From positions 1 through 64,000 of the IMG/VR virus record IMGVR_UViG_3300017759_003727: a stretch of DNA of 64,000 nt, one strand, 5' to 3'. Each line of letters opens with the position of its first letter. The first letter of the stretch is position 1. Source of the DNA: a virus. Below are positions 1 to 64,000 of this stretch, in pieces. The position numbers and the translations under genes were made by a program. Under the pieces are notes generated by a model, which made no database searches, was not told the DNA's origin, and worked only from the letters and a program-made list of their open reading frames with translations.

Positions 1-351
1 ATTGAATATAGTAAGGAAAGCATTGACTAAATCCTTTGGAAGCATATGAGCCTCATCAAACAAGATAGTGATTTCATTGTGCATCACGATAGGTAGGAAT
101 ATCTGCTCAAAGAATGAATTAGCGTTCTTGATAGTGGAGCAGTTAATCTCAAGGAAAGCTCTTTGTGAGCCGTCTTTGTTTTTGAGGGAAGCTCCATAAC
201 GCTTGGCGAACTCAGTCTTACCCAAGCCCTTTGCCCCACTCAACATTAAGAATGGTGCAACACCTGTTTTGTTTTGTGCTTCTGAGAAAAAAGTTAATTG
301 CTTCTTAACTTCGTTTTGACCTATTAGGTTTTTATATGTGGTAGTTTTCAT
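1..351 (-). CDS. RuvB/clamp-loader-like AAA+ ATPase, N-terminal part
   Basis: The reading frame is open from an ATG at 351 to the window edge, giving the first 117 residues. It shows a RuvB-like start (a NLIGQNEVKKQL segment), a Walker A motif GAKGLGKT near residue 45 and a Walker B motif ILFDEAH near residue 100, the order found in RuvB and DnaX-type AAA+ ATPases. Such enzymes remodel Holliday junctions or load sliding clamps. The sensor and C-terminal domains are cut off, so the subfamily cannot be settled. The start is fixed by a sigma70 promoter ending 7 bases upstream. A sigma54-activator-type ATPase is an unlikely alternative. Confidence 0.85.
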   Translation of the reverse strand, partial: MKTTTYKNLIGQNEVKKQLTFFSEAQNKTGVAPFLMLSGAKGLGKTEFAKRYGASLKNKDGSQRAFLEINCSTIKNANSFFEQIFLPIVMHNEITILFDEAHMLPKDLVNAFLTIFN

Positions 352-358
352 AGTATGG

Positions 359-386
359 ATAATGACAGGTTAGGATTGTGTGTCAA
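359..386 (-). promoter_or_regulatory. sigma70-type promoter giving leaderless mRNA (AAA+ gene)
   Basis: On the minus strand TTGACA, 16 bases, CATTAT, then 7 bases to the ATG at 351. It overlaps the 3' end of the preceding gene. The transcript would start at or next to the ATG. Confidence 0.65.
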
Positions 387-642
387 TAAAATTGTGTACT
401 TTAAATGAGATTTTTTCTTCAACCTCTTTTGGTGCTTGTGAAACAGAAACTTTTGTTTGGTTAGCTTCTGTGATTGATGCCCCCATTTTTTCTAGCCATA
501 CACGACTAATTGGAATGAGAGTAGCTGACCCACAAAATTGTTGCAAGTCTTCTAGCTTTACATTGGCAAATGAGTTTGCCCCTTTCTTTCTGCCACTACC
601 TTGTTTTCTAGGTGTGCCGTCTTTGTTTAATGTATCTTTCAT
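370..642 (-). CDS. Small basic phage protein, unknown
   Basis: 90 residues starting MKDTLNKDGT. The first 28 residues are rich in Lys, Arg and Gly (RKQGSGRKKG), which suggests nucleic-acid contact; no family was recognised. The frame is open for three more codons upstream from a TTG, but the ATG at 642 lies exactly 7 bases after a perfect-looking -10 box, so it is taken as the start. Confidence 0.7.
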   Translation of the reverse strand: MKDTLNKDGTPRKQGSGRKKGANSFANVKLEDLQQFCGSATLIPISRVWLEKMGASITEANQTKVSVSQAPKEVEEKISFKVHNFIDTQS

Positions 643-649
643 AATACCC

Positions 650-677
650 AATATAGACTATGATTCTGATATGTCAA
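650..677 (-). promoter_or_regulatory. sigma70-type promoter giving leaderless mRNA
   Basis: TTGACA, 16 bases, TATATT, 7 bases, ATG at 642 (minus strand). One of the clearest copies of this architecture in the window. Confidence 0.75.
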
Positions 678-681
678 CAGG

Positions 682-725
682 TTTTTTTAAATTTTTAAAA
701 GTTTTTTTAAATTTATTTAAATTTT
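682..725 (-). repeat. Phased A-tract element
   Basis: Four A6/A7-type tracts separated by TTT, spaced about 10 bases (unit TTTAAAAAAA on the minus strand). It lies between a small membrane-protein gene and the promoter of the next gene. The same element recurs near 897, 1073, 2673, 3449, 5277 and 9772. Confidence 0.6.
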
Positions 726-733
726 GGATAGCA

Positions 734-883
734 TCATTTTTTTTGTTTGTCTAGGTTGAGTAATGTGTTTGCTCCAACGGCAAAGAAAATTGCGTTCTGT
801 ACCTCGCCCATACAAAACCACAAGATTGACACAATGAGGACAAGGACTGCCATATTTGGTGTTGGTAATATTTGGCGACTCAT
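734..883 (-). CDS. Small membrane protein, 49 residues
   Basis: ATG at 883 reads MSRQILPTPNMAVLVLIV and continues as one hydrophobic helix (residues 11-40), ending NLDKQKK. There is no Shine-Dalgarno sequence; the upstream DNA is a phased A-tract. It is too short for standard gene callers, but the helix-plus-basic-tail pattern matches its neighbours, which are also single-helix proteins. Function unknown; holin-type or membrane-modifying roles are possible. Confidence 0.55.
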   Translation of the reverse strand: MSRQILPTPNMAVLVLIVSILWFCMGEVQNAIFFAVGANTLLNLDKQKK

Positions 884-896
884 ATATTCGTGAGTA

Positions 897-923
897 AATT
901 TTTTTTAAATTTTTTTAAATTTT
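897..923 (-). repeat. Phased A-tract element
   Basis: Two to three copies of the 10-base unit, immediately upstream of the gene starting at 883 and overlapping the stop of the gene ending at 915. Confidence 0.6.
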
Positions 924-986
924 GCGAAAGTATTCATTGTAGATTACCCAAGCTATTCCGATTATTATATATATTAGACTCTCCAT
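915..986 (-). CDS. Membrane micropeptide, 23 residues
   Basis: ATG at 986 reads MESLIYIIIGIAWVIYNE and ends YFRKI: a single hydrophobic helix with a basic end. An in-frame ATG at 995 exists, but the start at 986 lies exactly 7 bases after a TATAAT box, matching the rest of the window. The strong promoter is the main reason for believing in this very short gene. Function unknown. Confidence 0.5.
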   Translation of the reverse strand: MESLIYIIIGIAWVIYNEYFRKI

Positions 987-993
987 ATTAAGC

Positions 994-1021
994 ATTATAT
1001 ATATTCGTCAACCAAAGTCAA
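994..1021 (-). promoter_or_regulatory. Strong sigma70-type promoter giving leaderless mRNA
   Basis: TTGACT, 16 bases, TATAAT (consensus), 7 bases, ATG at 986 on the minus strand. A second TTGACG lies inside the spacer. Confidence 0.75.
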
Positions 1022-1069
1022 GCAATATTTGGCTTTTTTTTAAATTGGCGAGCGATTTTTGTATGCCCC

Positions 1070-1107
1070 AAATTTTTTTAAATTTTAATAAACTTTTTTA
1101 AATTTCG
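1070..1107 (-). repeat. Phased A-tract element
   Basis: AT-only tract with three A6/A7 runs at about 10-15 base spacing, just 3' of the membrane-protein gene ending at 1109; a further single A-tract lies at 1028-1045. Confidence 0.5.
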
Positions 1108-1108
1108 G

Positions 1109-1393
1109 CTAATCTTGTTTAATGTTCCTTATTCTTTTATCATATGCTTTCTCATACTCGTATAATGCTCTAGGTACTAATGTCAATGAATCCCAAAATA
1201 TCTCAATAATAGCTATACCAATTCGTATAACTGTTATACCTATGAAATACAAGGGTGTTAAGACAACTCCTACTATAAAGGTCAATACAAACCCTAAATA
1301 AAACGAAAAATTTTGTTTCATAATTGCTGATGAAAAGATATATTTTAGAGAGCGAAAAGGGACAACTGTACATTTTATCCCATTTTCTACCAC
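1109..1393 (-). CDS. Membrane protein, unknown
   Basis: 94 residues from a GTG at 1393, preceded by an AGGGGA Shine-Dalgarno-like sequence inside the upstream gene's 3' end. An ATG at 1321 would give 70 residues and still include the hydrophobic region (two close helices, FYLGFVLTFIVGVVL and FIGITVIRIGIAIIEIF). The C-terminus is charged. No family recognised. It follows another membrane-associated small gene with a 6-base gap, so the two are probably co-transcribed. Confidence 0.6.
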   Translation of the reverse strand: MVENGIKCTVVPFRSLKYIFSSAIMKQNFSFYLGFVLTFIVGVVLTPLYFIGITVIRIGIAIIEIFWDSLTLVPRALYEYEKAYDKRIRNIKQD

Positions 1394-1399
1394 ACCAAT

Positions 1400-1648
1400 T
1401 TAAATCCCCTTTGTTTCCTCTCTATGTATATATGTTATCTCTCCTATGTCTTTGGGTAGGTTGGGGTGTATAGAATCCCTTAGAATAGGGGATTCAGAGG
1501 TATTAGTGTATAGTTTGCTATTCCACTTGTTTAGCTTGTGTCCTACTCTAATGAGAACATCTATAAGCCAACCCACAGAGGTTATGCTGATAGCGAGCGT
1601 AAATTTTAATAAATTTTTTATAATTTTTTTAAACTTTTTATAATTCAT
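1400..1648 (-). CDS. Small protein with one hydrophobic segment
   Basis: 82 residues starting MNYKKFKKIIKNLLK, an amphipathic Lys-rich N-terminus encoded by an A-tract, followed by a hydrophobic stretch (LAISITSVGWLIDVLI, residues 17-33) and a polar C-terminus. It looks like a membrane-anchored peptide. No family recognised. A TATAAA box lies a few bases before the ATG. Confidence 0.6.
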   Translation of the reverse strand: MNYKKFKKIIKNLLKFTLAISITSVGWLIDVLIRVGHKLNKWNSKLYTNTSESPILRDSIHPNLPKDIGEITYIHREETKGI

Positions 1649-1684
1649 CTTTTTATAGTTTGTAATGGGATTGTTAATTGTTTG

Positions 1685-1858
1685 TTAATCGAACCATTTT
1701 TGTGGTGGTATATTCTTTTGTTTCTCTCTTAATGCTTCATTCCTACGGACTAACATACGCTTTTCAGCGTGATATGCTTGACGCTCTCTGTAAGAATGTC
1801 GGCTCACACCACCACTTTTTGATAGCTCTTCTGATTCTTTTGGTTTGAATTGCCTCAT
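1685..1858 (-). CDS. Small basic protein, 57 residues
   Basis: ATG at 1858 reads MRQFKPKESEELSKSGG and ends IPPQKWFD. It is highly charged and probably helical (RERQAYHAEKR, RRNEALREKQK). It starts 2 bases after the stop of the upstream gene, the tight packing typical of this operon. No family recognised. Confidence 0.6.
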   Translation of the reverse strand: MRQFKPKESEELSKSGGVSRHSYRERQAYHAEKRMLVRRNEALREKQKNIPPQKWFD

Positions 1859-1860
1859 AC

Positions 1861-2307
1861 TTAAAACGGATAGAATTTTACATCAGCATTTCTTAAATCC
1901 TCATACTGACTTGTGGCTTCGTGATAAGAGTGGCTATAATTCCAATCTCTGCTTTCTGTATGTGTGGTCATTGGCATATTGAAAGCGTAATTTCTTATAG
2001 CATCTCGCTTGGCAAGTAATGTGCCTAACTCATCATACAACCCATTTAACTCTGCATAAAAGTCATATTCGGTGTCATACTTATAATACAATTCTTTCTT
2101 ATCATCAATCTTGCATTTAACGATACGAATATCTTGTTCTGTATCGCTGATAAGTCTGTTCTGTATATCTGTTCTCGTATCAAGAGATTGTTGCCTAGCT
2201 TTTGTCTCCATTGCTTCTGTATTGGCTTCTGCCTCTTGGCTTTTTTTATGCTCTCGCAATTCTTTCATTGTCATTTCTGCTTCTGTTTTTCTTGGTGGTG
2301 GTTTCAT
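1861..2307 (-). CDS. Coiled-coil protein, unknown
   Basis: 148 residues starting MKPPPRKTEAEMTMKELREH. Residues 10-90 are a long charged helix with a heptad-like pattern, followed by a more mixed C-terminus ending DVKFYPF. Its ATG shares one base with the TAA of the upstream 52-residue gene, so translation is probably coupled. A scaffold or adaptor role is possible but not shown. Confidence 0.7.
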   Translation of the reverse strand: MKPPPRKTEAEMTMKELREHKKSQEAEANTEAMETKARQQSLDTRTDIQNRLISDTEQDIRIVKCKIDDKKELYYKYDTEYDFYAELNGLYDELGTLLAKRDAIRNYAFNMPMTTHTESRDWNYSHSYHEATSQYEDLRNADVKFYPF

Positions 2308-2465
2308 TACTCTGCCATCTCCTTTCTGAACGCTTCAGCGTGTGCATATACCTCTTCGCTTGTTTCATCTCTGATGTCCTCTGCGAATGTTGGGTCTAAT
2401 ACCATCAACCTAGCAATCATTTTGACCATAAGTTGTTCCGACAATGTTAATTTTTGATAATCCAT
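2307..2465 (-). CDS. Small acidic protein, 52 residues
   Basis: ATG at 2465 reads MDYQKLTLSEQLMVKMIARL and ends FRKEMAE. It is helical and acidic, without a membrane segment. The start is supported by a near-perfect promoter 7 bases upstream. No family recognised. It heads a small operon of three to five genes running down to about 1109. Confidence 0.65.
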   Translation of the reverse strand: MDYQKLTLSEQLMVKMIARLMVLDPTFAEDIRDETSEEVYAHAEAFRKEMAE

Positions 2466-2472
2466 AATTTAT

Positions 2473-2501
2473 ATTATAGGGTTAATTTTACAATGTGTCA
2501 A
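2473..2501 (-). promoter_or_regulatory. Consensus sigma70 promoter giving leaderless mRNA
   Basis: TTGACA, 17 bases, TATAAT, 7 bases, ATG at 2465 (minus strand). Both hexamers match the consensus exactly. It overlaps the 3' end of the upstream gene. Confidence 0.8.
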
Positions 2502-2670
2502 GCTCTTTTCTCATAGTTTCAATAACTACTTTCTTAGCTTGGTTATACGATACAAAAGCATTAATAGATTTTTCTTCTGTCTTTGCTTTGTGGCTTTGAT
2601 ACTTAAATGTCATATCTGTAATTAAACAATCAAGCACAATTCTAATTCTTTCTTCTAGTCTTTCGTCCAT
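2488..2670 (-). CDS. Small helical protein, unknown
   Basis: 60 residues, MDERLEERIRIVLDCLITDM to KELDTL. Charged, probably all helical. It follows the upstream gene, whose end is encoded by the A-tract element, with a 2-base gap. No family recognised. Confidence 0.6.
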   Translation of the reverse strand: MDERLEERIRIVLDCLITDMTFKYQSHKAKTEEKSINAFVSYNQAKKVVIETMRKELDTL

Positions 2671-2672
2671 AA

Positions 2673-2698
2673 TTAAATTTTTTTAAATTTTTTTAAAT
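2673..2698 (-). repeat. Phased A-tract element at a gene junction
   Basis: Two full 10-base units. Here the element is also coding: it encodes the last residues (DLKKFKKI) of the gene ending at 2673 and ends just before the ATG at 2670. Confidence 0.65.
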
Positions 2699-2873
2699 CT
2701 TTGATAATTAGTTTTTTATCATCTTTACTTAGTTTTTTTATCCAAAGGTCATCAACATCTTTTAAATAAGTTGGGTTTTTAAATATTGGTTCGCTTCCAT
2801 TCATTTGATACATAATAGAATCTGCTTTAAAATAAAGACATTTTACGCTTGGTAATATAAAATAATCACTCAT
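2673..2873 (-). CDS. Small protein, unknown
   Basis: 66 residues, MSDYFILPSVKCLYF onwards, ending KDLKKFKKI. The basic end is a by-product of the A-tract element. The ATG overlaps the stop of the 32-residue gene upstream. No family recognised. Confidence 0.6.
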   Translation of the reverse strand: MSDYFILPSVKCLYFKADSIMYQMNGSEPIFKNPTYLKDVDDLWIKKLSKDDKKLIIKDLKKFKKI

Positions 2874-2964
2874 TTCTGTCTCCTCTCTCTAAATCTTTGA
2901 ACCATTCAATGAACATAGCCACCAAATACCAACAAGCGACAAATAATATTATATCCCAAATCAT
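2866..2964 (-). CDS. Membrane micropeptide, 32 residues
   Basis: ATG at 2964 reads MIWDIILFVACWYLVAMFIE and ends RGDRNE: one hydrophobic helix with a charged tail. Both ends overlap neighbouring genes by four to eight bases (ATGA with the gene ending at 2961, and the start at 2873). That overlap pattern, repeated throughout the operon, is the support for it being real. Confidence 0.55.
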   Translation of the reverse strand: MIWDIILFVACWYLVAMFIEWFKDLERGDRNE

Positions 2965-3170
2965 AGCATTTTCCCCAAATCTTTTCTTTTTTTATAGTGT
3001 TTTGTTTGTTTTCTCTCCCAATTATAATATTCCTGTTCCTTTCTTCTGCAAGCTTTACGGATATAATCCTTCTCACTATCTACATAGTAACAGAGCCACC
3101 AACAGAATAGCGAAAAGGTTATCATCGCCCCAAAGAAAAACAATACTGCATATACTTCCTGTGGAATCAT
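2961..3170 (-). CDS. Small membrane protein
   Basis: 69 residues from the ATG at 3170, reading MIPQEVYAVLFFFGAMIT, with one hydrophobic helix (residues 7-30) and a Lys/Arg/Tyr-rich cytoplasmic tail (KEQEYYNWERKQTKHYKKRK). The ATG overlaps the upstream TGA as ATGA. The frame is open five codons further upstream, but that start would lie inside the preceding gene. Function unknown. Confidence 0.6.
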   Translation of the reverse strand: MIPQEVYAVLFFFGAMITFSLFCWWLCYYVDSEKDYIRKACRRKEQEYYNWERKQTKHYKKRKDLGKML

Positions 3171-3448
3171 TCGGCTTCTTCCCAATATTCATCTTCTTCA
3201 TTGAAGACATACTTAACACCCTCAGTCATTTCACTTGGGTCACGATTCTCTGCGAAACACTCTGCTAAAACCTCAACAACTGCCGAATCAGATAATTCGT
3301 TTCGTTCTGTGTCGTAAAAGTTTATGTTACCACCATTGTCATCATCATCAATCACAACAACGATTTCTTGGTCTTTGTACTTAACTCGTAGTGTGTGCAA
3401 CACTCGTCTGTAAGTTTCTTCTGCTGATTTTATAATTTCTATACTCAT
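3167..3448 (-). CDS. Acidic protein, unknown
   Basis: 93 residues from the ATG at 3448 (MSIEIIKSAEETYRR). The frame stays open upstream through the A-tract element, but that part is non-coding leader by analogy with other copies. It has an Asp/Glu-rich middle (VVVIDDDDNGG) and end (EEDEYWEEAE). Acidic early proteins of this size often bind host proteins or mimic DNA; nothing here proves it. Confidence 0.6.
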   Translation of the reverse strand: MSIEIIKSAEETYRRVLHTLRVKYKDQEIVVVIDDDDNGGNINFYDTERNELSDSAVVEVLAECFAENRDPSEMTEGVKYVFNEEDEYWEEAE

Positions 3449-3472
3449 AATTTTTTTAAATTTTTTTAAATT
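3449..3472 (-). repeat. Phased A-tract leader element
   Basis: Two exact copies of the 10-base unit directly abutting the ATG at 3448. There is no Shine-Dalgarno sequence in this leader. Confidence 0.65.
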
Positions 3473-3984
3473 ATCCACGAGGGTTTGTTTTTCTTCCAAG
3501 TGGCAAAAGGTTTGTCGTGTTTGTAATATAAGCGATACTTACCTACTTCGTCAACAGAATCGAATGTTGGCTCTTGTCTGCAAGTCATATTCTCGCTGAT
3601 GGCGATTGCAAAGGTTGTTTGCTCGATACTCTCGTCTGCCAAGTTGTCGGCACGAAAAGGGTGGTCGAAAGCCCAATGCAGGAACTCTGCTGAGAAATGT
3701 GGCTTGAAGCCTCTGTCTAACCTCTCGACTTCCATAGCGAGAGAATGTTCGAGAAGCCATCTCATATTCCCAAAGGTAGCTCTCGCCCAAATAGAGCAAG
3801 GGTGCTTGTAGTAAGAGTGCTTGCGAGCAGTACCCTTTTGTGTCTTGGGTGCTGACTCAAGCGTCTCTAGTGAAAAGCAGTTGGCAACCATCTGTGCTGA
3901 CTCTAGCACCATCTTGTTACAATGTTGGTCGCACAACCACTTGGCTGATTGGATTGGGTCTTGGTCTATACAAAATATATTCAT
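3466..3984 (-). CDS. Conserved phage protein (MNIFCIDQDP family)
   Basis: 172 residues from the ATG at 3984, which overlaps the upstream TGA as ATGA; the longer frame from 4008 would intrude on the endolysin gene. The start MNIFCIDQDPIQSAKWLCDQ followed by HCNKMVLESAQMV belongs to a family seen in many marine phages, with conserved His, Cys and Trp residues (CDQHCNKM, HPCSIWAR, YKHDKPF). It is a soluble protein. I recall homologues being annotated only as hypothetical; a DNA-repair role has been suggested for distant relatives but cannot be shown here. Confidence 0.75.
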   Translation of the reverse strand: MNIFCIDQDPIQSAKWLCDQHCNKMVLESAQMVANCFSLETLESAPKTQKGTARKHSYYKHPCSIWARATFGNMRWLLEHSLAMEVERLDRGFKPHFSAEFLHWAFDHPFRADNLADESIEQTTFAIAISENMTCRQEPTFDSVDEVGKYRLYYKHDKPFATWKKNKPSWII

Positions 3985-4439
3985 AGGTGTATTCTGACTT
4001 TTTCCCAATATCTGTCAAGATTTTTTTGCTTCTTATCATTCTTTGGATTATCCACTCGTTTCCAAGCAGAGCCACCACCATTCCAAATGAAAGCTAGGTG
4101 CTTTGCAGTTGGGTTCTCAATCCCTTTCATATAATGAAAGAAGATTTCTTGTGCGATTATGTAAGCCATAGCCCTGTTATAAGCAATGTCGTGAGCATAA
4201 TCTTGATTAGTGATTCTGTTATAGTCGGCAATCATAATAGGTCGAATCTGCAACGAACCAATAGCATTTTCTGCTTGGTTAATAGCATAAGAATTTTGAT
4301 TCGATTCTACCTTTTCGATAGCTACGATAACATCAATGACATCAACGCTACCGAATAGTTGAGATGTGCAAGCCTTAACACACACAAAAACAAATGCGAC
4401 AAGAATAACAATTCTTCCAATTTTTTCTAATTTATCCAT
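3981..4439 (-). CDS. Signal-anchored endolysin (lysozyme/transglycosylase-like)
   Basis: 152 residues. Residues 8-28 form a hydrophobic segment (IGRIVILVAFVFVCVKACTS), then a muramidase/lytic-transglycosylase-like domain: a catalytic-Glu segment IEKVESNQNSYAI, GSLQIRPIMIADYNRI and the late motif FIWNGGGSAW. Phage endolysins with an uncleaved N-terminal helix (signal-arrest-release type) are exported by the host and released later, without needing a large holin hole. It lies among small membrane proteins that could be its partners. An outer-wall entry enzyme is a less likely alternative, given the membrane anchor. Confidence 0.75.
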   Translation of the reverse strand: MDKLEKIGRIVILVAFVFVCVKACTSQLFGSVDVIDVIVAIEKVESNQNSYAINQAENAIGSLQIRPIMIADYNRITNQDYAHDIAYNRAMAYIIAQEIFFHYMKGIENPTAKHLAFIWNGGGSAWKRVDNPKNDKKQKNLDRYWEKVRIHL

Positions 4440-4731
4440 AATATTCTCTGTTTTTCATTATAATCCAATTACCATTACCCTCAAGACCCATAACATTGTA
4501 TTCAGTAAACTCAATGGCTTCATCGTGTTCCATATTGCTTGGCTCTTTCATAAATACTTCTATGATTTTCTCATAGTCGTAAACTAGATAACCTAATGAT
4601 GTTACTCCAACGATTGCATCGTTGAGTCCGTCTAATTTTAAACAATCTTCTGCAAGGTATTCTTGCAACTCGATTGGTGCTTGATTGTCGTCCTCATCTT
4701 CGAGAAATCCGTCTTGATTTTGTTTGTTCAT
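4432..4731 (-). CDS. Conserved phage protein of unknown function
   Basis: 99 residues. After an acidic N-terminus it has the pattern LDGLNDAIVGVTSLGYLVYD followed by DEAIEFTEYNVMGLEGNG, which I recognise as a common small phage protein family present in many marine and cyanobacterial phages. No function is known for the family. It overlaps the endolysin start by 8 bases and the upstream gene by 38 bases. Confidence 0.75.
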   Translation of the reverse strand: MNKQNQDGFLEDEDDNQAPIELQEYLAEDCLKLDGLNDAIVGVTSLGYLVYDYEKIIEVFMKEPSNMEHDEAIEFTEYNVMGLEGNGNWIIMKNREYYG

Positions 4732-4861
4732 TTTTACAATATGTTTGGTAGGTTTCTTTTTTCATTTCTTCTTCAAGTTTTGATTGAAGCCAATTTAAAA
4801 AGTCATTTTGGTTTTTACCATTGGACTCGTTTTCGACTGATTTGTCAACATTTATACTCAT
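4694..4861 (-). CDS. Small charged protein, 55 residues
   Basis: ATG at 4861 reads MSINVDKSVENESNGKNQND and ends SRRISRR. It contains an amphipathic helix (DFLNWLQSKLEEEMKKE). The ATG overlaps the upstream TGA as ATGA, and the 3' end overlaps the next gene by 38 bases in another frame. No family recognised. Confidence 0.5.
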   Translation of the reverse strand: MSINVDKSVENESNGKNQNDFLNWLQSKLEEEMKKETYQTYCKNEQTKSRRISRR

Positions 4862-5067
4862 AAATCTTTAGGATAATTAACTGTAATTGGTGGTTTTGAT
4901 TTTGGGTGTTGTTTAAACTTTAAAAGCAAATCTAACATCTGTTTTTTATGTCTAACTTCTTGTTTAAAAAGCTCATCTTCCAATGTCATTGTTGGTAATG
5001 TGCCTTGTCTTGCATTTATATCGAGCCAATATTGTGTATCGGCAATTAATTCTTCTACCCAATCCAT
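4858..5067 (-). CDS. Small helical protein, unknown
   Basis: 69 residues from the ATG at 5067 (MDWVEELIADTQYWLD); the codon before it is GTG, but the ATG overlaps the upstream TGA as TGATG. Mostly helical, with a Pro/Lys-rich end (KQHPKSKPPITVNYP). No family recognised. Confidence 0.6.
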   Translation of the reverse strand: MDWVEELIADTQYWLDINARQGTLPTMTLEDELFKQEVRHKKQMLDLLLKFKQHPKSKPPITVNYPKDL

Positions 5068-5276
5068 CACAAAGGTCTTTCTAAAAACTCTTTGACTTCT
5101 TGAGTAGATTCTTCGCCCTCGATTTTGACCACGACTTCGTGTTCCTTACCACTCAGAGCTTTCATTTGTCTTTTGCAATCATTAGCCCAATGTAATGAGC
5201 CTTTGATTTCTGTTGAATAGAAATTAACAACCTTTTTGGTTTTAACTTCTCGAACTTGATATGTAGCATTCGCCAT
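5067..5276 (-). CDS. Small protein, unknown
   Basis: 69 residues from the ATG at 5276 (MANATYQVREVKTKK). The upstream in-frame extension is encoded by the A-tract element and is rejected as non-coding. The beginning looks like a beta-hairpin (TYQVREVKTKKVVNFYST) followed by a helix with WANDCKRQMKAL, a pattern common in small phage and plasmid proteins. Function unknown. Confidence 0.65.
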   Translation of the reverse strand: MANATYQVREVKTKKVVNFYSTEIKGSLHWANDCKRQMKALSGKEHEVVVKIEGEESTQEVKEFLERPL

Positions 5277-5305
5277 AATTTTAATAAATTTTTTTAAATT
5301 TTTAA
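5277..5305 (-). repeat. Phased A-tract leader element
   Basis: A-tract units abutting the ATG at 5276, as at 3449. No Shine-Dalgarno sequence in the leader. Confidence 0.6.
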
Positions 5306-5358
5306 TGTTTAAGTTTTTGGGGACGAGCGATTCGTTCACTCGCCCCCAAGGTTTAATT

Positions 5359-5565
5359 CTAATTGTCTAATGCAACTGCATCAACAATGTCTAGGGAGTT
5401 TACCATTGGGTCGATTTTAAAGTGGTCTGCTAAGACATCTTCAAAAGCACCCATCGTTGTTTCCAACTTTTCTCCATCATCTCCTTGTAGAGTATAGGTA
5501 GTCTTTTTAGGAAAAACATTACCATCATCTACTTCGATTGTGATTGATTTAATTTTAATACTCAT
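5359..5565 (-). CDS. Small acidic protein, unknown
   Basis: 68 residues, MSIKIKSITIEVDDGNVFPK onwards, with predicted beta strands then a helix (GAFEDVLADHFKI). Acidic overall. Followed by about 50 bases of non-coding sequence before the next A-tract. No family recognised. Confidence 0.6.
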   Translation of the reverse strand: MSIKIKSITIEVDDGNVFPKKTTYTLQGDDGEKLETTMGAFEDVLADHFKIDPMVNSLDIVDAVALDN

Positions 5566-5629
5566 CTTTATCTTTTGACGAATTAATAATTAAAGTGAGA
5601 AGAAAAAAGAAAAAGAAGCCAAACAACAT
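5555..5629 (-). CDS. Possible membrane micropeptide, 24 residues
   Basis: ATG at 5629 reads MLFGFFFFFLLTLIINSSKD and ends KDEY. A run of Phe and Leu makes a hydrophobic helix. The end overlaps the start of the next gene. It fits the pattern of micropeptides here, but there is no clear ribosome-binding site or promoter and the sequence is simple, so it may be chance. Confidence 0.35.
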   Translation of the reverse strand: MLFGFFFFFLLTLIINSSKDKDEY

Positions 5630-5656
5630 AATTGCAGTTTCAGCGTTTGTTTCCAA

Positions 5657-6517
5657 TTATTCTTCTTCTTCATAGTATTCTTCATCATCATAATCTTCAT
5701 CATAATCGTTATCCTCATTAACATCGCCATTTGTATAAATGCTATAATAAGGTTGTTTAATTTCGGAATCTTCTTCAACTGCGATTTCTTCAAGTATCTC
5801 ATACTTGCACACTCGCAACTTCTGACATTCACAATCTTGTGGAACGCTTACTGCATCTCTTGGATTGAAGCGAACGAGCAATAGCTTACCACCACTTGCC
5901 CAACTATTCGCATAATCGTATGAGCCGATATGCAATCCGTGAGAGCATTGGTTTTGGCGATTGTCGTCAACGCTTCTACGCTGAACTTCAATAGTATCGC
6001 CAACACGATTCATAATCTGACCACGCTCATTTGTTTCGCCCTGTAAAACGACAGTTTGAGTGTTGCCACTTTGTGACCAACCATCAGAGCAAACTCCTTT
6101 GTATCCAACAACATATCCGTCATCATCAATAGCGAGAGACTTGTAGGAAAGAAAGTCGTACAATTCTTCAACAGAGTTGTTGCTTGGGTTGTCCAACAAA
6201 TTCTTTACGAACTTAACAAATGGATTGCCCACTTTCATACCACTCTCAAGTAGCTCAAGTAGTTTGTCCACAACCTTGCCGTGAAGCTGATTGCTATTCC
6301 AATAAACTGCACCATTCTTTACGATTAGCTCTCCATCAGCAAATTCTTCGACTTGCTTACGAATGTCTAGGTAGTTGATTGCAGTTTCAAAATCCCCACT
6401 AATCAATGCCTTTTTGAAAGGGGCAAAGTTTGCGTGTGAGGATTCGAGTGTATAAGGCTTGCCCTCGTAAAGTAGGGTTGCCGTGTTGTCTGATACGATG
6501 TATGGATAATTAGCCAT
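5657..6517 (-). CDS. rIIB: rIIB-like protein
   Basis: 286 residues, close to T4 rIIB (312). The middle has the family pattern LSYKSLAIDDDGYVVGYKGV and, further on, the segment HGLHIGSYDYANSWASGGKLLLVRFNP, typical of rIIB and related phage proteins. The end is very acidic (DEDYDDEEYYEEEE). In T4, rIIA and rIIB act together at the membrane to counter the RexAB exclusion system and influence lysis. Here rIIA is two genes upstream, which supports the pair. The leader carries AAAGGA at a normal distance, so this gene, unlike many here, has a Shine-Dalgarno sequence. Confidence 0.85.
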   Translation of the reverse strand: MANYPYIVSDNTATLLYEGKPYTLESSHANFAPFKKALISGDFETAINYLDIRKQVEEFADGELIVKNGAVYWNSNQLHGKVVDKLLELLESGMKVGNPFVKFVKNLLDNPSNNSVEELYDFLSYKSLAIDDDGYVVGYKGVCSDGWSQSGNTQTVVLQGETNERGQIMNRVGDTIEVQRRSVDDNRQNQCSHGLHIGSYDYANSWASGGKLLLVRFNPRDAVSVPQDCECQKLRVCKYEILEEIAVEEDSEIKQPYYSIYTNGDVNEDNDYDEDYDDEEYYEEEE

Positions 6518-6539
6518 TTTAGTTTTTCCTTTGTTAATA

Positions 6540-6548
6540 ATTTACACT
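6540..6548 (-). promoter_or_regulatory. Late-type box, non-standard spacing (rIIB leader)
   Basis: AGTGTAAAT on the minus strand but 22 bases before the ATG at 6517 instead of 6. It may be a second promoter for rIIB or chance. Confidence 0.3.
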
Positions 6549-6553
6549 TTAGT

Positions 6554-7315
6554 TTACTTCTTTATACTACCATCAGATGCTTGATTGTCAAGCACTTTTG
6601 CCCAATAATAGCAGTCTTTTTCTCCTTTTTTTCTGTTCCAATATATCGCTCTAGCGATTGCACTAGGAACATTATACATTGAAGAAAATTCTATCCAATG
6701 ATTCTCAATTTTTTGATACTCACTTAGATGTTTAGATTGGTCGAGTCCATAGGCTTGGAACAGGTGTGTGTCTGCACACATTACTTTTGCATCAAAGGTG
6801 TATATCATCTCTAAAGCGAACGATACCTTTGCCAAGCCCAAGCCCAAGATTTCTTTCACAAGACCATCACGGAACTCTGACCATTTCTGATTTTTTTTAA
6901 ATTTAAATAAATTTGGGTTCTGCCAAAATTTTGTAGCGAACTGACTGATAAATTTAGTGCGATTGTGATACAGACCGACTCCACTTTTGATTAGCTTTTG
7001 TTTAAGCACATCATCACGATTAAACCATTCGGTAAAGTCTTTGATTGCAAGGTAGCCTCGCATATTCGATTCGTAAGATGTATGGACGGAACAGAAAGCA
7101 AACAACCATTTTTGGAACACTTCCATATCGTTGGTGCATTTGAGCTTCTCCCAAACAAGTGAGGTGTCGATAATTTCATCTTCGGTAATTGAAGCAAAGA
7201 ACTTCTCCACATCACGCTTGTCGCATTTTTGAATGTGAACACGATTCTTGTCATCAAGGAAATTTAATTGTTGAGCTTCCTTAGTCTCAGTATAAGTTAA
7301 AAAATCTAATTGCAT
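6554..7315 (-). CDS. HhH-GPD-type DNA glycosylase-like protein
   Basis: 253 residues. The C-terminal half has a helix-hairpin-helix-like segment (ILGLGLAKVSFALEMIY, about residue 156) followed by MCADTHLFQAYG, which matches the spacing of the hairpin and catalytic Asp in endonuclease III/OGG-type glycosylases. These excise damaged bases from DNA. The catalytic Lys is one position away from its usual place, so a lyase activity is uncertain. It lies between rIIA and rIIB, which is unusual; the rII genes are normally adjacent. Confidence 0.5.
   Translation of the reverse strand: MQLDFLTYTETKEAQQLNFLDDKNRVHIQKCDKRDVEKFFASITEDEIIDTSLVWEKLKCTNDMEVFQKWLFAFCSVHTSYESNMRGYLAIKDFTEWFNRDDVLKQKLIKSGVGLYHNRTKFISQFATKFWQNPNLFKFKKNQKWSEFRDGLVKEILGLGLAKVSFALEMIYTFDAKVMCADTHLFQAYGLDQSKHLSEYQKIENHWIEFSSMYNVPSAIARAIYWNRKKGEKDCYYWAKVLDNQASDGSIKK
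6564..6591 (-). promoter_or_regulatory. sigma70-type promoter for rIIB with a 46-base leader
   Basis: TTGACA, 16 bases, TAGTAT on the minus strand, overlapping the 3' end of the upstream gene. Unlike the leaderless copies, the ATG is 46 bases downstream and has a Shine-Dalgarno sequence. Confidence 0.7.
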
Positions 7316-7345
7316 TATAAAATAATTTGTTTGATTAAAAGATTG

Positions 7346-7377
7346 GTTGGCTAGGGACTACCACACCCCTAGCCAAC
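7346..7377 (-). terminator. Perfect 11-bp hairpin after rIIA
   Basis: GTTGGCTAGGG and its exact complement, with a 10-base loop, 13 bases after the rIIA stop. On the minus strand it is followed by CAATCTTTTAATC, a weak U-tract. It may be a terminator, an RNA-stability element or a processing site between rIIA and the next gene. Confidence 0.6.
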
Positions 7378-7389
7378 GCTGATTATCTA

Positions 7390-9531
7390 CTACTTTCCGA
7401 TATACGCTAACACATCTGAAATATTCGTTGCTCTGTCGCCAATGCAACCCTCAAGGCAATACTTTGCCATAGGAAACGCTTTGTCGAAAGCTCGCTTCCT
7501 CGCTAATGATTCGCCACTTAACTTTTGTGGCTTGAGTCTTTCCATCACATAGTCGTGATTGTAATCTTGATTGTAAACTTTTGATTGTTTCAATCTCCAA
7601 CCATCATAATTTTTTAATAAATTTTTTAAAATTTCATTTAGGTTATCTTTTGGGAACTTAGCAATATCTTCCATCAAGGTTTTGTCGTACTCATTAAAAA
7701 GCTCTTTTTCTTCGTACCACTTAACATAGTTTTGAATACTCTCGTCTTGCTTGACCAAATCTTCATAGACATCATCAAGGCAAATCCAATTATCCTTTTT
7801 CTCAATTCGACTCTTTAGGTTTTTACGAACACCCCAAATGCTTTCTTTTAAATTAGGAATGTTTGATAAATAACTTTTAATGAATTGATAAGGATTAATT
7901 TCACATTCGCCACTTGCACCAAGGTGTTTTTTGTAAGGCTCAAAAGTAATTTTGTTCGCATAGTAATTAACATAATAGAATGTTTTACTATCGTCATCAA
8001 AATCCACATCTTTGTCTATTCCCCAATAGGAATCAAGATTTGCCCACTCGTGTCGAACACTACTGTCGAACTTTAGAATATCCATAGCTGATAAAGATTT
8101 CACAACACCTTTCTTCCTAGCTTTCTGTGGAGCAATCATTCGCTCGCACTCTGAGAGCAGTTTGACATTTGGGTGGTTACAATCTTTGACTCGCTGAATA
8201 CACAAGGCATCAGTATCGTATGTGCCATCAATACTATCGGCTTTCATACCCTGTGAATTGATAAGCACAATCTTGGCGAATCCTCTGTCTATGTTATTCT
8301 CTTTCTCCCAATCGTGCAGGAACATACATCTTGACTTTGGAGAGCGAGGACTTGGAGAATCATCAACGATATAAATTACATCTTTTTTTGGAGCGTTATC
8401 ATTGTAAGTGTACCTTGAATGAGAGAAACTCAAGTTACCATTTTCTCTAGTGGTAATGTGAGTTTCTTTACTAATCCAATCTTTAGGAAATAGAATACCA
8501 TTCACATCTTTGAACTTGTCAGAAGAGACTTTGAGCTTTGTACCGAATCTCTGTCTGTAAGTTTCCATAGCTCTGTGCATAATCTCACTAGCTTCATAGA
8601 AAGTATCAGCCTTGTCCATCTGACTAGCTAACTCTTCATTGAGCTTGGCGAATATCTTATCTGATGCTTTCTTGAGAGCTTTTTTAACTGACGGATTATA
8701 CTCCAATGTCTCACGACTATGGTGCAACTTGAACTCGCCAATCTCTGCTTTATAAACAACACCATTCTTGAACATAAACCATTCTTCATCTTTGTTTACC
8801 TTGTATGGAATACCACCCATAAGAACATAGGGTTCGTCTCCATAGTGAGCGACATCTTCCCAATAACTATTCTCTCTATACAAATCAAATACATCATTGG
8901 ATTCTTGTGCTTCGCCCAATCTTAAATCGCCCCAACCCTCGTTGAGTAGCTCAATATCATCTTTACGATACCACCAAGTTTTTTTAAAAATTTTAAAAAA
9001 TTGTTCAATGTCATCTCTTTTGATTCCGACTTGAATATAAATTCCATCAGCTTCTTTAGTTGGCTGACTTTCAATTTGCGAAACAATAGTATCGTCTTGT
9101 TCGTCCACTCTTATAATATAGGAATGTTTGTGACCTTTATGTACAGACCTTACAATAAAAGAATCTGTATATGATAAAGGTGCGAATCGCCCAATGCCAA
9201 ATCCACCGATTGATTCGTTGGACTCACGCTTGGTTGACTTGCCATACTTAGTATAAAGACCTAGCATATCTTCCTCACTCAAACCACACCCAAAATCTCG
9301 TACTATAAAGTTAGGTTCGATTCTAGTTGGTAATTGAATGTCTACCTTTTTGCTTTTAGTAACATCAAGTGCATTTGCAATAATCTCACGAATGGTAGCT
9401 AACATCGGATTGGAATAATTATTCCGTAAAAGAGATGCAATGTATCGCATATCTTCTGTATCAATAGAACAAGACTTTTGCTTGGCAATGCCTTGGGACT
9501 TTATGTTTTTGGTTTTGGTTTCGATAATCAT
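7390..9531 (-). CDS. rIIA: rIIA-like GHKL ATPase
   Basis: 713 residues, about the size of T4 rIIA (725). The N-terminus has the GHKL nucleotide-binding motifs in order: N-box IREIIANALDVTKSKK (about residue 43), G1 box RDFGCGLSEEDM (about 73) and GGFGIGRFAPLSY (about 105), as in rIIA, MutL and Hsp90. The rest is a long family-specific region. It works with rIIB at the cell membrane in T4, blocking a prophage exclusion system. The ATG at 9531 is fixed by its promoter. Two internal A-tracts occur (at 7611 and 8981) where they encode Lys-rich helices. Confidence 0.9.
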   Translation of the reverse strand: MIIETKTKNIKSQGIAKQKSCSIDTEDMRYIASLLRNNYSNPMLATIREIIANALDVTKSKKVDIQLPTRIEPNFIVRDFGCGLSEEDMLGLYTKYGKSTKRESNESIGGFGIGRFAPLSYTDSFIVRSVHKGHKHSYIIRVDEQDDTIVSQIESQPTKEADGIYIQVGIKRDDIEQFFKIFKKTWWYRKDDIELLNEGWGDLRLGEAQESNDVFDLYRENSYWEDVAHYGDEPYVLMGGIPYKVNKDEEWFMFKNGVVYKAEIGEFKLHHSRETLEYNPSVKKALKKASDKIFAKLNEELASQMDKADTFYEASEIMHRAMETYRQRFGTKLKVSSDKFKDVNGILFPKDWISKETHITTRENGNLSFSHSRYTYNDNAPKKDVIYIVDDSPSPRSPKSRCMFLHDWEKENNIDRGFAKIVLINSQGMKADSIDGTYDTDALCIQRVKDCNHPNVKLLSECERMIAPQKARKKGVVKSLSAMDILKFDSSVRHEWANLDSYWGIDKDVDFDDDSKTFYYVNYYANKITFEPYKKHLGASGECEINPYQFIKSYLSNIPNLKESIWGVRKNLKSRIEKKDNWICLDDVYEDLVKQDESIQNYVKWYEEKELFNEYDKTLMEDIAKFPKDNLNEILKNLLKNYDGWRLKQSKVYNQDYNHDYVMERLKPQKLSGESLARKRAFDKAFPMAKYCLEGCIGDRATNISDVLAYIGK

Positions 9532-9538
9532 TCCACAA

Positions 9539-9566
9539 ATATTGCCATAGATTTTTAATATGTCAA
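9539..9566 (-). promoter_or_regulatory. sigma70-type promoter giving leaderless rIIA mRNA
   Basis: TTGACA, 16 bases, CAATAT, 7 bases, ATG at 9531 (17/AATATT/6 is an equivalent reading). Confidence 0.7.
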
Positions 9567-9576
9567 GCCCTCATAG

Positions 9577-9609
9577 CAAAAAAAATCGCCCCAAGATTGA
9601 GACGATTTT
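9577..9609 (-). terminator. Rho-independent terminator upstream of rIIA
   Basis: On the minus strand an 11-bp stem (AAAATCGTCTC pairing with GGGGCGATTTT, two or three G-U pairs) and a 6-base loop run into a T8 tract. It isolates rIIA and its promoter from the membrane-protein operon upstream. Confidence 0.7.
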
Positions 9610-9651
9610 GTAAGTGGCTAAAAACCAACGACTTATGAGTAAAATTTTTTT

Positions 9652-9771
9652 TTACTTTTTTCCAATAAGTTTCTTTGCAAAGCCAACAACAGATTCAACA
9701 ACGCCTGTATGTTTACGCCCAACAAGAATACCTACTGTAAAGCCAACGAGAAAAATAACGATTGTATTCAT
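9652..9771 (-). CDS. Small membrane protein, 39 residues
   Basis: ATG at 9771 reads MNTIVIFLVGFTVGILVGRK followed by a Lys-rich tail (VGFAKKLIGKK). One glycine-containing hydrophobic helix, similar in style to YtxH-type or accessory holin peptides. The A-tract element lies directly upstream. Confidence 0.55.
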   Translation of the reverse strand: MNTIVIFLVGFTVGILVGRKHTGVVESVVGFAKKLIGKK

Positions 9772-9797
9772 AATTTTTAAATAATTTTTTTAAATTT
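9772..9797 (-). repeat. Phased A-tract leader element
   Basis: AT-only leader with A-runs at about 10-base spacing between the stop of the gene ending at 9796 and the ATG at 9771. Confidence 0.5.
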
Positions 9798-10107
9798 AAG
9801 AGGCACTTTTCTTAGTAGTGCGTTTACGAGCAACTTTTTTCTTTGCTACCTTTTTCTTGGCAGTTTTTTTAGTTGCAGTTTTTTTGGGTGCTTTCCCACC
9901 TTCCCACGCTTCATTTTTTGGTGTGGTTGGGTCGTCAGCTACGAATTCGCCTTTGCTTGTTCTAGCTCGCTTCGGCTTGCTCGTGCTTGATGTTTTATTT
10001 GGCTCACTAGACTTCGGTGAGCGATTTTTATTTCTTTTGGTTTCGATAACTGCAACAACAACGATTGCAACTAGAAACCAAGTGATTGGGTTTGTTAATA
10101 ATTCCAT
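9796..10107 (-). CDS. Membrane protein with a histone H1-like lysine-rich tail
   Basis: 103 residues in three parts: an N-terminal hydrophobic helix (PITWFLVAIVVVAVIE, residues 7-22), a linker containing KGEFVADDPTTPKNEAWEGG, and a tail of KKTAKKK/KKKVAKKK-type repeats like histone H1 or AlgP. The middle motif (ADDPTTPKNEAW) recurs in other phage proteins. The tail should bind DNA or another polyanion, so the protein may tether DNA to the membrane. That role is inferred. Confidence 0.7.
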   Translation of the reverse strand: MELLTNPITWFLVAIVVVAVIETKRNKNRSPKSSEPNKTSSTSKPKRARTSKGEFVADDPTTPKNEAWEGGKAPKKTATKKTAKKKVAKKKVARKRTTKKSAS

Positions 10108-10147
10108 ATATATACTTATTTGCGATTTTTTTAATTAGTGAGCGATT

Positions 10148-10426
10148 TTAGTCCTCGTCAGAACCTTTATGTTTATCTGTGATATGACGCTCTTGTATTA
10201 GAATTTTTAATTTCATATTTAATCTAATCATATCATTATCTAATGCTTGGATTTGCTTTTTTAGCTTTCCTAGCGAAGAACCCACGCCATCTAAGGCAGG
10301 ATTAACTTTAGTGGTGACCCATTTCCAAATGTGCCACACGAAAAATCCAAGACCCACTAATGCGATTAGTGAGAATCCGAATTTGGCAATTATATCTGCC
10401 CAGTGTTGAAATTCATATCCACTCAT
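10148..10426 (-). CDS. Membrane protein with coiled coil (holin-like)
   Basis: 92 residues: one hydrophobic helix (FGFSLIALVGLGFFVWHIWKW, residues 16-36), then a coiled coil (LGKLKKQIQALDNDMIRL) and an acidic, His-containing tail. This layout is seen in phage BhlA/XhlA-like lysis accessory proteins. It lies in a run of four similar membrane proteins. Confidence 0.6.
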   Translation of the reverse strand: MSGYEFQHWADIIAKFGFSLIALVGLGFFVWHIWKWVTTKVNPALDGVGSSLGKLKKQIQALDNDMIRLNMKLKILIQERHITDKHKGSDED

Positions 10427-10445
10427 AATTTTATATTATATATTG

Positions 10446-10601
10446 TTAAAGTCTTTTTTCTATTTTTTTTTGTTCTATGATGTATTCTTTTTCCTTAGTT
10501 TCTTTTTTGAAATTGTTTAAACGCCAAACTTCTCTTTCAAGAGAGTCCACTCTTTTGAAAAGTTTTTCTATTTGATAATTATCTATTTGGAAATCAGTCA
10601 T
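10446..10601 (-). CDS. Small coiled-coil protein, 51 residues
   Basis: ATG at 10601 reads MTDFQIDNYQIEKLFKRVDS and ends KKIEKRL; all helix, with heptad-like Leu/Val spacing (VDSLEREVWRL). Its start overlaps the end of the upstream dioxygenase gene by 8 bases. Probably a spanin- or holin-accessory-like coiled coil, but it has no signal or anchor. Confidence 0.55.
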   Translation of the reverse strand: MTDFQIDNYQIEKLFKRVDSLEREVWRLNNFKKETKEKEYIIEQKKIEKRL

Positions 10602-11187
10602 TCAAAAACCTTTCTTTATAAAAGCCGTCCAAAGTAATTGGTGATTCTGAATATACGCAAGCATACAAACCTCTTTCTTTATTTGACTCGTTTGGTTTCG
10701 ATGAGTGAGTTGTATTTCCATTTATAATTAAAATATCTTTTTGTTTTGGTAGAATAGTTTCCCATTCCTTAGTGTCTTTATTTAATACTGAAAAAGCCCC
10801 ATTGTCAATAGTAAAATCATCTAGTATCCAAGAACAGTTTATAGTATGTATTTGTTTTTCTTTATTTTCGTTGCCAAATTGATTATCATAATGTGGAGCA
10901 AACTCCATTTTATCGTTTGGTAACTTATAAACTACTTGGTCATTAAATAACCATATTTGCTCTCCGAGTATTCGATAAGCAATTTCATACATAAATGCTG
11001 AAGTATAAGCGTCCCAAAGTTTTCTGCTTTGTTTGCTCGCACAAGTCACTATTGGGTGCGAAGTTTTAGATTGTTTTTTTCTGAGTCTTAAACCTTCTTC
11101 TTTAACTATTTGAAGATAGTCATTTGGCACAGCATTATTTATAATAACCCAACCTTTTTTGCTGTAATGTTCTAGGTCAATCGTCAT
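10594..11187 (-). CDS. Phytanoyl-CoA dioxygenase-like 2-oxoglutarate/Fe(II) oxygenase
   Basis: 197 residues from the ATG at 11187 (MTIDLEHYSKKGW), which lies inside the end of the upstream gene; the longer frame is rejected. The PhyH fold is recognisable: N-terminal YSKKGWVIINNAVP, the iron ligands HYD (about residue 117) and the distal His in TTHSSKPN, with a following Arg. These enzymes hydroxylate small molecules or modified groups using oxygen and 2-oxoglutarate. The substrate is unknown. Its position within a lysis-type membrane cassette is odd. Confidence 0.75.
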   Translation of the reverse strand: MTIDLEHYSKKGWVIINNAVPNDYLQIVKEEGLRLRKKQSKTSHPIVTCASKQSRKLWDAYTSAFMYEIAYRILGEQIWLFNDQVVYKLPNDKMEFAPHYDNQFGNENKEKQIHTINCSWILDDFTIDNGAFSVLNKDTKEWETILPKQKDILIINGNTTHSSKPNESNKERGLYACVYSESPITLDGFYKERFLND

Positions 11188-11404
11188 CTTTACGGCAACA
11201 GCATTTATCATTATTTGAAACATACCCTGCTACAATACCAACTATGCCCGATATGGACATCTTTAATAGTGTAACAATACTCTCATCTATGGGTTTATTT
11301 TCCTTCAAACAAACATAAAAGTCGCCTATTGTGATTATGGTTAAAAGTCCTAAAAGACCCCAAACTAAAATCAAAACAACACTATCTCTATTTTTTTTAA
11401 TCAT
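11177..11404 (-). CDS. Holin-like membrane protein
   Basis: 75 residues from the ATG at 11404 (MIKKNRDSVVLILVWGLLGL), which overlaps the previous stop. Two hydrophobic helices (residues 8-28 and about 45-64, SISGIVGIVAGYV) with a Lys start and a Cys/Lys-rich end (NDKCCCRKDDD) are typical of class II holins. Holins make the membrane lesion that triggers lysis. No sequence family was recognised with certainty. Confidence 0.6.
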   Translation of the reverse strand: MIKKNRDSVVLILVWGLLGLLTIITIGDFYVCLKENKPIDESIVTLLKMSISGIVGIVAGYVSNNDKCCCRKDDD

Positions 11405-11681
11405 CTCTAGCGTCCTCTTTACCTTCGCTCGCTGCGATTCTGTCAAGATTCGGCTCACAATTAAACGCACAAGAAAACTGTGCATCAATCTTAACAATAT
11501 CATTGTTCATTACATCTACTCTATTTTCTAAAGAAAGTAATGATTTGCTCAAAGATGAAATTCTATCTGTAACTTGAGCTAATAAGAATTTAAGAATAAT
11601 AAAAAGAAAATACCCAACTGCTATGGCAGATGTAACTGGAATTCCCACTTGTTCTACAAAATTTAGTATGTCTCCTATCAT
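11397..11681 (-). CDS. Membrane protein with coiled coil
   Basis: 94 residues: an N-terminal hydrophobic region (VTSAIAVGYFLFIILKFLLA, residues 16-35) then a coiled coil (ISSLSKSLLSLENRVDVM) and a Cys-containing acidic end. Same layout as the gene at 10148, so the two may be paralogues or a pair. A GCAAATAA sequence precedes the ATG by about 8 bases, also seen before the gene starting at 10107. Confidence 0.6.
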   Translation of the reverse strand: MIGDILNFVEQVGIPVTSAIAVGYFLFIILKFLLAQVTDRISSLSKSLLSLENRVDVMNNDIVKIDAQFSCAFNCEPNLDRIAASEGKEDARDD

Positions 11682-11710
11682 AATGTTTTATTTGCAATTT
11701 TTAAAATTAG

Positions 11711-12196
11711 TCAGCCTTTTCTACCTCCTGGTGTGAAGTAGAATCCAATGATTGCCCCCAAAGTGGTGATTGCGACAAGAGAGATGTGTCCAGTAGTGAT
11801 TGAAGTGGTGATGTCTGCTCCACTTGGGAAGGTAATGAGTCCCCAAAAGATTGAGGTTGCTTCTTTGTTTTCTGGTGGTGTGAAGGTAACAAGGGTTGTG
11901 TTAGGGAAGAGGGTGCAGAGTATTGAGATGATCGCAAAGTTGAGCATCCCCATAAAAGCGATAAGACGACGAGTAGCACGAGTAAACATGCCAGTGTCTT
12001 TATCGGTTTCGCCAATAAGCATTTTTTGAAACTCAATGTCCATTCCGCGGATTTGCATATCCCTAATAAGCTCTCTGCGTTCTTTTGCAGCTTTAGCTTC
12101 TGACATGCCTTGAAAAGATCCACCAACAATTTTAAGCATACTGCCCATGCCAGTCGCCCCCAGTGTGGATAATAACATCGTGATAAGTCCAAACAT
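11711..12196 (-). CDS. Three-helix holin-like membrane protein
   Basis: 161 residues with a short N-terminal helix (FGLITMLLSTLGATGMGSML), a charged helical linker (KAAKERRELIRDMQIRGMD) and two C-terminal hydrophobic helices (FMGMLNFAIISILCTLF; HISLVAITTLGAIIGFYF). This resembles the three-helix holin family of phages and gene-transfer agents. A late-type box precedes it by 6 bases, consistent with a lysis role. An overlapping reading frame of similar length is a shadow with a Ser/Leu-rich composition. Confidence 0.7.
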   Translation of the reverse strand: MFGLITMLLSTLGATGMGSMLKIVGGSFQGMSEAKAAKERRELIRDMQIRGMDIEFQKMLIGETDKDTGMFTRATRRLIAFMGMLNFAIISILCTLFPNTTLVTFTPPENKEATSIFWGLITFPSGADITTSITTGHISLVAITTLGAIIGFYFTPGGRKG

Positions 12197-12202
12197 AATT
12201 TC

Positions 12203-12211
12203 ATTTACACT
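12203..12211 (-). promoter_or_regulatory. Late-type promoter box
   Basis: AGTGTAAAT, 6 bases, ATG at 12196 (minus strand). One of ten copies with 6-8 base spacing in the window. Confidence 0.65.
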
Positions 12212-12241
12212 ATAATAACTTAAGATAGAAATTTTTCAATT

Positions 12242-12835
12242 TTATACAAAACTATATGGGTTTTCGCCCTTTAAACTAGACAAATCCAGATTTATAGCAT
12301 TTTGTAAATCTATTATGGTTTTATCCCAATTATCAAAATCCCCTAAATAGTCAAATTTATCGTGGTTAGGTTGCAATTCCTCATACAATTCATAAAAATC
12401 ACTTTGAAAAATATCTTTTATTTGTTTGTTTTCACATAAGTGAACGAATTCGTCTTTTGTAAACTTAGTTAATGGTTCATACGATTTATAAAGATGTCTG
12501 ACGTATTCTGAATTTGGGTTAGTTTTTAGGTAATTAATAGACCCAAAGTATTTTACGGCACAATAAAACTCTTCAAATAGTTTATTTTGAGGTATTTTTA
12601 TACCAAACCAAAAATCTCCAACTTGTTTATTGACTTTATGTGTTTGAAAAATTCCATATAAAAAAGAACTTCTTCTAAAAACCGAATTATTTTGCGATAT
12701 TTTTAATGGATTATCCTTAATTCCTCTTTTAAGAGAAAAAACTTCATGTATATGACTTGAATCTTTGAATTGTTTCTGTATTAAGTCTAAAATTTTAGGA
12801 TATAACCTACAAGGAGTCGCTTGGAATATTATCAT
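12242..12835 (-). CDS. Unknown phage protein
   Basis: 197 residues, MIIFQATPCRLYPKILDLIQ onwards, ending ENPYSFV. Mixed helix and strand, rich in Phe, Tyr, Lys and Asn; soluble. The N-terminus looks like a GNAT or small alpha/beta protein, but no catalytic motif is visible. It overlaps the upstream gene by 29 bases. Confidence 0.6.
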   Translation of the reverse strand: MIIFQATPCRLYPKILDLIQKQFKDSSHIHEVFSLKRGIKDNPLKISQNNSVFRRSSFLYGIFQTHKVNKQVGDFWFGIKIPQNKLFEEFYCAVKYFGSINYLKTNPNSEYVRHLYKSYEPLTKFTKDEFVHLCENKQIKDIFQSDFYELYEELQPNHDKFDYLGDFDNWDKTIIDLQNAINLDLSSLKGENPYSFV

Positions 12836-13085
12836 CTCTACTTATTTTCGGCTCAAATTGAAAAGCGATCCTGCCAAAATTCTTATCTTTGTCCCCTATC
12901 CAAGCAGAGAACTCTATAAAATCGTCTCCCACTATAAAATCCAATATTTCAAGAAAAAAAGTTTCGTTCTGAAACTCTAATACATAGTTTTTATGGTATT
13001 TATAAGTTAAGACAGCTTCTCCATTAGCATCTTTTAGTCTATCGACTCCGTTATTTGTTCCTACTATTTTTAAATTGCCCTTCAT
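12807..13085 (-). CDS. Small beta-rich protein, unknown
   Basis: 92 residues, MKGNLKIVGTNNGVDRLKDA onwards; alternating strands suggest a beta-sandwich or head-tail accessory protein. A late-type box 6 bases upstream implies expression with the virion genes. No family recognised. Confidence 0.65.
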   Translation of the reverse strand: MKGNLKIVGTNNGVDRLKDANGEAVLTYKYHKNYVLEFQNETFFLEILDFIVGDDFIEFSAWIGDKDKNFGRIAFQFEPKISRDDNIPSDSL

Positions 13086-13091
13086 AATTTA

Positions 13092-13100
13092 ATTTACACA
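13092..13100 (-). promoter_or_regulatory. Late-type promoter box
   Basis: TGTGTAAAT, 6 bases, ATG at 13085 (minus strand). It overlaps the GTG-TAA end of the upstream methyltransferase gene. Confidence 0.6.
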
Positions 13101-13666
13101 TATTTATATACAGCCCAACATTCCTTTTTTGATTGTGATTGAAAATATTTAGGAGTAGCAATAAATTTTTCTGATACTAATCTATTTAAATGTTTCATTA
13201 TGTTTTGTTGATATCCAAAATGATGACCACAATCATCAAGCATAACTATAGTATCTCTGTGGGATAAGCCTCTACAATTAATCATATCATGATATGGCAC
13301 ATCTCCTAAATGACCACCATCAATAAAGATAAAATCATACGGAGCACTACTCATTGAGAATAAAACTTTTTTAGAGTCTCCAATAATAATTTTAAATCTA
13401 TTTGGGTATTTGTTTTTTACAAAGTCGTAACAAGTAGTAACATAATGATGTTCTCCTATATCCACTGATGTGACTTTGATGTCATCTCTTAAAGAAAGCA
13501 TAAAATCAGAAGAGTGACCCGCGTTAAACCCTACCTCTAAAACATTTTTAATTGTTGGATCATTTTTAAATAATTTTTTTAAAAAAGGTTTTTGGCCATT
13601 TATTCGACCCTCTTTTAATTGAATATTATTTCGAGATAAAAATAAGTTTAATGAGTTTTCTTCCAT
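13094..13666 (-). CDS. Class I SAM-dependent methyltransferase
   Basis: 190 residues. Rossmann-fold SAM-binding motif VLEVGFNAGHSSDFML (about residue 39), acidic ribose-binding VTSVDIGEH, then a DGGH motif (IFIDGGHLGDVPYHD) and a VMLDDCGHH motif as in O-methyltransferase/Methyltransf_24 proteins of glycan pathways. The two His/Asp motifs may bind a metal. Substrate unknown; sugars are likely given the many carbohydrate genes. Overlaps the next upstream gene by 19 bases. Confidence 0.75.
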   Translation of the reverse strand: MEENSLNLFLSRNNIQLKEGRINGQKPFLKKLFKNDPTIKNVLEVGFNAGHSSDFMLSLRDDIKVTSVDIGEHHYVTTCYDFVKNKYPNRFKIIIGDSKKVLFSMSSAPYDFIFIDGGHLGDVPYHDMINCRGLSHRDTIVMLDDCGHHFGYQQNIMKHLNRLVSEKFIATPKYFQSQSKKECWAVYKYV

Positions 13667-14139
13667 ATTTGGTGGGGCAAATTTTCTATGTCGCTCATTT
13701 TTATGATAGAAATTAAATCTTTACGACCTTCTCTTTGATAACCTTTGTATAAAGCATCTCTGCTGTTTGTTACTTTTTTGTTTAAATCACAAAGAGATTG
13801 AGCTAAACCTAACAAATAATTACGTTTGACAAGCAGAAAATCAGAAGCCCTTTCGAATGCTATGATGTCTACAGCAGACCTAAGCCAACCATCACGACCT
13901 TGGACATTTAAAAACTCAACCCAAACTAATTCATTTTGTTCGTTAGAATCAGACCGATTAATTTTTTTCTTTGCCTTAACATCTATAGTACCAAAAGATG
14001 TGTGATAATCAATGTGACGAAATTGATCCTCTCTGTTGGCTTTGCGGAAATTGGGGTCTCTGCGTTTAAGAAGAGGTGCGAAATTCTTCTCAACGCGTTG
14101 ACCACGATTCCAACTAGAAGTGTTTTTCCAATTACTCAT
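13648..14139 (-). CDS. PD-(D/E)XK nuclease-like phage protein
   Basis: 163 residues from the ATG at 14139 (MSNWKNTSSWNRGQRVEKNF), which lies within the end of mazG; the frame is open further but with no better start. It contains DYHTSFGTIDVKAKKK, fitting a D...DxK nuclease core, followed by LVWVEFLNVQGRDGWL and VDIIAFERASDFLLVKR. I recognise the overall pattern from other marine phages, where function is not established. It may be a resolvase- or restriction-type nuclease. Confidence 0.6.
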   Translation of the reverse strand: MSNWKNTSSWNRGQRVEKNFAPLLKRRDPNFRKANREDQFRHIDYHTSFGTIDVKAKKKINRSDSNEQNELVWVEFLNVQGRDGWLRSAVDIIAFERASDFLLVKRNYLLGLAQSLCDLNKKVTNSRDALYKGYQREGRKDLISIIKMSDIENLPHQIWKKTH

Positions 14140-14449
14140 CTTTAACAAAAAGACCATCAATCATTTTACCTTTACGCTCTTTGATTTCATCATAAGCGTC
14201 AGCTAAACAATCAACTGAATCTAGACCAACAGTTTTAGCTAACAATATAATTGTTACTAACATATCTCCGATACCATCAGCAACCTCTAGGATTGTTTCT
14301 TCTCCTTGTTCGAGTCGCTTTAGGGCATCAAGCGTTTCGTCAAGCTCTTCTTGAGTCTTGCTTATTTGCTTAATGGCATTTGAATTTTCAAGGATATTTC
14401 GATCCTTCGCCCATTCGATAACTTTTGTTTCCAGTTCTTCGTATTTCAT
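14132..14449 (-). CDS. mazG: MazG-like nucleotide pyrophosphohydrolase
   Basis: 105 residues. The MazG signature is clear: KTQEELDETLDALKR (EExxE) and IGDMLVTIILLAKTVGLD (ExxD-type region), on an all-helical fold. MazG hydrolyses NTPs to NMPs and in phages may lower (p)ppGpp or sanitise nucleotide pools. It heads a short operon running down to 13094. Confidence 0.85.
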   Translation of the reverse strand: MKYEELETKVIEWAKDRNILENSNAIKQISKTQEELDETLDALKRLEQGEETILEVADGIGDMLVTIILLAKTVGLDSVDCLADAYDEIKERKGKMIDGLFVKDE

Positions 14450-14452
14450 AAA

Positions 14453-14614
14453 TTATTTTTTATTTTGTTGATTTTTCTTGATTGCTGTGTCAATTTTTTG
14501 TGTGACTTTGCGACCGACAGTTTCGTTATAAACCAATTCTCCATGAGAGCGTCCATAGATTTTACCTACTGCTCCTTTAGATTGCGTTCTACCTTTTAAT
14601 ATTTTCTTGCTCAT
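14453..14614 (-). CDS. Small basic protein, 53 residues
   Basis: ATG at 14614 reads MSKKILKGRTQSKGAVGKIY and ends QQNKK; Lys/Gly-rich with no hydrophobic helix, so probably a nucleic-acid-binding peptide. The start is placed by a sigma70 promoter 7 bases upstream. Confidence 0.6.
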   Translation of the reverse strand: MSKKILKGRTQSKGAVGKIYGRSHGELVYNETVGRKVTQKIDTAIKKNQQNKK

Positions 14615-14621
14615 ATAAAAC

Positions 14622-14649
14622 ACTCTAAGAGTAAATGATTAAAAGTCAA
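14622..14649 (-). promoter_or_regulatory. sigma70-type promoter giving leaderless mRNA
   Basis: TTGACT, 16 bases, TAGAGT, 7 bases, ATG at 14614 (minus strand), lying between the two small basic genes. Confidence 0.65.
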
Positions 14650-14652
14650 GCG

Positions 14653-14835
14653 TTATTTTGAGAAAGTCTCATAAATAATAAATTCGGGTTGATTTTCTTT
14701 CTCTTTGAATTTATTAGGAAATACTGTGACTGGATATTGTTTGCCATCAATAGTCACATATCCAGCAAGATATTTGCCGTTTTTGCCTTCTTTTTTCCAA
14801 AAAGCTCCTCTTTGTTTGTCTGTCCATTTACTCAT
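14653..14835 (-). CDS. Small DUF736-like protein
   Basis: 60 residues, MSKWTDKQRGAFWKKEGKNG then YLAGYVTIDGKQYPVTVFPN and a KENQPEFIIY end. This matches a widespread family of about 60-100 residue phage and plasmid proteins (DUF736-like) with an OB-like beta fold. Function unknown; single-strand DNA binding is suspected for relatives. The start is placed by its promoter. Confidence 0.7.
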   Translation of the reverse strand: MSKWTDKQRGAFWKKEGKNGKYLAGYVTIDGKQYPVTVFPNKFKEKENQPEFIIYETFSK

Positions 14836-14842
14836 TCTTTAC

Positions 14843-14871
14843 AGGTTAAAGCAAAAAACGAAAAATGTCAA
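14843..14871 (-). promoter_or_regulatory. sigma70-type promoter giving leaderless mRNA
   Basis: TTGACA, 17 bases, TAACCT, 7 bases, ATG at 14835 (minus strand). Confidence 0.7.
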
Positions 14872-15951
14872 CTATAAATTTAAATAATTATAAGGAGTTA
14901 CGCAAGAAACTGAACCATCGCCATTTTCTGGTTTATAAATCCAAGCAAAATAACCAGTAACACCATCAACAACTCCAGAAACATTTGCATCTTCTAAAAT
15001 AGTATATTCTTTGTTTCCATTTTCGTCTGTTTTTATGTTATAGTTATATCTTAAAGATACATCTTCCGCATCTCCAGTTCCATCAATAAATTCTACACCA
15101 GATATACCAAACATACAAAATTTAGAATTTCTTTGTTGCTCTATCTGTCTTGTTGTATGGTCATTAATTGGATTTTCGTAGTTGTATGTATAGTGAGAAG
15201 CTTTAGAAATTTTAACTCTATCTGCGCCTGCCATATCTTGCATCGGTAAAAAGTAGGCAACATCACTTGCCGCCTTAATTAAAGCGCCAGTTGGATTATA
15301 AAAACTTTGTCCAGTATTAATATTGTCTGATAAAACTTTTTTAAAAGCTCTAAAATGATTTAGTGTCCAACCTTGGCATCTTATGTGCGTTGGAGTGTGT
15401 CCAGGATAAGTGACTCCATCGACAACAAAATCTGGAAAATCACTTTGTGTTAAGGGTTTGTTACTATAAAAGTCTCTTTCGCTTTCTTTGTCTGCTGATA
15501 CCCATTTTTGAGTAGAGGCGTACATCAATTTATCTTGACCCATTTCTCTAGTAACCCAATTAGCTGTATTTGAATCATGCAGAAAATCATCGCCATCAAC
15601 AATTCCACAAATACTGCCTGTATTTGATACATATTTATCAACTGCTATTTTTTGGTTTAATGCCGCACAATCTATTCTTGTAGCATTTTCAATATAAATA
15701 ATATCTTTGCCATTGGCTTCACCAGTCCAAATATTTGAAGATCCAGATTGATTTATACTACCAGAAAAATTTGAAAAACCTGTTATTTGATCAAATAAAA
15801 TACTTTTAGATTCGTCTGTGGATGCGTCATTTATAAAAATAACACCCAAATCTGAATGACCTTGTTTTAATGTGCCCTTAATGCTTTTAGCTATATAATC
15901 CTCTGAATTATAAAATGCTGTTAAAATTATAAATTTATTTTCTAGACTCAT
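14872..15951 (-). CDS. Family 2 glycosyltransferase-like protein in the tail-fibre locus
   Basis: 359 residues. The first 110 residues follow the GT-A pattern: FIILTAFYNSEDYIAKSIKG, IFINDASTDESKS, and a DxD-type IVDGDDFLHD near residue 125. The last 70 residues (around NVSGVVDGVTGYFAWIYKPE) have a beta-rich, virion-protein-like style not typical of GT2 enzymes. It overlaps the tail-fibre gene by 4 bases (ATGA), so it is co-translated with virion genes. It may glycosylate the fibre, or be a virion-bound enzyme. Confidence 0.7.
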   Translation of the reverse strand: MSLENKFIILTAFYNSEDYIAKSIKGTLKQGHSDLGVIFINDASTDESKSILFDQITGFSNFSGSINQSGSSNIWTGEANGKDIIYIENATRIDCAALNQKIAVDKYVSNTGSICGIVDGDDFLHDSNTANWVTREMGQDKLMYASTQKWVSADKESERDFYSNKPLTQSDFPDFVVDGVTYPGHTPTHIRCQGWTLNHFRAFKKVLSDNINTGQSFYNPTGALIKAASDVAYFLPMQDMAGADRVKISKASHYTYNYENPINDHTTRQIEQQRNSKFCMFGISGVEFIDGTGDAEDVSLRYNYNIKTDENGNKEYTILEDANVSGVVDGVTGYFAWIYKPENGDGSVSCVTPYNYLNL

Positions 15952-17813
15952 ATGCTATAATATTCTCCCATATCTCCAGTGTATCTTTTTTGTTCATCGG
16001 TTTCTTCACGCAATGAATTTAAAACAAAAAATTCTTGAATTCCTCCGTCCCAAGGTTCTGACATATCGCTCGCAGCGCCAAGGTTTGTTGGTGCTGAATC
16101 ATTATTTGCGCCATTTAATGCAAGTGAGTTAGTAACATTGCTACTGCTGATAATTTGAAGTCCACTGCCCTTAGAGCCAATTTGTAATGCTGATTTAGTA
16201 CCATATCTTGAATCGCTAGAACCCGCTGTTTTTGAATCATGGAACAGGATAACTTGAGGTAGTGCGCTATTGAAGCCTTCATGATCTTCGTATGTCCCTT
16301 CATTTAGCATCCCAGAGGTAAAGGTAATTGGATTTGGAGGACTTCCCTTAAAGCTCATTTGATATGAATTCACTGCAGTTTGAACGCTAATTGCACCATG
16401 CACAACAAAAGGACCATTACCTTGACTAATACCACCTCCATGAGCCATAGCTGCTTTTTCCGTAGCGTTTTGGGGTTCATCTACAGAACAAACAATTCCC
16501 AATGTTTTGCCTTCTGAACTTGTATTACCAACACTTTGTAACATGCCAGCATTTCCGTCTTCTTTAAATTTCATCGTTGGCAAACCATCAACAGTATGTA
16601 AAGTTCCTCCAGTTCCTAGAGTTGGAGCTTTACTAGGGCTTGGTTGCGTCCAAATGGCAGTAACGCTTGTGTCAAAATTAGAACTAACGCTTCCTCCTTC
16701 TTTAATAGACCAACTTGTGTGCCCAGTTGGCCTGTTGTCTTTTGCGTCTGCAAGAGTGTTAGAGTATCCGTAAACTAGTGGAGTACTATCACTTAAAGCA
16801 TTTTGTTGTAAGCTTTGTATTTGATGTAATGGATTTCTCTGACTACCTGCCATTCTAGTTGCATTTGTAAAAACCCAGCGTACTCCATAAGGACTATTAG
16901 AACCAAAATCATGTGGAAATAAAGCACTATAAGAAAAACCTCCACCCGCTGTCAGAGCGTATACTGGATATTCCTGGTTGCCTATAGTCACACCACTAAA
17001 TAAAGCCCAATCATGCAAACCTCCATCATCATCAGTCTTGGCAAATCCAGCATAAGTGTTCGCAGAAGATGATGCATCTGAAAAGGATAATCCTATACGT
17101 TCGCCGCTAATTGCATTGTTTCCAAATTGAAAAGGTACAACTCCGTCAACAGTAGTGCCATTTGGATTTGAAGAATATCCTGGATTTCCAGTAAATATTG
17201 ATGAATCGCCTTGGGAATACCATTTTGTCACCCTCAAATCATTACTGAATTTATTATCAGTTGCGTTGCTACCTTGATTACTTAAATCCGAAAATTCTCC
17301 TAAATTAGTAGCACTTAAAGTTTCGGTATTGGAATTAAATCCTGCAAAAAACTCAACAATTTCAGAATCAGAAGCTATTTGTCCAGCGCTATTGAATTTA
17401 ATGTCAACTTCTCTTAAGTCAAATCTTCTTTGGACTCTTATGCCGAAACCAGTATAATCTGGATTTATTTTTCTTAGTCCAAATAATTTGTCTGTATTTG
17501 AGAAAAAATCAAATAAAGCTGGGTTATCTCCACGATCAAGAAATTTAGTAATGTTTAGTGGCAAAAATCCAGCATCTACTTCATCTGTTTTAAAAACACC
17601 TGTAAATGACTCATTCCCTAGCCTATTACTTATTGTTTTATTGTATTGCTTTATAGCTTTTTCTATAGCATGTAAATTTTGAGAATTACCAGTTGCATAA
17701 TCATCCTTTAAAAAAGCTATTTTATCTACAACATTATCTTCGCCTTTGCCTGTTAAAGATAAGGTGGATTGTCCTCTAATTTTTTTTTCTAATTCATGTG
17801 GGTTATCTGCCAT
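15948..17813 (-). CDS. Tail fibre / receptor-binding protein with arabinofuranosidase-like lectin region
   Basis: 621 residues. After a short N-terminal helix region, residues 105-200 carry the pattern FGLRKINPDYTGFGIRVQRR ... DIKFNSAGQI ... RVTKWYSQGDSSIF, which matches the ArfB/concanavalin-like module common in phage tail proteins (YTGxAIRVRR ... TTWYDQSG). The rest is Gly/Ser/Asn/Thr-rich beta structure with a second jelly-roll-like stretch near the C-terminus. It should bind or process surface glycans. A late-type box precedes it. Confidence 0.8.
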   Translation of the reverse strand: MADNPHELEKKIRGQSTLSLTGKGEDNVVDKIAFLKDDYATGNSQNLHAIEKAIKQYNKTISNRLGNESFTGVFKTDEVDAGFLPLNITKFLDRGDNPALFDFFSNTDKLFGLRKINPDYTGFGIRVQRRFDLREVDIKFNSAGQIASDSEIVEFFAGFNSNTETLSATNLGEFSDLSNQGSNATDNKFSNDLRVTKWYSQGDSSIFTGNPGYSSNPNGTTVDGVVPFQFGNNAISGERIGLSFSDASSSANTYAGFAKTDDDGGLHDWALFSGVTIGNQEYPVYALTAGGGFSYSALFPHDFGSNSPYGVRWVFTNATRMAGSQRNPLHQIQSLQQNALSDSTPLVYGYSNTLADAKDNRPTGHTSWSIKEGGSVSSNFDTSVTAIWTQPSPSKAPTLGTGGTLHTVDGLPTMKFKEDGNAGMLQSVGNTSSEGKTLGIVCSVDEPQNATEKAAMAHGGGISQGNGPFVVHGAISVQTAVNSYQMSFKGSPPNPITFTSGMLNEGTYEDHEGFNSALPQVILFHDSKTAGSSDSRYGTKSALQIGSKGSGLQIISSSNVTNSLALNGANNDSAPTNLGAASDMSEPWDGGIQEFFVLNSLREETDEQKRYTGDMGEYYSI

Positions 17814-17821
17814 ATTGGTTT

Positions 17822-17830
17822 ATTTACACT
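17822..17830 (-). promoter_or_regulatory. Late-type promoter box
   Basis: AGTGTAAAT, 8 bases, ATG at 17813 (minus strand); the spacing is two bases longer than usual. Confidence 0.55.
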
Positions 17831-17835
17831 ATTTA

Positions 17836-18606
17836 TTAGAATTCTATTATTTTAAAGAAGCAGGTAACATTGCCAGTTTCAACCTCGTGGGGATTTGCTG
17901 CTGAATATGTGGCTAAAGAAAAATGTTGTCCTGTGCCCCAAGTATTGTGAGCTGTGGTGCCAGTTGCTAAAAAAACTTGATTTCGACTAACACTACTGCC
18001 GTCTGTGAATTTACAACCAGTGATTTCACCATTTTTACTATTCCCAATTAAAAGCCCGCTCCAACTGAAGTCACTATCGGAAGCGATAGTATCAAAGTGC
18101 ATAGCGGCTCTTAAAAATTGAATCTTTTTAAAGGGCACAGCGGCGCCTTGAAAATCCTGTACAAATCTTTGCCCAAGATATTGCCAAGTGCTATATGCAC
18201 CTGTATTCCCCGCCGCGTACGTCGCAGAATTGGGAGGAAGAAGCGTTAAATTCCCCGCATCGTTATTAGGGCTCATTGAACCAGTATGAAGAAATGAATA
18301 CTGAAGATCTGGCACTCCAGTAGAAAAGTTAGAAGTGCCTGTGTATGAAGAAAGTGTCCCTGTGGCGGTTTCTAAAATTTGTGTTTTTACATCAAGAGAG
18401 CCTGTAGCAAGAGCTAATACTCCAGTAGCCGCTAATAACTCTCCTGTTCGAGTTTGAATTCCGCCAATATCATAATTACCACTTATTGTGTCTTCTATAC
18501 TTTTAAAGGTTATTTTTTTAGTTATAGAAGCGTCGACAGCTACAAACAGATCTGTTGCAACTGGATCAGTAAACGCTGTCAATTCTGTAATTTTTACTTC
18601 TGCCAT
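17836..18606 (-). CDS. Short tail fibre-like virion protein
   Basis: 256 residues. The start VKITELTAFTDPVATDLFVA followed by VDASITKKITF is the conserved N-terminus of many phage fibre and short-fibre proteins. A Thr/Ser/Gly-rich repeat region (residues 55-95, with TGxLALATGSL-type repeats) leads to a beta-rich C-terminal domain that likely binds the receptor. Expressed from a late-type box just upstream. Confidence 0.8.
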   Translation of the reverse strand: MAEVKITELTAFTDPVATDLFVAVDASITKKITFKSIEDTISGNYDIGGIQTRTGELLAATGVLALATGSLDVKTQILETATGTLSSYTGTSNFSTGVPDLQYSFLHTGSMSPNNDAGNLTLLPPNSATYAAGNTGAYSTWQYLGQRFVQDFQGAAVPFKKIQFLRAAMHFDTIASDSDFSWSGLLIGNSKNGEITGCKFTDGSSVSRNQVFLATGTTAHNTWGTGQHFSLATYSAANPHEVETGNVTCFFKIIEF

Positions 18607-18612
18607 AAATAT

Positions 18613-18621
18613 TATTACACT
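18613..18621 (-). promoter_or_regulatory. Late-type promoter box
   Basis: AGTGTAATA, 6 bases, ATG at 18606 (minus strand). It overlaps the GTG-TAA end of the upstream gene. Confidence 0.6.
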
Positions 18622-19115
18622 ATTTTTATTAAATTAATTTTAAAAAACTCTAATTCTTCAGTATCCATTGATTCGTCTCTTTCCATTTCTGGAAAGGCTT
18701 TTTTTAATAAATTTTGATAAATTTTTGACCTGTGCCTTTTTTTTAAAACAGGCAAAATAAAAGTATTGACACCTTTTTTATTTAAATCTTTGAAAGCTTC
18801 TATCGAAAGCGCTCTAAAAACTTTTTTAGAGTATTTCCCATACATGTGATTCCAGGAAAAAATTTCACATTTAAATGTTTCGTCTTTTATTACTCCATAA
18901 ATTAAACATACTAATCCACCGTTATTGTGCGCGCTTAATTGATAAAGGTTTGGATCAAAGCGAATAGCATCAAAACCATTCAAACAATACATTAATTCTT
19001 TGTCGTCCATTAATTTAGAAAAATTGATTTTTATGCAATTTTTTAAGCTTTGTTTATTATATGTCTTGGACAGCTGATATATTTGATTATCTACTTTTAT
19101 TTTAGTGTAATACAT
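18615..19115 (-). CDS. Possible GNAT-type acetyltransferase
   Basis: 166 residues from the ATG at 19115 (MYYTKIKVDNQIYQLS); a TTG four codons upstream would overlap the divergent tail gene. A central segment (NNGGLVCLIYGVIK) and the C-terminal FKDLNKKGVNTFILPVLKKR / IYQNLLKKAFPEM have the order of strands and helices of GNAT proteins, like the gene at 28460. No acetyl-CoA loop is clearly conserved, so this is tentative. Confidence 0.5.
   Translation of the reverse strand: MYYTKIKVDNQIYQLSKTYNKQSLKNCIKINFSKLMDDKELMYCLNGFDAIRFDPNLYQLSAHNNGGLVCLIYGVIKDETFKCEIFSWNHMYGKYSKKVFRALSIEAFKDLNKKGVNTFILPVLKKRHRSKIYQNLLKKAFPEMERDESMDTEELEFFKINLIKIV
19104..19112 (+). promoter_or_regulatory. Late-type promoter box for the tail-tip operon
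   Basis: AGTGTAATA, 6 bases, ATG at 19119 on the plus strand. It is inside the divergent minus-strand gene's first codons. The identical spacing on the opposite strand is strong support for the motif. Confidence 0.7.
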
Positions 19116-19118
19116 ATT

Positions 19119-20105
19119 ATGGCTCAAGGTTTGAACAGAAAAAATGTAGGATCTGTAATGGATTTAAATCCCGATGATTTATTGGAATTTTATTTAATTT
19201 ATTATAATTTTCCTAGAGACAATTTCAACTATTTAGCCATATGCCCATCATTTAACCGAACCGACTTGAGTAAGGGGACAACAGATGGGAACGCCATAAC
19301 ATCTGCGCCCCATGTTCAGCAACTAATATGGCAAAAACAACAATACATATCCGTGGCTATGGAGGGCAATGGTTTTACTGTACAGGGGGATGAAGAATTA
19401 CCTAGGCCTAATATAAAATTATCTAATAAAGATTTCTTTATGTCCAAATATCTTGCTACCTATGGTGATATGGTAGGGGCCAAGATCGTAAGAAAGAGAG
19501 TTTTTTCTAAATTTTTGGATGATGTTAATTTTTTACCCCACGCAAATCCTTATGGAACAGCTGATGAAGATGCTGGTTTTCCAGATGAGGTTTACTATAT
19601 AAATAGAAAATTAACAGAAAATAAATCCTTTATTGAATTTGAACTAGCGACATCTTTAGAGTTAGAAAATATAAAAATTCCAAATAGAGTGGGTTTGTGT
19701 AGATATTGTTATTGGAATTATAGAGGTTATGGGTGTCAGTATAAAGGAGAACCTAAAACAGACTCAACTGGAGGAGCTTTGAATCCAACAGGAAATAAAG
19801 ATTTGTGGCAAGGTACTGGTGTCGCATACAACACTGGAGATTACGTATTTTTATCAAATGAAACATATTCCATAAGAGATGAAGATGAAATAGATATAAT
19901 TAACGGCCCATCTATACAGCCATTAAAAACTTATTATGTTTGCACCGATTACCACATATCAACAGAAAACGATAGACCATCTGAATCTAGCAAATGGACA
20001 GAAGATGTTTGTCAAAAATCACTTAAAGGGTGTAACATAAGATACGGAAATGATTTGCCGTTTGGAGGATTCCCAGGAACTTATGAATACAATGCACAAA
20101 TCTAA
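19119..20105 (+). CDS. L: Minor tail protein gpL-like
   Basis: 328 residues from the ATG at 19119, fixed by the late-type box (the frame is open 23 codons further). The second half shows the gpL signature: CRYCYWNYRGYGCQYKGEP (about residue 206) and a later CQKSLKGCNIRYG, giving four Cys that in lambda gpL bind an iron-sulphur cluster. gpL sits at the tail tip beside gpM and gpJ. The following genes are in the lambda order (K-like, I, J). The end overlaps the next gene by 23 bases. Confidence 0.85.
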   Translation: MAQGLNRKNVGSVMDLNPDDLLEFYLIYYNFPRDNFNYLAICPSFNRTDLSKGTTDGNAITSAPHVQQLIWQKQQYISVAMEGNGFTVQGDEELPRPNIKLSNKDFFMSKYLATYGDMVGAKIVRKRVFSKFLDDVNFLPHANPYGTADEDAGFPDEVYYINRKLTENKSFIEFELATSLELENIKIPNRVGLCRYCYWNYRGYGCQYKGEPKTDSTGGALNPTGNKDLWQGTGVAYNTGDYVFLSNETYSIRDEDEIDIINGPSIQPLKTYYVCTDYHISTENDRPSESSKWTEDVCQKSLKGCNIRYGNDLPFGGFPGTYEYNAQI

Positions 20106-20472
20106 ATTTTTAAAAAATTTAAAAAACTTTTCAGAATCCTCTCCAGTAAAAGAGGTTTGTGGATTTGTCGTATATGATGAAGAATTTGATATTTTGCAAA
20201 GTAAAAACTATTCTCCACTTCCAGAAATGTTTGAAATACACCCAGCAGATTTTTTAAAGATAAAAAAAACTGGCAAACTGGTTGCTATATTTCATACACA
20301 TGTGAGTGGTGATGCCAAATTATCTGAATTTGATTTTAAAAACGCAAGACAAGCTAGAATTCCATATTTAATATATTCATTAGACACAAATAAGTTTGAA
20401 TTATTTTATGAATCTAATTTTGAAATAAAAGAAGATGTAATAGAAAAATTGAAAGGAATAATAAATGGTTAA
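20083..20472 (+). CDS. gpK-like JAMM/Mov34 peptidase, tail assembly
   Basis: 129 residues from ATG 20083 (MNTMHKSKFL); the ATG at 20092 is an alternative. The JAMM metalloprotease motif is complete: Glu in KEVCGFVV, HTH in VAIFHTHVSG and SEFD, with the exact HxH-x7-SxxD spacing. Lambda gpK has this domain plus an NlpC/P60 domain; the second half is absent here, or encoded elsewhere. It is needed for tail-tip assembly. Confidence 0.8.
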   Translation: MNTMHKSKFLKNLKNFSESSPVKEVCGFVVYDEEFDILQSKNYSPLPEMFEIHPADFLKIKKTGKLVAIFHTHVSGDAKLSEFDFKNARQARIPYLIYSLDTNKFELFYESNFEIKEDVIEKLKGIING

Positions 20473-21046
20473 AGTTATTCTACACGGTGATCTGTGTGAA
20501 GATTTTGGTTACTCCGAACTTCAACTCAAGGTAAAAACAAAAAAAGAAGTAATGAAAGCTTTGTGCGCAAACTTTCCAGGTTTTAGAACTAAATTACAGA
20601 GAAAAGCTCAAGACGGTTTATTTTACAGGATGGTTGATGAAGAAGGAAATATTTGCGAAGAAATTAAAGACTACGATACAAAGTGCCCCGAAGAAATTCA
20701 TTTAGTACCAAGTATAATTGGTAGTGGGCCAGTTGGTTTGATTTTAGCGGGTGGTGGCCTAAGTTATTTTGGCGGTTATACCGCTCTTGCTGGAAGTTTT
20801 TTGGGTAAAATGTTATTCAACATTGGTGTGTCTTTATTGATTCAAGGTATACAGCTTTTGTTAGCTGGAGAACAACAAGGTCCCACACAAGAAGTAGCCG
20901 TAGAAACACAGAGTTTTATATTTCAAAATACTAACAATACAGTGGTTCAAGGTTTTGGTATACCAATTATCTATGGACAAATAAGACTTGGAAGCAAAGT
21001 GATTTCCACAAACCTAGAATCAGTAGACATAAGTGTAGAAGCATGA
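20465..21046 (+). CDS. I: Tail assembly protein gpI-like
   Basis: 193 residues. N-terminal ubiquitin-like part (VKVILHGDLCEDFGYSELQL ... EIHLVPSIIG), then a Gly/Ala/Leu-rich stretch (GLILAGGGLSYFGGYTALAG) and a short end (GFGIPIIYGQIRLGSKVIST) shared with TAPI/lambda gpI proteins. It overlaps JAMM and J genes by 8 and 4 bases, so it is translated with them. Confidence 0.8.
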   Translation: MVKVILHGDLCEDFGYSELQLKVKTKKEVMKALCANFPGFRTKLQRKAQDGLFYRMVDEEGNICEEIKDYDTKCPEEIHLVPSIIGSGPVGLILAGGGLSYFGGYTALAGSFLGKMLFNIGVSLLIQGIQLLLAGEQQGPTQEVAVETQSFIFQNTNNTVVQGFGIPIIYGQIRLGSKVISTNLESVDISVEA

Positions 21047-24000
21047 GTAATTATAAAAAATATTTTTCAAAAACTAATCAGAAATTAAAAATTGCTGGTG
21101 CTGGTAGTAAAGCTGAACCTAGTAATTTAATACCTAATAAACGTGCTTTCGTAAAAGAAAGTTATAGTCTGTCAAGTACAGTTGATTTGGTTTCTGAAGG
21201 GCCAATAGGTGGTTTAGTTGATGTAGATGGAAGATATTTGGCAGGAGATGAAAACGATATAATAGAAACAGTTCCATCTGAAGATAATGTTTTAAGTTCT
21301 AAGGAAGGTTTTATATTAAAAGGTTTTCCAGATAAATTTTTAAATCAAACTTACTTACCAAAGGTTTCAAATATCCCAGGAAGTTATAAAAAGCTTAGGT
21401 CTAAAAAATCCTACAGAACTATAATTATAGTTGATTTAAGTTCGAACTCTGAAAGACATTTAGATGCGATAAAAGAAAAAGTACAAACAGTAATTGAGTC
21501 AACCAACTTAATGAAAGCGGCTGGATATCAAATAGACTTTACATTAGTTGGGTTAGGAGATCAAGGGCAAGTAATACGGCAAGAATTGGTTGGTTTTGGT
21601 CATTATACGTCACTTATTCCAGTATTTGGAAGCTTCCAATATTTAGATGATATATCTAGAACAACTAATCCAGAAAAGATTTATAACTCAATAAGTAACG
21701 CTACAACCCTAGTAGAAGGAGATGGCAAAAGTAGAACGTCATATACTGAAGCGATAGCGAATATATTAGATGAACAAGGAGACAGAGGGTATTATCCAAA
21801 TGCCTTTATTGTTATTGGGGCTAATCCAGATACTACTACCAACAAATCGGTTGCACTAGAAAGAATAGAAGAATTAGCGCAAACAGCAGCGGTTAAGAAT
21901 GCGACTAATCGAGGCATAGTAAATGTGTCAGATCCGACGCAGGGGAACACAATTCTTACATTTGGATTTAGGCTTCATGTTTTGACAATTGACATTGGTA
22001 ATGGAGAGATGGAAAGATCTCTAAGGGCTGTAAAAAATGCTTCGCTTAATATTGAAACAAAAGAATTTCAGTCAGATAAGACTGTATTAGATGTTTTTAA
22101 ATATATACAACCAAACTTATTAGGCACTTCGTCATCTAAAGTATATAGAGGTTTTGAGGGAGCTAAAAATCAGTTACATCCAAAAGATGTTCCACAACTA
22201 GCTTTTGACGGATCAAATTGGGCTATAACAAATCTTGAGGGTAGTGTTATATATTATACTTGTCCAGAGGACCGTTTTTCATATAATCTTTTTTATGGGT
22301 TCGACATACCTTGGACAGCATCTGAACAAGCTGCTGGACCAGCTGGGGAAACATATTTGTTAAATGGTTTAACGCTCGACAAAGGTGTTTATTTTGACGA
22401 ATTACAATTAAAAACTGATAGAGGCAAACAATTCGCAAAATACAAAATAGAACAAAAGCTAGGAAGCGAAAACCAAACCGCATCAAAAATAGTGCCTAAA
22501 GCTGTAAGATTACACACTAAGAATTTTAAATTATTGGGGCCTTACGATAGGGACATTAATGGAGCTAGAGCGGGAACGGGAAGCGCTGATATAAGAAAAT
22601 TTAATAGTGATACTGCAGGAGGTAGCAGAAACTTCACCGATTGGCAATCATTTGATCCAGCGCAAACAGATCCAAGTATTTTTTATCATGAAGTGACAGA
22701 TGAAGACGTAGATTCTTTGGATCTTGAAATACAAATATCTCAATTATCAGATACTCAAAGTTTTTCTTCAAAGGGTGATAATAAAAGTGGAAGAGCAACA
22801 ATGGGTAGAAATCTAGCTACCACAATAAAATACTCTATTACTTTAGAACTTGTTTTTAGAGATGGAACAACTGAAAATAGATTATTAAATTTAAAAATAC
22901 CACTTAGCGATAAAAAAGGTTTTCAAACCGTTAATACCGAATCAGCTAGTATAATTTCCGTAAAGGGAATTATAACAGCACCTTATTCTTTCACCATAAA
23001 AGATATTGTATTACCAGAAAAAACAGATGATATTGTGAAAAGAGTACTTAAGGTTGAAAAACTAACTTATGAAACTAATTCGAACCTTATAAATAGATTG
23101 ACTCACATAAGTTCTGTTGCAGAAAGAAGTAAATATAGTTTTAATTACCCTTATTCAGCTAGTATTGTAACATCTTTAGACGCAAGAGCTTTTGACGATA
23201 TGCCCAATAGAACTTTTAAACTTAAGGGCAAAAAAATATTAATACCTTCAAATTATTTTCCAACTGATGAAGCTGGATTGGATAGAAGATTTTCTGAAGA
23301 TTCGTCTACTGCTGGAAATCTTATATATGATGGGTTATGGGATGGAACTTTCAGATATGATTGGTCAGACAATCCAGCTTGGATTTTATTTGATTTATTA
23401 AATAACTTTAGATATGGAACCGCTTTATACAATAGAGATTTAGAAAATATAGATATATGGTCTTTGTATGAAATAGGAAGATACTGCGACGCTGTGGACG
23501 ATTATGGGAAGTTTGAGGGCTTGACTGATGGTTTCGGAGGTTTGGAACCAAGGTTTTCATACAACCATAAAATAGATGGAGATAATGAAGCATTTACGAT
23601 TATAAAAGACATCGCTAAATTCATGCGTTGCTTAGTATACTATAAAGATTCTCAAGTACAATTCAAAATAGATAAGCCAGAACAAGCATCTATGCTATTC
23701 AATAATTTAAATGTAGTAGATGGATTGTTTAATTATGCAGACGTTGTAAAAAACTCTAGAACAAGCTCTGTAGATGTAAGTTTTTTAGATAAGAAAAATA
23801 ATTATAGACCAAGAACAGAATATGCAGAAGATCGAGACGCCATAGAAAGATATGGTTACTTAAAGCAATATATTGATGGCTTTGGACATACTTCAAGAGC
23901 TTCAGCTCAAAGGAGTGCAAGAAATATAATTTTTGACTCAACTCATGCAACTGAGACTGTTTCTTTTGCTGCTGGATTTGAAGCTGCTTTATTAGCTCCA

Positions 24001-27000
24001 GGAGATATAATAAAAATTGATGATGAGATGAAATCTTTGGAAAAGAATTACGGTATGTTTTTAACACAAACAGGAGCTAATTCTGAAACTCATAAATACC
24101 CCAATGGAGCTTATGGGCCAACTGGACTTATAGTCGATCATCAAATAGGCAGTCAAACTGGATTAATTCCAACTGGAGAAAACAATGAAAGCTATATATA
24201 TCTTTATAACGCGTCGAACTCTACAAGTTTAAGAGAACTTTATGCCAAAAAAGATAATGCAAGGGTCACTTATACCGATGAAGAAATTTCTGGATTAAAA
24301 AAACCTAAAATAAGTAAATTACAAATTGATACTGGCGCGCATCCTTTCCAAAATTTAGGAGACGATAGTATATTAATTAAATTAAACCCTAATCAAAACT
24401 TTCCACAAGATGCTGGGTATTTTCCATCAATGACCCCATATTCGGTTGACATAACTGGAAGAGCGGAAAAACAATATAGGGTATTAAGTGTTAAAGAAAA
24501 TGAGGACTCTACATATGCAGTTGGGGCCATCATTTATCATAGCGGTAAATATGATGTAATTGAAAAAAATGTAAACTTTGACCCCACTCAAGACAATTTT
24601 GATGTATCATTGCAAAGCAATGTATCTACTTTACCCCAAATACCCGCTTCAATAACCGCCAGAACAGATCTTAGTGGAGTGAATAAATTTGGAGCGATTG
24701 ATCATTTTTTTGATATTGTAAATAGCGACCCAGTTCAAGCAGATCAATATAAAATATTTTTAACTTATCCAAGCAATAGAAGTATAGTTTTACCTAGATT
24801 ACTAAGAACTGGCTTAGGAACTAATGAAGGAAATACATCAGATAATGGAAAAACACAACTTGCTATTACTGGAGAACTTATTAATCAATTTGGAACTTAT
24901 GAATTAGAAATTTTCTCTGAGTTTACTAAATACTACACCAAGAGATCTACTAATTCTAGATCTGTAGAATTTACTGTTACAGCGGACGATCTAGGATTAG
25001 GAAATTTTGGTAAGGTTGTAACTTTCGATGGCATTACCAGCAAAAATCAAGATGATGTCTTTACTGAAAATTTCGCCAAACAATTAACGGGGACTTCTTT
25101 AGTTGGAGAATCAGATAGCCAAGGTTCAAGATTAACGAGAAATGATAATGATGATAGTTTTTTAGATTTGTCACTGCAATACGTAGATTTTGTTGGAAAT
25201 AATGCATTAGACCAAGGATACAACTTGGCTTCTGAATTTCATTTTTATGACAGTAATCCTGGATCTGGCATGTTCAACGCAGTAGAATTAGCTTTTACTG
25301 GAAAAATTGGTATGGATAAATTTGTTGTTAATAAAAGCAACAATCATGAAAGCCTTCAAGTTTCTGTTACTGGATTAAAGAGTGGTTTTGATTTTGAAGA
25401 AGCAAATTCTACATGTCTGAATAATAAATTTGGCATACAGACAAGTGGTTTCAGTGGTGCAAGAGGTGCGGATCGCTATGGTACTGGATACCATGTTAAA
25501 TTTGCAGAACAATTTAAAGGTTCACCAGTTGTGTTTATACAACAGGTGATGAAAAGCGGTATATCTTTTACTGATTATGATAATTTAGATACTTATAATA
25601 TAACACCTTCTGTTGTCCGCGCAAATACCACGGGATTTATTCATAATACTATGTCAAATGACGTGTCATTTTTTAATTATTTTGCTTTTGAAACTGGAGA
25701 TTTTAGAATAAACAATCAAAGATTTAAGGTAAGGAGGGTAGAAAAATCAGATTACGCTGATTTACAAGTGGATTTTGCGGATTCATTTACAGGTCAAAGA
25801 AATGAAAATGTTGTAAACAAAAAAAATCCAATAGTATTCGTACAAAAACAAGCAAATCAAAATGAAATTAGTTTTGTTGGAGGGACAATTGCACAAGTTT
25901 TGAATGGGACTAACAGCGGCTTTAGTCTTAGGGCAACAAATATTTATGGTTGTTCAGATACTGGTGATTATGGATACTTAGCTATAGAACAAACAAATGA
26001 TAATGTAAACGAATTCAATTTCCAAGTAATTGATGATGACAAAACACAGTTCACTGGAGGAGACATATTTTTAACTGATGGATTGCTTTCTCCTTATAAC
26101 TCTGGCATAGAAAATATAAATTATACAGATTTTGGAAGTGGAACATTCAATTATAGGGCATCGCATTTTTATCAAGATGGTTCTCAAAAAATATCTCAAC
26201 CTGGAGATAAATTTGATTACTATCAAGTTGATTTTTTAGCCCAAAATGATGGTTTTGTTGGTGACACTTCTACACACACTCGATTTGAAACTCAAGCTGC
26301 TGTTGTAGATGGCGGAAACAAAACATCTGGTAATTGGGTAAGATATAGTGATGTTGGGGCATATAATAATACTGGAATTTTTGCAACTGGTTTGGATGCT
26401 GAGGGAGATAATGTTAAAATTCACTTTAATCAAAACACCTTACATAGTAGCGGAAATTTAAATATAGGGAAAAAAGGATTTTCTGTTTTAGGCTGGTTCC
26501 AATTTAAAGAAGATTCAGATCAATGGGCTACTTTAATAGATAATTGGCATGGCACTGGATTTGTTTGGAGACAAAGTGGTGGATACAACCAAATATTTGC
26601 AGGTACAGGAAACAGTCAATCTAATGTTGTTAATGTAGCAGAAAATTTAAATGACGGGAAAACCCACTCAATTTTTGTAAGCGTTGGTAATAATGGAGCT
26701 GTCACTTCTTGGGTAGATGGTGAGAGAACGACAGGTACTAGTGTTGACCCTTGGTCAGAGACACCAAGTGGATTAAATAATTTAGGTGTTTGTAGCTTTT
26801 TGGGGTCTCAAGGTAATGGAGGAAACGCTGGATGCCCGTTAACTGGACAAAGCTTGAGTAGTGGATTTGCCCAAAATTTCATGTTCATAAAAGATGGAAT
26901 AATGGACGATAACTCTGCGAAGCTTTATTCTGTAAATCCATATAAGGCATATATTGCAACTGACAATTGGGCAATTCTAGACTTTCACTTTGGCACAGGT

Positions 27001-28470
27001 GCGCTTGCTACCGATAAAGGAGGTCTGAATGTTGTACCGACCTATGGTTATAGTATTTCTGGAGGAATAACAGGCAACGTGATTAAAACTTTACCCATCA
27101 ACGATGGAAACACAGTAAATCAAAATATAAACTACACAACAGGCGTTAGGGATTATAATGTATTTATGATCGGAGGAGTTTCTGGAGATGTCAATTTCTC
27201 AACTAATCATAACGGCATAAGTGGAAACAAATATACGGAAGATTTAATTTTAAATATGAGTCCTTTTAGAGATGGTATTGGGTTTGATGCTTTTGTATCA
27301 GATATTGATAACTTTGCTGATTTTGAAAGTGGAGAACATAGAGAGGAGATAATCATACCAGAAGGAAAAATTAGTGGTGTTCCTCTTTATAGTGGATTCA
27401 ATGCGGGACTTGAGTTTGGTGAAGAATTTGAAAACGAATCTGTCGTAACAATAGATTTTCAACATTCTAATCCTTTAATTTATAGATATCCAACGGGAAT
27501 AATCTTTACAGGGTTCAGTCATTACACAGGTGTAGATAGTAACGGTAACTTTATTGATGGAGAAACTGGTTGGTACCTTACTAATTCTGGAGGAAATGTA
27601 GATGACCCAACGGATTATGGAAATGTAGCGATTACTACTTTGGGAGAAACCACAGCAACTACTAGCTCTACTACAATGGAAGGATTTTTTAGTGGACACC
27701 AAAATATAGTCTCAGTAAAATTCTTTACTGGTAGTCAAAGTGGTTTTACTTTTAATCCTTATTCTGATGATTTCGCATTTGAAAGAGATGTTAATTTAAG
27801 AATTGAAACTGGTTTTTCTGGAGGAAATGGCGGGCTTGGAATATATCAAAGAGAATTTATATTTACTAACAACGATATTGATTCGAACACTGGAATGATT
27901 TTTTATTCAGCTATACCATATTCACAATTAGGGCCGATTCTTAATATGCAAACTGGACAACTAGCTTCTCATAAAAATTTAAATAATCCATTTGGAAGCT
28001 TTAGGTTGGACGAACATGTATTTAGTGGTAGAATGTTTACTGGATTTCCAGATTTTAATGATGACCACCCAAATGTAGAACCAACTAATTCAAAAACATC
28101 TGCATTAGTTAGTCAAGGTAATTTAAAACTTACTGGAGAATGTCATATTTATATTTCAAGAGAATCTGGATTATCTGATTTGCAATTTAATGATGAAACA
28201 TTTGTTGTCTCACATACTGCTGGTGAAGTAGAATTCAGAATAGATACTGGAATAGCAGATGGAATAGGTATGGATGACGAATGGTCAATGACAATTGATC
28301 AAAGAACAAGTAGCTCTGTAAGGGTAAGAGACGCTCAAAATAATGCTACAGTAGCTACTGCTGCAACATCAGCAGGTGCGGTTAGTAAAAGTAATAGCAA
28401 TGAAGCTATGATAACTGTAACTTACGACAAGACTTCGAACAAAATTTTATTTAGAGAATTTAGTTCTTAA
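21043..28470 (+). CDS. J: Tail-tip/host-specificity protein gpJ-like, with vWFA-like and LamG-like inserts
   Basis: 2475 residues; lambda gpJ is 1132. The gpJ core is at residues 44-70 (STVDLVSEGPIGGLVDVDG) and 765-1000 (PAWILFDLLNNFRYG, the conserved gpJ segment). Between them, residues 125-355 look like a von Willebrand A domain: TIIIVDLSSNSERH, TLVGLGDQG, TSYTEAIANIL, LHVLTIDIGNGE. The C-terminal two-thirds is beta-rich, with a LamG/concanavalin-like region around residues 1800-1920 (FSVLGWFQFKEDSDQWATLI) and many SGF/TGF segments. This is the probable receptor-recognition protein. Confidence 0.85.
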   Translation: MSNYKKYFSKTNQKLKIAGAGSKAEPSNLIPNKRAFVKESYSLSSTVDLVSEGPIGGLVDVDGRYLAGDENDIIETVPSEDNVLSSKEGFILKGFPDKFLNQTYLPKVSNIPGSYKKLRSKKSYRTIIIVDLSSNSERHLDAIKEKVQTVIESTNLMKAAGYQIDFTLVGLGDQGQVIRQELVGFGHYTSLIPVFGSFQYLDDISRTTNPEKIYNSISNATTLVEGDGKSRTSYTEAIANILDEQGDRGYYPNAFIVIGANPDTTTNKSVALERIEELAQTAAVKNATNRGIVNVSDPTQGNTILTFGFRLHVLTIDIGNGEMERSLRAVKNASLNIETKEFQSDKTVLDVFKYIQPNLLGTSSSKVYRGFEGAKNQLHPKDVPQLAFDGSNWAITNLEGSVIYYTCPEDRFSYNLFYGFDIPWTASEQAAGPAGETYLLNGLTLDKGVYFDELQLKTDRGKQFAKYKIEQKLGSENQTASKIVPKAVRLHTKNFKLLGPYDRDINGARAGTGSADIRKFNSDTAGGSRNFTDWQSFDPAQTDPSIFYHEVTDEDVDSLDLEIQISQLSDTQSFSSKGDNKSGRATMGRNLATTIKYSITLELVFRDGTTENRLLNLKIPLSDKKGFQTVNTESASIISVKGIITAPYSFTIKDIVLPEKTDDIVKRVLKVEKLTYETNSNLINRLTHISSVAERSKYSFNYPYSASIVTSLDARAFDDMPNRTFKLKGKKILIPSNYFPTDEAGLDRRFSEDSSTAGNLIYDGLWDGTFRYDWSDNPAWILFDLLNNFRYGTALYNRDLENIDIWSLYEIGRYCDAVDDYGKFEGLTDGFGGLEPRFSYNHKIDGDNEAFTIIKDIAKFMRCLVYYKDSQVQFKIDKPEQASMLFNNLNVVDGLFNYADVVKNSRTSSVDVSFLDKKNNYRPRTEYAEDRDAIERYGYLKQYIDGFGHTSRASAQRSARNIIFDSTHATETVSFAAGFEAALLAPGDIIKIDDEMKSLEKNYGMFLTQTGANSETHKYPNGAYGPTGLIVDHQIGSQTGLIPTGENNESYIYLYNASNSTSLRELYAKKDNARVTYTDEEISGLKKPKISKLQIDTGAHPFQNLGDDSILIKLNPNQNFPQDAGYFPSMTPYSVDITGRAEKQYRVLSVKENEDSTYAVGAIIYHSGKYDVIEKNVNFDPTQDNFDVSLQSNVSTLPQIPASITARTDLSGVNKFGAIDHFFDIVNSDPVQADQYKIFLTYPSNRSIVLPRLLRTGLGTNEGNTSDNGKTQLAITGELINQFGTYELEIFSEFTKYYTKRSTNSRSVEFTVTADDLGLGNFGKVVTFDGITSKNQDDVFTENFAKQLTGTSLVGESDSQGSRLTRNDNDDSFLDLSLQYVDFVGNNALDQGYNLASEFHFYDSNPGSGMFNAVELAFTGKIGMDKFVVNKSNNHESLQVSVTGLKSGFDFEEANSTCLNNKFGIQTSGFSGARGADRYGTGYHVKFAEQFKGSPVVFIQQVMKSGISFTDYDNLDTYNITPSVVRANTTGFIHNTMSNDVSFFNYFAFETGDFRINNQRFKVRRVEKSDYADLQVDFADSFTGQRNENVVNKKNPIVFVQKQANQNEISFVGGTIAQVLNGTNSGFSLRATNIYGCSDTGDYGYLAIEQTNDNVNEFNFQVIDDDKTQFTGGDIFLTDGLLSPYNSGIENINYTDFGSGTFNYRASHFYQDGSQKISQPGDKFDYYQVDFLAQNDGFVGDTSTHTRFETQAAVVDGGNKTSGNWVRYSDVGAYNNTGIFATGLDAEGDNVKIHFNQNTLHSSGNLNIGKKGFSVLGWFQFKEDSDQWATLIDNWHGTGFVWRQSGGYNQIFAGTGNSQSNVVNVAENLNDGKTHSIFVSVGNNGAVTSWVDGERTTGTSVDPWSETPSGLNNLGVCSFLGSQGNGGNAGCPLTGQSLSSGFAQNFMFIKDGIMDDNSAKLYSVNPYKAYIATDNWAILDFHFGTGALATDKGGLNVVPTYGYSISGGITGNVIKTLPINDGNTVNQNINYTTGVRDYNVFMIGGVSGDVNFSTNHNGISGNKYTEDLILNMSPFRDGIGFDAFVSDIDNFADFESGEHREEIIIPEGKISGVPLYSGFNAGLEFGEEFENESVVTIDFQHSNPLIYRYPTGIIFTGFSHYTGVDSNGNFIDGETGWYLTNSGGNVDDPTDYGNVAITTLGETTATTSSTTMEGFFSGHQNIVSVKFFTGSQSGFTFNPYSDDFAFERDVNLRIETGFSGGNGGLGIYQREFIFTNNDIDSNTGMIFYSAIPYSQLGPILNMQTGQLASHKNLNNPFGSFRLDEHVFSGRMFTGFPDFNDDHPNVEPTNSKTSALVSQGNLKLTGECHIYISRESGLSDLQFNDETFVVSHTAGEVEFRIDTGIADGIGMDDEWSMTIDQRTSSSVRVRDAQNNATVATAATSAGAVSKSNSNEAMITVTYDKTSNKILFREFSS

Positions 28471-28927
28471 GGATTTTATATCTATATTCCGTAGCTAAAT
28501 TAAACCCATTTTTTTTATAAAATTTTTTTAATTTTGGATCGTCGTTAATATTTCCTACATTAATAATATCAAAATTATTAGCTTTTGCATATTTAATGCT
28601 TTCTTTAAATAATTTTATAGATATTTTTGGATTATTTGAAAACCAAACATACTCCGTAAATGTTCTTTTGTTTATTTTTTCATCTAACCCCATAATCCAC
28701 CAAATAAAACCATCTAAAACATCATCTGTTTTATGTATCAAGGCATAACAAGAGTTCCAATGATATTGATTAGACCAAAAAGACTGCAAACAATTCACAT
28801 CAAAAGGTAGTCCAAATTTAGAAAACTTATTTTCAGAATGAAATTTATCGTTCCATTCTTTTTGATTGATTGCCCAATTATCAAAGCACTCTTGTACTTC
28901 TGAAATATGCTGTACTCTTTTTATCAT
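28460..28927 (-). CDS. GNAT-family acetyltransferase-like protein
   Basis: 155 residues from the ATG at 28927 (MIKRVQHISEVQECFDNWAI), which lies 2 bases after the upstream stop. GNAT-like order: a WWIMGLDEKINKRTFTEYVW strand region, then AKANNFDIINVGN and KLKKFYKKNGFNLATEYRY, the usual FYxxxGF end. Convergent with gene J; the two 3' ends overlap by 11 bases. Substrate unknown. Confidence 0.65.
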   Translation of the reverse strand: MIKRVQHISEVQECFDNWAINQKEWNDKFHSENKFSKFGLPFDVNCLQSFWSNQYHWNSCYALIHKTDDVLDGFIWWIMGLDEKINKRTFTEYVWFSNNPKISIKLFKESIKYAKANNFDIINVGNINDDPKLKKFYKKNGFNLATEYRYKILKN

Positions 28928-28928
28928 T

Positions 28929-29213
28929 TTACCAAAAACCACAGGCTCTACCAAATCCAAACATATTTACAAAACAAAAATAAATAGTAAGCAACATTGG
29001 GAAAGCTACTTTACGTTCATAATGAGCCAAGGTTGACGCTAGAGCTGCTATAAAAAATATTGGATACACAAGCTCCATTGTTGGATTGTCCGCAGTTATA
29101 GCTAAGTATAAAGAAGCAGAAACAGCAAACACAAAACTAACAACTTCTAGGTAAAAAGCCTTCCGATTTGACAGAAAGCTTTCTACCCAAAAACCCTTTA
29201 CTTTAGAAATCAT
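28929..29213 (-). CDS. Conserved three-helix membrane protein
   Basis: 94 residues, MISKVKGFWVESFLSNRKAF then three hydrophobic helices (YLEVVSFVFAVSASLYLAIT, LVYPIFFIAALASTLAHY, FPMLLTIYFCFVNMFGFGRA). I recognise the pattern from other marine phage genomes, where it is unannotated. Overlaps the upstream gene by 4 bases. Confidence 0.7.
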   Translation of the reverse strand: MISKVKGFWVESFLSNRKAFYLEVVSFVFAVSASLYLAITADNPTMELVYPIFFIAALASTLAHYERKVAFPMLLTIYFCFVNMFGFGRACGFW

Positions 29214-29932
29214 AATAACTTCAATAGTTTACGACACTCTTTGGCAGGAATATCTTTATATTCTTCCCAAGATTTAATAATTTCTGGATCGTTTGTATAA
29301 TCTTCACTCTTATAAAGCTCTCTAAGTTTGTTTTTGAAGTCTACAAAGGTAAGACCTGCTTTTTCTCTTAAAATGCCTTGTGGGCTAATATCTTTAGCTG
29401 TAGAAGGCGAATTTGTTTGAATTGGAGCTTTGTCTTTAGAAGAATCTATCTCATCAGCGCCAACAATGTGAATATTTAAAAAATTACGGACACAACGTAC
29501 AAAAGCACGATTTTCAGCAATACATTCTAAGAATTTTGCAGCGAAACCGTTTGTGTTATTTGTTGTAGCATTTGCAATAGAAGCAAAAGTTTGTGTGCCA
29601 TTGCTTTCGTAATTTTCAATCCAACTAATCATACACTGAGTAACAACACGTTCATCTGAGGATTCTGCAATATCATATGTAACATTGTGGAAACCACGTA
29701 GTCTAGCTAACTCTTTGATACCGCTTAACTTAATAAGTAATTGGCTATCGTCTAAACCATCTACTGATTTGGGAACAGGCATCTTACGAAATTCGAAATA
29801 ATCCTTATTAGGATATAAATGATCTGATTTAATCATAGCTCTCCAATTGACAGAGCCGTCTTCATTAAAAACATAATCAACTGATTCTAGTAGACCATGT
29901 TCGTTTCTTTTGTATTTTTCTGGATTACTCAT
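29210..29932 (-). CDS. Putative Rad52/Sak-type single-strand annealing protein
   Basis: 240 residues. The segment LLIKLSGIKELARLRGF ... DERVVTQCMISWIENY ... NATTNNTNGFAAKFLECIAENRAFVRCVRNFLNI resembles the core of Rad52-like (Sak/Sak3/DdrA) phage recombinases, including the conserved AENRAFxRxxRN motif. Such proteins anneal complementary single strands and usually work with an SSB and a RecA/exonuclease pair; all three classes occur nearby. The C-terminal 80 residues are a linker and a charged domain. Identification is by pattern only. Confidence 0.5.
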   Translation of the reverse strand: MSNPEKYKRNEHGLLESVDYVFNEDGSVNWRAMIKSDHLYPNKDYFEFRKMPVPKSVDGLDDSQLLIKLSGIKELARLRGFHNVTYDIAESSDERVVTQCMISWIENYESNGTQTFASIANATTNNTNGFAAKFLECIAENRAFVRCVRNFLNIHIVGADEIDSSKDKAPIQTNSPSTAKDISPQGILREKAGLTFVDFKNKLRELYKSEDYTNDPEIIKSWEEYKDIPAKECRKLLKLL

Positions 29933-31061
29933 ATAAATATAAACTTTCTAATTCTTGTTTTGAAGTATCATTTAATACAAACTTTTCACTATTGTCAAGC
30001 GAATTCGCAGATAAACGAGAATTAAACACCTTTCCTTGAGAAATAAAACGTTTTTTGCAGAAAAATTTTGTTTTATCAGATATTTCTGACACTTCTTGAC
30101 CTTGAATTTCTAAATCAACAAGATAATCAAAGTATTTTAGTCTTAAATCTTTGAGGTCTTCTTCTTTTTTAGCTAAAACTACAAGTTCTATTTTGTTTTT
30201 TTTAATTTTTTTAAAAAAATCAGAGTAATCTTTATTCAAATCTTTTATTTTAAAAGTTATTCTTTTTGTGGTTTGTTTGATAGCATTTAAATGTTCATCC
30301 ATTAGTTCTTCGTCAATAACTAAATGAGATAAACACATTCTGCACCAGTTAATAATATTGTTTAAATCAAAATGTAGGTCACCTCTAATATTTACTGGAC
30401 GATTATGCAGTTCTTTTGAATAAGCAAAAAAGTTTGGGACAATCTCTACAAGAGGAGCGTTATATAAAGCACCCGCTCTTACTGTTTTGAATGGAATTTT
30501 AAAATCAATATTTAGTTTATCTAAAACCGCTTGGGCTAAAGATTCTGGTTTCACCTCATTAATTCTTTTTACTGGCTCTTGGTCAGCAAAAGATGGTTTA
30601 ATTTCTTCAAAATTTGGAGATAGTAATGAAACCTTTTCTGGATCACTCCAATATGGATAACAGGTTTCTTTGTATGTGTGAGAATAAAGAGAAACGATAG
30701 GTATACCAAAAGCACTTGCAATATGAACTGGTAAACTATCTATGCCTAAATGTAATTTTGATTTACTAATAATATAATTTGTTTGTCTGTAGGTGCATCG
30801 ATTAAATAACTCGTCAACACCTTGAATAGGTTCAGCCTTGGGGCCTCCTACTTGAATTATCTTATAACCTAACTCTTTTAATTTAGGGCCTAATAGACCA
30901 AGACAAACATCCCAATAATCATATTGTTTGGGTTGAACATCTGTATCCATGTGGAAAGTAATATATTTTTCATGTATTACTGGATAATAATGTTTTTGAA
31001 TTTTTGGTTTGCCAACCTTAACTCCTAAATCTTTTGCGTAAACTTCTACTAAGTGACTCAT
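29925..31061 (-). CDS. C-terminal half of a family 9 (heptosyl)transferase, extended
   Basis: 378 residues. Residues 1-175 are the nucleotide-sugar-binding half of a GT9 heptosyltransferase: TFHMDTDVQPKQYDYWDVCL, GYKIIQVGGPKAEPIQG, SKLHLGIDSLPVHIASAFGI, PIVSLYSHTYKE. The N-terminal half is missing and is found at the end of the upstream gene; the two overlap as ATGA. The remaining 200 residues (to YLYE) are unique, Lys-rich and of unknown function. Together with the upstream gene it may form one two-chain enzyme. Confidence 0.75.
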   Translation of the reverse strand: MSHLVEVYAKDLGVKVGKPKIQKHYYPVIHEKYITFHMDTDVQPKQYDYWDVCLGLLGPKLKELGYKIIQVGGPKAEPIQGVDELFNRCTYRQTNYIISKSKLHLGIDSLPVHIASAFGIPIVSLYSHTYKETCYPYWSDPEKVSLLSPNFEEIKPSFADQEPVKRINEVKPESLAQAVLDKLNIDFKIPFKTVRAGALYNAPLVEIVPNFFAYSKELHNRPVNIRGDLHFDLNNIINWCRMCLSHLVIDEELMDEHLNAIKQTTKRITFKIKDLNKDYSDFFKKIKKNKIELVVLAKKEEDLKDLRLKYFDYLVDLEIQGQEVSEISDKTKFFCKKRFISQGKVFNSRLSANSLDNSEKFVLNDTSKQELESLYLYE

Positions 31062-32740
31062 AATTTAAATTGTAATCTATCTTTCCCGTTGTGGTGATAA
31101 TTGTGTTCTTTTTGTGTCCCAATATGGGGCAAAAAAGCTATATCAAAAAAACCTTTGTGACTACCTCTGCCTTCCAAAAAATGCAAGTTATCTATTTCTG
31201 AGGAAAAGGGTAAAACTTTATGCACTGCTGGATGATCCTCTAAATAAGAAAAATACTGAGGCATTGTAAATGTATAAATATCATATTCTGGATATAATTC
31301 TTTCAAGTTGTCTAAAAGGCTATTTAAGAGTAGCACATCTCCAGCAGACTGTGGCAGTACGATAGCTATCCTTTTACCCTCATCTAACAAGTCTTCAAAT
31401 TTAATTTTACCTTTATTAGATTCTTCTTCCCAATTAAAATCATAGTCTATATCTGGCATATTATCTATAATTGATTCTAGCTTTTTGCCCACAGCTTCTA
31501 TGGAATAATTTTTAATTGTAAAATCTCTGCCCTTACGACCAATTTCTAATCTTTTGCTAGGTTTCATTTGCCAAACTTTTTTCAATTGTTTTGCAATACT
31601 AGAAGCGTATGTAGAAGCTTTAATAAACTGAGTTCCTGGTTCTCTATACTCAGCCCAATCAAGAGGCATGCCACCGCTTTCTGACGTACAAGAATCCTCG
31701 CCACAAGAATAACTAGTAACCAATGTTATTAATTCTGTTAGTTTAGCTTCAAAAATTGGAATTTCCATACCGCCACTTGTAAAAGGATGGCAGTACACAT
31801 CTAGTAAATTATATATTTCGTTTAATTGTTCTTCATCAACCCCTGCACCTACATTAGTTGTATTTACTGATTTCTCAGAGCCACAGTATTTGCAATTTTG
31901 CTCTTGACCACAAAAAGGTTTTATCTCATACTCTCCGCAAGATTTACAAAAGTAAGTTGTAAGAATATCTTGTGGATCAATATTTTTTTCTTTTAAAAGC
32001 CTAGGAATATCCCAACCTTCAGACCAATGAGTATGTAAAAGAAGTTTTGCTTTAGCACAATCTTTTTTAAATATCTTAAATCCATCCAACATATTTGGCA
32101 CACTTTTTCTTAGTTGATTTCTGAAAACAAATCCAATAATGAATTCATCAGTGAGGCCAAACTTTTGTCTTAAATTTTTTCTTTCTGTATTTGAAAGTCT
32201 ATGAAAATCATCCGTGTTTACAGTTCCATGCAATGTACCAACATGTTCTTCACCCATGTTTTTTAAATCTCTTTCAGCAAAGGAAGACCATACATAAAAG
32301 TTTTTTGTTTTAGGTGCGGCCTCTAATGCTTGAGGTAAAATTGGTTGGCTGTCTAAAGTAGTCCAAATCATATGATTTATTTTATTCCACCAAGGCTTGT
32401 CCCAAAATTTATCGAAAGCCCAAATATCTTCTACTCCAATATAAACATCTGGTTTGTATTCTTTGATTGCTGAGTCAATCATCATGCCTCCGTATCCAGC
32501 AACTCTTCCTTTATGTGGGTCAGAATTAGCTTGTTGAATTAAAGCTGGGTTATTTGGTAAAGAACCTTGGCAAATCCAAGGTTTTGTTTTAACTGATGGG
32601 TGACCCCATTGAGAGCCATTACAAAACTCAACAATTTTATACTTGCCAGTTTTTTGCAAGTATTTTAAAATGTTTTTACAATTTTTACCAAAACCAGTAA
32701 AAGCTTTGGAGTTATTAGAGTGGAATAAAACTGTTTTCAT
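31058..32740 (-). CDS. GT4-type glycosyltransferase fused to the N-terminal half of a GT9 heptosyltransferase
   Basis: 560 residues. Residues 1-430 are a GT-B glycosyltransferase (FHSNNSKAFTGFGKNCKNIL start, FVFRNQLRKSVPNMLDGF, and the GGMEIPIFEAKLTEL EX7E-like region). A zinc-ribbon-like insertion lies near residue 270 (CKSCG ... CGQEQNCKYCG). Residues 455-560 match the N-terminal GT9 domain (RIAIVLPQSAGDVLLLNSLL, LYPEYDIYTFTMPQYFSYLE). The matching C-terminal GT9 domain is the next gene. The fusion and split are unusual. Confidence 0.75.
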   Translation of the reverse strand: MKTVLFHSNNSKAFTGFGKNCKNILKYLQKTGKYKIVEFCNGSQWGHPSVKTKPWICQGSLPNNPALIQQANSDPHKGRVAGYGGMMIDSAIKEYKPDVYIGVEDIWAFDKFWDKPWWNKINHMIWTTLDSQPILPQALEAAPKTKNFYVWSSFAERDLKNMGEEHVGTLHGTVNTDDFHRLSNTERKNLRQKFGLTDEFIIGFVFRNQLRKSVPNMLDGFKIFKKDCAKAKLLLHTHWSEGWDIPRLLKEKNIDPQDILTTYFCKSCGEYEIKPFCGQEQNCKYCGSEKSVNTTNVGAGVDEEQLNEIYNLLDVYCHPFTSGGMEIPIFEAKLTELITLVTSYSCGEDSCTSESGGMPLDWAEYREPGTQFIKASTYASSIAKQLKKVWQMKPSKRLEIGRKGRDFTIKNYSIEAVGKKLESIIDNMPDIDYDFNWEEESNKGKIKFEDLLDEGKRIAIVLPQSAGDVLLLNSLLDNLKELYPEYDIYTFTMPQYFSYLEDHPAVHKVLPFSSEIDNLHFLEGRGSHKGFFDIAFLPHIGTQKEHNYHHNGKDRLQFKL

Positions 32741-33198
32741 TAAAACTCAAACAACTTTCTTAGGTACATTTCTAATAAAACTTTTAAAGCTCTCGCTTCG
32801 CCAAGCTCGATGCCAATGCCAAATTTTAAAGTAGAGTTTTTAATTACTCCAAGAGAAAAAGCTTTTGTGCCATTAGTTTTTTCGTAAGGCTTAAATGAAA
32901 TGGTTGTTTTGTCTTCGTTATATGTGTGAAAAGCTGAAAATTCTGTATATCTTTCAATTGAATTTATGATAGCTCCTACTTCATTCTCATTGATTTTGCA
33001 GTAAATGTTTTTTTCTGGATTTTTAGCATTATCACTAAATGATCCTGTTCTTTTTTGAGCATTCCATCCTGCTTGCTTAATAGATTGAATTAAGAATGTA
33101 GGTTTAACTGAATTACCTTCTTTGTCTTGATCGATTATCTTGAAAGAGAAAGCACATCCAGTGTTTTTTGAATTAGGTTTGTAAAGATTATATTGCAT
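32740..33198 (-). CDS. Putative single-stranded DNA/RNA-binding protein
   Basis: 152 residues. N-terminal beta sheet region and a conserved C-terminal half (IYCKINENEVGAIINSIERY, TTISFKPYEK, FSLGVIKNSTLKFGIGIELG, ALKVLLEMYLRKLF) in the style of phage SSB-like/Whirly-PC4 proteins. The end overlaps the glycosyltransferase start by one base. A canonical OB-fold is not visible, so this is tentative. A TATAAT box lies 8 bases upstream of its ATG. Confidence 0.5.
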   Translation of the reverse strand: MQYNLYKPNSKNTGCAFSFKIIDQDKEGNSVKPTFLIQSIKQAGWNAQKRTGSFSDNAKNPEKNIYCKINENEVGAIINSIERYTEFSAFHTYNEDKTTISFKPYEKTNGTKAFSLGVIKNSTLKFGIGIELGEARALKVLLEMYLRKLFEF

Positions 33199-33220
33199 AT
33201 TGGATGATTATAAGATAAAA

Positions 33221-33229
33221 AGTGTAAAA
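33221..33229 (+). promoter_or_regulatory. Late-type promoter box (plus strand)
   Basis: AGTGTAAAA, 6 bases, ATG at 33236. It decides the start of the next gene. Confidence 0.65.
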
Positions 33230-33235
33230 TTCTAT

Positions 33236-33871
33236 ATGCCAAGGAATATTAATTTACCCAAAACTAGGGTTTTTATAAGGAAAGATATGTGGGGTGGTTC
33301 TGAGAAAGAATTTGAACCAGCATGGTTAGTTTCAGTTAGGGCATTAAGAGGTAGACCTTTTTGTTTTCAAGTATGGGTTGATGGCTTTTGCGCTTGTTAC
33401 GATAAGGTTAGATTAGACTGCTTATACTGGAAAACACCAGAAAAAGATCACGAAAAACTAGATTTAGTTGACGTGCAAATGTGGGAATGTTTATCAAATG
33501 ATATAGAATTATTTCACAAAGCACAATTAGCAGACGTTCCTATGTTGGTCAACATGGGAGATGGTGATTTTCAAGAAGGGAATTACTGGTTTACTATAGA
33601 CTGCATACCAGAAAAACAATCTTTGGGGTACTTAGATGTTGGCGATTCTGATTTGCTTGATGAACACAAAGAAATGAATGTAATTAAGTTGAAGAATGGT
33701 CAAGTAGCTATTTATCCAAATAATAGATTAAAATGGATTCCAGAATCATTGAGTAGTATTGAAGCTATCAAAAATATCCCGAAATGGGAAGTTGCAGAAA
33801 ACGCAATATGGGATAAAGAATGGTTGGAGCAACCTTATGAATTATTTGGAGATTCAGATTGGAGCTATTAA
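33236..33871 (+). CDS. Unknown phage protein (plus strand)
   Basis: 211 residues from ATG 33236 (MPRNINLPKTRVFIRKDMWG). The frame is open to a TTG at 33200, but the late-type box 6 bases before the ATG places the start. Soluble, Trp/Asp/Glu-rich, with Cys near residue 55 (FCFQVWVDGFCACYDKVRL). Convergent with the gene ending at 33868 (4-base overlap). No family recognised. Confidence 0.65.
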   Translation: MPRNINLPKTRVFIRKDMWGGSEKEFEPAWLVSVRALRGRPFCFQVWVDGFCACYDKVRLDCLYWKTPEKDHEKLDLVDVQMWECLSNDIELFHKAQLADVPMLVNMGDGDFQEGNYWFTIDCIPEKQSLGYLDVGDSDLLDEHKEMNVIKLKNGQVAIYPNNRLKWIPESLSSIEAIKNIPKWEVAENAIWDKEWLEQPYELFGDSDWSY

Positions 33872-35010
33872 GCCTCTTCTATTTCTTCATATTGTCGTTC
33901 CTTTTCAACATAATTTGGGAACATATACATAAACATCTGCTGAAAAGATTCAGTATGTTCTGGATGCATTTCTAACAGAAATGGCTTTACTTGTTTGTAT
34001 ATTTCGTAATTTTGATAAAATTTTTCTAAATCCGAAAGCCCCTCTGTTGCAATTAAAAACAAATGCCTACTAATTAAATCATTGGCTATAATTAGTGCGT
34101 TTACTTTTTCTTTTTCAAAATACTTAGCTATAAAAGTTTTTTCATTAAAAGAAGAAACAATGTCAGAAGATTTAAAATATTTTTTTAAAAAATTTATTAA
34201 ATAGTTTTTTGCGTAATTAAAATTAAGATTATATGCCGTTTTTTGTAAACTAGTAAATAAATCCAAGCAATAAGAATTTTCAAAGTTAATAATTTTTATC
34301 ATATCGTCTCTATATAGAATAGAAGATTTTTTAATATCAAAATGACTAAAAACATTAGTGCTTACTGTATAGTTCTGATCTATAAATTCTTTGTTTTTCT
34401 TAAGTATATTCTCTATATCAAAAGCGCTAAATCCAAAATATGTAACCATATTCGATTCAATATCAATATCTTCTTCGATAAAGCCAACAACTGATGCATG
34501 AATATCATGCATATCTGATAAAGTTGGCAAATTATCAACACTTGATTCATGTATTGTATCTAAGGTATTACAAAAAGTGCCTAGGTTATAATTTAAATCA
34601 TCACTATCAAAATCTTCAAAAGAATAACCATTTTCAAATGTTGTACAAAGATAATGAGGTAATTCTCCTGTGTTTGATGATATAACTGTTGGGGAAACCA
34701 ATGAAAGACCACTAACTCCTGTTGGCAAATTGCTTATTGCAATTTTTTCCATTCCAATGCTATCGGTACCAGTAATATAGCTAATTTTGATCATTTTTCT
34801 GCTATTTTCAAAATCTAAAGCGAAGGTATCATAAAAAAAGCTTTGATGAACTTGTTTCATATTTAATATTTCACCAAAACCACTTATTAAAGGATCTTCT
34901 GTATGTATTGTTTGAAGAAGTCCAGATTCTATAGAATCAACAGCCACAAAGTCTTTTTTCACTCCTGCTGATATTAGAGGCGAGTTGTACGCAATTTCCT
35001 TAAAGTCCAT
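33868..35010 (-). CDS. APH/choline-kinase-like protein, probable pseudokinase
   Basis: 380 residues. In the middle it has the aminoglycoside-phosphotransferase/choline-kinase arrangement: VFSHFDIKKSSILYRDDMIK then IINFENSYCLDLFTSLQ. The catalytic motif should be HxDxxxxN with a later D; here it reads HFDIKKSS and INFEN, so the Asn and the metal-binding Asp are replaced (by Ser and Asn). Kinase activity is therefore doubtful. N-terminal 150 residues are a separate beta-rich region. It is expressed from a late-type box; role unknown. Confidence 0.55.
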   Translation of the reverse strand: MDFKEIAYNSPLISAGVKKDFVAVDSIESGLLQTIHTEDPLISGFGEILNMKQVHQSFFYDTFALDFENSRKMIKISYITGTDSIGMEKIAISNLPTGVSGLSLVSPTVISSNTGELPHYLCTTFENGYSFEDFDSDDLNYNLGTFCNTLDTIHESSVDNLPTLSDMHDIHASVVGFIEEDIDIESNMVTYFGFSAFDIENILKKNKEFIDQNYTVSTNVFSHFDIKKSSILYRDDMIKIINFENSYCLDLFTSLQKTAYNLNFNYAKNYLINFLKKYFKSSDIVSSFNEKTFIAKYFEKEKVNALIIANDLISRHLFLIATEGLSDLEKFYQNYEIYKQVKPFLLEMHPEHTESFQQMFMYMFPNYVEKERQYEEIEEA

Positions 35011-35016
35011 AGAATA

Positions 35017-35025
35017 TATTACACA
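35017..35025 (-). promoter_or_regulatory. Late-type promoter box touching a terminator
   Basis: TGTGTAATA, 6 bases, ATG at 35010 (minus strand). The first base of the box is the end of the terminator U-tract. Confidence 0.65.
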
Positions 35026-35050
35026 AAAAAGGCGGTATTTCTACCGCCTT
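35025..35050 (-). terminator. Rho-independent terminator
   Basis: 9-bp perfect stem AAGGCGGTA with a GAAA tetraloop and a T6 tract on the minus strand. It ends the replication operon that runs from 40514 down to 35056. Confidence 0.9.
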
Positions 35051-35055
35051 GATAT

Positions 35056-35265
35056 TTAGATACGAATTTCACCCATATTCAAACCAGAAAGACTGGTTTT
35101 AGCAAATTTTCGTTGCTGTTGGGCGTTTCGATCATGGATAACCACATAATTGGGAGTCTCCTTAACGAATTGAGCATTATAGCTGTTTCCGCTTTTGGTC
35201 CGAAGGCCGAAGAATCGACCCCCGCTTTTTTTCATTGTATTTACTATACGGTTTACTTTTCTCAT
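35056..35265 (-). CDS. Small conserved phage protein, basic beta-rich
   Basis: 69 residues. MRKVNRIVNTMKKSGGRFFG ... SYNAQFVKETPNYVVIHD ... KFAKTSLSGL is a pattern I recognise from other phages, with an SH3-like small beta fold and basic ends. It is the last gene before the terminator. Function unknown; nucleic-acid binding is plausible. Confidence 0.65.
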   Translation of the reverse strand: MRKVNRIVNTMKKSGGRFFGLRTKSGNSYNAQFVKETPNYVVIHDRNAQQQRKFAKTSLSGLNMGEIRI

Positions 35266-35267
35266 AA

Positions 35268-36644
35268 TTAAAATCCTATTTTTCCAGGGATGTGTATATC
35301 TTTGCTTTTGATCTTTTCTATTGTTGTGTTGAATTTAGATGCAAATATATCATATATAATCGATTTGTCAATACTTAAAGCTGATTTGTTTTCATCATTT
35401 TCCATTTTCCCTTTAACTCCAGCTTCATCAATTATATCAAAAGCTTTGTCTGGAAACTTTTTGTCAGTTTGGAATTCAGAGCATAGGTCTACTATAATTT
35501 TTAAAATTTCTTTTTTAAATTTTACATTGTGAAATTTTTCATAAGACACTTTAGCTTTCTGTAAAAGCTCTAATGTTTGTTCTTTTGTTGGTTCTAGTAT
35601 TTCTATTTTCTCAAAACGGCGATTTAAAGCAGAATCTCCTTTAAAGTATTTGTTGTATTCATCGTTTGTTGTAGCTCCTATACAGGAAACATCTCCACGA
35701 GAAAGGGCAGGCTTAAGTATATTTGCTAAATCCAAGCTACCTTCAGAACTGCCTGCTCCAATGATGGTATGAATCTCATCAATAAAGAGAATACAATGCT
35801 CGTCTTCAGAAGCTGTTTCAATAATAGCTTTAACTTTTTCCTCCATCTGACCTCTGTACATTGTGCCAGCTAATAGGGAAGTCATATCTAAGGAATAAAC
35901 TTTTTTATTTTTCAATGACTTTGGACATTTTGACTGCAAAATTCTTTCTACAAGACCCTCAACAATCGCTGTTTTACCAACTCCAGCTTCTCCAACTAAA
36001 ACGACATTTGATTTATTCTTTTTTAACAAGATTTCAAAGGCTCTTTGAGTTTCTGAATCTCTGCCAAAAATTTCAAAAGTGCCTCTATCTTTTATTCTTT
36101 CATTTATGTTTTCGCAGGACTCTTCCAAGGTCTTAGATATTGATTTTTTATTAGATATTGATTGAGCTGGTTGAGTAGGAATTGGCTCTATAAAAGAAAC
36201 TCCTTCTTTCATTGACAATGAAAGCATTGCAATAAATGCAGCTAAATCAACTCCAAGAGCAGATATAAAAGTTGATATCTCATCTCTAGTTTCGAGTATA
36301 GATAAAAGGATATGATCTATACCAATATACTCATCCTTACTTTTTTTAGAAATTTTTTGAGCATAATCTAAAATTTCATAAATTTCTGGAGCAAAGATTC
36401 TATGTTTTCTTTTGGGCTCTGTGTATTCAGAGATAATCAAATCCATGGCTTTACAGAAGCCCTCTTTGATTAATGCACTTGAATCAAAACAATAATCAAT
36501 TGTTTTGTGTTCTACTTGTAGAATCGCCCAAAGTAGATGGAAGTCTACGACTTTTAATTGACGGCTATCGTCCGCTTTTTTTCTAGCTTTTTTTAAAGCG
36601 TTTTTCGCTGATGGTGTTAGGTTATATTTTTTAAAATTGCTCAT
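35268..36644 (-). CDS. ClpA/ClpC-like ATPase with one AAA+ domain
   Basis: 458 residues. Residues 10-150 resemble the Clp N-domain repeats (HLLWAILQ; YIGIDHILLSILE). Then the first AAA+ domain of ClpA/B/C: IFGRDSETQRAFEILL, Walker A GEAGVGKT (about residue 218), Walker B ILFIDEIHTIIGAG, sensor SCIGATT, arginine finger ALNRRFEKI. The second ATPase domain and the ClpP-binding loop are absent; normal ClpA/C has two ATPase domains and about 750-850 residues. It overlaps the polymerase gene as ATGA, so it may act in replication rather than proteolysis. Confidence 0.8.
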   Translation of the reverse strand: MSNFKKYNLTPSAKNALKKARKKADDSRQLKVVDFHLLWAILQVEHKTIDYCFDSSALIKEGFCKAMDLIISEYTEPKRKHRIFAPEIYEILDYAQKISKKSKDEYIGIDHILLSILETRDEISTFISALGVDLAAFIAMLSLSMKEGVSFIEPIPTQPAQSISNKKSISKTLEESCENINERIKDRGTFEIFGRDSETQRAFEILLKKNKSNVVLVGEAGVGKTAIVEGLVERILQSKCPKSLKNKKVYSLDMTSLLAGTMYRGQMEEKVKAIIETASEDEHCILFIDEIHTIIGAGSSEGSLDLANILKPALSRGDVSCIGATTNDEYNKYFKGDSALNRRFEKIEILEPTKEQTLELLQKAKVSYEKFHNVKFKKEILKIIVDLCSEFQTDKKFPDKAFDIIDEAGVKGKMENDENKSALSIDKSIIYDIFASKFNTTIEKIKSKDIHIPGKIGF

Positions 36645-39217
36645 TTAATTTCTGATAATCTTGTGTAAATTTTTTCGTCAAGAATTGTAATTTTATCACC
36701 AAAGATTATGTCTTCACCTTTAGCTCCGTAAACAAAGACAATTTGTTCTTCTTTGGGTTTTTTGCCTCCATTGTTTAAATACTCTGAAAGAGTCGCTGAT
36801 CTACGATTATCCATAAGCATAAAATTAACCGTGCCGTAATCATCTTGTATTTCAATTCTCATGTATTTATTGCCAGCACGACTTGTTCTAGATACACAGT
36901 CTTTAACTACTCCTACGAATTTAACTTTGTCATTTTGTGGTATTGATTTTAATTCTAAACTGTCAACTAGATTGTCTGTGTCTTGAAACACATCTTTGAT
37001 ATCGCTAGAATGACTATACCCTAAATATTTTCTTTCAAAGAACCAGTTGGCAAAAACTAAATGATTTTTATTTTTGTCATAAATAGATTTGTATCCGTCA
37101 TACTTTTTCTTAAAAGTTTGGAATCTAGATTCCTTCATTAAAGGCTTCCCGTCATCAGCAGGTAAAGACTCTTTTTTAACATAAGCGATAGAATTTAAAA
37201 TATCATAATTAAACTTCTCACCTAATGCTATAAAGTTGCGTTTTTCTCTTTCTGTAAGAATGTTGAATGCTTGAGCTTCTAAAACTAATCGACAGCGATT
37301 TGGTATTCTGTTTTGTGAATCACAAAATGTATCAACCATTCCACCTTGAATCAAACCAGACAAAACGCCAATGTTGATCCCAGACTGTTTAGCTGATATA
37401 AAGATGTCGTATTTGGTTTGCTCAATCAATTCTGATTTTCTAAAATCTACTACATTCTCTAATGTTTTTTCAGAAACACCTTTGATACTATTGATGCCGT
37501 AACGGATGTTTTTACCTTCGATTGAAAACTCTACATCTGATTTTGAGAGGTCGGGTGGCAAAAGCTTCATATCAAAAAGACATAACTCTTGATTTATTAG
37601 AGCAATTTCTGAGTGAGAATCTGGCTCATGCTTAGTCATCTTTAATAAACTTAAAAAGAACTCTTTAGGGTGATTAAATTTAAGGTAAGTCGTAATTGCA
37701 GCTAGTGTGGCATAACTAATTGAGTGCGACTTATTAAATGAATAGTTGGCTGAATCTTCAGCGACCTTCCAAAGAACATCTCCGACTTGTTTACTTAAAT
37801 TATTTTCTTCAATCTTTTTCTCAATCTTAGCTTTCCATATAGGCATTTGATCTACTTTTTTCTTACCGACAATACGCCTAAGTTGTTCCGCTTCATCAAG
37901 AGTGAAACCAACCTTAACAGCCATTTTCATTAACTGTTCTTGATAGAGAGGGATACCGCCAGTATAACTGAGGATATCATCATAATACTCATTAACGGAC
38001 TGAAAGACACTAGTTTTAATATAAGATGCATAGGTATCCAGATAATCCAAAGCTCCAGGCCTAGCAATAGCCACAACAGAAGAAAGCTCGTCCAGATTTC
38101 TTGGAGAGACTTTTTTGCAGACTTTAAAATTTGTGTCCGCTTCAATTTGGAAGAGACCTTTCGGTGCCTCAATGAATTTGAAGTTTTCATATATGCTTGG
38201 TGATTCAACATCTATATCATTCATATCCAAACCTAACTGTTGGCAAGTATCATGCACAACAGAAAGTGTTCTTAGACCTAAGATGTCAAATTTTACCATC
38301 AACGAAGCGACGTCATTCATATCATAACCCGATACATAATTTCCGTCATTTGTTTTTTGCATTGGCATAACCTCTTCAATATTGTAGAAGCTAATAGCAA
38401 TGCCCGATGGGTGAACGCCAGTGTTCTTATTTAATCCTTCTAGTTTTCTGGCAATTTCAAAAATCCTTGGATTGTCGTCACAAAACTTTTTTAGTTTTTC
38501 GCTTTCGTCATAAGCTTTATCAAGCTTAAACACCTTTCCGAACTGTTTAGGTATTGAGGCGCTAATATCATTAACTTCTTCCTCTGACATTGAACCGACA
38601 ATTTTACCGCACTCTTTTACACATAATTTACTACTTAATGTATTTAAAGTTAAAATTTTACAAGTTCTACCTTTATGCTGATCCTCAATATATTTAATAA
38701 CTTCTTGTCTACGATCATAGCTAATATCGTTATCGACATCAGCAAGTAATGAACCATCTAGGTATGTAATACCGTCAACAATAGTTTTCTTAGCACGACT
38801 TTTGGATACGAATCTCTCAAAGAATAAATCATATTTAATTGGATCGATATTGGTGACTTTAAGTAAATAAAGAACTAAAGAGCCAGCAGCCGAACCACGA
38901 CCTGGGCCAGTAGGTATTTCGTTTTCATGGCAATAATTAAGAATATCCCAATTTAAAAGAATATAGTCAATAAACCCCAGTTCTTTCAAAATAGAAAGCT
39001 CCATTTTGACTCGATCGTAATATTCTTTTTTATTTTCTAATTTATCAATACCTCTTTGCTCGACGCCACGAAGGCATAATGCCCTCAGAAGGTCGAAGTT
39101 GGAAGATTGAGGGTCGAGGTCTAATTCAGAATAAACTCGTCTTTTAACCTCAATTTCGGGCAATCTAACACCAACAGGCATTGGTTGTTTAAATGATTCT
39201 AAATTTCTAATTCCCAT
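36641..39217 (-). CDS. dnaE: C-family DNA polymerase III alpha, polymerase half without PHP domain
   Basis: 858 residues; bacterial DnaE has about 1160. Catalytic palm motifs are present: TGPGRGSAAGSLVLYLLKVT, the metal-binding ADVDNDISYDRRQEVIKYI (DxDxD, near residue 160), VKFDILGLRTLSVVHDTCQ (third Asp), and GGIPLYQEQLMKMAVKVG. A C-terminal OB domain is recognisable (VKFVGVVKDCVSRTSRAGNK). The N-terminal PHP domain is missing and is encoded two genes upstream. The start overlaps the exonuclease gene by 19 bases. It should be the phage replicative polymerase. Confidence 0.9.
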   Translation of the reverse strand: MGIRNLESFKQPMPVGVRLPEIEVKRRVYSELDLDPQSSNFDLLRALCLRGVEQRGIDKLENKKEYYDRVKMELSILKELGFIDYILLNWDILNYCHENEIPTGPGRGSAAGSLVLYLLKVTNIDPIKYDLFFERFVSKSRAKKTIVDGITYLDGSLLADVDNDISYDRRQEVIKYIEDQHKGRTCKILTLNTLSSKLCVKECGKIVGSMSEEEVNDISASIPKQFGKVFKLDKAYDESEKLKKFCDDNPRIFEIARKLEGLNKNTGVHPSGIAISFYNIEEVMPMQKTNDGNYVSGYDMNDVASLMVKFDILGLRTLSVVHDTCQQLGLDMNDIDVESPSIYENFKFIEAPKGLFQIEADTNFKVCKKVSPRNLDELSSVVAIARPGALDYLDTYASYIKTSVFQSVNEYYDDILSYTGGIPLYQEQLMKMAVKVGFTLDEAEQLRRIVGKKKVDQMPIWKAKIEKKIEENNLSKQVGDVLWKVAEDSANYSFNKSHSISYATLAAITTYLKFNHPKEFFLSLLKMTKHEPDSHSEIALINQELCLFDMKLLPPDLSKSDVEFSIEGKNIRYGINSIKGVSEKTLENVVDFRKSELIEQTKYDIFISAKQSGINIGVLSGLIQGGMVDTFCDSQNRIPNRCRLVLEAQAFNILTEREKRNFIALGEKFNYDILNSIAYVKKESLPADDGKPLMKESRFQTFKKKYDGYKSIYDKNKNHLVFANWFFERKYLGYSHSSDIKDVFQDTDNLVDSLELKSIPQNDKVKFVGVVKDCVSRTSRAGNKYMRIEIQDDYGTVNFMLMDNRRSATLSEYLNNGGKKPKEEQIVFVYGAKGEDIIFGDKITILDEKIYTRLSEIK

Positions 39218-39834
39218 AATTGTTTTTGAAATATTTCAAAGTTCTTTTCTATATCGTATAAAGCATCATGCAGTTTCTTTTCATCAAAGTCAATATTATA
39301 ATGCTCTAATAAATATTTTTGATTAGTTTTTAATCCTCGCTCTCTGTAATTTAAATATTTTAACTGCCAAGCAATCAAATCTTCTTTATCTGGATTTTTA
39401 TTGCCTTTAGCAATTGCCATAGCCATAGCTTTTGTATCAAAGCAACGATTGATGTAATTTTCATGGCTTATTTTTATGCCTATTTTTTTAAGCCAAACAT
39501 TTAATATATAAATGTCATAACCAAGAATATTTTGACCAACTATGATAGTATCATCATCATAAAGAACTTTTTCAAAATCTTTCCAAACATCTGATGGATC
39601 TTCGGCAACTGATTCATAATGCTCACGATTAAATCCAGTGACTCGTGCTGCCTCTGGAGAAACATTTAGATTATCCCATTTGATAAAGCGATTATGTTTT
39701 TTGATAATTTTATTACCTTCACATTCAATCCAAGCTATCTGCCAAGGCTTAGAGGTAATTAAGTTTAAACCTTCTGTTTCTGTATCGAATACAACATATT
39801 TTTGTTTAAAATTAAATCTTAATAAGTCTTCCAT
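39199..39834 (-). CDS. DnaQ-like 3'-5' exonuclease (proofreading)
   Basis: 211 residues with the DEDDh motifs: YVVFDTETEGL (Exo I), NILGYDIYIL (Exo II) and HDALYDI (Exo III). It is the proofreading subunit expected for a C-family polymerase. Its position between the PHP and polymerase genes recalls PolC, where an exonuclease domain is inserted inside the PHP domain. It has a strong AGGAGG ribosome-binding site 10 bases before the ATG. Confidence 0.85.
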   Translation of the reverse strand: MEDLLRFNFKQKYVVFDTETEGLNLITSKPWQIAWIECEGNKIIKKHNRFIKWDNLNVSPEAARVTGFNREHYESVAEDPSDVWKDFEKVLYDDDTIIVGQNILGYDIYILNVWLKKIGIKISHENYINRCFDTKAMAMAIAKGNKNPDKEDLIAWQLKYLNYRERGLKTNQKYLLEHYNIDFDEKKLHDALYDIEKNFEIFQKQLWELEI

Positions 39835-39836
39835 AA

Positions 39837-40514
39837 TTATTTATCCTCCTTCCAAGCTTCCACACAAAAACGATTACTACCAAAATGATCTAGTCCTGGA
39901 TTAGACAAATCAAAACTTCTCCCTGGCCTACGATTACAAATCATTTTGTAGGTTTGAAATGCTTCAACATCCTCTTTGTTTTCGTAATAAATAGATTTAG
40001 CAGTAATAGTGTCATTTTTGTTATTTTGACAATACGATAAAATCTTGTCCTTAATTAGAGAATCAAAAGGAAGATTGTTGTCTTCCAATAAGAAATGAAT
40101 ATCAGACGGCAAATCAACAATACAATTAGAAAAGCTTGTTAAATTTTTATGTATAAAAGAATCGTAAAAAGGCACAACATACTTTAATTCCTTTGTTGAA
40201 TCCCAAGGTCTTGTGATTTTTGAATCAAACTGCTGAGTAAACAAAGAATACATTTCTTTGGCGCCTGCATCACCGTTAGCGAAAGCAATCATTTTGCTTT
40301 CTGATTCTTCGCTGTGATCATTGTTGTATATAGAAAATCTTAAACCAAACCTAAGTTTTGATCCTAGTTTTCTGAAGGCTTCTGGGAAGCATGTCATTGA
40401 ATCTTCTACAATAAAAACTTGTTCAAGTTTTTCATTCTCTGAGATTCTTAATATGTCATCAATACGCAGTATGCTTTTTCCGATTGATGAATGAGTTTTA
40501 AATAATGGAATCAT
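39837..40514 (-). CDS. PHP-domain half of the split C-family polymerase
   Basis: 225 residues from the ATG at 40514 (MIPLFKTHSSIGKSILRIDD), placed by the promoter. The start matches the DnaE PHP beginning (VHSDYS... pattern: THSSIGKSILRIDDIL), with FIVEDSMTCFPEAFRKLG and the end IYYENKEDVEAFQTYKMI (DnaE: YLxxEDAEAHxxLxxI). Most metal ligands are lost, so no phosphoesterase activity is expected. It likely associates with the polymerase half. Confidence 0.75.
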   Translation of the reverse strand: MIPLFKTHSSIGKSILRIDDILRISENEKLEQVFIVEDSMTCFPEAFRKLGSKLRFGLRFSIYNNDHSEESESKMIAFANGDAGAKEMYSLFTQQFDSKITRPWDSTKELKYVVPFYDSFIHKNLTSFSNCIVDLPSDIHFLLEDNNLPFDSLIKDKILSYCQNNKNDTITAKSIYYENKEDVEAFQTYKMICNRRPGRSFDLSNPGLDHFGSNRFCVEAWKEDK

Positions 40515-40521
40515 ACACATA

Positions 40522-40549
40522 AATATAGACCGTGTATGAGATTTGTCAA
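40522..40549 (-). promoter_or_regulatory. sigma70-type promoter giving leaderless mRNA (polymerase operon)
   Basis: TTGACA, 16 bases, TATATT, 7 bases, ATG at 40514. It heads the operon PHP, exonuclease, polymerase, Clp-like ATPase, small protein, terminator. Confidence 0.8.
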
Positions 40550-40552
40550 GCT

Positions 40553-41029
40553 CTATATTAACAAATCTTTAATTAAAATGTTATAACAGTCGGATTTAAA
40601 TTTCCATTTGCCGTTCCCCTTAGGATCTATCTGACCTTTCTTGCCGAAAGTAGCTTTATCATAGAAGTCTTTCTTTTTCATAAAGCCATAAACGTACACT
40701 ATAGTGTTTGATTCATTAACACCAACAAAGCAATAAGCATCACATTTTTGTTTTGTATTGTAGTCGGAAACATTTAAATTCCAATTTTCATTGGGGGCAA
40801 ATTGATCGGAGAATTTTTTTGTTTTTATATCTATTTTATAATCTTTAATTATTGTGTCATAATCATAAGTATTTTCTCCGCTTCCTTTGTATGCGTCTTT
40901 TACTATGATCTCACCAACAGCGCCTGCTAAATTACCTTCTCCTTTGGTAATGCTGTTATTCAACTCTTTAAAATCAAAAAGCTTTTTAGCTCTTTCTAGT
41001 TGCGATTCTGTAACTAAGAATTTTTTCAT
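40553..41029 (-). CDS. PD-(D/E)XK nuclease-like protein
   Basis: 158 residues. NLAGAVGEIIVKDAYKG ... YDYDTIIKDYKIDIKTKKF fits a PD-(D/E)XK core (E, D...D-x-K), followed by a beta-rich CDAYCFVGVNES segment. It is part of the replication block and overlaps the RecB-like gene as ATGA. Candidate resolvase or restriction-type nuclease. Confidence 0.6.
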   Translation of the reverse strand: MKKFLVTESQLERAKKLFDFKELNNSITKGEGNLAGAVGEIIVKDAYKGSGENTYDYDTIIKDYKIDIKTKKFSDQFAPNENWNLNVSDYNTKQKCDAYCFVGVNESNTIVYVYGFMKKKDFYDKATFGKKGQIDPKGNGKWKFKSDCYNILIKDLLI

Positions 41030-42015
41030 TTATGTTTGGGGCATCCTCCGTAATGTTTGATTGAATGACTACCTCCTTCGGGAACCATATTTTTTTCAAA
41101 TTCGTCTTGGAAGCATGATGAATGAAACTCCCCTTCTTCGTTTAAAATTGTCACATACCAAAAATCAAATTTATATGGACAGTGCCACATTAGTGAACCA
41201 TCTTTTTTAAGTTGACCTTTTTCTTTGGCAAATCCACATTGTAACTTACCCCCAAAAGAACCGTCATCTGGAAAACCTTTATCCGCTGCGAAATTAGATT
41301 TAGCATCTCGTTCATTAAAATTTTCTAAATATTCTTGTATTGAAGCTAACTGCATTTCAAAACCTTCTAAGTCATCATCGTCAATTGGCTTCATTTTCAT
41401 TAATCCGTTTTTCTTTAAATCAAATTTTAAAAACATAAACTCTGATGTTCGATTAACATATTCTGGAAATAAATGACTAACAGCTAAACAATACATATAA
41501 TCTTGAAGATTGTCTTCTTTCTCTTTCCCTTCAAACATTTTTTTACTAGTTTTATAGTCTCGTATAATTGCAATCTTTTTATCTTTATACAAAAACAACT
41601 GGTCTATAAATCCTCTTATATGATAACCATTTTTTTCTATATCAAAATCTAACTCTGCGTGAGCTTCATCTGGTATACCTAAATCTTCTCCATGAAAGTT
41701 GCAACTCAAACCATTGAGAATCATTTGTTTGATAAGTGTCATATTATCTTCATCTGTAACACCAAGCTCTGTGGCGTCAGACATAATTAATTCTTCTACT
41801 GATTTAGAGGCAAAAGGGTCTTTGGCTTTTACTATCTTATTGAACTGAGTTTTGGTTTTTTGTTTTGACAAAAATTCAAAAACATTATGACAAACAGTAC
41901 CACGACGAGCGCCATCATTATTAGTATCTGGTAATTTTTGTTTGTATTTGTTCCAGTATATCCAACTGCAGGATTGCGCTGTCTTAATACGACTTGCTGA
42001 TAGTTTAACTTCCAT
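41026..42015 (-). CDS. RecB/Cas4-family exonuclease
   Basis: 329 residues. PD-(D/E)XK_1 pattern: N-terminal SASRIKTAQSCSWIYWNKYK, RGTVCHNVFEFLSK, AELDFDIEKNGYHIRGFIDQ and the active-site IRDYKTSKKMF, QDYMYCLAVSHLF. C-terminal Cys residues (CGF, HCPYKF, SSCFQDE, GGCPKHK), with the N-terminal Cys, could form an Fe-S cluster as in Cas4/AddB. Functions in phages as a recombination/processing nuclease. Confidence 0.8.
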   Translation of the reverse strand: MEVKLSASRIKTAQSCSWIYWNKYKQKLPDTNNDGARRGTVCHNVFEFLSKQKTKTQFNKIVKAKDPFASKSVEELIMSDATELGVTDEDNMTLIKQMILNGLSCNFHGEDLGIPDEAHAELDFDIEKNGYHIRGFIDQLFLYKDKKIAIIRDYKTSKKMFEGKEKEDNLQDYMYCLAVSHLFPEYVNRTSEFMFLKFDLKKNGLMKMKPIDDDDLEGFEMQLASIQEYLENFNERDAKSNFAADKGFPDDGSFGGKLQCGFAKEKGQLKKDGSLMWHCPYKFDFWYVTILNEEGEFHSSCFQDEFEKNMVPEGGSHSIKHYGGCPKHK

Positions 42016-43051
42016 TTTTTAAAATTTTTATTAATTTTTTGCAGTGTGTATTTTTTTTGAGTTGGTCATTTTGGTTTATTTGTTTGAGTATATATTCTTG
42101 AAATTTTTGATCGCCCATGCACCACTTATCTTTTCGTTCATACCACTGACCAAACGAATTATTTAATCCTGTATCATGTTGAAGCATATCTCCAAAATCA
42201 TTATCCAATGGTGGATTAATTTTAATTAAAGAAAGATCAAAAACCGTAGCGAGTTTAGCTGCATTTTTTATTGAAGCCATAGCACCAGAGTTTAACTCTT
42301 TGCTATTATCGTTGTTTGTGGCGATAATAATTCTTTCTAAATTAAAAGAATTCAAATAAGAAATTAATTTTGTTGAGGCATCCAATCCCGCCAACATCAA
42401 AACATTTTTAAAACCAGCTTCGTGCAAAGCCATACAATCACCAATACTCTCTACCAATATAACTTCGCTAGTTTCGTCTATAGTTTTGTAGGCAAGATGG
42501 TGTGGGTATACCCAATTATTTTTACGACCCATGTGTTTCCATTTAGGAATATTATCTGCTTCAACAACTGTTCTGCCAGAAAACCCGTGTTTCTGATTGT
42601 CTAAATTGTAAATAGGAAAAACTACCCTCCGATACATTTTGCCTCCACCAGCATAACCACATTTAAACAACTTTTGTGTTTCTTGTGAGATGCCTTTTTT
42701 CTCATAGAAATTATACATTGGTAAAAGCTTACTTAGTTGTGATTCGGGGTATACTTTTTCCATTTCTATTTTTTCTTGCTTTGGTTCGTTTGGTTTGTAT
42801 TCTGTAGGGCTGTCTACCAAATACTCTTTAAGAATATTAAAGTCTTCTGTCTTGAGAGTTTCCTTAACTAAAGCGTTGAATGGCTTGGCTTGATTGTCGC
42901 CACCAAAGTCTTTCCATACTCCAGTATCTTTATATATAATAACAGAAGTTTGAGTTTTTCCATTTCTATATATAGCACGAGTTCTCCAATGATTTCCGCA
43001 GTCTTGAAGATTATACCCAAGTTTTTCTAATTTATCTCTATAGGTCATCAA
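42005..43051 (-). CDS. DnaG-type primase (Toprim)
   Basis: 348 residues. A degenerate CHC2-like start (YNLQDCGNHWRTRAIYR), the primase core (RRVVFPIYNLDNQKHGFSGR) and a Toprim motif (EVILVESIGDCMALHEAG). The DxD element reads NND (ATNNDNS), so one metal ligand differs. It makes RNA primers for the DnaB-type helicase gene next to it; starts overlap by 14 bases. Confidence 0.8.
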   Translation of the reverse strand: MMTYRDKLEKLGYNLQDCGNHWRTRAIYRNGKTQTSVIIYKDTGVWKDFGGDNQAKPFNALVKETLKTEDFNILKEYLVDSPTEYKPNEPKQEKIEMEKVYPESQLSKLLPMYNFYEKKGISQETQKLFKCGYAGGGKMYRRVVFPIYNLDNQKHGFSGRTVVEADNIPKWKHMGRKNNWVYPHHLAYKTIDETSEVILVESIGDCMALHEAGFKNVLMLAGLDASTKLISYLNSFNLERIIIATNNDNSKELNSGAMASIKNAAKLATVFDLSLIKINPPLDNDFGDMLQHDTGLNNSFGQWYERKDKWCMGDQKFQEYILKQINQNDQLKKNTHCKKLIKILKNGS

Positions 43052-44558
43052 ATGAAGGTAGGTCGTTTTGTTCTGTACTAATTAACTCTCCACCGCTATC
43101 TCGGAAAGCAACAATATCCCTAAGATCTCCGCACTCAGTTATATTAAAATTCTTAAACTCTAAATTTAAAAAATTCTTTCTTAAGTTGTCTCCAACTTGT
43201 ACGGGTTCACAAGCACCTGCAATATCTTTACCTAAGTGTCGAGCTTTTACGTTTACTAACTTATGAGTCCCAAAGTGCGAACCTTCATCAGCCATCTCGT
43301 CATGGGTTTTTTGACGCAAAATAAACATATGGGAACAAAATTGTGTGATTCGGTCTGATAGAGAAACAATAGATTCATCGTCTACAATATTTTGAGCATT
43401 ACGATTTGTGGTAATACCACTACGATTAGATTGAACCGAAGTAATCATTGGGATAACAGGAGCGCCATCTTCTAGTATTTCTTTTTGAATACATTTTTTA
43501 AATTTGTCTACCATTTCACCAACGAGTTGCCATTCATTTTTGTTTCCGCTGATTCCGTCTGATGACGTCTTAATATAATCAAAAGAGAAAACCATATTGT
43601 TGCCACGACCTACTTGAGAATAATAAAATCTTTTTAAGGTATTTATCATAGAATCAACATCCATTCCACCGACATTATAGTAATAAAATTTAAGCTTTTT
43701 GATTTTATTCCATACAGAGCGAACTTTATTCACGGTATCTTCTCCCGCTTGTCGCCACTTACCACTCTCTAATAAATGAGATGGAACTCCAGACATCGCG
43801 GCACATTGACGGATAATAAGTTCCTCTTTACTCATCTCTCCGTTATCAAAATGCAAAACAGGAACATCATATTTTTCCGCTACTCTGGTTGCATAGTGCA
43901 TACAGAACTGTGTTTTACCAACGCCAGAGCGAGCCACAATAACTGTAATATTTCCTGGACGTAATAAGGAGCCATATATCTCGTTTGTCTTTGGGTGTGG
44001 ACCCATCATGCCAAACTCTTCAATAGGATTGTTACCACGCTCCTCGATAAAATCCTCCATCTCTTCGTAAATATTTAGTGGTACATCATCACCCACTTCA
44101 AATAAGTTTATCTTCTCATTGTAAATTTCATCTGCTGTTTCAATAATTTTCAGATAGGGTACGTCCGTATTAATAGACTTCATCTGTTCTGATAACTTTT
44201 CTGCCGTGCTGGATATTTCTCTACGGACAGTAAGTTTTTTAAGTTCTTGTACTGAGGATTTTAATTTAGCCTCAGAATGTATCTTTCGCATTGATAGCGA
44301 CTTGACGTAATCAAGAATATTTATATCTTCTTCAAACTTAATTCCTAAGTCTTTGATTCTCTGCACTAAAACAACCTCATCAATGCTTTCGTTTTTTTCA
44401 GAAGCATTCCGTAGAATAATAAATAATGTTTTGTGCAATAGGGATCTTTTGTCGTAAAAGTCTTTTTCGTTAATCACCGAAAGGAAATCTACAAAAGCTT
44501 GAGGCTTTTGTATAAATGCGGCTAAGACTTGTTTTTCAATTTCGTAGCTATAAATCAT
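43038..44558 (-). CDS. DnaB-like replicative helicase
   Basis: 506 residues: DnaB N-domain (EKQVLAAFIQKPQAFVDFLS), linker helices, then the RecA-like ATPase with Walker A VARSGVGKTQFC (about residue 208), LHFDNGEMSKEELIIRQ, and VFSFDYIKT (Walker B). It unwinds the fork and recruits the adjacent primase. The ATG at 44558 is set by the promoter 7 bases upstream. Confidence 0.9.
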   Translation of the reverse strand: MIYSYEIEKQVLAAFIQKPQAFVDFLSVINEKDFYDKRSLLHKTLFIILRNASEKNESIDEVVLVQRIKDLGIKFEEDINILDYVKSLSMRKIHSEAKLKSSVQELKKLTVRREISSTAEKLSEQMKSINTDVPYLKIIETADEIYNEKINLFEVGDDVPLNIYEEMEDFIEERGNNPIEEFGMMGPHPKTNEIYGSLLRPGNITVIVARSGVGKTQFCMHYATRVAEKYDVPVLHFDNGEMSKEELIIRQCAAMSGVPSHLLESGKWRQAGEDTVNKVRSVWNKIKKLKFYYYNVGGMDVDSMINTLKRFYYSQVGRGNNMVFSFDYIKTSSDGISGNKNEWQLVGEMVDKFKKCIQKEILEDGAPVIPMITSVQSNRSGITTNRNAQNIVDDESIVSLSDRITQFCSHMFILRQKTHDEMADEGSHFGTHKLVNVKARHLGKDIAGACEPVQVGDNLRKNFLNLEFKNFNITECGDLRDIVAFRDSGGELISTEQNDLPSFDDL

Positions 44559-44565
44559 ATGACCT

Positions 44566-44593
44566 ATAGTGCATAAAATATTTAAAATGTCAA
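44566..44593 (-). promoter_or_regulatory. sigma70-type promoter giving leaderless mRNA (helicase operon)
   Basis: TTGACA, 16 bases, CACTAT, 7 bases, ATG at 44558. It serves helicase, primase and probably the two nucleases. Confidence 0.7.
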
Positions 44594-44853
44594 CCGTTTT
44601 CTTCTAAATCTTCGTTTATTTCGTAGGGTTCGCCTTCTGCTTCTGTTAAATAAGTCTCTAACGCTTTAGCTAAAGCATATTCTGTGACCTGTGTGTCGCA
44701 TTTTGTGTATACAATAGGGTCTCCATTTTCTGTAGAATAAGCTATTATAAAACCCTTATACGCTTCTGATGCTCCAGATAGCTCATATAATTTATCCAAA
44801 ACTTTTTTAGGTAATTCAAAATCTTTGAATCTCGGATCGTTCTTCATACTCAT
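44590..44853 (-). CDS. Small acidic protein, unknown
   Basis: 87 residues, MSMKNDPRFKDFELPKKVLD onwards, ending INEDLEENG. A mixed beta/helix domain (KGFIIAYSTENGDPIVYTKC then a helix ALAKALETYLTE). Expressed from a late-type box although it lies in the replication region. No family recognised. Confidence 0.65.
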   Translation of the reverse strand: MSMKNDPRFKDFELPKKVLDKLYELSGASEAYKGFIIAYSTENGDPIVYTKCDTQVTEYALAKALETYLTEAEGEPYEINEDLEENG

Positions 44854-44859
44854 ATCTAT

Positions 44860-44868
44860 ATTTACACT
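44860..44868 (-). promoter_or_regulatory. Late-type promoter box
   Basis: AGTGTAAAT, 6 bases, ATG at 44853 (minus strand), in the gap after the upstream stop. Confidence 0.65.
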
Positions 44869-45270
44869 TTAGCCTAAAAGCTTTGAAAAATATTCTTCAG
44901 ATAGTTCATCATCTGGGTATATAAGCAGGAGTTCTATGTTATTTAGCTCACAAAAGTCCATTTTTTTATCATCTCTGCGTAATTGTCTAACAAAATTAGC
45001 CCTAGTTTTGTGAAAATGCTTAACAAACTTTAAATGTTGAGCTCCTTGTACTTCTATAGCTATTTTTCTACTATGATTATAAAAATCTAAAGAAAGTTGT
45101 GTGCCAGCTACTTTAAACTCTTCATATACAGCATCATATCTCCAATGTTTATATAAGTATTTTCTTACTTCTGCTTGAAATTTGCTACGACATTTACCGT
45201 TCCACTTGATTTTGTACCTATGTGGATTTCTAATTGGTTTTTCTTTGCCGTATAGAGTAATAAATTTCAT
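44869..45270 (-). CDS. Vsr/DUF559-like PD-(D/E)XK endonuclease
   Basis: 133 residues. KFQAEVRKYLYKHWRYDAVY ... LSLDFYNHSRKIAIEVQGAQ has the D...ExQ core of Vsr-/DUF559-type small nucleases, ending IELLLIYPDDELSEEYFSKL. Such phage proteins may act as resolvases or repair nucleases. It follows the terminator of the barrel-protein gene. Confidence 0.65.
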   Translation of the reverse strand: MKFITLYGKEKPIRNPHRYKIKWNGKCRSKFQAEVRKYLYKHWRYDAVYEEFKVAGTQLSLDFYNHSRKIAIEVQGAQHLKFVKHFHKTRANFVRQLRRDDKKMDFCELNNIELLLIYPDDELSEEYFSKLLG

Positions 45271-45276
45271 AATAAA

Positions 45277-45306
45277 AAAGCCCTCACTTATAATAGAGAG
45301 GGCTTT
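45277..45306 (-). terminator. Bidirectional Rho-independent terminator
   Basis: 9-bp perfect stem AAAGCCCTC / GAGGGCTTT with a 12-base loop and T-rich tracts on both sides. It ends the outer-membrane protein gene on the minus strand. Confidence 0.9.
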
Positions 45307-45327
45307 GTTTTTTTCAAGTTAATTAAC

Positions 45328-46038
45328 TTAAAAGTTGAGGGCTACGCCAAAATCAGCTGTTTCTTCCCAATCACCATTAGTGCCTTGAGCTGTATTTAAA
45401 TCATTATTAAGATAATTTAAATTAGCAAATACAGTCAAATGGTCTATTGTTGTTTGCACGCCAATTGTAGCTAATGTATAAGTATAATCTACATCATATT
45501 GAAATGATTGACCATACTCTAAGCTAACTGCAACTAAAAAGTGCTCAGTAATGTCTAGGTCTGTTCCTACTGCGATATCTGCTGTATATTGACCTTCTTC
45601 TTCTGTTGTGACAGAAAGAATAGAATCAATACCAAACAAATCAACAGCATAAGAACTTACTAGCTCGTAAGCATTTTCTCCATCAATAGAAGTAATTAAC
45701 AGTTCCGTGCCGATATCACCAATGAAAGTAGAAAAAACAGTACCAACAGTACCATATAACTCTTCTTCATCAGCTTTTACTTGCTCGATTGAACTAACAA
45801 GCGATAAGCCACCAATTACTCCTAATTCTGAAGACGCTTTAACATAATCAGCGTCTGCAGATCCGTAAAGCCCGCCATCAATACGTTTTTCGTAGTTACC
45901 TACTTCAACGTCGATATCCCATGACTTTACCGTTTCAGTGATTTCTTGCGCTTCAGCTTTTCCTCCGAAAAGGAAGAAAGCCGCGATAGCCGCGACAACA
46001 AGTCCCACTTTAATTTTATTTTTCTTTAGTATTTCCAT
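45328..46038 (-). CDS. Secreted outer-membrane beta-barrel protein
   Basis: 236 residues from the ATG at 46038, which follows an AGGAGG site by 12 bases; a longer frame starting at 46092 overlaps recA and is rejected. A classical signal peptide (KKNKIKVGLVVAAIAAFFLF then AEA, cut before QEI near residue 31) is followed by alternating amphipathic strands of acidic, aromatic character, ending DFGVALNF. A C-terminal Phe after alternating strands is the Bam recognition signal. It should insert in the host outer membrane; roles could be surface alteration or superinfection exclusion. Confidence 0.8.
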   Translation of the reverse strand: MEILKKNKIKVGLVVAAIAAFFLFGGKAEAQEITETVKSWDIDVEVGNYEKRIDGGLYGSADADYVKASSELGVIGGLSLVSSIEQVKADEEELYGTVGTVFSTFIGDIGTELLITSIDGENAYELVSSYAVDLFGIDSILSVTTEEEGQYTADIAVGTDLDITEHFLVAVSLEYGQSFQYDVDYTYTLATIGVQTTIDHLTVFANLNYLNNDLNTAQGTNGDWEETADFGVALNF

Positions 46039-46050
46039 AACTTTTATTAA

Positions 46051-46056
46051 CCTCCT
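46051..46056 (-). promoter_or_regulatory. Strong ribosome-binding site of the barrel gene
   Basis: AGGAGG, 12 bases before the ATG at 46038, the strongest Shine-Dalgarno sequence in the window. It decides the start. A late-type box copy (TGTGTAATT, 46074-46082) lies 35 bases before the ATG, over the recA stop. Confidence 0.75.
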
Positions 46057-46075
46057 ACTGAGAGATTGAATATAA

Positions 46076-47188
46076 TTACACAAGTTCTCCAATATTGGAT
46101 TTAAAATAATTTATTAAAAATTTAGAAAGCTCTTCATTTTCTTCTACCATTTTAAACAAATTAGCTTCTCCTTGAACTTTCTCTGGTAGCTCTGAAGCTA
46201 CTTCCGCTACAAGTTCTTTAAATTCTTCTCCAATAGTAATCCAAGCACCTTTTTTGGTGACAAATTCCCACATATACAATAAGTCAACAAGCTCTTTCTC
46301 TACCCAAATAGACTTACCGCCAACTCTACCATATCTGATTGGATACATAATAGTGTTATTAGTTTTTTCGTTTGGAGATTTTTTAATAGTAACTTTAGCC
46401 CAATGACCAATAATTGGATTGGTTTTGGGGTCTGGTTGTTTTTTGGTTGGATCTTGTAGAATCATATCTGACTTAAATCTAGGCTCAAACTCCATAATGT
46501 AATTAGCAAAGTGTAATAATGCATTACCGCCTGTTGCTGACGTTTGACGTATCGGAGCTTTGGAGTATGGGTCTAGTTTGATGTCTGCCCTCACTTGACT
46601 GATGAAAATGGCCATATGGCCCCTTTTTGCAAGAGATATTGACATTCTCTTCATAAAATTAGCTGCAATAACTGCTCCACCAGCTACTTTATTTGAATCA
46701 TAGAAGGATTTATCTATATCTACTTGCGATATTAAGCCATCAACAGAGTCTAAAACAAAACAGTATTTAAATTTATCTTCATTTTGCTCTACTAGAGTCT
46801 TAATGCCGTCAACAACCACTTCATAAATATTACTTTCAAATACGAAACAAGTACCAGCAACCCATTGTTTTGCGTCATATACAAACTTAATGCCAGATCT
46901 AGCTACCATTTCATTGGATAAACGACCTTCAGCTTTGATATAAAAGCCTTTTGCATCTTTTTGTGTATTTAGCATGTTCTTCATGACCTCTAATGCTGCT
47001 GATGTTTTACCACCTTCATTCATTCCGACAAACCTGTGTAACCCTGGCCCGAATCCGCCATTTAGGTTTAAATCAAGCTGAAGCGATCCGCTTGATGCTT
47101 TATAATCAACTGATTCCTCAAAGTTGTAATGTTGTCCCTTTTTATCTTTTAGGAACTTGTCTAGTATTTCTGAATCTTTATCACTCAT
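46076..47188 (-). CDS. RecA/UvsX-like recombinase
   Basis: 370 residues. Walker A GMNEGGKTS (about residue 53), a Walker B-like FKYCFVLDSVDGLI, an ISQVRADI segment, and the L2-like TSATGGNALLHFANYIMEF resemble RecA family recombinases. It should form filaments on ssDNA and work with the annealing protein and nucleases nearby. It overlaps the next gene upstream by 4 bases. Confidence 0.8.
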   Translation of the reverse strand: MSDKDSEILDKFLKDKKGQHYNFEESVDYKASSGSLQLDLNLNGGFGPGLHRFVGMNEGGKTSAALEVMKNMLNTQKDAKGFYIKAEGRLSNEMVARSGIKFVYDAKQWVAGTCFVFESNIYEVVVDGIKTLVEQNEDKFKYCFVLDSVDGLISQVDIDKSFYDSNKVAGGAVIAANFMKRMSISLAKRGHMAIFISQVRADIKLDPYSKAPIRQTSATGGNALLHFANYIMEFEPRFKSDMILQDPTKKQPDPKTNPIIGHWAKVTIKKSPNEKTNNTIMYPIRYGRVGGKSIWVEKELVDLLYMWEFVTKKGAWITIGEEFKELVAEVASELPEKVQGEANLFKMVEENEELSKFLINYFKSNIGELV

Positions 47189-47532
47189 TTAAATAAATCT
47201 TTTGTATTTTTGGGTTTATTATCACTGGAAACATAATCTTTTCCACTTTTATTTCCTATATCATAGGTGTCATATTTAGAAAAGTCAACTTTAAAGTTAA
47301 AATTTCTCCACTTTTTATCCATTGTTTCTTTAAGGGCGTCTGATACTAAGTAAGCAAGGCTATCATATTTCTTCGGAAAAGTCACAATTTGTAAGAATTC
47401 TAAAGAATACCTTTCTTCTAGTTTTTTTAAGAACATCATTTCTCTAGACCAAAAAGCTCTTTTGCCATTTTGAGGTATTTCTACTAATCTGCCTAGTATT
47501 TCTTTTTTAGACGTCTGACTTCCTATTTTCAT
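47185..47532 (-). CDS. Small protein with own promoter, unknown
   Basis: 115 residues from the ATG at 47532 (MKIGSQTSKKEILGRLVEIP), 7 bases from a -10 box. N-terminal basic, then YSLEFLQIVTFPKKYDSLAY and a C-terminal Lys/Asp-rich tail. It heads the recA operon (overlap with recA ATGA). Function unknown; recombination accessory by position. Confidence 0.6.
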   Translation of the reverse strand: MKIGSQTSKKEILGRLVEIPQNGKRAFWSREMMFLKKLEERYSLEFLQIVTFPKKYDSLAYLVSDALKETMDKKWRNFNFKVDFSKYDTYDIGNKSGKDYVSSDNKPKNTKDLFK

Positions 47533-48457
47533 AATCCCAATTATGGTATACATTCAAATTTTTGTCAAGCCTGTTTTGTAAATAATTTTTACGAAAATCG
47601 TCTTTTATTTCCCATTTACCGTGATTTCTATCATGATTGTATTTCAAGGAAGCTTTTGAGTGATTTTGCAATCTATGCATTAATAAAGATTGTGTATACA
47701 AACGAACATTATATTTTTCAGATAAAGCTCTGTGCAAAAGCTCAAAATCTTCTCCTATAATAATATCCTCTCTGAACTTGCAGTTAACAAATCTATTTAC
47801 ATCAACAACAATTTGACCATAACAAACATTAACACCTGCTTCTTTAAAATATCTATAAATACAGTCGTTTTTACCTATTAGGGCTCCTTTTACTCTATTA
47901 TCCTTTTCTTCAAAGCGTAGGGTTTCTATTTCTAGGCAAGAGGGTTGAGAGGTTCTATTATTACTACATAGCAACGAAAATTTGGCAAAGTTAGTAAAAG
48001 CTAAACCAGCGTTTCGCCAAGTGTTTTGTTTTTTCACTTCATAAAGGTGTCCGTTTGGCAAAGCAACGTGTTGTCCATGACAAAAAATATCTAAGTTGTA
48101 TTTTTTAATACATTTTTTAGCAACCTCCAGTCTTGTGGGATAAGATGCGTCGTCAATATCGCAAAACATAATATATTTTGTGTTACAATGTCTGGCAGCA
48201 TAATTTCTAGAGAAACCAGGATTTTTTCTGTCTTTTACAGATATATATTTTATAGGTATTTCTTTTGCCCGAACTCTTATTTTTTTTGGTTTATCATCAA
48301 AATAATTTTTAGGTAAACCATTGGCAGAAACTATTAAATGATCAAAAGTTTCAGTTTGAAACGATAAAACATCTAAAGCCCAATTAAGATAATGAACATC
48401 TCTATCGCAACAAGTTATCGCTACCGTATAAGATTCATTATAGTTGTTCAATGTCAT
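47507..48457 (-). CDS. Family 2 glycosyltransferase
   Basis: 316 residues. GT-A start (YTVAITCCDRDVHYLNWALD), ...FSRNYAARHCNTKYIMFCDI then DDA, the DxD-type metal site (CDIDDASYP). Long C-terminal region with Arg/His. It is the last gene of the carbohydrate operon (60846 to 47507) and overlaps the next gene by 26 bases. Confidence 0.8.
   Translation of the reverse strand: MTLNNYNESYTVAITCCDRDVHYLNWALDVLSFQTETFDHLIVSANGLPKNYFDDKPKKIRVRAKEIPIKYISVKDRKNPGFSRNYAARHCNTKYIMFCDIDDASYPTRLEVAKKCIKKYNLDIFCHGQHVALPNGHLYEVKKQNTWRNAGLAFTNFAKFSLLCSNNRTSQPSCLEIETLRFEEKDNRVKGALIGKNDCIYRYFKEAGVNVCYGQIVVDVNRFVNCKFREDIIIGEDFELLHRALSEKYNVRLYTQSLLMHRLQNHSKASLKYNHDRNHGKWEIKDDFRKNYLQNRLDKNLNVYHNWDYENRKSDV
47540..47568 (-). 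promoter_or_regulatory. sigma70-type promoter giving leaderless mRNA (recA operon)
   Basis: TTGACA, 17 bases, CATAAT, 7 bases, ATG at 47532. It lies inside the 3' end of the upstream glycosyltransferase gene. Confidence 0.75.
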
Positions 48458-49469
48458 TTGTGATCATCCTGCGCACTAAAGAATCAAAGGACACAGATTT
48501 TTCCCAATTTAAATCTTTTTGAGCTTCCGATGGATCGCCTAATAAAAGCTCTACCTCTGCTGGTCTATAAAACTTAGGATTTACTTTAACAACTGGTTTG
48601 TCTTTAAAATACAAAACTTCTTCTTCTCCAGAACCAGTCCAGTGATATTCTGCTTCTTTAATTTCTGCATACTTAAAAGCGAGGTCGACAAATTCTTTTA
48701 CGGAATGTGTTTCACCAGAAGCGAGAAGATAGTCTTTAGGTTTATCTTCTTTAAGCATTAACCAAACAGCTCTAACAAAATCTTCTGCATGACTCCAATC
48801 TCTTTGTGCTTCTAGGTTACCTAACTCAATTGGCTCAAAACCATTTCCAGATTCTATCGCTTGTTTAATTTTAGCAATGCCTTTTGTAATTTTTCTTGTT
48901 ACGAATTCTTCTCCACGACGCTCTGATTCGTGATTAAAAAGATAACCTTGAACGGCAAACAAATCATATGAATCTCTCCATACTTTCACAATCTGTCTTG
49001 CGGCCACCTTAGATGCACCATAAGGACTACGTGGTCTAGATGGATGTTCCAGATCTTGTGGGCTATAAATTACATCACCAAACTCTTCTGAAGATCCAGC
49101 GTTATAATAACGACATTTGGGGCAGTGTTTTCTAATAGATTCTAATTGATGCAAAACTCCCATTGTGTTATTTTGAAAATGATTGACTGGCATCTTCCAA
49201 CTCAAACCAACAAAAGAATTAGCTGCAAAGTTAATAAAGTAATCTGGTTTAATTTCTTCGATGCAAGCGTTAATACTGTGTTCATCACCTAAATCCATTT
49301 CAACTAAATGAAATTTAGGATTAGATTTTAAATGTTCTATATGTTGGTGATTTGGGACACTTAATCTTCGAATAGCTCCATAAACTTCTACGTTTGTAAA
49401 TTTAAGTAAAAACTCGACCATATAAGAGCCGACTTGACCAGTAACACCTGTAACTATAGCTTTTTTCAT
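48438..49469 (-). CDS. gmd: GDP-mannose 4,6-dehydratase
   Basis: 343 residues; an SDR of the Gmd type: VTGVTGQVGSYMVEFLL (NAD(P)-binding), NFAANSFVGLSWKMP, GSSEEFGDV, SPYGASKVAARQIVK (YxxxK), YLFNHESERRGEEFVTRKIT, DWSHAEDFVRAVWLML. It converts GDP-D-mannose to GDP-4-keto-6-deoxymannose, precursor of GDP-fucose, rhamnose and perosamine. Overlaps the neighbours by 4 and 20 bases. Confidence 0.85.
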   Translation of the reverse strand: MKKAIVTGVTGQVGSYMVEFLLKFTNVEVYGAIRRLSVPNHQHIEHLKSNPKFHLVEMDLGDEHSINACIEEIKPDYFINFAANSFVGLSWKMPVNHFQNNTMGVLHQLESIRKHCPKCRYYNAGSSEEFGDVIYSPQDLEHPSRPRSPYGASKVAARQIVKVWRDSYDLFAVQGYLFNHESERRGEEFVTRKITKGIAKIKQAIESGNGFEPIELGNLEAQRDWSHAEDFVRAVWLMLKEDKPKDYLLASGETHSVKEFVDLAFKYAEIKEAEYHWTGSGEEEVLYFKDKPVVKVNPKFYRPAEVELLLGDPSEAQKDLNWEKSVSFDSLVRRMITNDIEQL

Positions 49470-50320
49470 TTTTTTATAAATTTTTTAATATAATTATCTA
49501 AATTTTCTTTAGGAGACCAATCTAAAATTTCTTTTGCTTTAGGGTCAGAACATAAAGTTGAATCATATTCACCGTCTCTCTGTGGTATATTAATCTTTGG
49601 GTAACTTTTTCCAAATAAATTTGCAATTTCATTAATAGAAAAATTATTGCCCCTACCCAATTCAAATATCTCTGCTTTAAAATTGTGCCCAATACATCTA
49701 ACTAAACCATCTACTATATCGTTTATGTGAGTAAAGTCTCTTTTCTGTTCTCCTGTGCCTACAATAGTCAAAGGTTTATTATTCGTGAACTGGTCTTCAA
49801 AAATCCCTATTACTGTTGCATATTCTCCAGTTTTCAAGTGATGTGGCCCGTACACATTATAAAATCTACAAATAGTGGTATTTAAATTATATACAGAACT
49901 ATAAAGTTTGCACAACTCTTCTCCTCCATATTTAGACCAAGCATAAGGACTTCCGTATAACCCGTGATGTTTTGAACTAGAACCAGAGTAAATTACTTGA
50001 ATATTGTGTTTTCTAGCGTATTCTAAAACGCTCAAAGTACCCATAAAATTATTTTTAATAAAAAGTTCTGGTTGGGTTAATGATGGTTGTATTCTTGCTA
50101 AAGCGGCCAAATGATATATCAAATCTACCTTACCGAAAGTTTTATCAAAATCTATTTGATTTATTTCTCCTTCGATATATTCGCATCCAGGTTGATGATT
50201 TGCTTTGTAACCAGTTGAATAATTATCTAAAGATATAACTTCGTGGTTTTCTTTTAATAGTCGTTTTATTAAATTTGTGCCCACAAAACCTGCACCACCT
50301 GTAACTAAAATTCTTTTCAT
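49466..50320 (-). CDS. NAD-dependent nucleotide-sugar epimerase/dehydratase
   Basis: 284 residues. Extended SDR with VTGGAGFVGTNLIKRLL, YHLAALARIQPSL, YGSPYAWSKYGGEELCKLY (YxxxK) and RFYNVYGPHHLKTGEY; closest in style to GalE/WbpP UDP-sugar epimerases. Substrate cannot be fixed from sequence. Second SDR of the operon, overlapping by 4 bases. Confidence 0.8.
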   Translation of the reverse strand: MKRILVTGGAGFVGTNLIKRLLKENHEVISLDNYSTGYKANHQPGCEYIEGEINQIDFDKTFGKVDLIYHLAALARIQPSLTQPELFIKNNFMGTLSVLEYARKHNIQVIYSGSSSKHHGLYGSPYAWSKYGGEELCKLYSSVYNLNTTICRFYNVYGPHHLKTGEYATVIGIFEDQFTNNKPLTIVGTGEQKRDFTHINDIVDGLVRCIGHNFKAEIFELGRGNNFSINEIANLFGKSYPKINIPQRDGEYDSTLCSDPKAKEILDWSPKENLDNYIKKFIKK

Positions 50321-50970
50321 GAATTATTATATAAGAATTCAGCAAATTTAAACTCTAAAGGTGTATCTATATCTACAGACTCTTTTTCATCCAGTTTAAC
50401 AAAATATGGATTCTTTCCAATGGCGTTTTTGTTTTCAATCATTAATTTTTTACTAATGATAGACACTCCATAGTGTACGCCTAGTATATCTGGTAAATCT
50501 TGGCTATTAGGAGCGTTTTGTGGATCATAATTAATTGGTTGCCCGTCTAACCACATGTGATGTTTCACATCAAACGCTGTCATTACGCTATCTTTTTCTT
50601 CTAAATTTTGATATATTTTAATACATTTTTCAAAAGTCTCTTTACTTACGAAAGGACAAGTAACAGGTGCATACATAATATGCTCTGACGGTGTGATTTC
50701 AGCTATATGTTTAAAGTATTCACTGTTGTTAATTATGGAGCTGGCGAAATACTCATCTCTTTTATATGTTTCTACTCCACGCTGAGAAGCTATATAAAGC
50801 ATTGTATCGCAATCGCTATTCACAATTATTTTATCAATACCTTTTGCTTGTTTTAAGGTATCTATTTTTAATTGTAATAGATTTGTATTTCCAAAAGGTT
50901 TTATGTTTTTGTTTTTAACCCTTTCCGAACCTTTTCTTACAGGAATTACTGCTGTAATTTTTTTATCCAT
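50317..50970 (-). CDS. CMP-sugar synthetase (NeuA/PseF-type cytidylyltransferase)
   Basis: 217 residues. AVIPVRKGSERVKNKNIKPF is the nucleotide-binding start of the NeuA/KdsB/PseF family, with KIIVNSDCD, MYAPVTCPF and VDIDTPLEF (metal site). It activates an acidic nine- or eight-carbon sugar with CMP, or a related sugar. The sugar synthase partner was not seen in the window. Confidence 0.75.
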   Translation of the reverse strand: MDKKITAVIPVRKGSERVKNKNIKPFGNTNLLQLKIDTLKQAKGIDKIIVNSDCDTMLYIASQRGVETYKRDEYFASSIINNSEYFKHIAEITPSEHIMYAPVTCPFVSKETFEKCIKIYQNLEEKDSVMTAFDVKHHMWLDGQPINYDPQNAPNSQDLPDILGVHYGVSIISKKLMIENKNAIGKNPYFVKLDEKESVDIDTPLEFKFAEFLYNNS

Positions 50971-51352
50971 TTATTTTTTCTAGAGTTTTGTCCCAAGATT
51001 TAAATTCTATAGCCTTATCATCTATATAGTAACAAGCTCTAGGTTTTTCACAAGTAATTTCTGATATAAATTTTTTCAAATCATGCTTTTTTAACCAATC
51101 TTCCACTAACTCAAGACCAGTTTTGCCATTTACCAAAGGTCTATCTTTTTTAATCTTTGCAGTGAAAATAATCAAATTATAACTTTTAGACAAAGACTCT
51201 AGTGCTGAATAAACACCTTTGATTGGCTCTCCATAACAAGTGCCGTCATGAAAGCCTTTATCAAAAGTATGTATAACGCCATCAAAATCTATAGCCAAGT
51301 TATTATCTTGGCTTTCTAGACCTGGTGGCACATGTTTTATTTCACCTTGCAT
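50963..51352 (-). CDS. HAD-like phosphatase (possible GmhB role)
   Basis: 129 residues. HAD motif I LAIDFDGVIHTFDKG, motif II LIIFTAK, and acidic motif YYIDDKAIEFKSW. Small HAD phosphatases dephosphorylate sugars; in the heptose pathway GmhB removes a phosphate before adenylylation. It lies next to the GmhA-like gene, which makes that role possible but unproven. Confidence 0.7.
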   Translation of the reverse strand: MQGEIKHVPPGLESQDNNLAIDFDGVIHTFDKGFHDGTCYGEPIKGVYSALESLSKSYNLIIFTAKIKKDRPLVNGKTGLELVEDWLKKHDLKKFISEITCEKPRACYYIDDKAIEFKSWDKTLEKING

Positions 51353-51909
51353 TTTTTTAGGATAGATGGGCAGTCAAACCCAGCACCATGTACAAGTTGA
51401 TAAGTGAGCATTAGTGACAAAATTTCAGACGTATGATAAAACTCAACATCTTGAACAACTTTAATAATATTTGGATTGCCACATGGATTGTATTGGGCTG
51501 AAATCATTGCTGTGTCAATATTATTTTCGTCAGCCCAATTTAAAGCATTTACAATACAATTTGCTGATGCATTATTAAGAGAGCAAGAAAAGCCGACGGC
51601 TAAACATTTTGACGGATCTAAGCCAATGCTTCTTGTTTCCATCCAATTTGTCATCCAGCTATCGAAATCCGTATCTGCTATGAGAGAAGTAGCTGTAATG
51701 GCACTACCTGGAGCTATAATATTTTTATTTGTTAATCTTGAAGAATCTATAGCCCCGTGATCTGCGACAGCCATATTTCCTCCGTGACCAAAAAAGAAAA
51801 TGTTTGTTGCATTATTGTATGCAGTTTGTAGTTTGTCCCACTCTTTGCTTTTAATAATTTTATTAAACTTTTCTTCGATATTTTCTAATTGTATTTTATT
51901 TTCCTTCAT
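51337..51909 (-). CDS. SIS-domain isomerase, GmhA-like
   Basis: 190 residues from the ATG at 51909 (MKENKIQLENIEEKFNKIIK); the frame is open 18 codons further, overlapping the previous gene. SIS motifs: FFFGHGGNMAVADHGAIDSS (GmhA: FGNGGSAADAQHxAxE), SLIADTDFDSWMTNW, VGFSCSLNNASANCIV. GmhA converts sedoheptulose-7-phosphate to heptose-7-phosphate. Key active-site His/Glu are partly changed. Confidence 0.75.
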   Translation of the reverse strand: MKENKIQLENIEEKFNKIIKSKEWDKLQTAYNNATNIFFFGHGGNMAVADHGAIDSSRLTNKNIIAPGSAITATSLIADTDFDSWMTNWMETRSIGLDPSKCLAVGFSCSLNNASANCIVNALNWADENNIDTAMISAQYNPCGNPNIIKVVQDVEFYHTSEILSLMLTYQLVHGAGFDCPSILKKCKVK

Positions 51910-52693
51910 GAATTGTAATTTTAAATAGTAAAAAGATTCCACATTGATTATCAAATATTTCAACTGGATTCCACGCTGAATCAGTTTTCTGAGTTACTGC
52001 GGTTTGTTGTGTTATTGGGAATTGAATTGGTTTATGATCTTCGTCTTCGTCGTATTTTTTTTGATAGTTAAAACTTTCATCCCACAAAATTGGAACATAA
52101 TCTATTTTAGAATCAGTGTCATCTGCAAATATTTTTAAATTATTTAAAAAATGAGATAGCTTATCTGCTTGCTGAGGAACTCCTAAATATATATTAGTTT
52201 CCTTATTGATGTTTTCATACAAATGTTTAAGTATAAAAATATCTTCGTCGTAAAAAGTCCAAGAATGAATTAAATCTATATTTGAAAAATCTGTTATCTC
52301 CTTAACATCGCCATAAACAGAATTTCTTTTGCATTTAAAGTCTCTTTTTAATTCAGATGTATATGTTGGTTCATGGCGCTCTACAGATGTTAATTCTTTA
52401 GCGTAGTAAGAAATACCTTGGCAAATTTCTCCAAATCTTGAACCTACATGCATTACATGTTTATCCTTTAAGTCTTCTTTTATATAGTATGGAGTCATGA
52501 TAGGATAACGAAAATTAACATGCTCTTCTGAATCTATTTCTTTCTGGAGAATAAATTTATCGCTTTCGTCATAAATCTCTTTTAACTTAGAATGAGTTTG
52601 TTTTCTAAATTCATCAAAAGAAATATCTTGACTTTCCAAAAGAGGAAAAAATTGAAATAACAAATGTGAGTTTGGTAATTTTATTTTTTTCAT
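51896..52693 (-). CDS. Possible SAM-dependent methyltransferase
   Basis: 265 residues. A motif I-like VMHVGSRFGEICQGISYYAK and acidic TSVERHEP (motif II) suggest a class I methyltransferase; FSNIDLIHSWTFYDEDIFIL follows. The rest is unlike known families. A sugar-modifying role is inferred from the operon. Confidence 0.55.
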   Translation of the reverse strand: MKKIKLPNSHLLFQFFPLLESQDISFDEFRKQTHSKLKEIYDESDKFILQKEIDSEEHVNFRYPIMTPYYIKEDLKDKHVMHVGSRFGEICQGISYYAKELTSVERHEPTYTSELKRDFKCKRNSVYGDVKEITDFSNIDLIHSWTFYDEDIFILKHLYENINKETNIYLGVPQQADKLSHFLNNLKIFADDTDSKIDYVPILWDESFNYQKKYDEDEDHKPIQFPITQQTAVTQKTDSAWNPVEIFDNQCGIFLLFKITIHEGK

Positions 52694-52695
52694 AA

Positions 52696-53340
52696 TTAAA
52701 TTTCTTCGAACATTCCCTTTAAACCTATCGGATTCACTGAAATTATCTTAGTGTTTAAGTTGTTTTTTTCTATAAAATTTTTGGCACTTATCCATCCAGC
52801 TTTATATGCATCATAAGTACCATTACCGCTATTAATAATTTCTCTACCGTCAAAACACTGTCTTTGACTACAGTCACAACCTACGATATATATTTTACAA
52901 ACACCAACCCAAAACAAAAAGTTTAAAGCATGAAAGATGACTGATTGCCCATGCGTGGGGTTTTCGGAAATATCTAAACTAAATGCAGGGTTGTCATTAT
53001 TAACGGACATTGGTGAGGCTCCCAAGGAAATAACTTCTTCGTCCGAATAGTGTAATGGATGAGGTTGGCCATTAACTTCTGAAGCTCCGAATTTTTCCTC
53101 TTTAACTTTAAAGAATTTATTCATTGACCTGCCTCTATCTCCAAAAAAATAATAATCTAACATTTCATAAGAAGGCTGTCTTTGGTTAAAGAGAGGTAAA
53201 TCGCCAATAAAATTGCATCCTACGTTTATGTCAACACCTTCTATTGGCTTATATTCGTTTGCTGTTGGGCCAGACCCAAACAACACTGCGGTTTCTCCCT
53301 TATGTTTATTTTTGAACCTTTTGAATATAAAATTTTTCAT
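52696..53340 (-). CDS. DUF115/sialyltransferase-like (GT42-type) protein
   Basis: 214 residues. Start KHKGETAVLFGSGPTANEYK and INVGCNFIGDL, then YYFFGDRGRSMNKF, and VCKIYIVGCDCSQRQCFDG resemble GT42 sialyltransferases and DUF115 proteins, which use CMP-sugars. The CMP-sugar synthetase four genes away fits. Assignment is tentative. Confidence 0.55.
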   Translation of the reverse strand: MKNFIFKRFKNKHKGETAVLFGSGPTANEYKPIEGVDINVGCNFIGDLPLFNQRQPSYEMLDYYFFGDRGRSMNKFFKVKEEKFGASEVNGQPHPLHYSDEEVISLGASPMSVNNDNPAFSLDISENPTHGQSVIFHALNFLFWVGVCKIYIVGCDCSQRQCFDGREIINSGNGTYDAYKAGWISAKNFIEKNNLNTKIISVNPIGLKGMFEEI

Positions 53341-54059
53341 TGTAAATCTCTAAAGTTTATTGTTTCTATACTACTGTTTTTAGATAAGAAGTCAACTATT
53401 TTTTTAAAATCTTCTTTAAGTCTTGTTTCTTTTAATCCATGAAAAACAAAAACTGCAGATTCATCGTCTTCCATATTTTCTACATCTTGTTTAAATTCTT
53501 CAAATCGATAAACATGGTTTAGTATTCCTTTAGGTTTGATTAAAAATTTTGACTCAGAATCTTGCGGGTATTTTATTTTAGGTCTAGGTTGATCTGGTTT
53601 TTTATCTATCTCCCATTGAGTCCAACCCACATCTTGATAAGTATAGCCTGTTCTTGCATGAGTAAAGCCTAAGTTTTCAATAACTTTAGCTACTCTTGAA
53701 TCAGTCCAGTAACCTGGGTAGCAAAAAGTATTAATATTCTTAACTCCCATAGCTAAAAGCATTTTGGAGGCAGCGCTTATTTCTTGTACGATTTGTTCAT
53801 CGCTTAAAGTAGTTAAATTAATGTGGCTAAAAGTATGATTACCTATTTCAAAACCATCTTCTTCGAACTCTTTAAGGTGTTTAAAATCAAAAGCTCGCTC
53901 TGCCATATTTTTAGAAAACATTAACATGTTAGATGTCCAAAGACTTTTTTCACAAGTTATAAAAAATGTGCCTTTAAGGTTGTGTTTTTTTAATAAAGGT
54001 TTTGCTACTGTGTAGTGACTTTCTAAGCCATCGTCAAATGTTAGGCATATTTTTTTCAT
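53337..54059 (-). CDS. Polysaccharide deacetylase (NodB/CE4)
   Basis: 240 residues. CE4 motifs: KKICLTFDDGLESHYTV (TFDDG), FEIGNHTFSHINLTTL (NHTxxH), TFCYPGYWTDSRVAKVI. It removes N-acetyl groups from glycans, using a metal bound by Asp and His, all present. Cytoplasmic or exported with no signal peptide seen. Confidence 0.85.
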   Translation of the reverse strand: MKKICLTFDDGLESHYTVAKPLLKKHNLKGTFFITCEKSLWTSNMLMFSKNMAERAFDFKHLKEFEEDGFEIGNHTFSHINLTTLSDEQIVQEISAASKMLLAMGVKNINTFCYPGYWTDSRVAKVIENLGFTHARTGYTYQDVGWTQWEIDKKPDQPRPKIKYPQDSESKFLIKPKGILNHVYRFEEFKQDVENMEDDESAVFVFHGLKETRLKEDFKKIVDFLSKNSSIETINFRDLQ

Positions 54060-55012
54060 TTACTATTAAAAGCTGTGTTGTATGCATTCAAAATGTGCAC
54101 CAAGTAAACTAAATGGCAATTTTCTGTGCACAATTCTCTGCCTATGATTTTTTGTTTCTCATTTAATTCGTTGGCATAACCAGGATTCATGTTTAAATAA
54201 TTAATGAATGGCTCCCAGTTATTTTCATCTACAGTAACAAGTGGATTGGAAGTATCAAAAAACTGATAATACCAAGACATTTGTTCTGTTTGATTTGGTT
54301 TTGGTCTTACGCTAATAGCTAAAGAGTTTGAAGCTAAAATCCACAACAACCTATCCCAGCAAGTCGTGTTACCGCTAATGTTAAAAATGTATTTATATTT
54401 TAGTTGTTCTTCTGGTGTGATAAAACCTTTTTCTACGGATTTGTAATCATACCCTTCTAATGTCTCTTTCTTGATTTGAAGGAAGTTTGTTATTGAAAAA
54501 TTACCTAGACTGGAATTTCTATTATTGTAGCAGAATTGGAATCTTTGATTTTTGTCCGCGACATTGTATAAGCCCGTATCTGTTCCCGCAAAAACTCCTT
54601 TGTTTTTCTTTGAAAGAAATATAGTATCAATTGAAGAGTTATTTTGGGCTATAGAGGAAGCATTTGGAAAATGAGCATCGGGTATTAGAATATTGTTATG
54701 AGACAACCTTCTAGACATAGCTAACCTAGGAGCATTTTCATTAAAATCCTCTACTTCGTCACAAAGATTAACTATACATTCAAAGTTCCAATTAAATTGA
54801 CCAATAGCTTTTAAGCAATTTACAAAAAAACCAAACCTAGATTTAGCGCCATTATCTAGTTTTTCTGACTCTCTTACCACTTCTACTTTGCCAGGAGTAA
54901 ATTTTAGGTGATACTCTGACTGTTTTAATTCGCAAGTTTGTATTTCTGAGAAATTTACATATTTAAAATTTTCAGATTCTTTAAGAGCTGATATTTCTAT
55001 TAATTTACTCAT
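54056..55012 (-). CDS. GT90-like (CAP10-type) glycosyltransferase
   Basis: 318 residues. The C-terminal part YKYIFNISGNTTCWDRLLWI LASNSL and the following SVRPKPN, WYYQFFD, NWEPFINYLNMNP match the KYxxxxDGxxxSxRL core of GT90 (CAP10/LpsA) enzymes. N-terminal half is variable. Sugar and acceptor unknown. Confidence 0.6.
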   Translation of the reverse strand: MSKLIEISALKESENFKYVNFSEIQTCELKQSEYHLKFTPGKVEVVRESEKLDNGAKSRFGFFVNCLKAIGQFNWNFECIVNLCDEVEDFNENAPRLAMSRRLSHNNILIPDAHFPNASSIAQNNSSIDTIFLSKKNKGVFAGTDTGLYNVADKNQRFQFCYNNRNSSLGNFSITNFLQIKKETLEGYDYKSVEKGFITPEEQLKYKYIFNISGNTTCWDRLLWILASNSLAISVRPKPNQTEQMSWYYQFFDTSNPLVTVDENNWEPFINYLNMNPGYANELNEKQKIIGRELCTENCHLVYLVHILNAYNTAFNSK

Positions 55013-56093
55013 AATTGTTTACTACTTTTACTATGTGATTTACTTCTTCTTTTGTAAGCCACCATCCTACTGGTATGTTGACCAATTGATTGTCAAAAAT
55101 TGTTAAGTTGGTGTCTTGTTTTTTAAAATTTTTAAAAACAGAGTAGGTGTCATTTCTGACATGAACTCTGTCTGCGCTTATTCCGTTTTTGTTCATATAC
55201 TTTATGAATTTTTTTCTATCCTTAACTAACATAGAGTAAATCCAACTAGCAGAAAAGGTTTCAAAGGGTTTGTCCATTTTTTTAACATATTGATTATTAA
55301 TGTTACTATCGTAGTAATCTGAGTTGACTACATGTTGATGGATTATATGATTTATTACTTCTAGATTTTTTAGGCCTATAGAAGCGTTTATATTATTCAT
55401 GTGGTATTTATATCCAGACTCTTTAATATCTTGATCCCATCTGCTCTTTCCTTTAAATTTTCTATCTAAGCCAAACCATCTAATCTTTTTAATTCTATCT
55501 ACGTCTTTTTTTCTTTTGCAGGCTATAGCGCCTCCGTCTCCACATGTTAGATGTTTAATAGCTTGAAAAGAAAAGCATACAAAATCAGAATGGTTTCCTA
55601 TTTTTTTACCTTTATACACAGAGCCTAAGGCATGTGCGGCATCTTCAATTACTTTTAATTTATGTTTTTTTGCAATTTTATTAATAGTTTTAATATCACA
55701 AGGTTGTCCAGCCCAATGAACGATTACTATGGCTTTTGTTTTAGGTGTAATTAAATTTTCTATTGATTTTGGACATATGTTACCCGTTTCTAATTCAACG
55801 TCCGCAAAAACTAAATTAAGACCCATATTATAGAAAGGCTCGTTTGTGGCCATACAGGTCATTGCAGTAGTGATTACTTCGTCACCTGGTTTTAGGTCGC
55901 AAGCAATTGCTGCTAAATGTAAAGCTGAAGTGCAACTATTTGTAAGAGATATATTTTTATTACCAATAAATTTTGAAAACTTTTTTTCAAATAAATCTGA
56001 ATAATATCCTTCTGTAAGTTGCCCACTTTCTAATACTTCTTGCACTAATTGACCACAACTTTTATGTATGTAGGGTTTAAATAATGGTATCAT
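55005..56093 (-). CDS. DegT/DnrJ/EryC1 aminotransferase
   Basis: 362 residues from the ATG at 56093 (MIPLFKPYIHKSCGQLVQEV), which overlaps the upstream TGA as ATGA. PLP enzyme motifs: TNSCTSALHLAAIACDL, VIEDAAHALGSVYKGK and the PLP-lysine SFQAIKHLTCGDGGAIACK. It transfers an amino group to a keto nucleotide sugar made by the adjacent dehydratase. Confidence 0.85.
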   Translation of the reverse strand: MIPLFKPYIHKSCGQLVQEVLESGQLTEGYYSDLFEKKFSKFIGNKNISLTNSCTSALHLAAIACDLKPGDEVITTAMTCMATNEPFYNMGLNLVFADVELETGNICPKSIENLITPKTKAIVIVHWAGQPCDIKTINKIAKKHKLKVIEDAAHALGSVYKGKKIGNHSDFVCFSFQAIKHLTCGDGGAIACKRKKDVDRIKKIRWFGLDRKFKGKSRWDQDIKESGYKYHMNNINASIGLKNLEVINHIIHQHVVNSDYYDSNINNQYVKKMDKPFETFSASWIYSMLVKDRKKFIKYMNKNGISADRVHVRNDTYSVFKNFKKQDTNLTIFDNQLVNIPVGWWLTKEEVNHIVKVVNNYE

Positions 56094-57106
56094 AATTCTT
56101 CTAACCAATGTTTGTTTTTTAGGTTCCATAAAACAGTCTTTTTTAAACTGTTTGCAAAATCAATTGGGGGTTTCCAACCTAATTTTTCTAATTTACTTCC
56201 ATCTAAGGAATATCTTAAATCATGGCCAGGCCTATCTGAATGAAAATCTACCATTTCATATTTTGGTTTAATATTCATAGAGTCTCCGATCATTTTTACT
56301 ATATCTAAATTTGAAACTTCTTTTGTCCCTACAATGTTGTATTTACCTAAAGAAGCGTCCTTCCCGTCTAAAAACTCAGTTGCGTTTTCTAGTATAAATA
56401 TAAAAGCATCTGAAACATTTCTTGCGTGAATATAATAACGACTGCCAGATTTTTTCTTATCTGGATAACTGTGAACCATAATTGTTTCTTCTTTTAAAAT
56501 AGAACCTATAACTTTAGGTACAAATTTTTCAGAGTGTTGCCTTTCTCCAATAATATTCATTGTATTCGTGATTATAATCGGAAGCCTATATGTATTTGCG
56601 TAAGATTGACATATGCACTCTGCTGCAGCTTTACTCGCAGAGTATGGATTGCCACAATTGTACCTATCTCCTTCTTTGTAAGCTACCCCTTCTGGCGCAT
56701 AACCGAAAACCTCATCAGTTGAAAAATAAATAAACTTTTTTAAATTTTTAGCATGAGTTCTGCAAAATTCTAAAAGATTTACTGTAGATGAGACATTGTT
56801 TTGAATAAAAGTTGATGGGTCGGAAATAGAATTATCAACATGTGACTCTGCCGCTATGTGAAGTATGTAGTCAACATCTTTAATTTCTTCTGCTAAACCT
56901 AATGGAATTTTTGAACATAAATCGAAAGAAAAGAAATTTACTCTTGGATTTGTTATAGCCGCGGTTTCCCTCAATCTTTTTAAACCAAAACTAGAATAAC
57001 TTAATTGATCTATACAGTATATTTCCCAATCTGTATTTCTTAATATATGGTCTAAGACGTGATGCCCCACGAAACCGTTTGAACCTGTTAAAATAACTTT
57101 TTTCAT
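56090..57106 (-). CDS. NDP-glucose 4,6-dehydratase-like (RmlB-type)
   Basis: 338 residues. LTGSNGFVGHHVLDHIL, ILHIAAESHVDNSISDP, KFIYFSTDEVFGYAP, NPYSASKAAAECICQSY (YxxxK) and RYYIHARNVSDAFIFIL match dTDP-glucose 4,6-dehydratases. It makes the 4-keto-6-deoxy intermediate used by the aminotransferase. Confidence 0.8.
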   Translation of the reverse strand: MKKVILTGSNGFVGHHVLDHILRNTDWEIYCIDQLSYSSFGLKRLRETAAITNPRVNFFSFDLCSKIPLGLAEEIKDVDYILHIAAESHVDNSISDPSTFIQNNVSSTVNLLEFCRTHAKNLKKFIYFSTDEVFGYAPEGVAYKEGDRYNCGNPYSASKAAAECICQSYANTYRLPIIITNTMNIIGERQHSEKFVPKVIGSILKEETIMVHSYPDKKKSGSRYYIHARNVSDAFIFILENATEFLDGKDASLGKYNIVGTKEVSNLDIVKMIGDSMNIKPKYEMVDFHSDRPGHDLRYSLDGSKLEKLGWKPPIDFANSLKKTVLWNLKNKHWLEEL

Positions 57107-58218
57107 TTTAATTTTTTATGCATTAGAAAGCTTTCTGTATCTATAGTAAAACCTTCTATCTCCTTTTCAATAAAGCCTATATCTTTATATAGATTGATTG
57201 CTGTTTTGTTTTGTTTTTTTACTAGAAGGTATATATCATCTTCCTCAATCATTTCAAAAAAATCATAGTATAGTTGTTTTGCTAGTCCTAAACCTCTTTT
57301 GCTTTTATGTAAATCCATACCAACGAAGAATAAATTATTTTCATTTGAAGTTCTAAAATAACCTATTTTTTCATCATTCATCTTTATAGTATAAAAATTT
57401 GGATTTGTTTCTTTAAACCATTTTATTGATTCTTCTTTTGTATACTTAGATGTATTGTGTAGCATTTGCCTGCAATCATTTCTTACCTCATTATAGAAAG
57501 GGACATCTTCTAGAATCATTTTTTTTATAGAGAAATCATTAAATATATAATTGTAATACTTTCTCCTGTGGTTTTTTTGTTTTTCATTAAACAACTTTTC
57601 GATTTCATGCATGCCGAAACTTGTGTATAATTTAGATTGATCTGGAGAATGATGCTCTGTTGAAAAATTTGAACAAGTATTTATATCTGCGTATTTAAAG
57701 CCTTCAAATACTAAAGCTTGATTAAAGGAAAAAGATGTTATTAAGTCTTCAGCCTCTTCAGAAAAAAGAGATTCGTGTTTTTCGTATAATTGAGAAACTC
57801 TTTTGCAAAAATTATAAGACCTAAGGGAAAATCCCCCATTCCCGCAGTATAAAAAACCTTGATGATGCATTGGTGCTCCGATATAATCAAAATTTAAAAA
57901 ACTGTCATCCCAAGCAGAGGGGTTTCTTATAAAGCCATCGGTATGAAAATTTATCATATACTTTGTGGCAAATAATTTAAAATAATTTTTTAATACATAC
58001 TTGGTGAAGTTTTCGTATGGTATTTCTTTGATTATTTCTATTTCAAAATCACCGACATCTATAGTTGGTTCTTCTATTGTGTATATAATTTTCTTACCGA
58101 AGTTTATATGTCTAGAAGTCTTTTGACCTATTTTTAGAATAGAATCTATGTCAGAATACGGTTTATCTGTCTTATTGCCTACTATTGATAGATAAGTAAT
58201 TTCTGGAAGATTTAACAT
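57103..58218 (-). CDS. Glycosyltransferase-like domain fused to GNAT acetyltransferase
   Basis: 371 residues. Residues 1-210 resemble DUF5672-type glycosyltransferases (MINFHTDGFIRNPSAWDDSF, YIGAPMHHQGFLYCGNGGFS). Residues 230-371 are a GNAT domain: IGYFRTSNENNLFFVGMDLH, KSKRGLGLAKQLYYDFFEMI (acetyl-CoA loop RGLGLA) and NKTAINLYKDIGFIEKEIEG. The fusion would acylate an amino sugar and transfer it, matching the neighbouring dehydratase and aminotransferase. Confidence 0.75.
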   Translation of the reverse strand: MLNLPEITYLSIVGNKTDKPYSDIDSILKIGQKTSRHINFGKKIIYTIEEPTIDVGDFEIEIIKEIPYENFTKYVLKNYFKLFATKYMINFHTDGFIRNPSAWDDSFLNFDYIGAPMHHQGFLYCGNGGFSLRSYNFCKRVSQLYEKHESLFSEEAEDLITSFSFNQALVFEGFKYADINTCSNFSTEHHSPDQSKLYTSFGMHEIEKLFNEKQKNHRRKYYNYIFNDFSIKKMILEDVPFYNEVRNDCRQMLHNTSKYTKEESIKWFKETNPNFYTIKMNDEKIGYFRTSNENNLFFVGMDLHKSKRGLGLAKQLYYDFFEMIEEDDIYLLVKKQNKTAINLYKDIGFIEKEIEGFTIDTESFLMHKKLK

Positions 58219-58577
58219 TAATCTCCTTTCGTTACTCTATAACTATCTTCATCAAAATGTTGCGTAGAAAACTCGAACATTTCTGTGTCCTCTAAGGCTT
58301 GCATTTGATGTACTAAGCCAGTGTGTACCCAAAAATTATCTCCAGGTTCTAGTATAACTTCTTTTGCTTTTTCGATTTCGTGATGGTATCCATATCTAAC
58401 TAAAAGTTTACCTGTTCTAATATAGAACACTTCATCTTTTAATTCGTGATAATGCCAAGAGCATTTTTTGCCTTTAGCAAACCATAAAATTTTTCCACAG
58501 TATTCGTGTTTGTTTACGATCCATTTTTCGTAACCCCAACCTTTGGGAACAAACTTAATCTCTGAAAAATTCTTCAT
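58218..58577 (-). CDS. Cupin, mannose-6-phosphate isomerase-like
   Basis: 119 residues. Cupin motifs: CSWHYHELKDEVFYIRTGKL (two His and Glu), LEPGDNFWVHTGLVHQMQAL (last His). Similar to the C-terminal part of type II mannose-6-phosphate isomerases. It may isomerise a sugar or bind a metal; shares one base with the next gene's start. Confidence 0.75.
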   Translation of the reverse strand: MKNFSEIKFVPKGWGYEKWIVNKHEYCGKILWFAKGKKCSWHYHELKDEVFYIRTGKLLVRYGYHHEIEKAKEVILEPGDNFWVHTGLVHQMQALEDTEMFEFSTQHFDEDSYRVTKGD

Positions 58578-58869
58578 CTTTTATTGCTTTATCGTCTATA
58601 TAAAAATCACCAGCTGGCTTACCCATGAATAACTTATGATACTTTGCTCCCCAATTTTTCAACTGTTTTTCTGTTAATTTTTTGAAAAGGTTTGGATTGT
58701 TATTATTTGAACGACCCATACCTCTGGCTGTTAGAAAATGGATTGTATGTCCTTCGTCGTATAGTTTGTTTATTTTTTTTATTCTATCTTTTTTGGGTAT
58801 TGAGTTTTTGTAATCACCACCCTGTATTTGATAACAAATAGTTCCGTCTATATCAATTACGTACGTCAT
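58555..58869 (-). CDS. HAD-like phosphatase (second)
   Basis: 104 residues. YVIDIDGTICYQIQGG (motif I DIDGT), TIHFLTARGMGRSN (motif II/III), DFYIDDKAIKDEEF. Compact HAD of the capsule-biosynthesis type. Another candidate for the missing heptose-bisphosphate phosphatase. Confidence 0.75.
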   Translation of the reverse strand: MTYVIDIDGTICYQIQGGDYKNSIPKKDRIKKINKLYDEGHTIHFLTARGMGRSNNNNPNLFKKLTEKQLKNWGAKYHKLFMGKPAGDFYIDDKAIKDEEFFRD

Positions 58870-59644
58870 CTAAATATTTTTTATATTCTACTAACCCTTT
58901 ATCTATGGTATACTTAGGTTTCCAATTTGGCATCCATTTTTCAGAATTAGACCTTGTATAAAATTGATACCATTTTGGTATCTCCCTAAGGTGATGATAT
59001 TTACGGCGAACACCCATTATGCTTAAAACATCTTCAAATGTTCTGGCTTCTCCGCTTCCAACTTCATAAACTCCTTTTGGGGCTTCTATAGCATGGATAT
59101 TTGCGTCAACAACATCTTGTATATAAACAAAATCTCTTTTGGGTTCTTTTTGAAAAATTCTAAATTGACCTTTTTTATGAGCTTGGTTAGCAACTGATGC
59201 CATTTTACCTTTGTGGCATTCCCCAGGACCGTAAACATTAAAATATCTTAAAGCTACAAAATTATCGCATTTTGCCATACCGTAATCTTCTGCAACAAGT
59301 TTAGACCAGCCATAAATATTTAAAGGAGTTTGATCATCGACTCCATCTCCATAGCAAGCAGCAGAAGACGAGTATACGACTTTCTTATTCATGGATTGAC
59401 ATAGATTAAATAAAGTTTTACTAAATGTATAATTAAAAGTCATCATCTCCGCTTCGTCTTGAAGGGATGTATCTGATATAGCTCCAACATGAAACACTAT
59501 GTCTGACTCTGTCAAAGCAGCTACAAGTTCTGGAGACCAACAGTCTTCGATATCAAAACAATATACCACATCGTATATTTCTTGAAGTTTTTTTTCTAAG
59601 GCTTTTCCTATAAATCCTTTATATCCTGTCAATAATGCTTTCAT
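58853..59644 (-). CDS. hldD: ADP-heptose epimerase-like (HldD-type)
   Basis: 263 residues (HldD is about 310). KALLTGYKGFIGKALEKKLQ, VFHVGAISDTSLQDE, SSSAACYGDG, NIYGWSKLVAED (YxxxK), ALRYFNVYGPGECHKGKMAS, KRDFVYIQDVVDANI match HldD strongly. HldD converts ADP-D-glycero- to ADP-L-glycero-manno-heptose. It overlaps the kinase gene by 26 bases. Confidence 0.8.
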   Translation of the reverse strand: MKALLTGYKGFIGKALEKKLQEIYDVVYCFDIEDCWSPELVAALTESDIVFHVGAISDTSLQDEAEMMTFNYTFSKTLFNLCQSMNKKVVYSSSAACYGDGVDDQTPLNIYGWSKLVAEDYGMAKCDNFVALRYFNVYGPGECHKGKMASVANQAHKKGQFRIFQKEPKRDFVYIQDVVDANIHAIEAPKGVYEVGSGEARTFEDVLSIMGVRRKYHHLREIPKWYQFYTRSNSEKWMPNWKPKYTIDKGLVEYKKYLDDVRN

Positions 59645-60392
59645 AATCTTCTTTTTCTAAAACGTATGTTCCTGTTTTTGAGACCGACAGACTTGCTAAT
59701 TTATTACCTAGCTTAATTGCCTTCTCAATATTATTGTAATACAAGTAACCGAAAATTAAAGAGGAAAGAAAAACATCTCCTGCCCCACATACATCAAATA
59801 CTTCAGTTTTGTCCGTTGGATATATTTTGTTTTTATATAAAGCCCCCTTTGAGCCTAACGTAACAATTGTTTCTGCGCTAGGGTCTATTGATTTTGATTC
59901 ATTAAATTCTTTTTCATTTATTTTTAAATAACAATTAGTAAAGCACGATAAATCTTTCTTTTTGGAATCTACAAAAATTGTTTTATTTTTAAATGTTTTG
60001 CAAAGTCTTCTAGCGAATTCGGGATCTATCAACCCTTTATTATAATCACTTATAACAAGTATATCAAAATCATGAAAATGATCAGCTAATTGTTTAACTT
60101 TATCAGATTCACCCACATCGTATCTAGCAACGTGGCAATTAAACCTTGTGTCTATTAACCTATGTTTTTCAAGTTTTTCTTCATTTGTTAAATGTCGAAC
60201 ATCTAAACAAAATGAATCTAAGTTTAGTTTTACATTTGCAGCCATACCTTTTTTTATTTCGGTATGGGTTTCTTTTAGTACTGGTACTGGTGCCTCTGGA
60301 TTTAATCTGTCACAAGTTCCATAGTGATAGATATCATCGCAAGATTCACCTATCAGTAAGATTCTGTAAGGTTGAGGTTGTGGAGTATCCAT
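59619..60392 (-). CDS. hldE: Heptose-7-phosphate kinase (HldE N-terminal type)
   Basis: 257 residues. PfkB-family kinase of the RfaE type: ILLIGESCDDIYHYGTCDRL then NPEAPVPVLKE (RfaE pattern), FDILVISDYNKGLI, and CGAGDVFLSSLIFGYLYY (anion-hole/catalytic GAGD). It makes heptose-1,7-bisphosphate. About 60 residues shorter than usual. The adenylyltransferase domain of HldE is a separate gene here. Confidence 0.85.
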   Translation of the reverse strand: MDTPQPQPYRILLIGESCDDIYHYGTCDRLNPEAPVPVLKETHTEIKKGMAANVKLNLDSFCLDVRHLTNEEKLEKHRLIDTRFNCHVARYDVGESDKVKQLADHFHDFDILVISDYNKGLIDPEFARRLCKTFKNKTIFVDSKKKDLSCFTNCYLKINEKEFNESKSIDPSAETIVTLGSKGALYKNKIYPTDKTEVFDVCGAGDVFLSSLIFGYLYYNNIEKAIKLGNKLASLSVSKTGTYVLEKEDYESIIDRI

Positions 60393-60846
60393 TTACTTTT
60401 TTAAAAAATTTTAATTCTTTAGTGTGCTCTGAGCCGATTACTTTTTTATTTTTGTATTCTTCACCAACTACCATAGTTTCTGGATTACATTGGTATACAA
60501 GTTCTTCTAATTCATCGTCGTTATCAAAAACAACAACTGTATCTACGTATTTTAGAGATAGTAACATTTCTTTTCTGTCCTCTTCTGTGTTGATAGGTCT
60601 AGATTCTCCTTTGAGTTTTTTAACTCGAGAATCTGAATCTATACCAACAACTAGGTGTGGTGCAAAGCTTTTAGCATATTTAAAAAGTCTAATATGACCA
60701 ATATGCAATACATCAAAACATCCGTTTACAAAAACTTTACTTTGATCATAATAGTTAACAGGGATTCGCGGATTACCCCCATATTTGGTTTTTTCCGCTT
60801 CGACAAAAGCTTTTTCTGTATGCGAAAACTGTCTTTTCTTTCTCAT
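60346..60846 (-). CDS. Heptose-1-phosphate adenylyltransferase (HldE C-terminal type)
   Basis: 166 residues. Nucleotidyltransferase motif VFVNGCFDVLHIGHIRLFKY (HxGH), VVGIDSDSRVKKLKG, VVVGEEYKNKKVIG and GYSTTSTL match the RfaE2 domain of HldE, which makes ADP-heptose. It is the first gene of the carbohydrate operon and overlaps the kinase gene by 47 bases. Confidence 0.85.
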   Translation of the reverse strand: MRKKRQFSHTEKAFVEAEKTKYGGNPRIPVNYYDQSKVFVNGCFDVLHIGHIRLFKYAKSFAPHLVVGIDSDSRVKKLKGESRPINTEEDRKEMLLSLKYVDTVVVFDNDDELEELVYQCNPETMVVGEEYKNKKVIGSEHTKELKFFKKVNGYSTTSTLQNLTDR

Positions 60847-60855
60847 TTATACGCA

Positions 60856-60883
60856 ATACTAATGCATATAACTAAAAAGTCAA
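60856..60883 (-). promoter_or_regulatory. sigma70-type promoter of the carbohydrate operon
   Basis: TTGACT, 16 bases, TAGTAT, 9 bases, ATG at 60846 (minus strand). The transcript would start at most two or three bases before the ATG. It appears to drive the 13-kb carbohydrate operon. Confidence 0.7.
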
Positions 60884-60890
60884 TCTATTT

Positions 60891-61073
60891 TTAAGTCTTT
60901 CTGTGCTCTCTCCAGTCTTTTCTATGTAATCTGACCCATGTTAATAAAGCTTTTTCAAAACCTATATCTTCTTGGGCTTTTTGTGATTCTATCCACTTAA
61001 GTTTTAATATTTCTTCTCTTTCCGCTAAGAACTCTTGATAAAGAGTAGATCCTGTGGCGAAATGACTAGACAT
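60891..61073 (-). CDS. Conserved small phage protein
   Basis: 60 residues from the ATG at 61073 (a TTG one codon upstream is the alternative); TGATG overlap with the previous gene. EREEILKLKWIESQKAQEDI then GFEKALLTWVRLHRKDWREH is a short pattern found in many phages (IGFExALxxWxxxHR). Function unknown. Confidence 0.7.
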   Translation of the reverse strand: MSSHFATGSTLYQEFLAEREEILKLKWIESQKAQEDIGFEKALLTWVRLHRKDWREHRKT

Positions 61074-62062
61074 CAATAACCTTCTTCTTCGATAACTTGA
61101 GCTTCGGAAAGTTGGGGATAAATATCAAGAAGTGAAGCATCTGATGATAATTCTGCTTCTACTTTTTTGCCAGCTCTCCATTGTTTGCAAGACCAATATC
61201 TGGCTTTGTATTTGGGGCCAGGATTTGTATCGCATTTGTGTCTAGCTCTAAATGATTTACGACGTTCTGGATCATCTCTTTTGATTTCCATATTTGGGTC
61301 ACCAAAAGTAACTTTAACTACATTACCTTTATCGTTTTTTACATAAACACCAAATTTTTTCTTAGACCCCTTAGGTAATCTAAATGGTTTATTTAAAGTT
61401 TTAGCTTCAGCGCTATCTATATCAAATATTGATATACCTTCTTCTTCTAAAATTTCAGAAACAGTTGAGCCTATGGAAAGTAAATCTATTTTTGCTAGTG
61501 CAAATTCTATTTTTGAAATATCTTTATTTTCTTGAAAATCTCCAGGACTCCATGTTTCTGCCTGTAATTCAATGAAAGGAAGTTCTTCTTCTGAAGCTCT
61601 AGCAACATCTTGGTCAGCTTTACGATATGATTCCTTAACTTTGCCGCCTCTCATCATTTTGAGAAACATATTAACTCTAGCCATGGCCCAGGCAGCTCTA
61701 GACTGACCTGGCCTATGTGATGAAGAAAATGCACCAAGACCCCTTCTGTAGACCTTCTTAAGCATACCTAGAGTCACTTTTCTAGAATGTTTTTCATTGT
61801 GCTCTTTAACCTTGTTTTTAAGGGAGGTGGTGACTTTTTCACTGAAAGTTATTTTACCCTTGGCTTCTTTAACCAAGTCTTTTTCGTCCTGTCTCTTTAG
61901 GATTTTTTTTGATTTTTGTTTGGAGTCTGGAGAAGTGCCAGCGGAGCCAGGCTCATTCTTAGAAGAGCCTTTCTTTTTTTCTTCTGGTTTTGCTGGTGTT
62001 TGTGCAGAACTTTTCGGTCCTGGTCTACCTGCTACAATCTCATTTGTAAAATCTAACTCCAT
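61073..62062 (-). CDS. Conserved phage protein (DUF5824-like, CDTNPGPK motif)
   Basis: 329 residues. A Lys/Ser/Pro-rich N-terminus (residues 1-75), then VTLGMLKKVYRRGLGAFSSS followed by HRPGQSRAAWAMARVNMFL (DUF5824-like), and a C-terminal FGVYVKNDKGNVVKVTFGDP ... FRARHKCDTNPGPKYKARYW. I recognise both segments in other phages, often inside larger virion- or protease-associated proteins. Expressed from a late-type box, so probably a structural or packaging-related protein. Activity unknown. Confidence 0.75.
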   Translation of the reverse strand: MELDFTNEIVAGRPGPKSSAQTPAKPEEKKKGSSKNEPGSAGTSPDSKQKSKKILKRQDEKDLVKEAKGKITFSEKVTTSLKNKVKEHNEKHSRKVTLGMLKKVYRRGLGAFSSSHRPGQSRAAWAMARVNMFLKMMRGGKVKESYRKADQDVARASEEELPFIELQAETWSPGDFQENKDISKIEFALAKIDLLSIGSTVSEILEEEGISIFDIDSAEAKTLNKPFRLPKGSKKKFGVYVKNDKGNVVKVTFGDPNMEIKRDDPERRKSFRARHKCDTNPGPKYKARYWSCKQWRAGKKVEAELSSDASLLDIYPQLSEAQVIEEEGY

Positions 62063-62068
62063 GGTATT

Positions 62069-62077
62069 ATTTACACA
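62069..62077 (-). promoter_or_regulatory. Late-type promoter box
   Basis: TGTGTAAAT, 6 bases, ATG at 62062 (minus strand). It overlaps the GTG-TAA end of the upstream gene. Confidence 0.65.
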
Positions 62078-62661
62078 TTTTTAAGTTTAAATATATATTT
62101 TAATTGATTATTTGGTGAAATTTCTTCTGCAAAGAGAAAATATGGAGACAGAATACTAAAAAGAACCTCAAATTCTATTTTTTTACTTATTCCTAATTTA
62201 TTGAATTGAGCTTTTATTTCTATTTCTTTTATTTTAGTTTTATTAAAATTTATACCTTTTATAACCTCAGATTCATAACCTTCAACATTTAAATACAGTT
62301 TTTCTATTTCTAGTATGTTTATTTCTTCTAGTATTGCTTGCAGTGTAGATGCTGAACATTTATGTTTTTTAGCAGAATGTATTTCTATTTGTTCGCTTAC
62401 AAAATCTTCTTTTACATCTAAAACGCTACATTGCTCTAGGGAATGTTTTTCGTTTAAAATTATATAATTATCTTTATACTCTGAAGAAACTAACGCTTTG
62501 TTGATTAAAATATTTTTCTCTGTTCTGTTTTGTTTTAATCTATCAAATGAATATGGGTGGGGTTCGATCAGTATACAACATATGTCTTCATAACTATCAC
62601 ACCAAGAAGTGACGCCTTGAAACAAGCCATCCTGGGCACCAGCTTCTATTACATAATGCAT
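62071..62661 (-). CDS. FkbM-family methyltransferase
   Basis: 196 residues from the ATG at 62661 (MHYVIEAGAQDGLFQGVTSW), overlapping the upstream TAA. FkbM pattern: VIEAGAQDG (SAM site), CILIEPHPYSFDRLKQN, TLQAILEEINILEIEKLYLN then VEGYESEVIKGI. O-methylation of sugars is the usual role. Confidence 0.75.
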   Translation of the reverse strand: MHYVIEAGAQDGLFQGVTSWCDSYEDICCILIEPHPYSFDRLKQNRTEKNILINKALVSSEYKDNYIILNEKHSLEQCSVLDVKEDFVSEQIEIHSAKKHKCSASTLQAILEEINILEIEKLYLNVEGYESEVIKGINFNKTKIKEIEIKAQFNKLGISKKIEFEVLFSILSPYFLFAEEISPNNQLKYIFKLKNV

Positions 62662-62948
62662 TAGCCCCAAAGATTATAAGCTATAATACCTGCAATTGCA
62701 GTAAGCAAACCGCTAATAAAAATCCAAGATAGTTTATTAAATGTAGTCATGAAAGCCTTTGTTTCTCCAACAGTTCTTTCCATTTCCATCATTCTTGAAT
62801 TCATATCATCTATTTTTTTGAACAATACATCTGTAAGTGTGCCTAATTGAATTAGTTTTTCTTCAGCTCTAGCGATTGAAATAACAGCATCAGATAGTTT
62901 GTCTATCTTCTCCTCCATTCTCGTTAATCTATCTTCATTTTCGGACAT
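62661..62948 (-). CDS. XhlA-like membrane protein (lysis accessory)
   Basis: 95 residues: an N-terminal coiled coil (NEDRLTRMEEKIDKLSDAVI, VLFKKIDDMNSRMMEMERTV) and a C-terminal membrane helix (LSWIFISGLLTAIAGIIAYN LWG end). This matches haemolysin XhlA/holin-accessory proteins. The late-type box fits a late lysis role. Confidence 0.7.
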   Translation of the reverse strand: MSENEDRLTRMEEKIDKLSDAVISIARAEEKLIQLGTLTDVLFKKIDDMNSRMMEMERTVGETKAFMTTFNKLSWIFISGLLTAIAGIIAYNLWG

Positions 62949-62955
62949 TAAAATG

Positions 62956-62964
62956 TTTTACACT
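62956..62964 (-). promoter_or_regulatory. Late-type promoter box
   Basis: AGTGTAAAA, 7 bases, ATG at 62948 (minus strand), located right after the nrdA stop. Confidence 0.6.
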
Positions 62965-62966
62965 TA

Positions 62967-64000
62967 TTAACCCTCGCATGATGAACATTCTAATAAATTT
63001 CTACTTAATTCTTGAGATGGATTTGTTCCTCTTTGATAGTACAAAGTTTTAACACCCTGTTCCCATGCAAAGATCATAAGTTGACTCACGTCTTTAGGGG
63101 AAGATTTTGGATGCACCATGATATTCAAGCTCTGAGATTGGTCAATAAACTTTTGACGTTGTGCGGCTTGAATTATAACTTCTTTTTGGCTAATTTCACC
63201 AAAAGTTTTATATACAGCTTTTTCTTCATCCGTTAAAAAATCTAAATGTTGTACTGATCCACCTTTTACTAGAATTGATTTCCATATTTGTGGAGTATTT
63301 TTTTCTTTTTCTTCTAATAAAGACTCCAAATAAGGGTTCTTATATGTGAATTTTCCTTTAGCTAAGTCTTTAACAAAGTAATTAGAATTTAAGGGCTCGA
63401 TACTTGGAGAAACTTGACCTAAAATAAAAGAGCTTGAAGTTGTTGGAGCAATAGCCATTGTGGTTACATTTCTAACACCATATCCTTTTAATAAAGAAGG
63501 TTCGCCATAAACTTTAGCGAGTTCTTTTGTCGCATATTGAGTTTTTTCTTGAATTGTTTTATGAATTTCTGAATTTAATAATTTAGCTTCAAAAGATTCA
63601 AAGGCAATTGATTTTGATTGTAATAAAGAATGCCAACCTAGCACGCCTATTCCTAAAGCTCTTTGATTTTTAGCAAAGTTTCTAGGGGCTTCCATAAATG
63701 GTAAATTTTTACATTTATCTATAAATTCTGTCATAACTGCATCTAGAAAATATGTTAATATTTCTGGTGCGTCTGTATCTTTCCAGTCGTCATAATGAAG
63801 TAAATTCATTGAAGATAGATTACAAACAAAAGACTCATCCTTGTTTGAATGCAAAGCTATTTCAGAACAAAGATTACTAGCATATATTTCTAAGCCTTTA
63901 TCTTGATATACTGGAGGCGCATTTCTGTTCATGGCATTTTTAAAGAAGACGTAAGGATAACCGCTTTCAAATCTTTTTTTGATTATCGATCCCCAAATTT
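62967..64000 (-). CDS. nrdA: Ribonucleotide reductase alpha subunit (class I), C-terminal part
   Basis: The frame is open to the window edge (at least 344 residues). NrdA motifs: an upstream FESGYPYVFFKNAMNRNAP, IYASNLCSEIALHS (active-site Cys and Glu), FVCNLSSMNL (redox Cys), KTLYYQRGT (radical-transfer Tyr-Tyr) and the C-terminal CSSC pair. It converts ribonucleotides to deoxyribonucleotides for phage DNA synthesis. The N-terminus, including the allosteric ATP cone, lies outside. Confidence 0.9.
   Translation of the reverse strand, partial: IWGSIIKKRFESGYPYVFFKNAMNRNAPPVYQDKGLEIYASNLCSEIALHSNKDESFVCNLSSMNLLHYDDWKDTDAPEILTYFLDAVMTEFIDKCKNLPFMEAPRNFAKNQRALGIGVLGWHSLLQSKSIAFESFEAKLLNSEIHKTIQEKTQYATKELAKVYGEPSLLKGYGVRNVTTMAIAPTTSSSFILGQVSPSIEPLNSNYFVKDLAKGKFTYKNPYLESLLEEKEKNTPQIWKSILVKGGSVQHLDFLTDEEKAVYKTFGEISQKEVIIQAAQRQKFIDQSQSLNIMVHPKSSPKDVSQLMIFAWEQGVKTLYYQRGTNPSQELSRNLLECSSCEG

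Follow-up and report, generated by a model that had tools for sequence, protein, structure and literature searches.

Five very short open reading frames (ORFs) for hydrophobic peptides, designated A to E, lie in a block of small genes of a phage genome, and comparison with related phages indicates that they are genes. A, C and E can be regarded firmly as real coding genes for micropeptides, B is well supported as a coding gene by the same comparisons, and D is likely to be a real gene on positional evidence. All five are below the usual length cut-offs and hence are normally overlooked. A sequence-only reading of this DNA had singled out five such ORFs among the small genes as membrane-type micropeptides missed by length cut-offs; each is present in its place on the minus strand, and the relatives support this view, with the membrane type being predicted from hydropathy. 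We give an even chance to the interpretation that A to E are genes translated into very small inner-membrane proteins with a membrane-linked role, of which lysis timing is the most concrete form.

The window analysed consists of bases 1–64000 of a linear IMG/VR virus record of 82,910 bases. It has 33% G+C, and no tRNAs were found in it. The presence of rIIA, rIIB and tail genes identifies the record as a phage, for which we propose a marine tailed-phage lineage. No near match to bases 1–10500 was found among 50,697 named phage records. The 92-amino-acid protein encoded at 10148–10426 has relatives in six records, including the Methylophilales phage Melnitz and Pelagibacter phage HTVC008M (29–38% identity).

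All genes discussed here are on the minus strand, in a small-gene block that includes rIIA, rIIB and the gene of a membrane-anchored SLT-like protein (Table 1). In the order of transcription, the block consists of 10148–10426, 9796–10107, E, rIIA, a glycosylase-like gene, rIIB and D, followed by a run of small genes, the SLT-like gene and a Pyr_excise-like gene. Further small genes, C among them, come next, and B, A and 370–642 close the series. Using rIIB as the query we obtained six relatives (L003–L008), to which other loci were added later. L003, L004, L007 and L008 have most genes of the block in common with the window, while L005 and L006 have fewer, and the L007 contig stops just past the start of C. 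Several loci overlap as pieces of the same records and were omitted from the ORF count. L046 is a 5.6-kb contig binned with a Candidatus Arcticimaribacter MAG, in which it is probably a stray phage contig. A short repeat located near A and B is not above chance in the window, with two matches where 0.77 are expected, a number that 16 of 100 shuffles also reach.

Table 1. Micropeptides A to E and neighbouring features of the window.
Feature	Position	Strand	Remarks
Micropeptide A, 49 aa, two hydrophobic stretches	734–883	-	In 8 of 22 records; in-frame constraint
Micropeptide B, 23 aa, one hydrophobic stretch	915–986	-	Promoter register in four loci; constraint in one pair
Promoter-like site before B, TTGACT-16-TATAAT, 11 of 12 matches	994–1021	-	7 nt to ATG, leaderless-type spacing
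70-aa hydrophobic protein, conserved neighbour	1109–1321	-	Related proteins in L003, L004, L005, L006, L008, L025, L032
82-aa protein with hydrophobic stretch	1400–1648	-	Related proteins in L003, L004, L005
Micropeptide C, 32 aa, one hydrophobic stretch	2866–2964	-	In 5 of 22 records; conserved ATGA overlap; in-frame constraint
69-aa protein, hydrophobic N-terminus	2961–3170	-	Stop overlaps C start; related proteins in L003, L007, L008
SLT-like protein, 152 aa, N-terminal hydrophobic anchor	3981–4439	-	PF01464, 20.1 bits
Micropeptide D, 33 aa (TTG start at rIIB stop) or 24 aa (ATG start, 5555–5629)	5555–5656	-	
rIIB homologue	5657–6517	-	phrog_609, E 5.3e-58
rIIA homologue	7390–9531	-	phrog_612, E 7.5e-76
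Terminator-like hairpin between E and rIIA	9582–9609	-	
Micropeptide E, 39 aa, one hydrophobic stretch and lysine-rich tail	9652–9771	-	Conserved; in-frame constraint

Three of the whole records that contain micropeptide A (L054–L056) are from an otherwise unrelated phage group. A was not found in the record of L006 or in those of L025–L027, and the pieces holding L007, L009 and L014 stop short of its place. Its conserved core of approximately 39 amino acids (734–853) is placed from near an inner ATG because residue 13 is where the match to homologues of other phages begins. The micropeptides had been described as one-helix genes, which agrees with the single hydrophobic stretch of B, C and E but not clearly with the two stretches of A. 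When 27 ORFs of the window (one of them mis-framed) were compared with the L054–L056 group, A was the sole match at E values up to 0.001. A profile of A from the window's lineage gives 36.7 bits on the L054 protein, compared with at most 12.8 bits on shuffles (4,940 scored of 5,000). The three loci are near-identical in the A stretch and thus amount to one case, which is uninformative on selection there.

In L054, the start of A sits on the last base of the stop codon of a 32-amino-acid hydrophobic ORF, with a hydrophobic ORF of 26 amino acids further upstream, and the end of A overlaps the next gene by eight nucleotides. A Pfam scan of A and two one-helix ORFs from L054 gave no match. An NlpC/P60 protein that scores above the Pfam cut-off and has a signal-like start is encoded 739 nucleotides beyond A. 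Since the same record has an Amidase_2 match at another place, this protein is not necessarily the endolysin.

Micropeptide E, just upstream of rIIA, is present in nine of 22 whole records, the window's included, and in L046, and thus has nine relatives. The peptide is identical in L009 and L007. No match was found in the records of L025, L026 and L027, which are more distant, and a scan with E as the query recovered the L005 and L006 records alone. The dN/dS ratio is 0.08 between the window and L006, 0.17 between the window and L005, and 0.20 between L005 and L006; it is as high as 0.67 in other pairs, many of which have saturated synonymous sites. A match to E in Erwinia phage FBB1 (E value 0.08) was set aside, as it lies within an 84-amino-acid gene beside tRNAs.

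In the window, micropeptide C overlaps its upstream neighbour by four nucleotides and the next gene by eight. The upstream overlap, an ATGA in which the start codon of C and the preceding stop codon share four nucleotides, is present in all five loci that carry C (the window, L003, L004, L007 and L008), including L004, where the upstream gene encodes a different hydrophobic protein. The L007 copy is truncated by the contig end. The L005 and L006 records lack C, and a scan with C as the query confirmed no relatives. Constraint between L003 and L004 is weak (dN/dS 0.87).

As a frame control, the observed base changes of ungapped pairs were placed randomly and protein similarity was rescored in six frames. 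Among these pairs, which have common ancestry and are not independent, the p values in frame 0 are 0.0005–0.0185 for E (six pairs), 0.0005–0.004 for A (four pairs), 0.002–0.021 for C (three pairs) and 0.0005 for B (its sole ungapped pair). The other frames are for the most part unremarkable, although low values do occur. In antisense frames these occur for E (0.0015 and 0.0115 in L007–L008, 0.0115 in L003–L008, 0.0275 in L003–L007 and 0.0335 in window–L006) and for A (0.0035 in L003–L004 and 0.003 in L004–L008), and for C they occur in the +1 frame of window–L004 (0.0495) and the +2 frame of L003–L004 (0.011). In a larger pair table, the gapped alignments of D and B are biased toward high scores and were given no weight. 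Family links among C, A, E, the 69-amino-acid protein and seven other small ORFs were also sought; none of the 28 shuffle-tested combinations survives (lowest rate 13/2000). Conservation of the frames in related phages, which the sequence-only reading had named as a check, is seen for A, B, C and E as in-frame constraint, and D is kept by place.

Micropeptide B starts at an inner ATG of a 26-amino-acid ORF. In all four close loci an ATG follows the −10 box after six or seven nucleotides, and the frame encodes 23 amino acids in the window, L003 and L008 and 17 in L004. L005 and L006 have such a promoter as well, there in front of a gene of 61–62 amino acids instead of B, and L005 has a 21-amino-acid hydrophobic ORF on the opposite side of A. 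With a B profile, the L003 and L004 versions were either not recovered or scored at chance level, and these two are therefore assigned by place; the protein-level alignment of the window peptide with that of L003 is poor.

The spacing seen at B recurs elsewhere. Promoter-like sites were required to have at least ten of 12 matches and to keep TTGAC, and some promoters were counted twice with two spacers. By this count, an ATG lies six or seven nucleotides past the −10 box in seven of 15 sites on the minus strand of the window and in none of six on the plus strand, as well as in 25 of 67 sites in nine related loci. These leaderless-type sites include those of rIIA, 370–642, 2307–2465 and B, and all three of the best promoter-like sites in bases 1–10600 (12, 11 and 11 of 12 matches) are of this type. 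Promoter-like sites as a whole are not clearly enriched in the region (46, compared with 37.2 ± 5.6 in shuffles). Transcripts from leaderless-type promoters probably begin at the ATG. Phage transcripts are often leaderless according to sections of a published phage study (PMC5312081), and such promoters are thus not new in kind.

In eight of eight loci, a hydrophobic frame of 17–33 amino acids, micropeptide D, links rIIB to the gene that follows. In the window and L003–L008 it has 18–33 amino acids, begins with TTG or GTG at −1 to +2 nucleotides from the rIIB stop codon, and has a stop codon that overlaps the next gene by 4–11 nucleotides (11 in the window). The GTG of L005 and L006 overlaps the rIIB stop codon by one base. 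The eighth locus, L046, which was fetched for another purpose, has a 17-amino-acid ORF with an ATG at +5 and an overlap of four nucleotides. D had been reported as a 24-residue gene. The corresponding ATG frame exists; however, D may begin at the TTG directly adjoining the rIIB stop, given that in seven relatives the start lies −1 to +5 nucleotides from this stop. D was not found in L025 or L026. Searches by tblastn with D gave nothing convincing in the relatives, and a classification of D as non-conserved on this basis was dropped after the rIIB gap was read in each relative. Of the promoters or overlaps that had been said to support most of the micropeptides, the overlaps of C and D and the promoter-like site of B are present, but A and E have neither.

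In dinucleotide shuffles, a D-like ORF arises at a rate of 0.024–0.086 per locus; multiplying these rates would not give a fair probability, because the loci are related. We also surveyed 106 co-directional gaps of 40–130 nucleotides in the window and 16 loci. A hydrophobic bridging ORF is present in 14 of them, as D in seven of seven rIIB gaps compared with seven of 99 others. A frame test of D on one ungapped pair with eight changes gives 0.0195 in frame, and 0.021 and 0.006 in other frames, values that do not demonstrate coding constraint.

The seven other gaps illustrate how readily T-rich gaps in DNA of this base composition give hydrophobic frames, and A to E might likewise be chance ORFs of AT-rich DNA. 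We regard this as very improbable, and it is disfavoured for A, B, C and E. Four of the seven are accounted for by the small genes flanking C (two) and by a pair of similar ORFs from L005 and L006, with the remaining three in L024, L025 and L026. Moreover, A, B, C and E show in-frame constraint against off-frame controls, and place and overlaps are conserved in four to ten loci.

B and D could also be regulatory frames, that is, leader or coupling peptides for which translation matters and not the product. B would then serve the gene behind it, and D would pass ribosomes that leave rIIB on to the following gene. In favour of such a function, the two frames occupy short gaps and have strongly divergent sequences, with D extending from the rIIB stop to the next start and B encoding 17–23 amino acids behind a promoter. 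However, D is hydrophobic beyond its composition, as judged from the per-locus shuffle rates, and B shows protein-level constraint in one pair, and we consider this explanation quite unlikely.

The SLT-like protein falls short of the PF01464 cut-off of 21.3 bits. SLT lytic transglycosylases carry ES, GxxQI and YNxG-like motifs, and VES, G-x-x-QI and WNGGG are conserved in five aligned SLT-like proteins. The structure model has a mean pLDDT of 59, a fold search gave no match below an E value of 0.99, and a profile search of PDB sequences gave zero matches. Given the poor model and the lack of a fold match, the enzyme call rests on the sub-threshold Pfam match and the motifs. Homologues are present in eight of 13 records searched (the window, L003–L008 and L025). 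In L025, the gene follows that of a 95-amino-acid hydrophobic protein with an overlap of one nucleotide. In L005 and L006 it has moved, has a signal-like start, and is near hydrophobic ORFs of 49 and 45 amino acids. E and D remain with rIIA and rIIB in these two loci, and the micropeptides are thus linked to lysis by neighbourhood only. A role of the SLT-like protein in lysis fits the context of its gene, which offers no more than a weak hint of such a role for the micropeptides. There was no match to PF00959, PF13539, PF01510 or PF00877 in five group records (G000, G003, G004, G006 and G014), which are possibly fragments and whose proteins were scanned in part. The gene at 62661–62948, which has a weak hemolysin-type PHROGs match (phrog_937, E 1.7e-4), is a rival holin candidate.

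Our best guess is that A to E are accessory inner-membrane effectors, with lysis timing as the most concrete version and superinfection exclusion as the main rival. Place and type make the roles suggested earlier, namely lysis, exclusion or membrane stress, plausible. Genomic context inclines a little to lysis control, as rIIB ends at D, E lies by rIIA, and the SLT-like gene is in the block. Membrane insertion is predicted from hydrophobicity only, and early expression is suggested by the sigma-70-type promoters.

Under the lysis-timing proposal, B would be made from a leaderless-type transcript, C by translational coupling to the 69-amino-acid protein, and D by coupling to rIIB. The sequences of A to E drift fast, with the hydrophobic stretch, place and overlap being retained. 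The small helices would bind or perturb inner-membrane components, and would time lysis together with rIIA/rIIB and the membrane-anchored SLT-like protein. A more specific form, which seems improbable to us, is a set of lysis-control micropeptides in which D and E tune RIIA/RIIB at the membrane and A and C are tiny holin or antiholin partners of exported cell-wall enzymes, all kept by place and hydrophobicity and not by sequence. Such a set would explain the recurrence of A in otherwise unrelated phages upstream of an exported NlpC/P60 protein.

Alternatively, the peptides may be superinfection-exclusion or host-takeover membrane helices that block the entry of rival phage DNA or inhibit host membrane enzymes. 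There would then be no link to lysis, and rIIA, rIIB and the SLT-like gene would be mere neighbours in a crowded accessory region. This possibility, which we take seriously but hold to be somewhat unlikely, is in keeping with the location among many small unknown genes with sigma-70-type promoters and with the fast sequence drift expected of arms-race genes. The neighbour at 9796–10107 also has a weak superinfection-exclusion match (phrog_4980, E 0.02). However, that match is near chance, and D and E stay at rIIB and rIIA even in the clade with a relocated SLT-like gene, an arrangement that points to some tie to rII.

Place, overlap and promoter register in relatives can, along with sequence, lend support to genes of 17–49 codons; tblastn alone missed D. 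The rIIB-coupled peptide D and the A family of otherwise unrelated phages are concrete, testable targets. Should A to E prove to time lysis, such a system would have very small components in them, and the rII question would be opened outside T4.

Searches of named phages by tblastn with A, C and E (E values up to 1) gave nothing for A, in either its window or L054 version, or for C, and one weak match for E. A PHROGs scan of A, B, C and E gave a best E value of 0.0078, to a family of unknown function, and matched no described holin family. The published literature that we searched contains no recognised description of these peptides. Fremin and others reportedly surveyed small genes in phage genomes, and that survey may list some of A to E. 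The five represent new families within a known kind, the small membrane proteins of phages, and not a new kind of system.

Holins and pinholins are small hydrophobic proteins with charged ends, and A and E are similarly small and hydrophobic with charged ends. However, holins are typically longer than A to E, and A to E are not adjacent to the SLT-like gene. Phage small proteins of fewer than 100 amino acids are characterised, in parts of a published account, as short, long overlooked and fast-evolving, with little mutual homology and with host- or lysis-directed functions (PMC11323111). As phage-encoded peptides of 17–49 amino acids, A to E fit this group, and they resemble it in being short, overlooked and fast-evolving; the proteins in those parts of the account are soluble regulators, whereas A to E are hydrophobic.

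In T4, the rIIA/rIIB mechanism is described in sections of one paper as unrelated to the holin pathway (PMC6832632), which speaks against the lysis-timing proposal. Homologues of both genes are likewise present here, next to E and D, but those sections describe no rIIB-coupled micropeptide like D. TimP, according to portions of its description, is a small toxic inner-membrane-targeting protein of Salmonella that was overlooked and is repressed by a small RNA (PMC7667032). In the present DNA, no Rfam family reaches its gathering score. A to E resemble TimP, as far as it is described there, in being overlooked small proteins predicted to target the membrane, but TimP is host-encoded and repressed by a small RNA, whereas A to E are encoded by the phage.

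We identified a repeated motif, AATTTAAAAAAATTT, that matches the window 19 times with at most one mismatch, against 0.74 matches expected. The first 10 kb contain 14 of the copies (13 on the minus strand), and the motif is also carried by the related loci; it may serve as a translation or regulatory signal. Many of the copies in the first 10 kb lie directly upstream of a small-gene start. A leaderless-type layout, in which a promoter-like site is followed by an ATG after 6–7 nucleotides, is likewise common to the window and its relatives.

By eye, a short GCCAAATATTG-like element appears repeated around the promoters and starts of micropeptide ORFs A and B; its frequency in a pattern search of the window was not above chance.

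Coordinates of candidate signals and additional small ORFs
Feature	Location	Strand	Context
Promoter-like site, ATG 6–7 nt downstream	window 650-677		gene 370-642
Same	window 994-1021		B
Same	window 2473-2501		gene 2307-2465
Same	window 9538-9566		rIIA
AATTTAAAAAAATTT (examples within 1-10000)	window 907-921, 2675-2699, 3448-3472, 5286-5300		
GCCAAATATTG-like element	window 860-880, 1016-1031		
Same	L003, L004, L005, L006, L008		near A
20-aa hydrophobic ORF	L005 18402-18454; L006 18571-18622	-	gap between two genes
31-aa one-helix ORF	L007 13300-13395		upstream of 69-aa gene preceding C

Further small hydrophobic ORFs occur in the relatives. Those of L005 and L006 are similar in sequence and each bridges an intergenic gap, and the extra ORF of L007 is an insertion with overlaps.

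Micropeptide ORF E (9652-9771) is closest to its counterpart in L006 (87%), followed by L005 (72%), and the adjacent rIIA homologue (7390-9531) is closest to that of L003 (91%), with L005 at 65% and L006 at 43%. These differing nearest relatives of two neighbouring genes are a sign of recombination between them.

Distant from A–E, a 95-aa gene (62661-62948) weakly matches the hemolysin-type PHROGs family phrog_937 (E 1.7e-4) and is a possible holin-type gene. The 92-aa protein encoded at 10148-10426 has relatives in Methylophilales phage Melnitz-3 and Pelagibacter phage HTVC008M (loci L047 and L048), where curli-type CsgF and CsgG genes lie immediately downstream.

Follow-up and report, generated by a model that had tools for sequence, protein, structure and literature searches.

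What is the nine-base word WGTGTAAWW, which stands a few bases before start codons on both strands of the uncultured phage record IMGVR_UViG_3300017759_003727 (82,910 bases; the window analysed here is its positions 1 to 64,000)? The first-pass annotation had listed ten copies of this box and likened them to T4 late promoters. All ten lie where it placed them (Table 1), and the spacings are as it gave them: six bases in eight cases, seven before 62948 and eight before 17813. The window holds two further copies, absent from that list, at 6540-6548 and 46074-46082, each with a longer gap that contains a Shine-Dalgarno sequence, and two more turn up in the remaining 18.9 kb of the record, before 78960 (minus strand) and 81041 (plus strand). 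The raw count of the word was rejected as evidence, since 15 copies in the window against 9.8 expected is not unusual; it is the position that stands out. Over the whole 82,910-base record, 9 of the 19 copies lie exactly six bases 5' of an ATG, where 0.32 would be expected (P = 8e-12). The start at 12196 is also right: two relatives match it at 88-93% identity, but match the competing frame from 12204 at only 64-70%.

The same arrangement recurs throughout a set of 12 related uncultured phage records, in which a called ATG follows the end of GTGTAA at a distance of 7-11 bases in 115 of 456 copies. The other 89 permutations of these letters give a median of 1 in this test, and at most 7 when they do not overlap the box. 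Of the eight records tested, seven have GTGTAA as the most enriched hexamer before starts, and each of the 12 records has 2-16 well-placed boxes against 0.2-0.6 expected. The first-pass annotation would have counted itself refuted if the word were no commoner before ATGs than elsewhere; the counts (9 of 19 at exactly six bases, 115 of 456 for GTGTAA) strongly favour its proposal. Spacings across the records (2 boxes at 5 bases, 64 at 6, 24 at 7, 19 at 8 and 6 at 9) show an abrupt lower limit at six and a one-sided fall rather than a symmetric peak. At box distance, ATG is found 116 times against 14 expected, as compared with 9 against 7 for GTG and 19 against 19 for TTG. The consensus is WGTGTAAWW, and no conserved base, including any upstream -35 element, was found outside these nine in the aligned boxes. 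The box is thus real.

Table 1. Boxes and associated features of the record (positions as in the window, except for Sig-A)
Feature	Position	Strand	Context
Box AGTGTAAAT	12203..12211	-	6 bases before ATG 12196; 161-aa gene 11711-12196; frame backed by relatives
Box TGTGTAAAT	13092..13100	-	6 before ATG 13085; GTG-TAA of the box closes upstream frame
Box AGTGTAAAT	17822..17830	-	8 before ATG 17813; product of 621 aa, without family match
Box AGTGTAATA	18613..18621	-	6 before ATG 18606; TAA of the box closes upstream frame
Box AGTGTAATA	19104..19112	+	6 before ATG 19119; minor tail protein L, PF05100, E 1e-36
Box AGTGTAAAA	33221..33229	+	6 before ATG 33236; PHROG 3704, listed as ferredoxin
Box TGTGTAATA	35017..35025	-	6 before ATG 35010; arrangement common to L006, L008, L009, L012 and L015
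Intrinsic terminator AAGGCGGTAGAAATACCGCCTTTTTT	35025..35050	-	T-run ends on first base of the 35017..35025 box
Box AGTGTAAAT	44860..44868	-	6 before ATG 44853; 87-aa gene upstream of DnaB-like helicase gene; box kept in many relatives
Box TGTGTAAAT	62069..62077	-	6 before ATG 62062; TAA of the box closes upstream frame
Box AGTGTAAAA	62956..62964	-	7 before ATG 62948
Box AGTGTAAAT	6540..6548	-	22-base gap with AAAGGAA (Shine-Dalgarno), then RIIB start 6517
Box TGTGTAATT	46074..46082	-	35-base gap with AGGAGG, then start 46038
Host-type promoter TTGACA-N17-TATAAT (contrast class)	2473..2501	-	7 before ATG 2465
Candidate sigma gene Sig-A	record 66646-67227		2.6 kb beyond the window

Could such a word be a mere by-product of gene ends, with upstream genes that close in GTG-TAA six to eight bases before the next ATG mimicking a motif? 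The first-pass annotation saw stop overlap in five of its ten copies, an overestimate, as only three close a gene-length open frame with their TAA (13092, 18613 and 62069; 208, 182 and 200 codons). Against these three stand the counts from the 12 records, where only 15 of 113 boxes overlap the stop of a called gene and divergent genes, too, carry the box (37 of 139, or 27%), and letter-shuffled words with TAA show no such pattern. The counts refute this explanation, which retains practically no probability, and the overlap with stop codons is incidental. A translation signal, by which the box in the RNA would replace the Shine-Dalgarno sequence and pair with the ribosome or a phage initiation factor, has more in its favour: the box is fixed where a Shine-Dalgarno sequence would sit, none of the 86 near boxes has one as well, and these phages use few overall (65/1135). 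Yet the box is nearly missing from tightly coupled (overlapping or abutting) genes inside operons (2 of 529, 0.4%), which need translation signals equally, as compared with 55 of 169 genes (33%) behind a gap of 13-40 bases. Nor does a translation signal account for the one-sided edge of the spacing, for the lack of enrichment of GTG and TTG starts behind the box, or for the terminator that adjoins it at 35010 and in five relatives. Because the T-run of this terminator ends in the first base of the box, transcription of the gene 33868-35010 should begin within the gap where the box lies. In more distant relatives the same gap has TATAAT, TATCAT or TATTAT in place of the box, which is thus swappable with TATAAT at this gene and fits a -10 element in its position relative to the ATG. 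In the TATAAT class, TTGA precedes the element by 17-19 bases (P about 1e-10), and these host-type TTGACA-N17-TATAAT promoters also lie 5-8 bases from ATG, so that TATAAT with a -35 element occupies at other genes and orthologs the very place of the box. We regard a role in translation as very improbable.

A site for a phage activator or repressor, overlapping a normal -10 element that the host sigma factor recognises, would leave the box in transcription and change its reader. GTG before the TAAWW core could indeed be a recognition half-site joined to a weak -10, and some boxes are palindromic (TTTACAC-N5-GTGTAAA between record positions 80996 and 81041, and similar arrangements in the relatives G002 and G008). 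Most boxes, however, are single and unpaired, with neither a -35 element nor conserved bases beyond the nine; activators normally bind upstream of a -10 element and not over it; and phage sigma genes are present. Such an operator appears unlikely.

We consider it quite probable, instead, that WGTGTAAWW serves as the -10-type core of phage-specific promoters that have no -35 element, are read by a phage sigma factor and give leaderless RNA. The first-pass annotation was right to exclude a -35/-10 pair and a Shine-Dalgarno sequence, and its proposal of a single-box promoter particular to the phage, with a geometry like that of T4 late promoters, is supported. The location of the box at transcription-unit starts is that of a promoter of the sigma-70 family, in the wider range of which the -35 element lacking here is optional. 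The TAAWW part would occupy the -10 register, and with a spacing of six bases transcription would be expected to start on the A of the ATG, so that messages should be leaderless, with RNA probably starting on that A or 1-3 bases before it. Enrichment, position, restriction to transcription-unit starts, use of ATG only and abutment to a terminator can all be read from the sequence alone, as can the two traits of leaderless messages at near boxes, ATG-only starts and absence of Shine-Dalgarno sequences. A minority of the boxes would work at longer gaps: 35 near-gene boxes sit further from the ATG, most without a clear Shine-Dalgarno sequence (6 of 35 have one). Host-type promoters would fire first, yielding the phage sigma factor or factors among other products, and RNA polymerase, presumably that of the host, would then read the box with the phage sigma factor bound. 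The box genes would accordingly be expressed at middle or late times. Some of them are virion and lysis genes, as had been claimed for the box genes in general, but the box also stands before PhoH and a small number of metabolic and unknown genes, so that the label 'late' should read 'phage-sigma (middle/late)'.

No late sigma gene had been seen in the window; just outside, however, is a candidate, Sig-A. Its residues 1-173 match PHROG 351, 'RNA polymerase sigma factor' (E 4e-8 here and 1e-9 in a relative), its region-4 part (residues 128-191) matches PHROG 36 (E 9e-7), and a KFSTY-like motif is conserved. Each of the 50 listed PDB fold matches of the predicted model, the quality of which is modest (pLDDT 78), is either a sigma factor or a complex that contains one (best E 3e-5). 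Homology to both region 2 and region 4 thus points to the sigma-70 protein family, with Pfam region-2 scores below the curated cut-off; a Sigma70_r4 search of the record gave nothing, while the region 2 search did find a sigma gene. Sig-A occurs in 11 of the 12 records, including the sister records G016 and G020, where boxes are nevertheless few (2-3). In several relatives, sigma genes lie in operons headed by host-type promoters, with TTGACA-type promoters at the head of the Sig-A operon. Relatives also carry a second, ECF-like sigma factor, Sig-B, for which Pfam Sigma70_r2 is above cut-off in three records and r4_2 is weak; its PDB fold matches are ECF sigmas with an E of only 0.01, and its best PHROG match, to 1740 (the phiEco32 gp36 family), is weak (E 0.002). 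The reader of the box is presumably Sig-A or the Sig-B of relatives. Covariation of the box with either across these fragmentary records was uninformative, in the case of Sig-B because records without it end at, or lack, the terminase region.

Several known systems resemble this arrangement in part. T4 late promoters have the consensus TATAAATA and no -35 element, and are read by the sigma factor gp55 with gp33 and the gp45 clamp (PMC2988020, PMC7892883). They share with the box a single short A/T-rich element in the -10 position with an A/T-rich segment behind it, no -35, service to structural genes and, as we infer here, a phage sigma factor; TAAWW would be in register with T4 TAAAT if RNA starts at the ATG. 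The first bases differ, however (GTG here, TA in T4), so that the T4 consensus is not matched, and the box lies 6-9 bases from the ATG as against 14-28 for genuine T4 late boxes examined in this way, which argues for leaderless messages here. Neither Sig-A nor Sig-B has significant similarity to T4 gp55, which belongs to PHROG 234 rather than the 351 matched by Sig-A, and no clamp gene was recognised among the genes scanned. The promoters read by phage ECF sigma factors in phiEco32 and 7-11 (tAATGTAtA and TGATGT; PMC4331800) also consist of a single element near -10 without a classical -35, are served by a small phage-encoded sigma factor and have similar words (AATGTATA / AGTGTAAT), but their copy number is low (about 6-10 per genome) and the genomes are unrelated; profile comparison of Sig-A and Sig-B with phiEco32 gp36 was not significant. 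In leaderless bacterial sigma-70/sigma-A promoters the -10 element lies 6-7 bases before the AUG (for example, PMC4633059, PMC3160421). The TATAAT class of these phages, 5-8 bases before the start and without a Shine-Dalgarno sequence, is of this kind, whereas the GTGTAA class differs in sequence, lacks a -35 and is apparently part of a phage-sigma regulon. The phiKZ late promoter, TATG with a start at G (as reported in PMC5312081), is likewise very short and sits at the start of the message; unlike the box, it is read by a phage multisubunit RNA polymerase, and no such enzyme was seen among the genes examined here. AR9 was considered as a leaderless precedent and rejected, as its published leaders are 26-491 bases long.

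A literature search for GTGTAA and phage late promoters returned no earlier description of the box within its coverage, which leaves out most subscription papers. No close cultured phage emerged: megablast of 20 kb gave no match, and the helicase matches listed have about 25% identity. No relatives of two box genes, 17836-18606 and that of the tape measure, were found in the viral contigs searched. Terminase relatives occur in bacterial assemblies, one Flavobacteriaceae, one Verrucomicrobiales and one further bin. The Bacteroidetes-type promoter TANNTTTG was tried and is not enriched (11 vs 8.1, 11 vs 10.5 and 7 vs 8.1).

Promoters of phages that are read by phage sigma factors have been described for a few cultured models (T4, phiEco32 and SPO1). 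In the present case sequence alone reveals a strong, conserved promoter word in a phage family that is abundant and uncultured. The word shows where operons begin and which start codons are true, and it is accompanied by candidate sigma genes. It also allows genes to be assigned to a host-sigma or a phage-sigma regulon even when no host is in culture. A broader picture, on which we are evenly divided, is that in a widespread family of tailed phages, all uncultured, the middle and late programme runs from promoters fused to start codons: a phage sigma factor would read GTGTAA, polymerase would start on the AUG, and the sigma switch would also shift expression to leaderless messages, with Sig-A and Sig-B perhaps splitting the programme. 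The box would imply that phage genes, among them structural ones, are expressed from leaderless messages, and it offers a ready test of how such messages arise and are translated during infection.

The box WGTGTAAWW is unremarkable by its total count; what stands out is its placement relative to ATG. All ten copies reported by the first-pass annotation were recovered with their positions and spacings, and 9 of the 19 boxes in the record stand exactly 6 bases before ATG (0.3 expected, P 8e-12). Across 12 long records, comprising the full 82,910-base record and 11 long relatives read in pieces, 115 of 456 GTGTAA copies end 7–11 bases ahead of a called gene's ATG, against a median of 1 at the same place for the other 89 orderings of these letters (highest, 7, for those not overlapping the box), a strong excess over what is seen elsewhere. 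When eight records were tested singly, GTGTAA headed the list of hexamers enriched ahead of starts in seven of them (P 1e-11 to 1e-30), and all 12 carry 2–16 boxes before starts, versus 0.2–0.6 expected. Alignment of 35 non-redundant cases, chosen by the same nine bases so that conservation there is the selection criterion, displays the nine box bases and ATG with little besides, and no -35 element. Overlap with a stop codon, previously reported for five of the ten boxes, was found in three (15/113 overall).

The window covers bases 1-64000 of the record, which comes from IMG/VR, has 33% G+C and derives from a tailed phage. Its tail genes are lambda-like (tail L, tail assembly, J), and it also encodes a tape measure, a DnaE-type polymerase, DnaB-like helicase, primase, UvsX-like recombinase, ribonucleotide reductase and RIIA/RIIB. 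No close cultured relative turned up in the phage collection, and at least 80 relatives were found among uncultured virus contigs; none of the collections searched includes a cultured member of the family.

Such an element could be a promoter or a ribosome site. It precedes 2 of 529 genes overlapping or directly adjoining the gene upstream, 37 of 139 divergent genes and 55 of 169 same-strand genes preceded by a 13–40 base gap; since operon-internal genes need translation signals no less than first genes do, this distribution is the mark of transcription starts. The box at start 35010 shares its first T with the end of an intrinsic terminator; transcription of this gene should thus begin from the gap that separates the terminator and the ATG, and five relatives keep this arrangement. 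More distant relatives have TATAAT, TATCAT or TATTAT in the same gap, 4–7 bases before the start, and the related record L024 has TGTGTATAAT, box and TATAAT-type element combined. These phages are also enriched in TATAAT just ahead of ATG; the TTGA(CA) found 17–19 bases upstream in this second class (P about 1e-10) marks it as an ordinary host-type promoter. Because TATAAT-like words fill the same gap and precede ATG alike, the box most probably takes the place of a -10 element. Judged from sequence, it is a promoter element, not a ribosome site.

This promoter reading had been proposed in the first-pass annotation and holds in the main, yet the fixed spacing carries a further implication, not drawn there: the box is apparently a promoter joined directly to the start codon. 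In sigma-70 promoters about 6 bases separate the end of the -10 element from the first RNA base. With 6 bases from box to ATG, the same geometry would place the RNA start on the A of ATG, and the RNA of box genes would be a leaderless message. The spacings form a one-sided edge (2 cases at 5 bases, 64 at 6, 24 at 7, 19 at 8 and 6 at 9). ATG occurs at box distance 116 times against 14 expected (eightfold), whereas GTG (9 vs 7) and TTG (19 vs 19), which leaderless messages use poorly, are not enriched there. None of 86 near boxes has a Shine-Dalgarno sequence; a strict rule detects one at 6 of the 35 boxes lying farther off, including those before RIIB and 46038 here and before very long genes (2,471–3,132 aa) in relatives. 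The spacing edge, the enrichment of ATG only and the 0/86 are in line with a leaderless start on ATG. In T4, the late box precedes the transcription start by about one turn of the helix (PMC2988020); a similar script run on the T4 late region as a control found TATAAATA 14–28 bases before the start, unlike the mostly 6–9 bases of the present box; 19 of 41 genes there had a Shine-Dalgarno sequence, and GTGTAA was absent.

Features of the record and its relatives (G007, G008, G002 and G017 are related uncultured phage records)
Feature	Position (strand)	Remark
Host-type promoter	before 2465	TTGACA-N17-TATAAT-N7-ATG
Overlapping frame	11707-12204 (-)	open over 165 codons
Overlapping frame	11711-12196 (-)	real gene
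Terminator hairpin and HNH endonuclease start	45270-45300 (-)	
Nucleotide-sugar epimerase family, two genes	48438-49469 and 56090-57106 (-)	both match the same family
Acetyltransferase-like gene	57103-58218	same stretch
Sig-A, candidate sigma gene	66646-67227	193 aa; PHROG and fold matches to sigma factors
Palindrome	80996-81041 (L083:5996-6041)	TTTACAC-AAAAA-GTGTAAA
Portal-like gene	G007 72430 (-)	
Portal-like gene	G008 18900 (+)	
Portal-like gene	G002 12129 (+)	
Portal-like gene	G017 101578 (-)	

Other sites combine these elements (table). At 11707-12204 and 11711-12196 two frames of almost the same length overlap, and both are open in the record, G007 and G013. The first, which is not the real gene, remains open over 165 codons in each of the three; TATTAT stands 7 bases ahead of its ATG (TATTATAGTGTAAATG), and a host-type promoter thus overlaps a box. 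The palindrome is common to divergent genes and offers one box per strand, one with a 6-base gap and the other with a 17-base gap containing AGGAATAAGG; G002 and G008 have a similar one. In four relatives, a portal-like gene is preceded by nested AAAGTTAACTTT-type repeats, followed by the box and by TATAAT 5–8 bases before ATG, the two promoters overlapping. An intrinsic terminator hairpin stands immediately before the HNH endonuclease gene, which begins where the T-run ends; in relatives the hairpin loop contains TATAAT (GCCCTCTCTATAATAGGAGAGGGCTTTTTTATG).

No late sigma factor gene was noted in the window, but the record has a sigma gene, Sig-A, which was missed because it lies 2.6 kb past the window end. 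It matches PHROG sigma family 351 (E 4e-8; 1e-9 in a relative) and, in its region-4 part, PHROG 36, retains a KFSTY-like region 2 motif, and its predicted structure matches PDB sigma factors (best E 3e-5). Found in 11 of the 12 long records, it lies in this one between dNMP kinase and single-strand-binding protein genes, and TTGACA-type promoters head its operon in several relatives. A second, ECF-like candidate sigma gene, Sig-B, occurs in six records just upstream of the terminase genes, the records without it stopping at or lacking that region. Its family (L091-L098) always directly precedes the same gene order leading to terminase, a location presumably like that of the ArpU/RinA late regulators of Gram-positive phages; most members have cysteine pairs between regions 2 and 4, and a TATAAT-type, putatively leaderless start heads the operon in several of the six. 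Profile comparison gave no measurable relatedness of either to T4 gp55 or phiEco32 gp36. Of the two, Sig-A seems to us the likelier reader of the box, given that it occurs throughout and seems to be early. Sig-B is nonetheless a serious candidate; tAATGTAtA, the phiEco32 promoter word that comes closest to the box among those known, goes with an ECF-type sigma (PMC4331800).

Box genes include tape measure, tail protein L, RIIB (with a longer gap), a PHROG 3704 protein, many unknowns and, in a relative, PhoH, and host-type promoters on average lead smaller genes (median 137 aa vs 242 aa). A division into early host-sigma and middle or late phage-sigma genes would fit, as a fit and not a proof of timing. 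The box promoter appears to be a variant of the already known single-box promoters of phage sigma factors.
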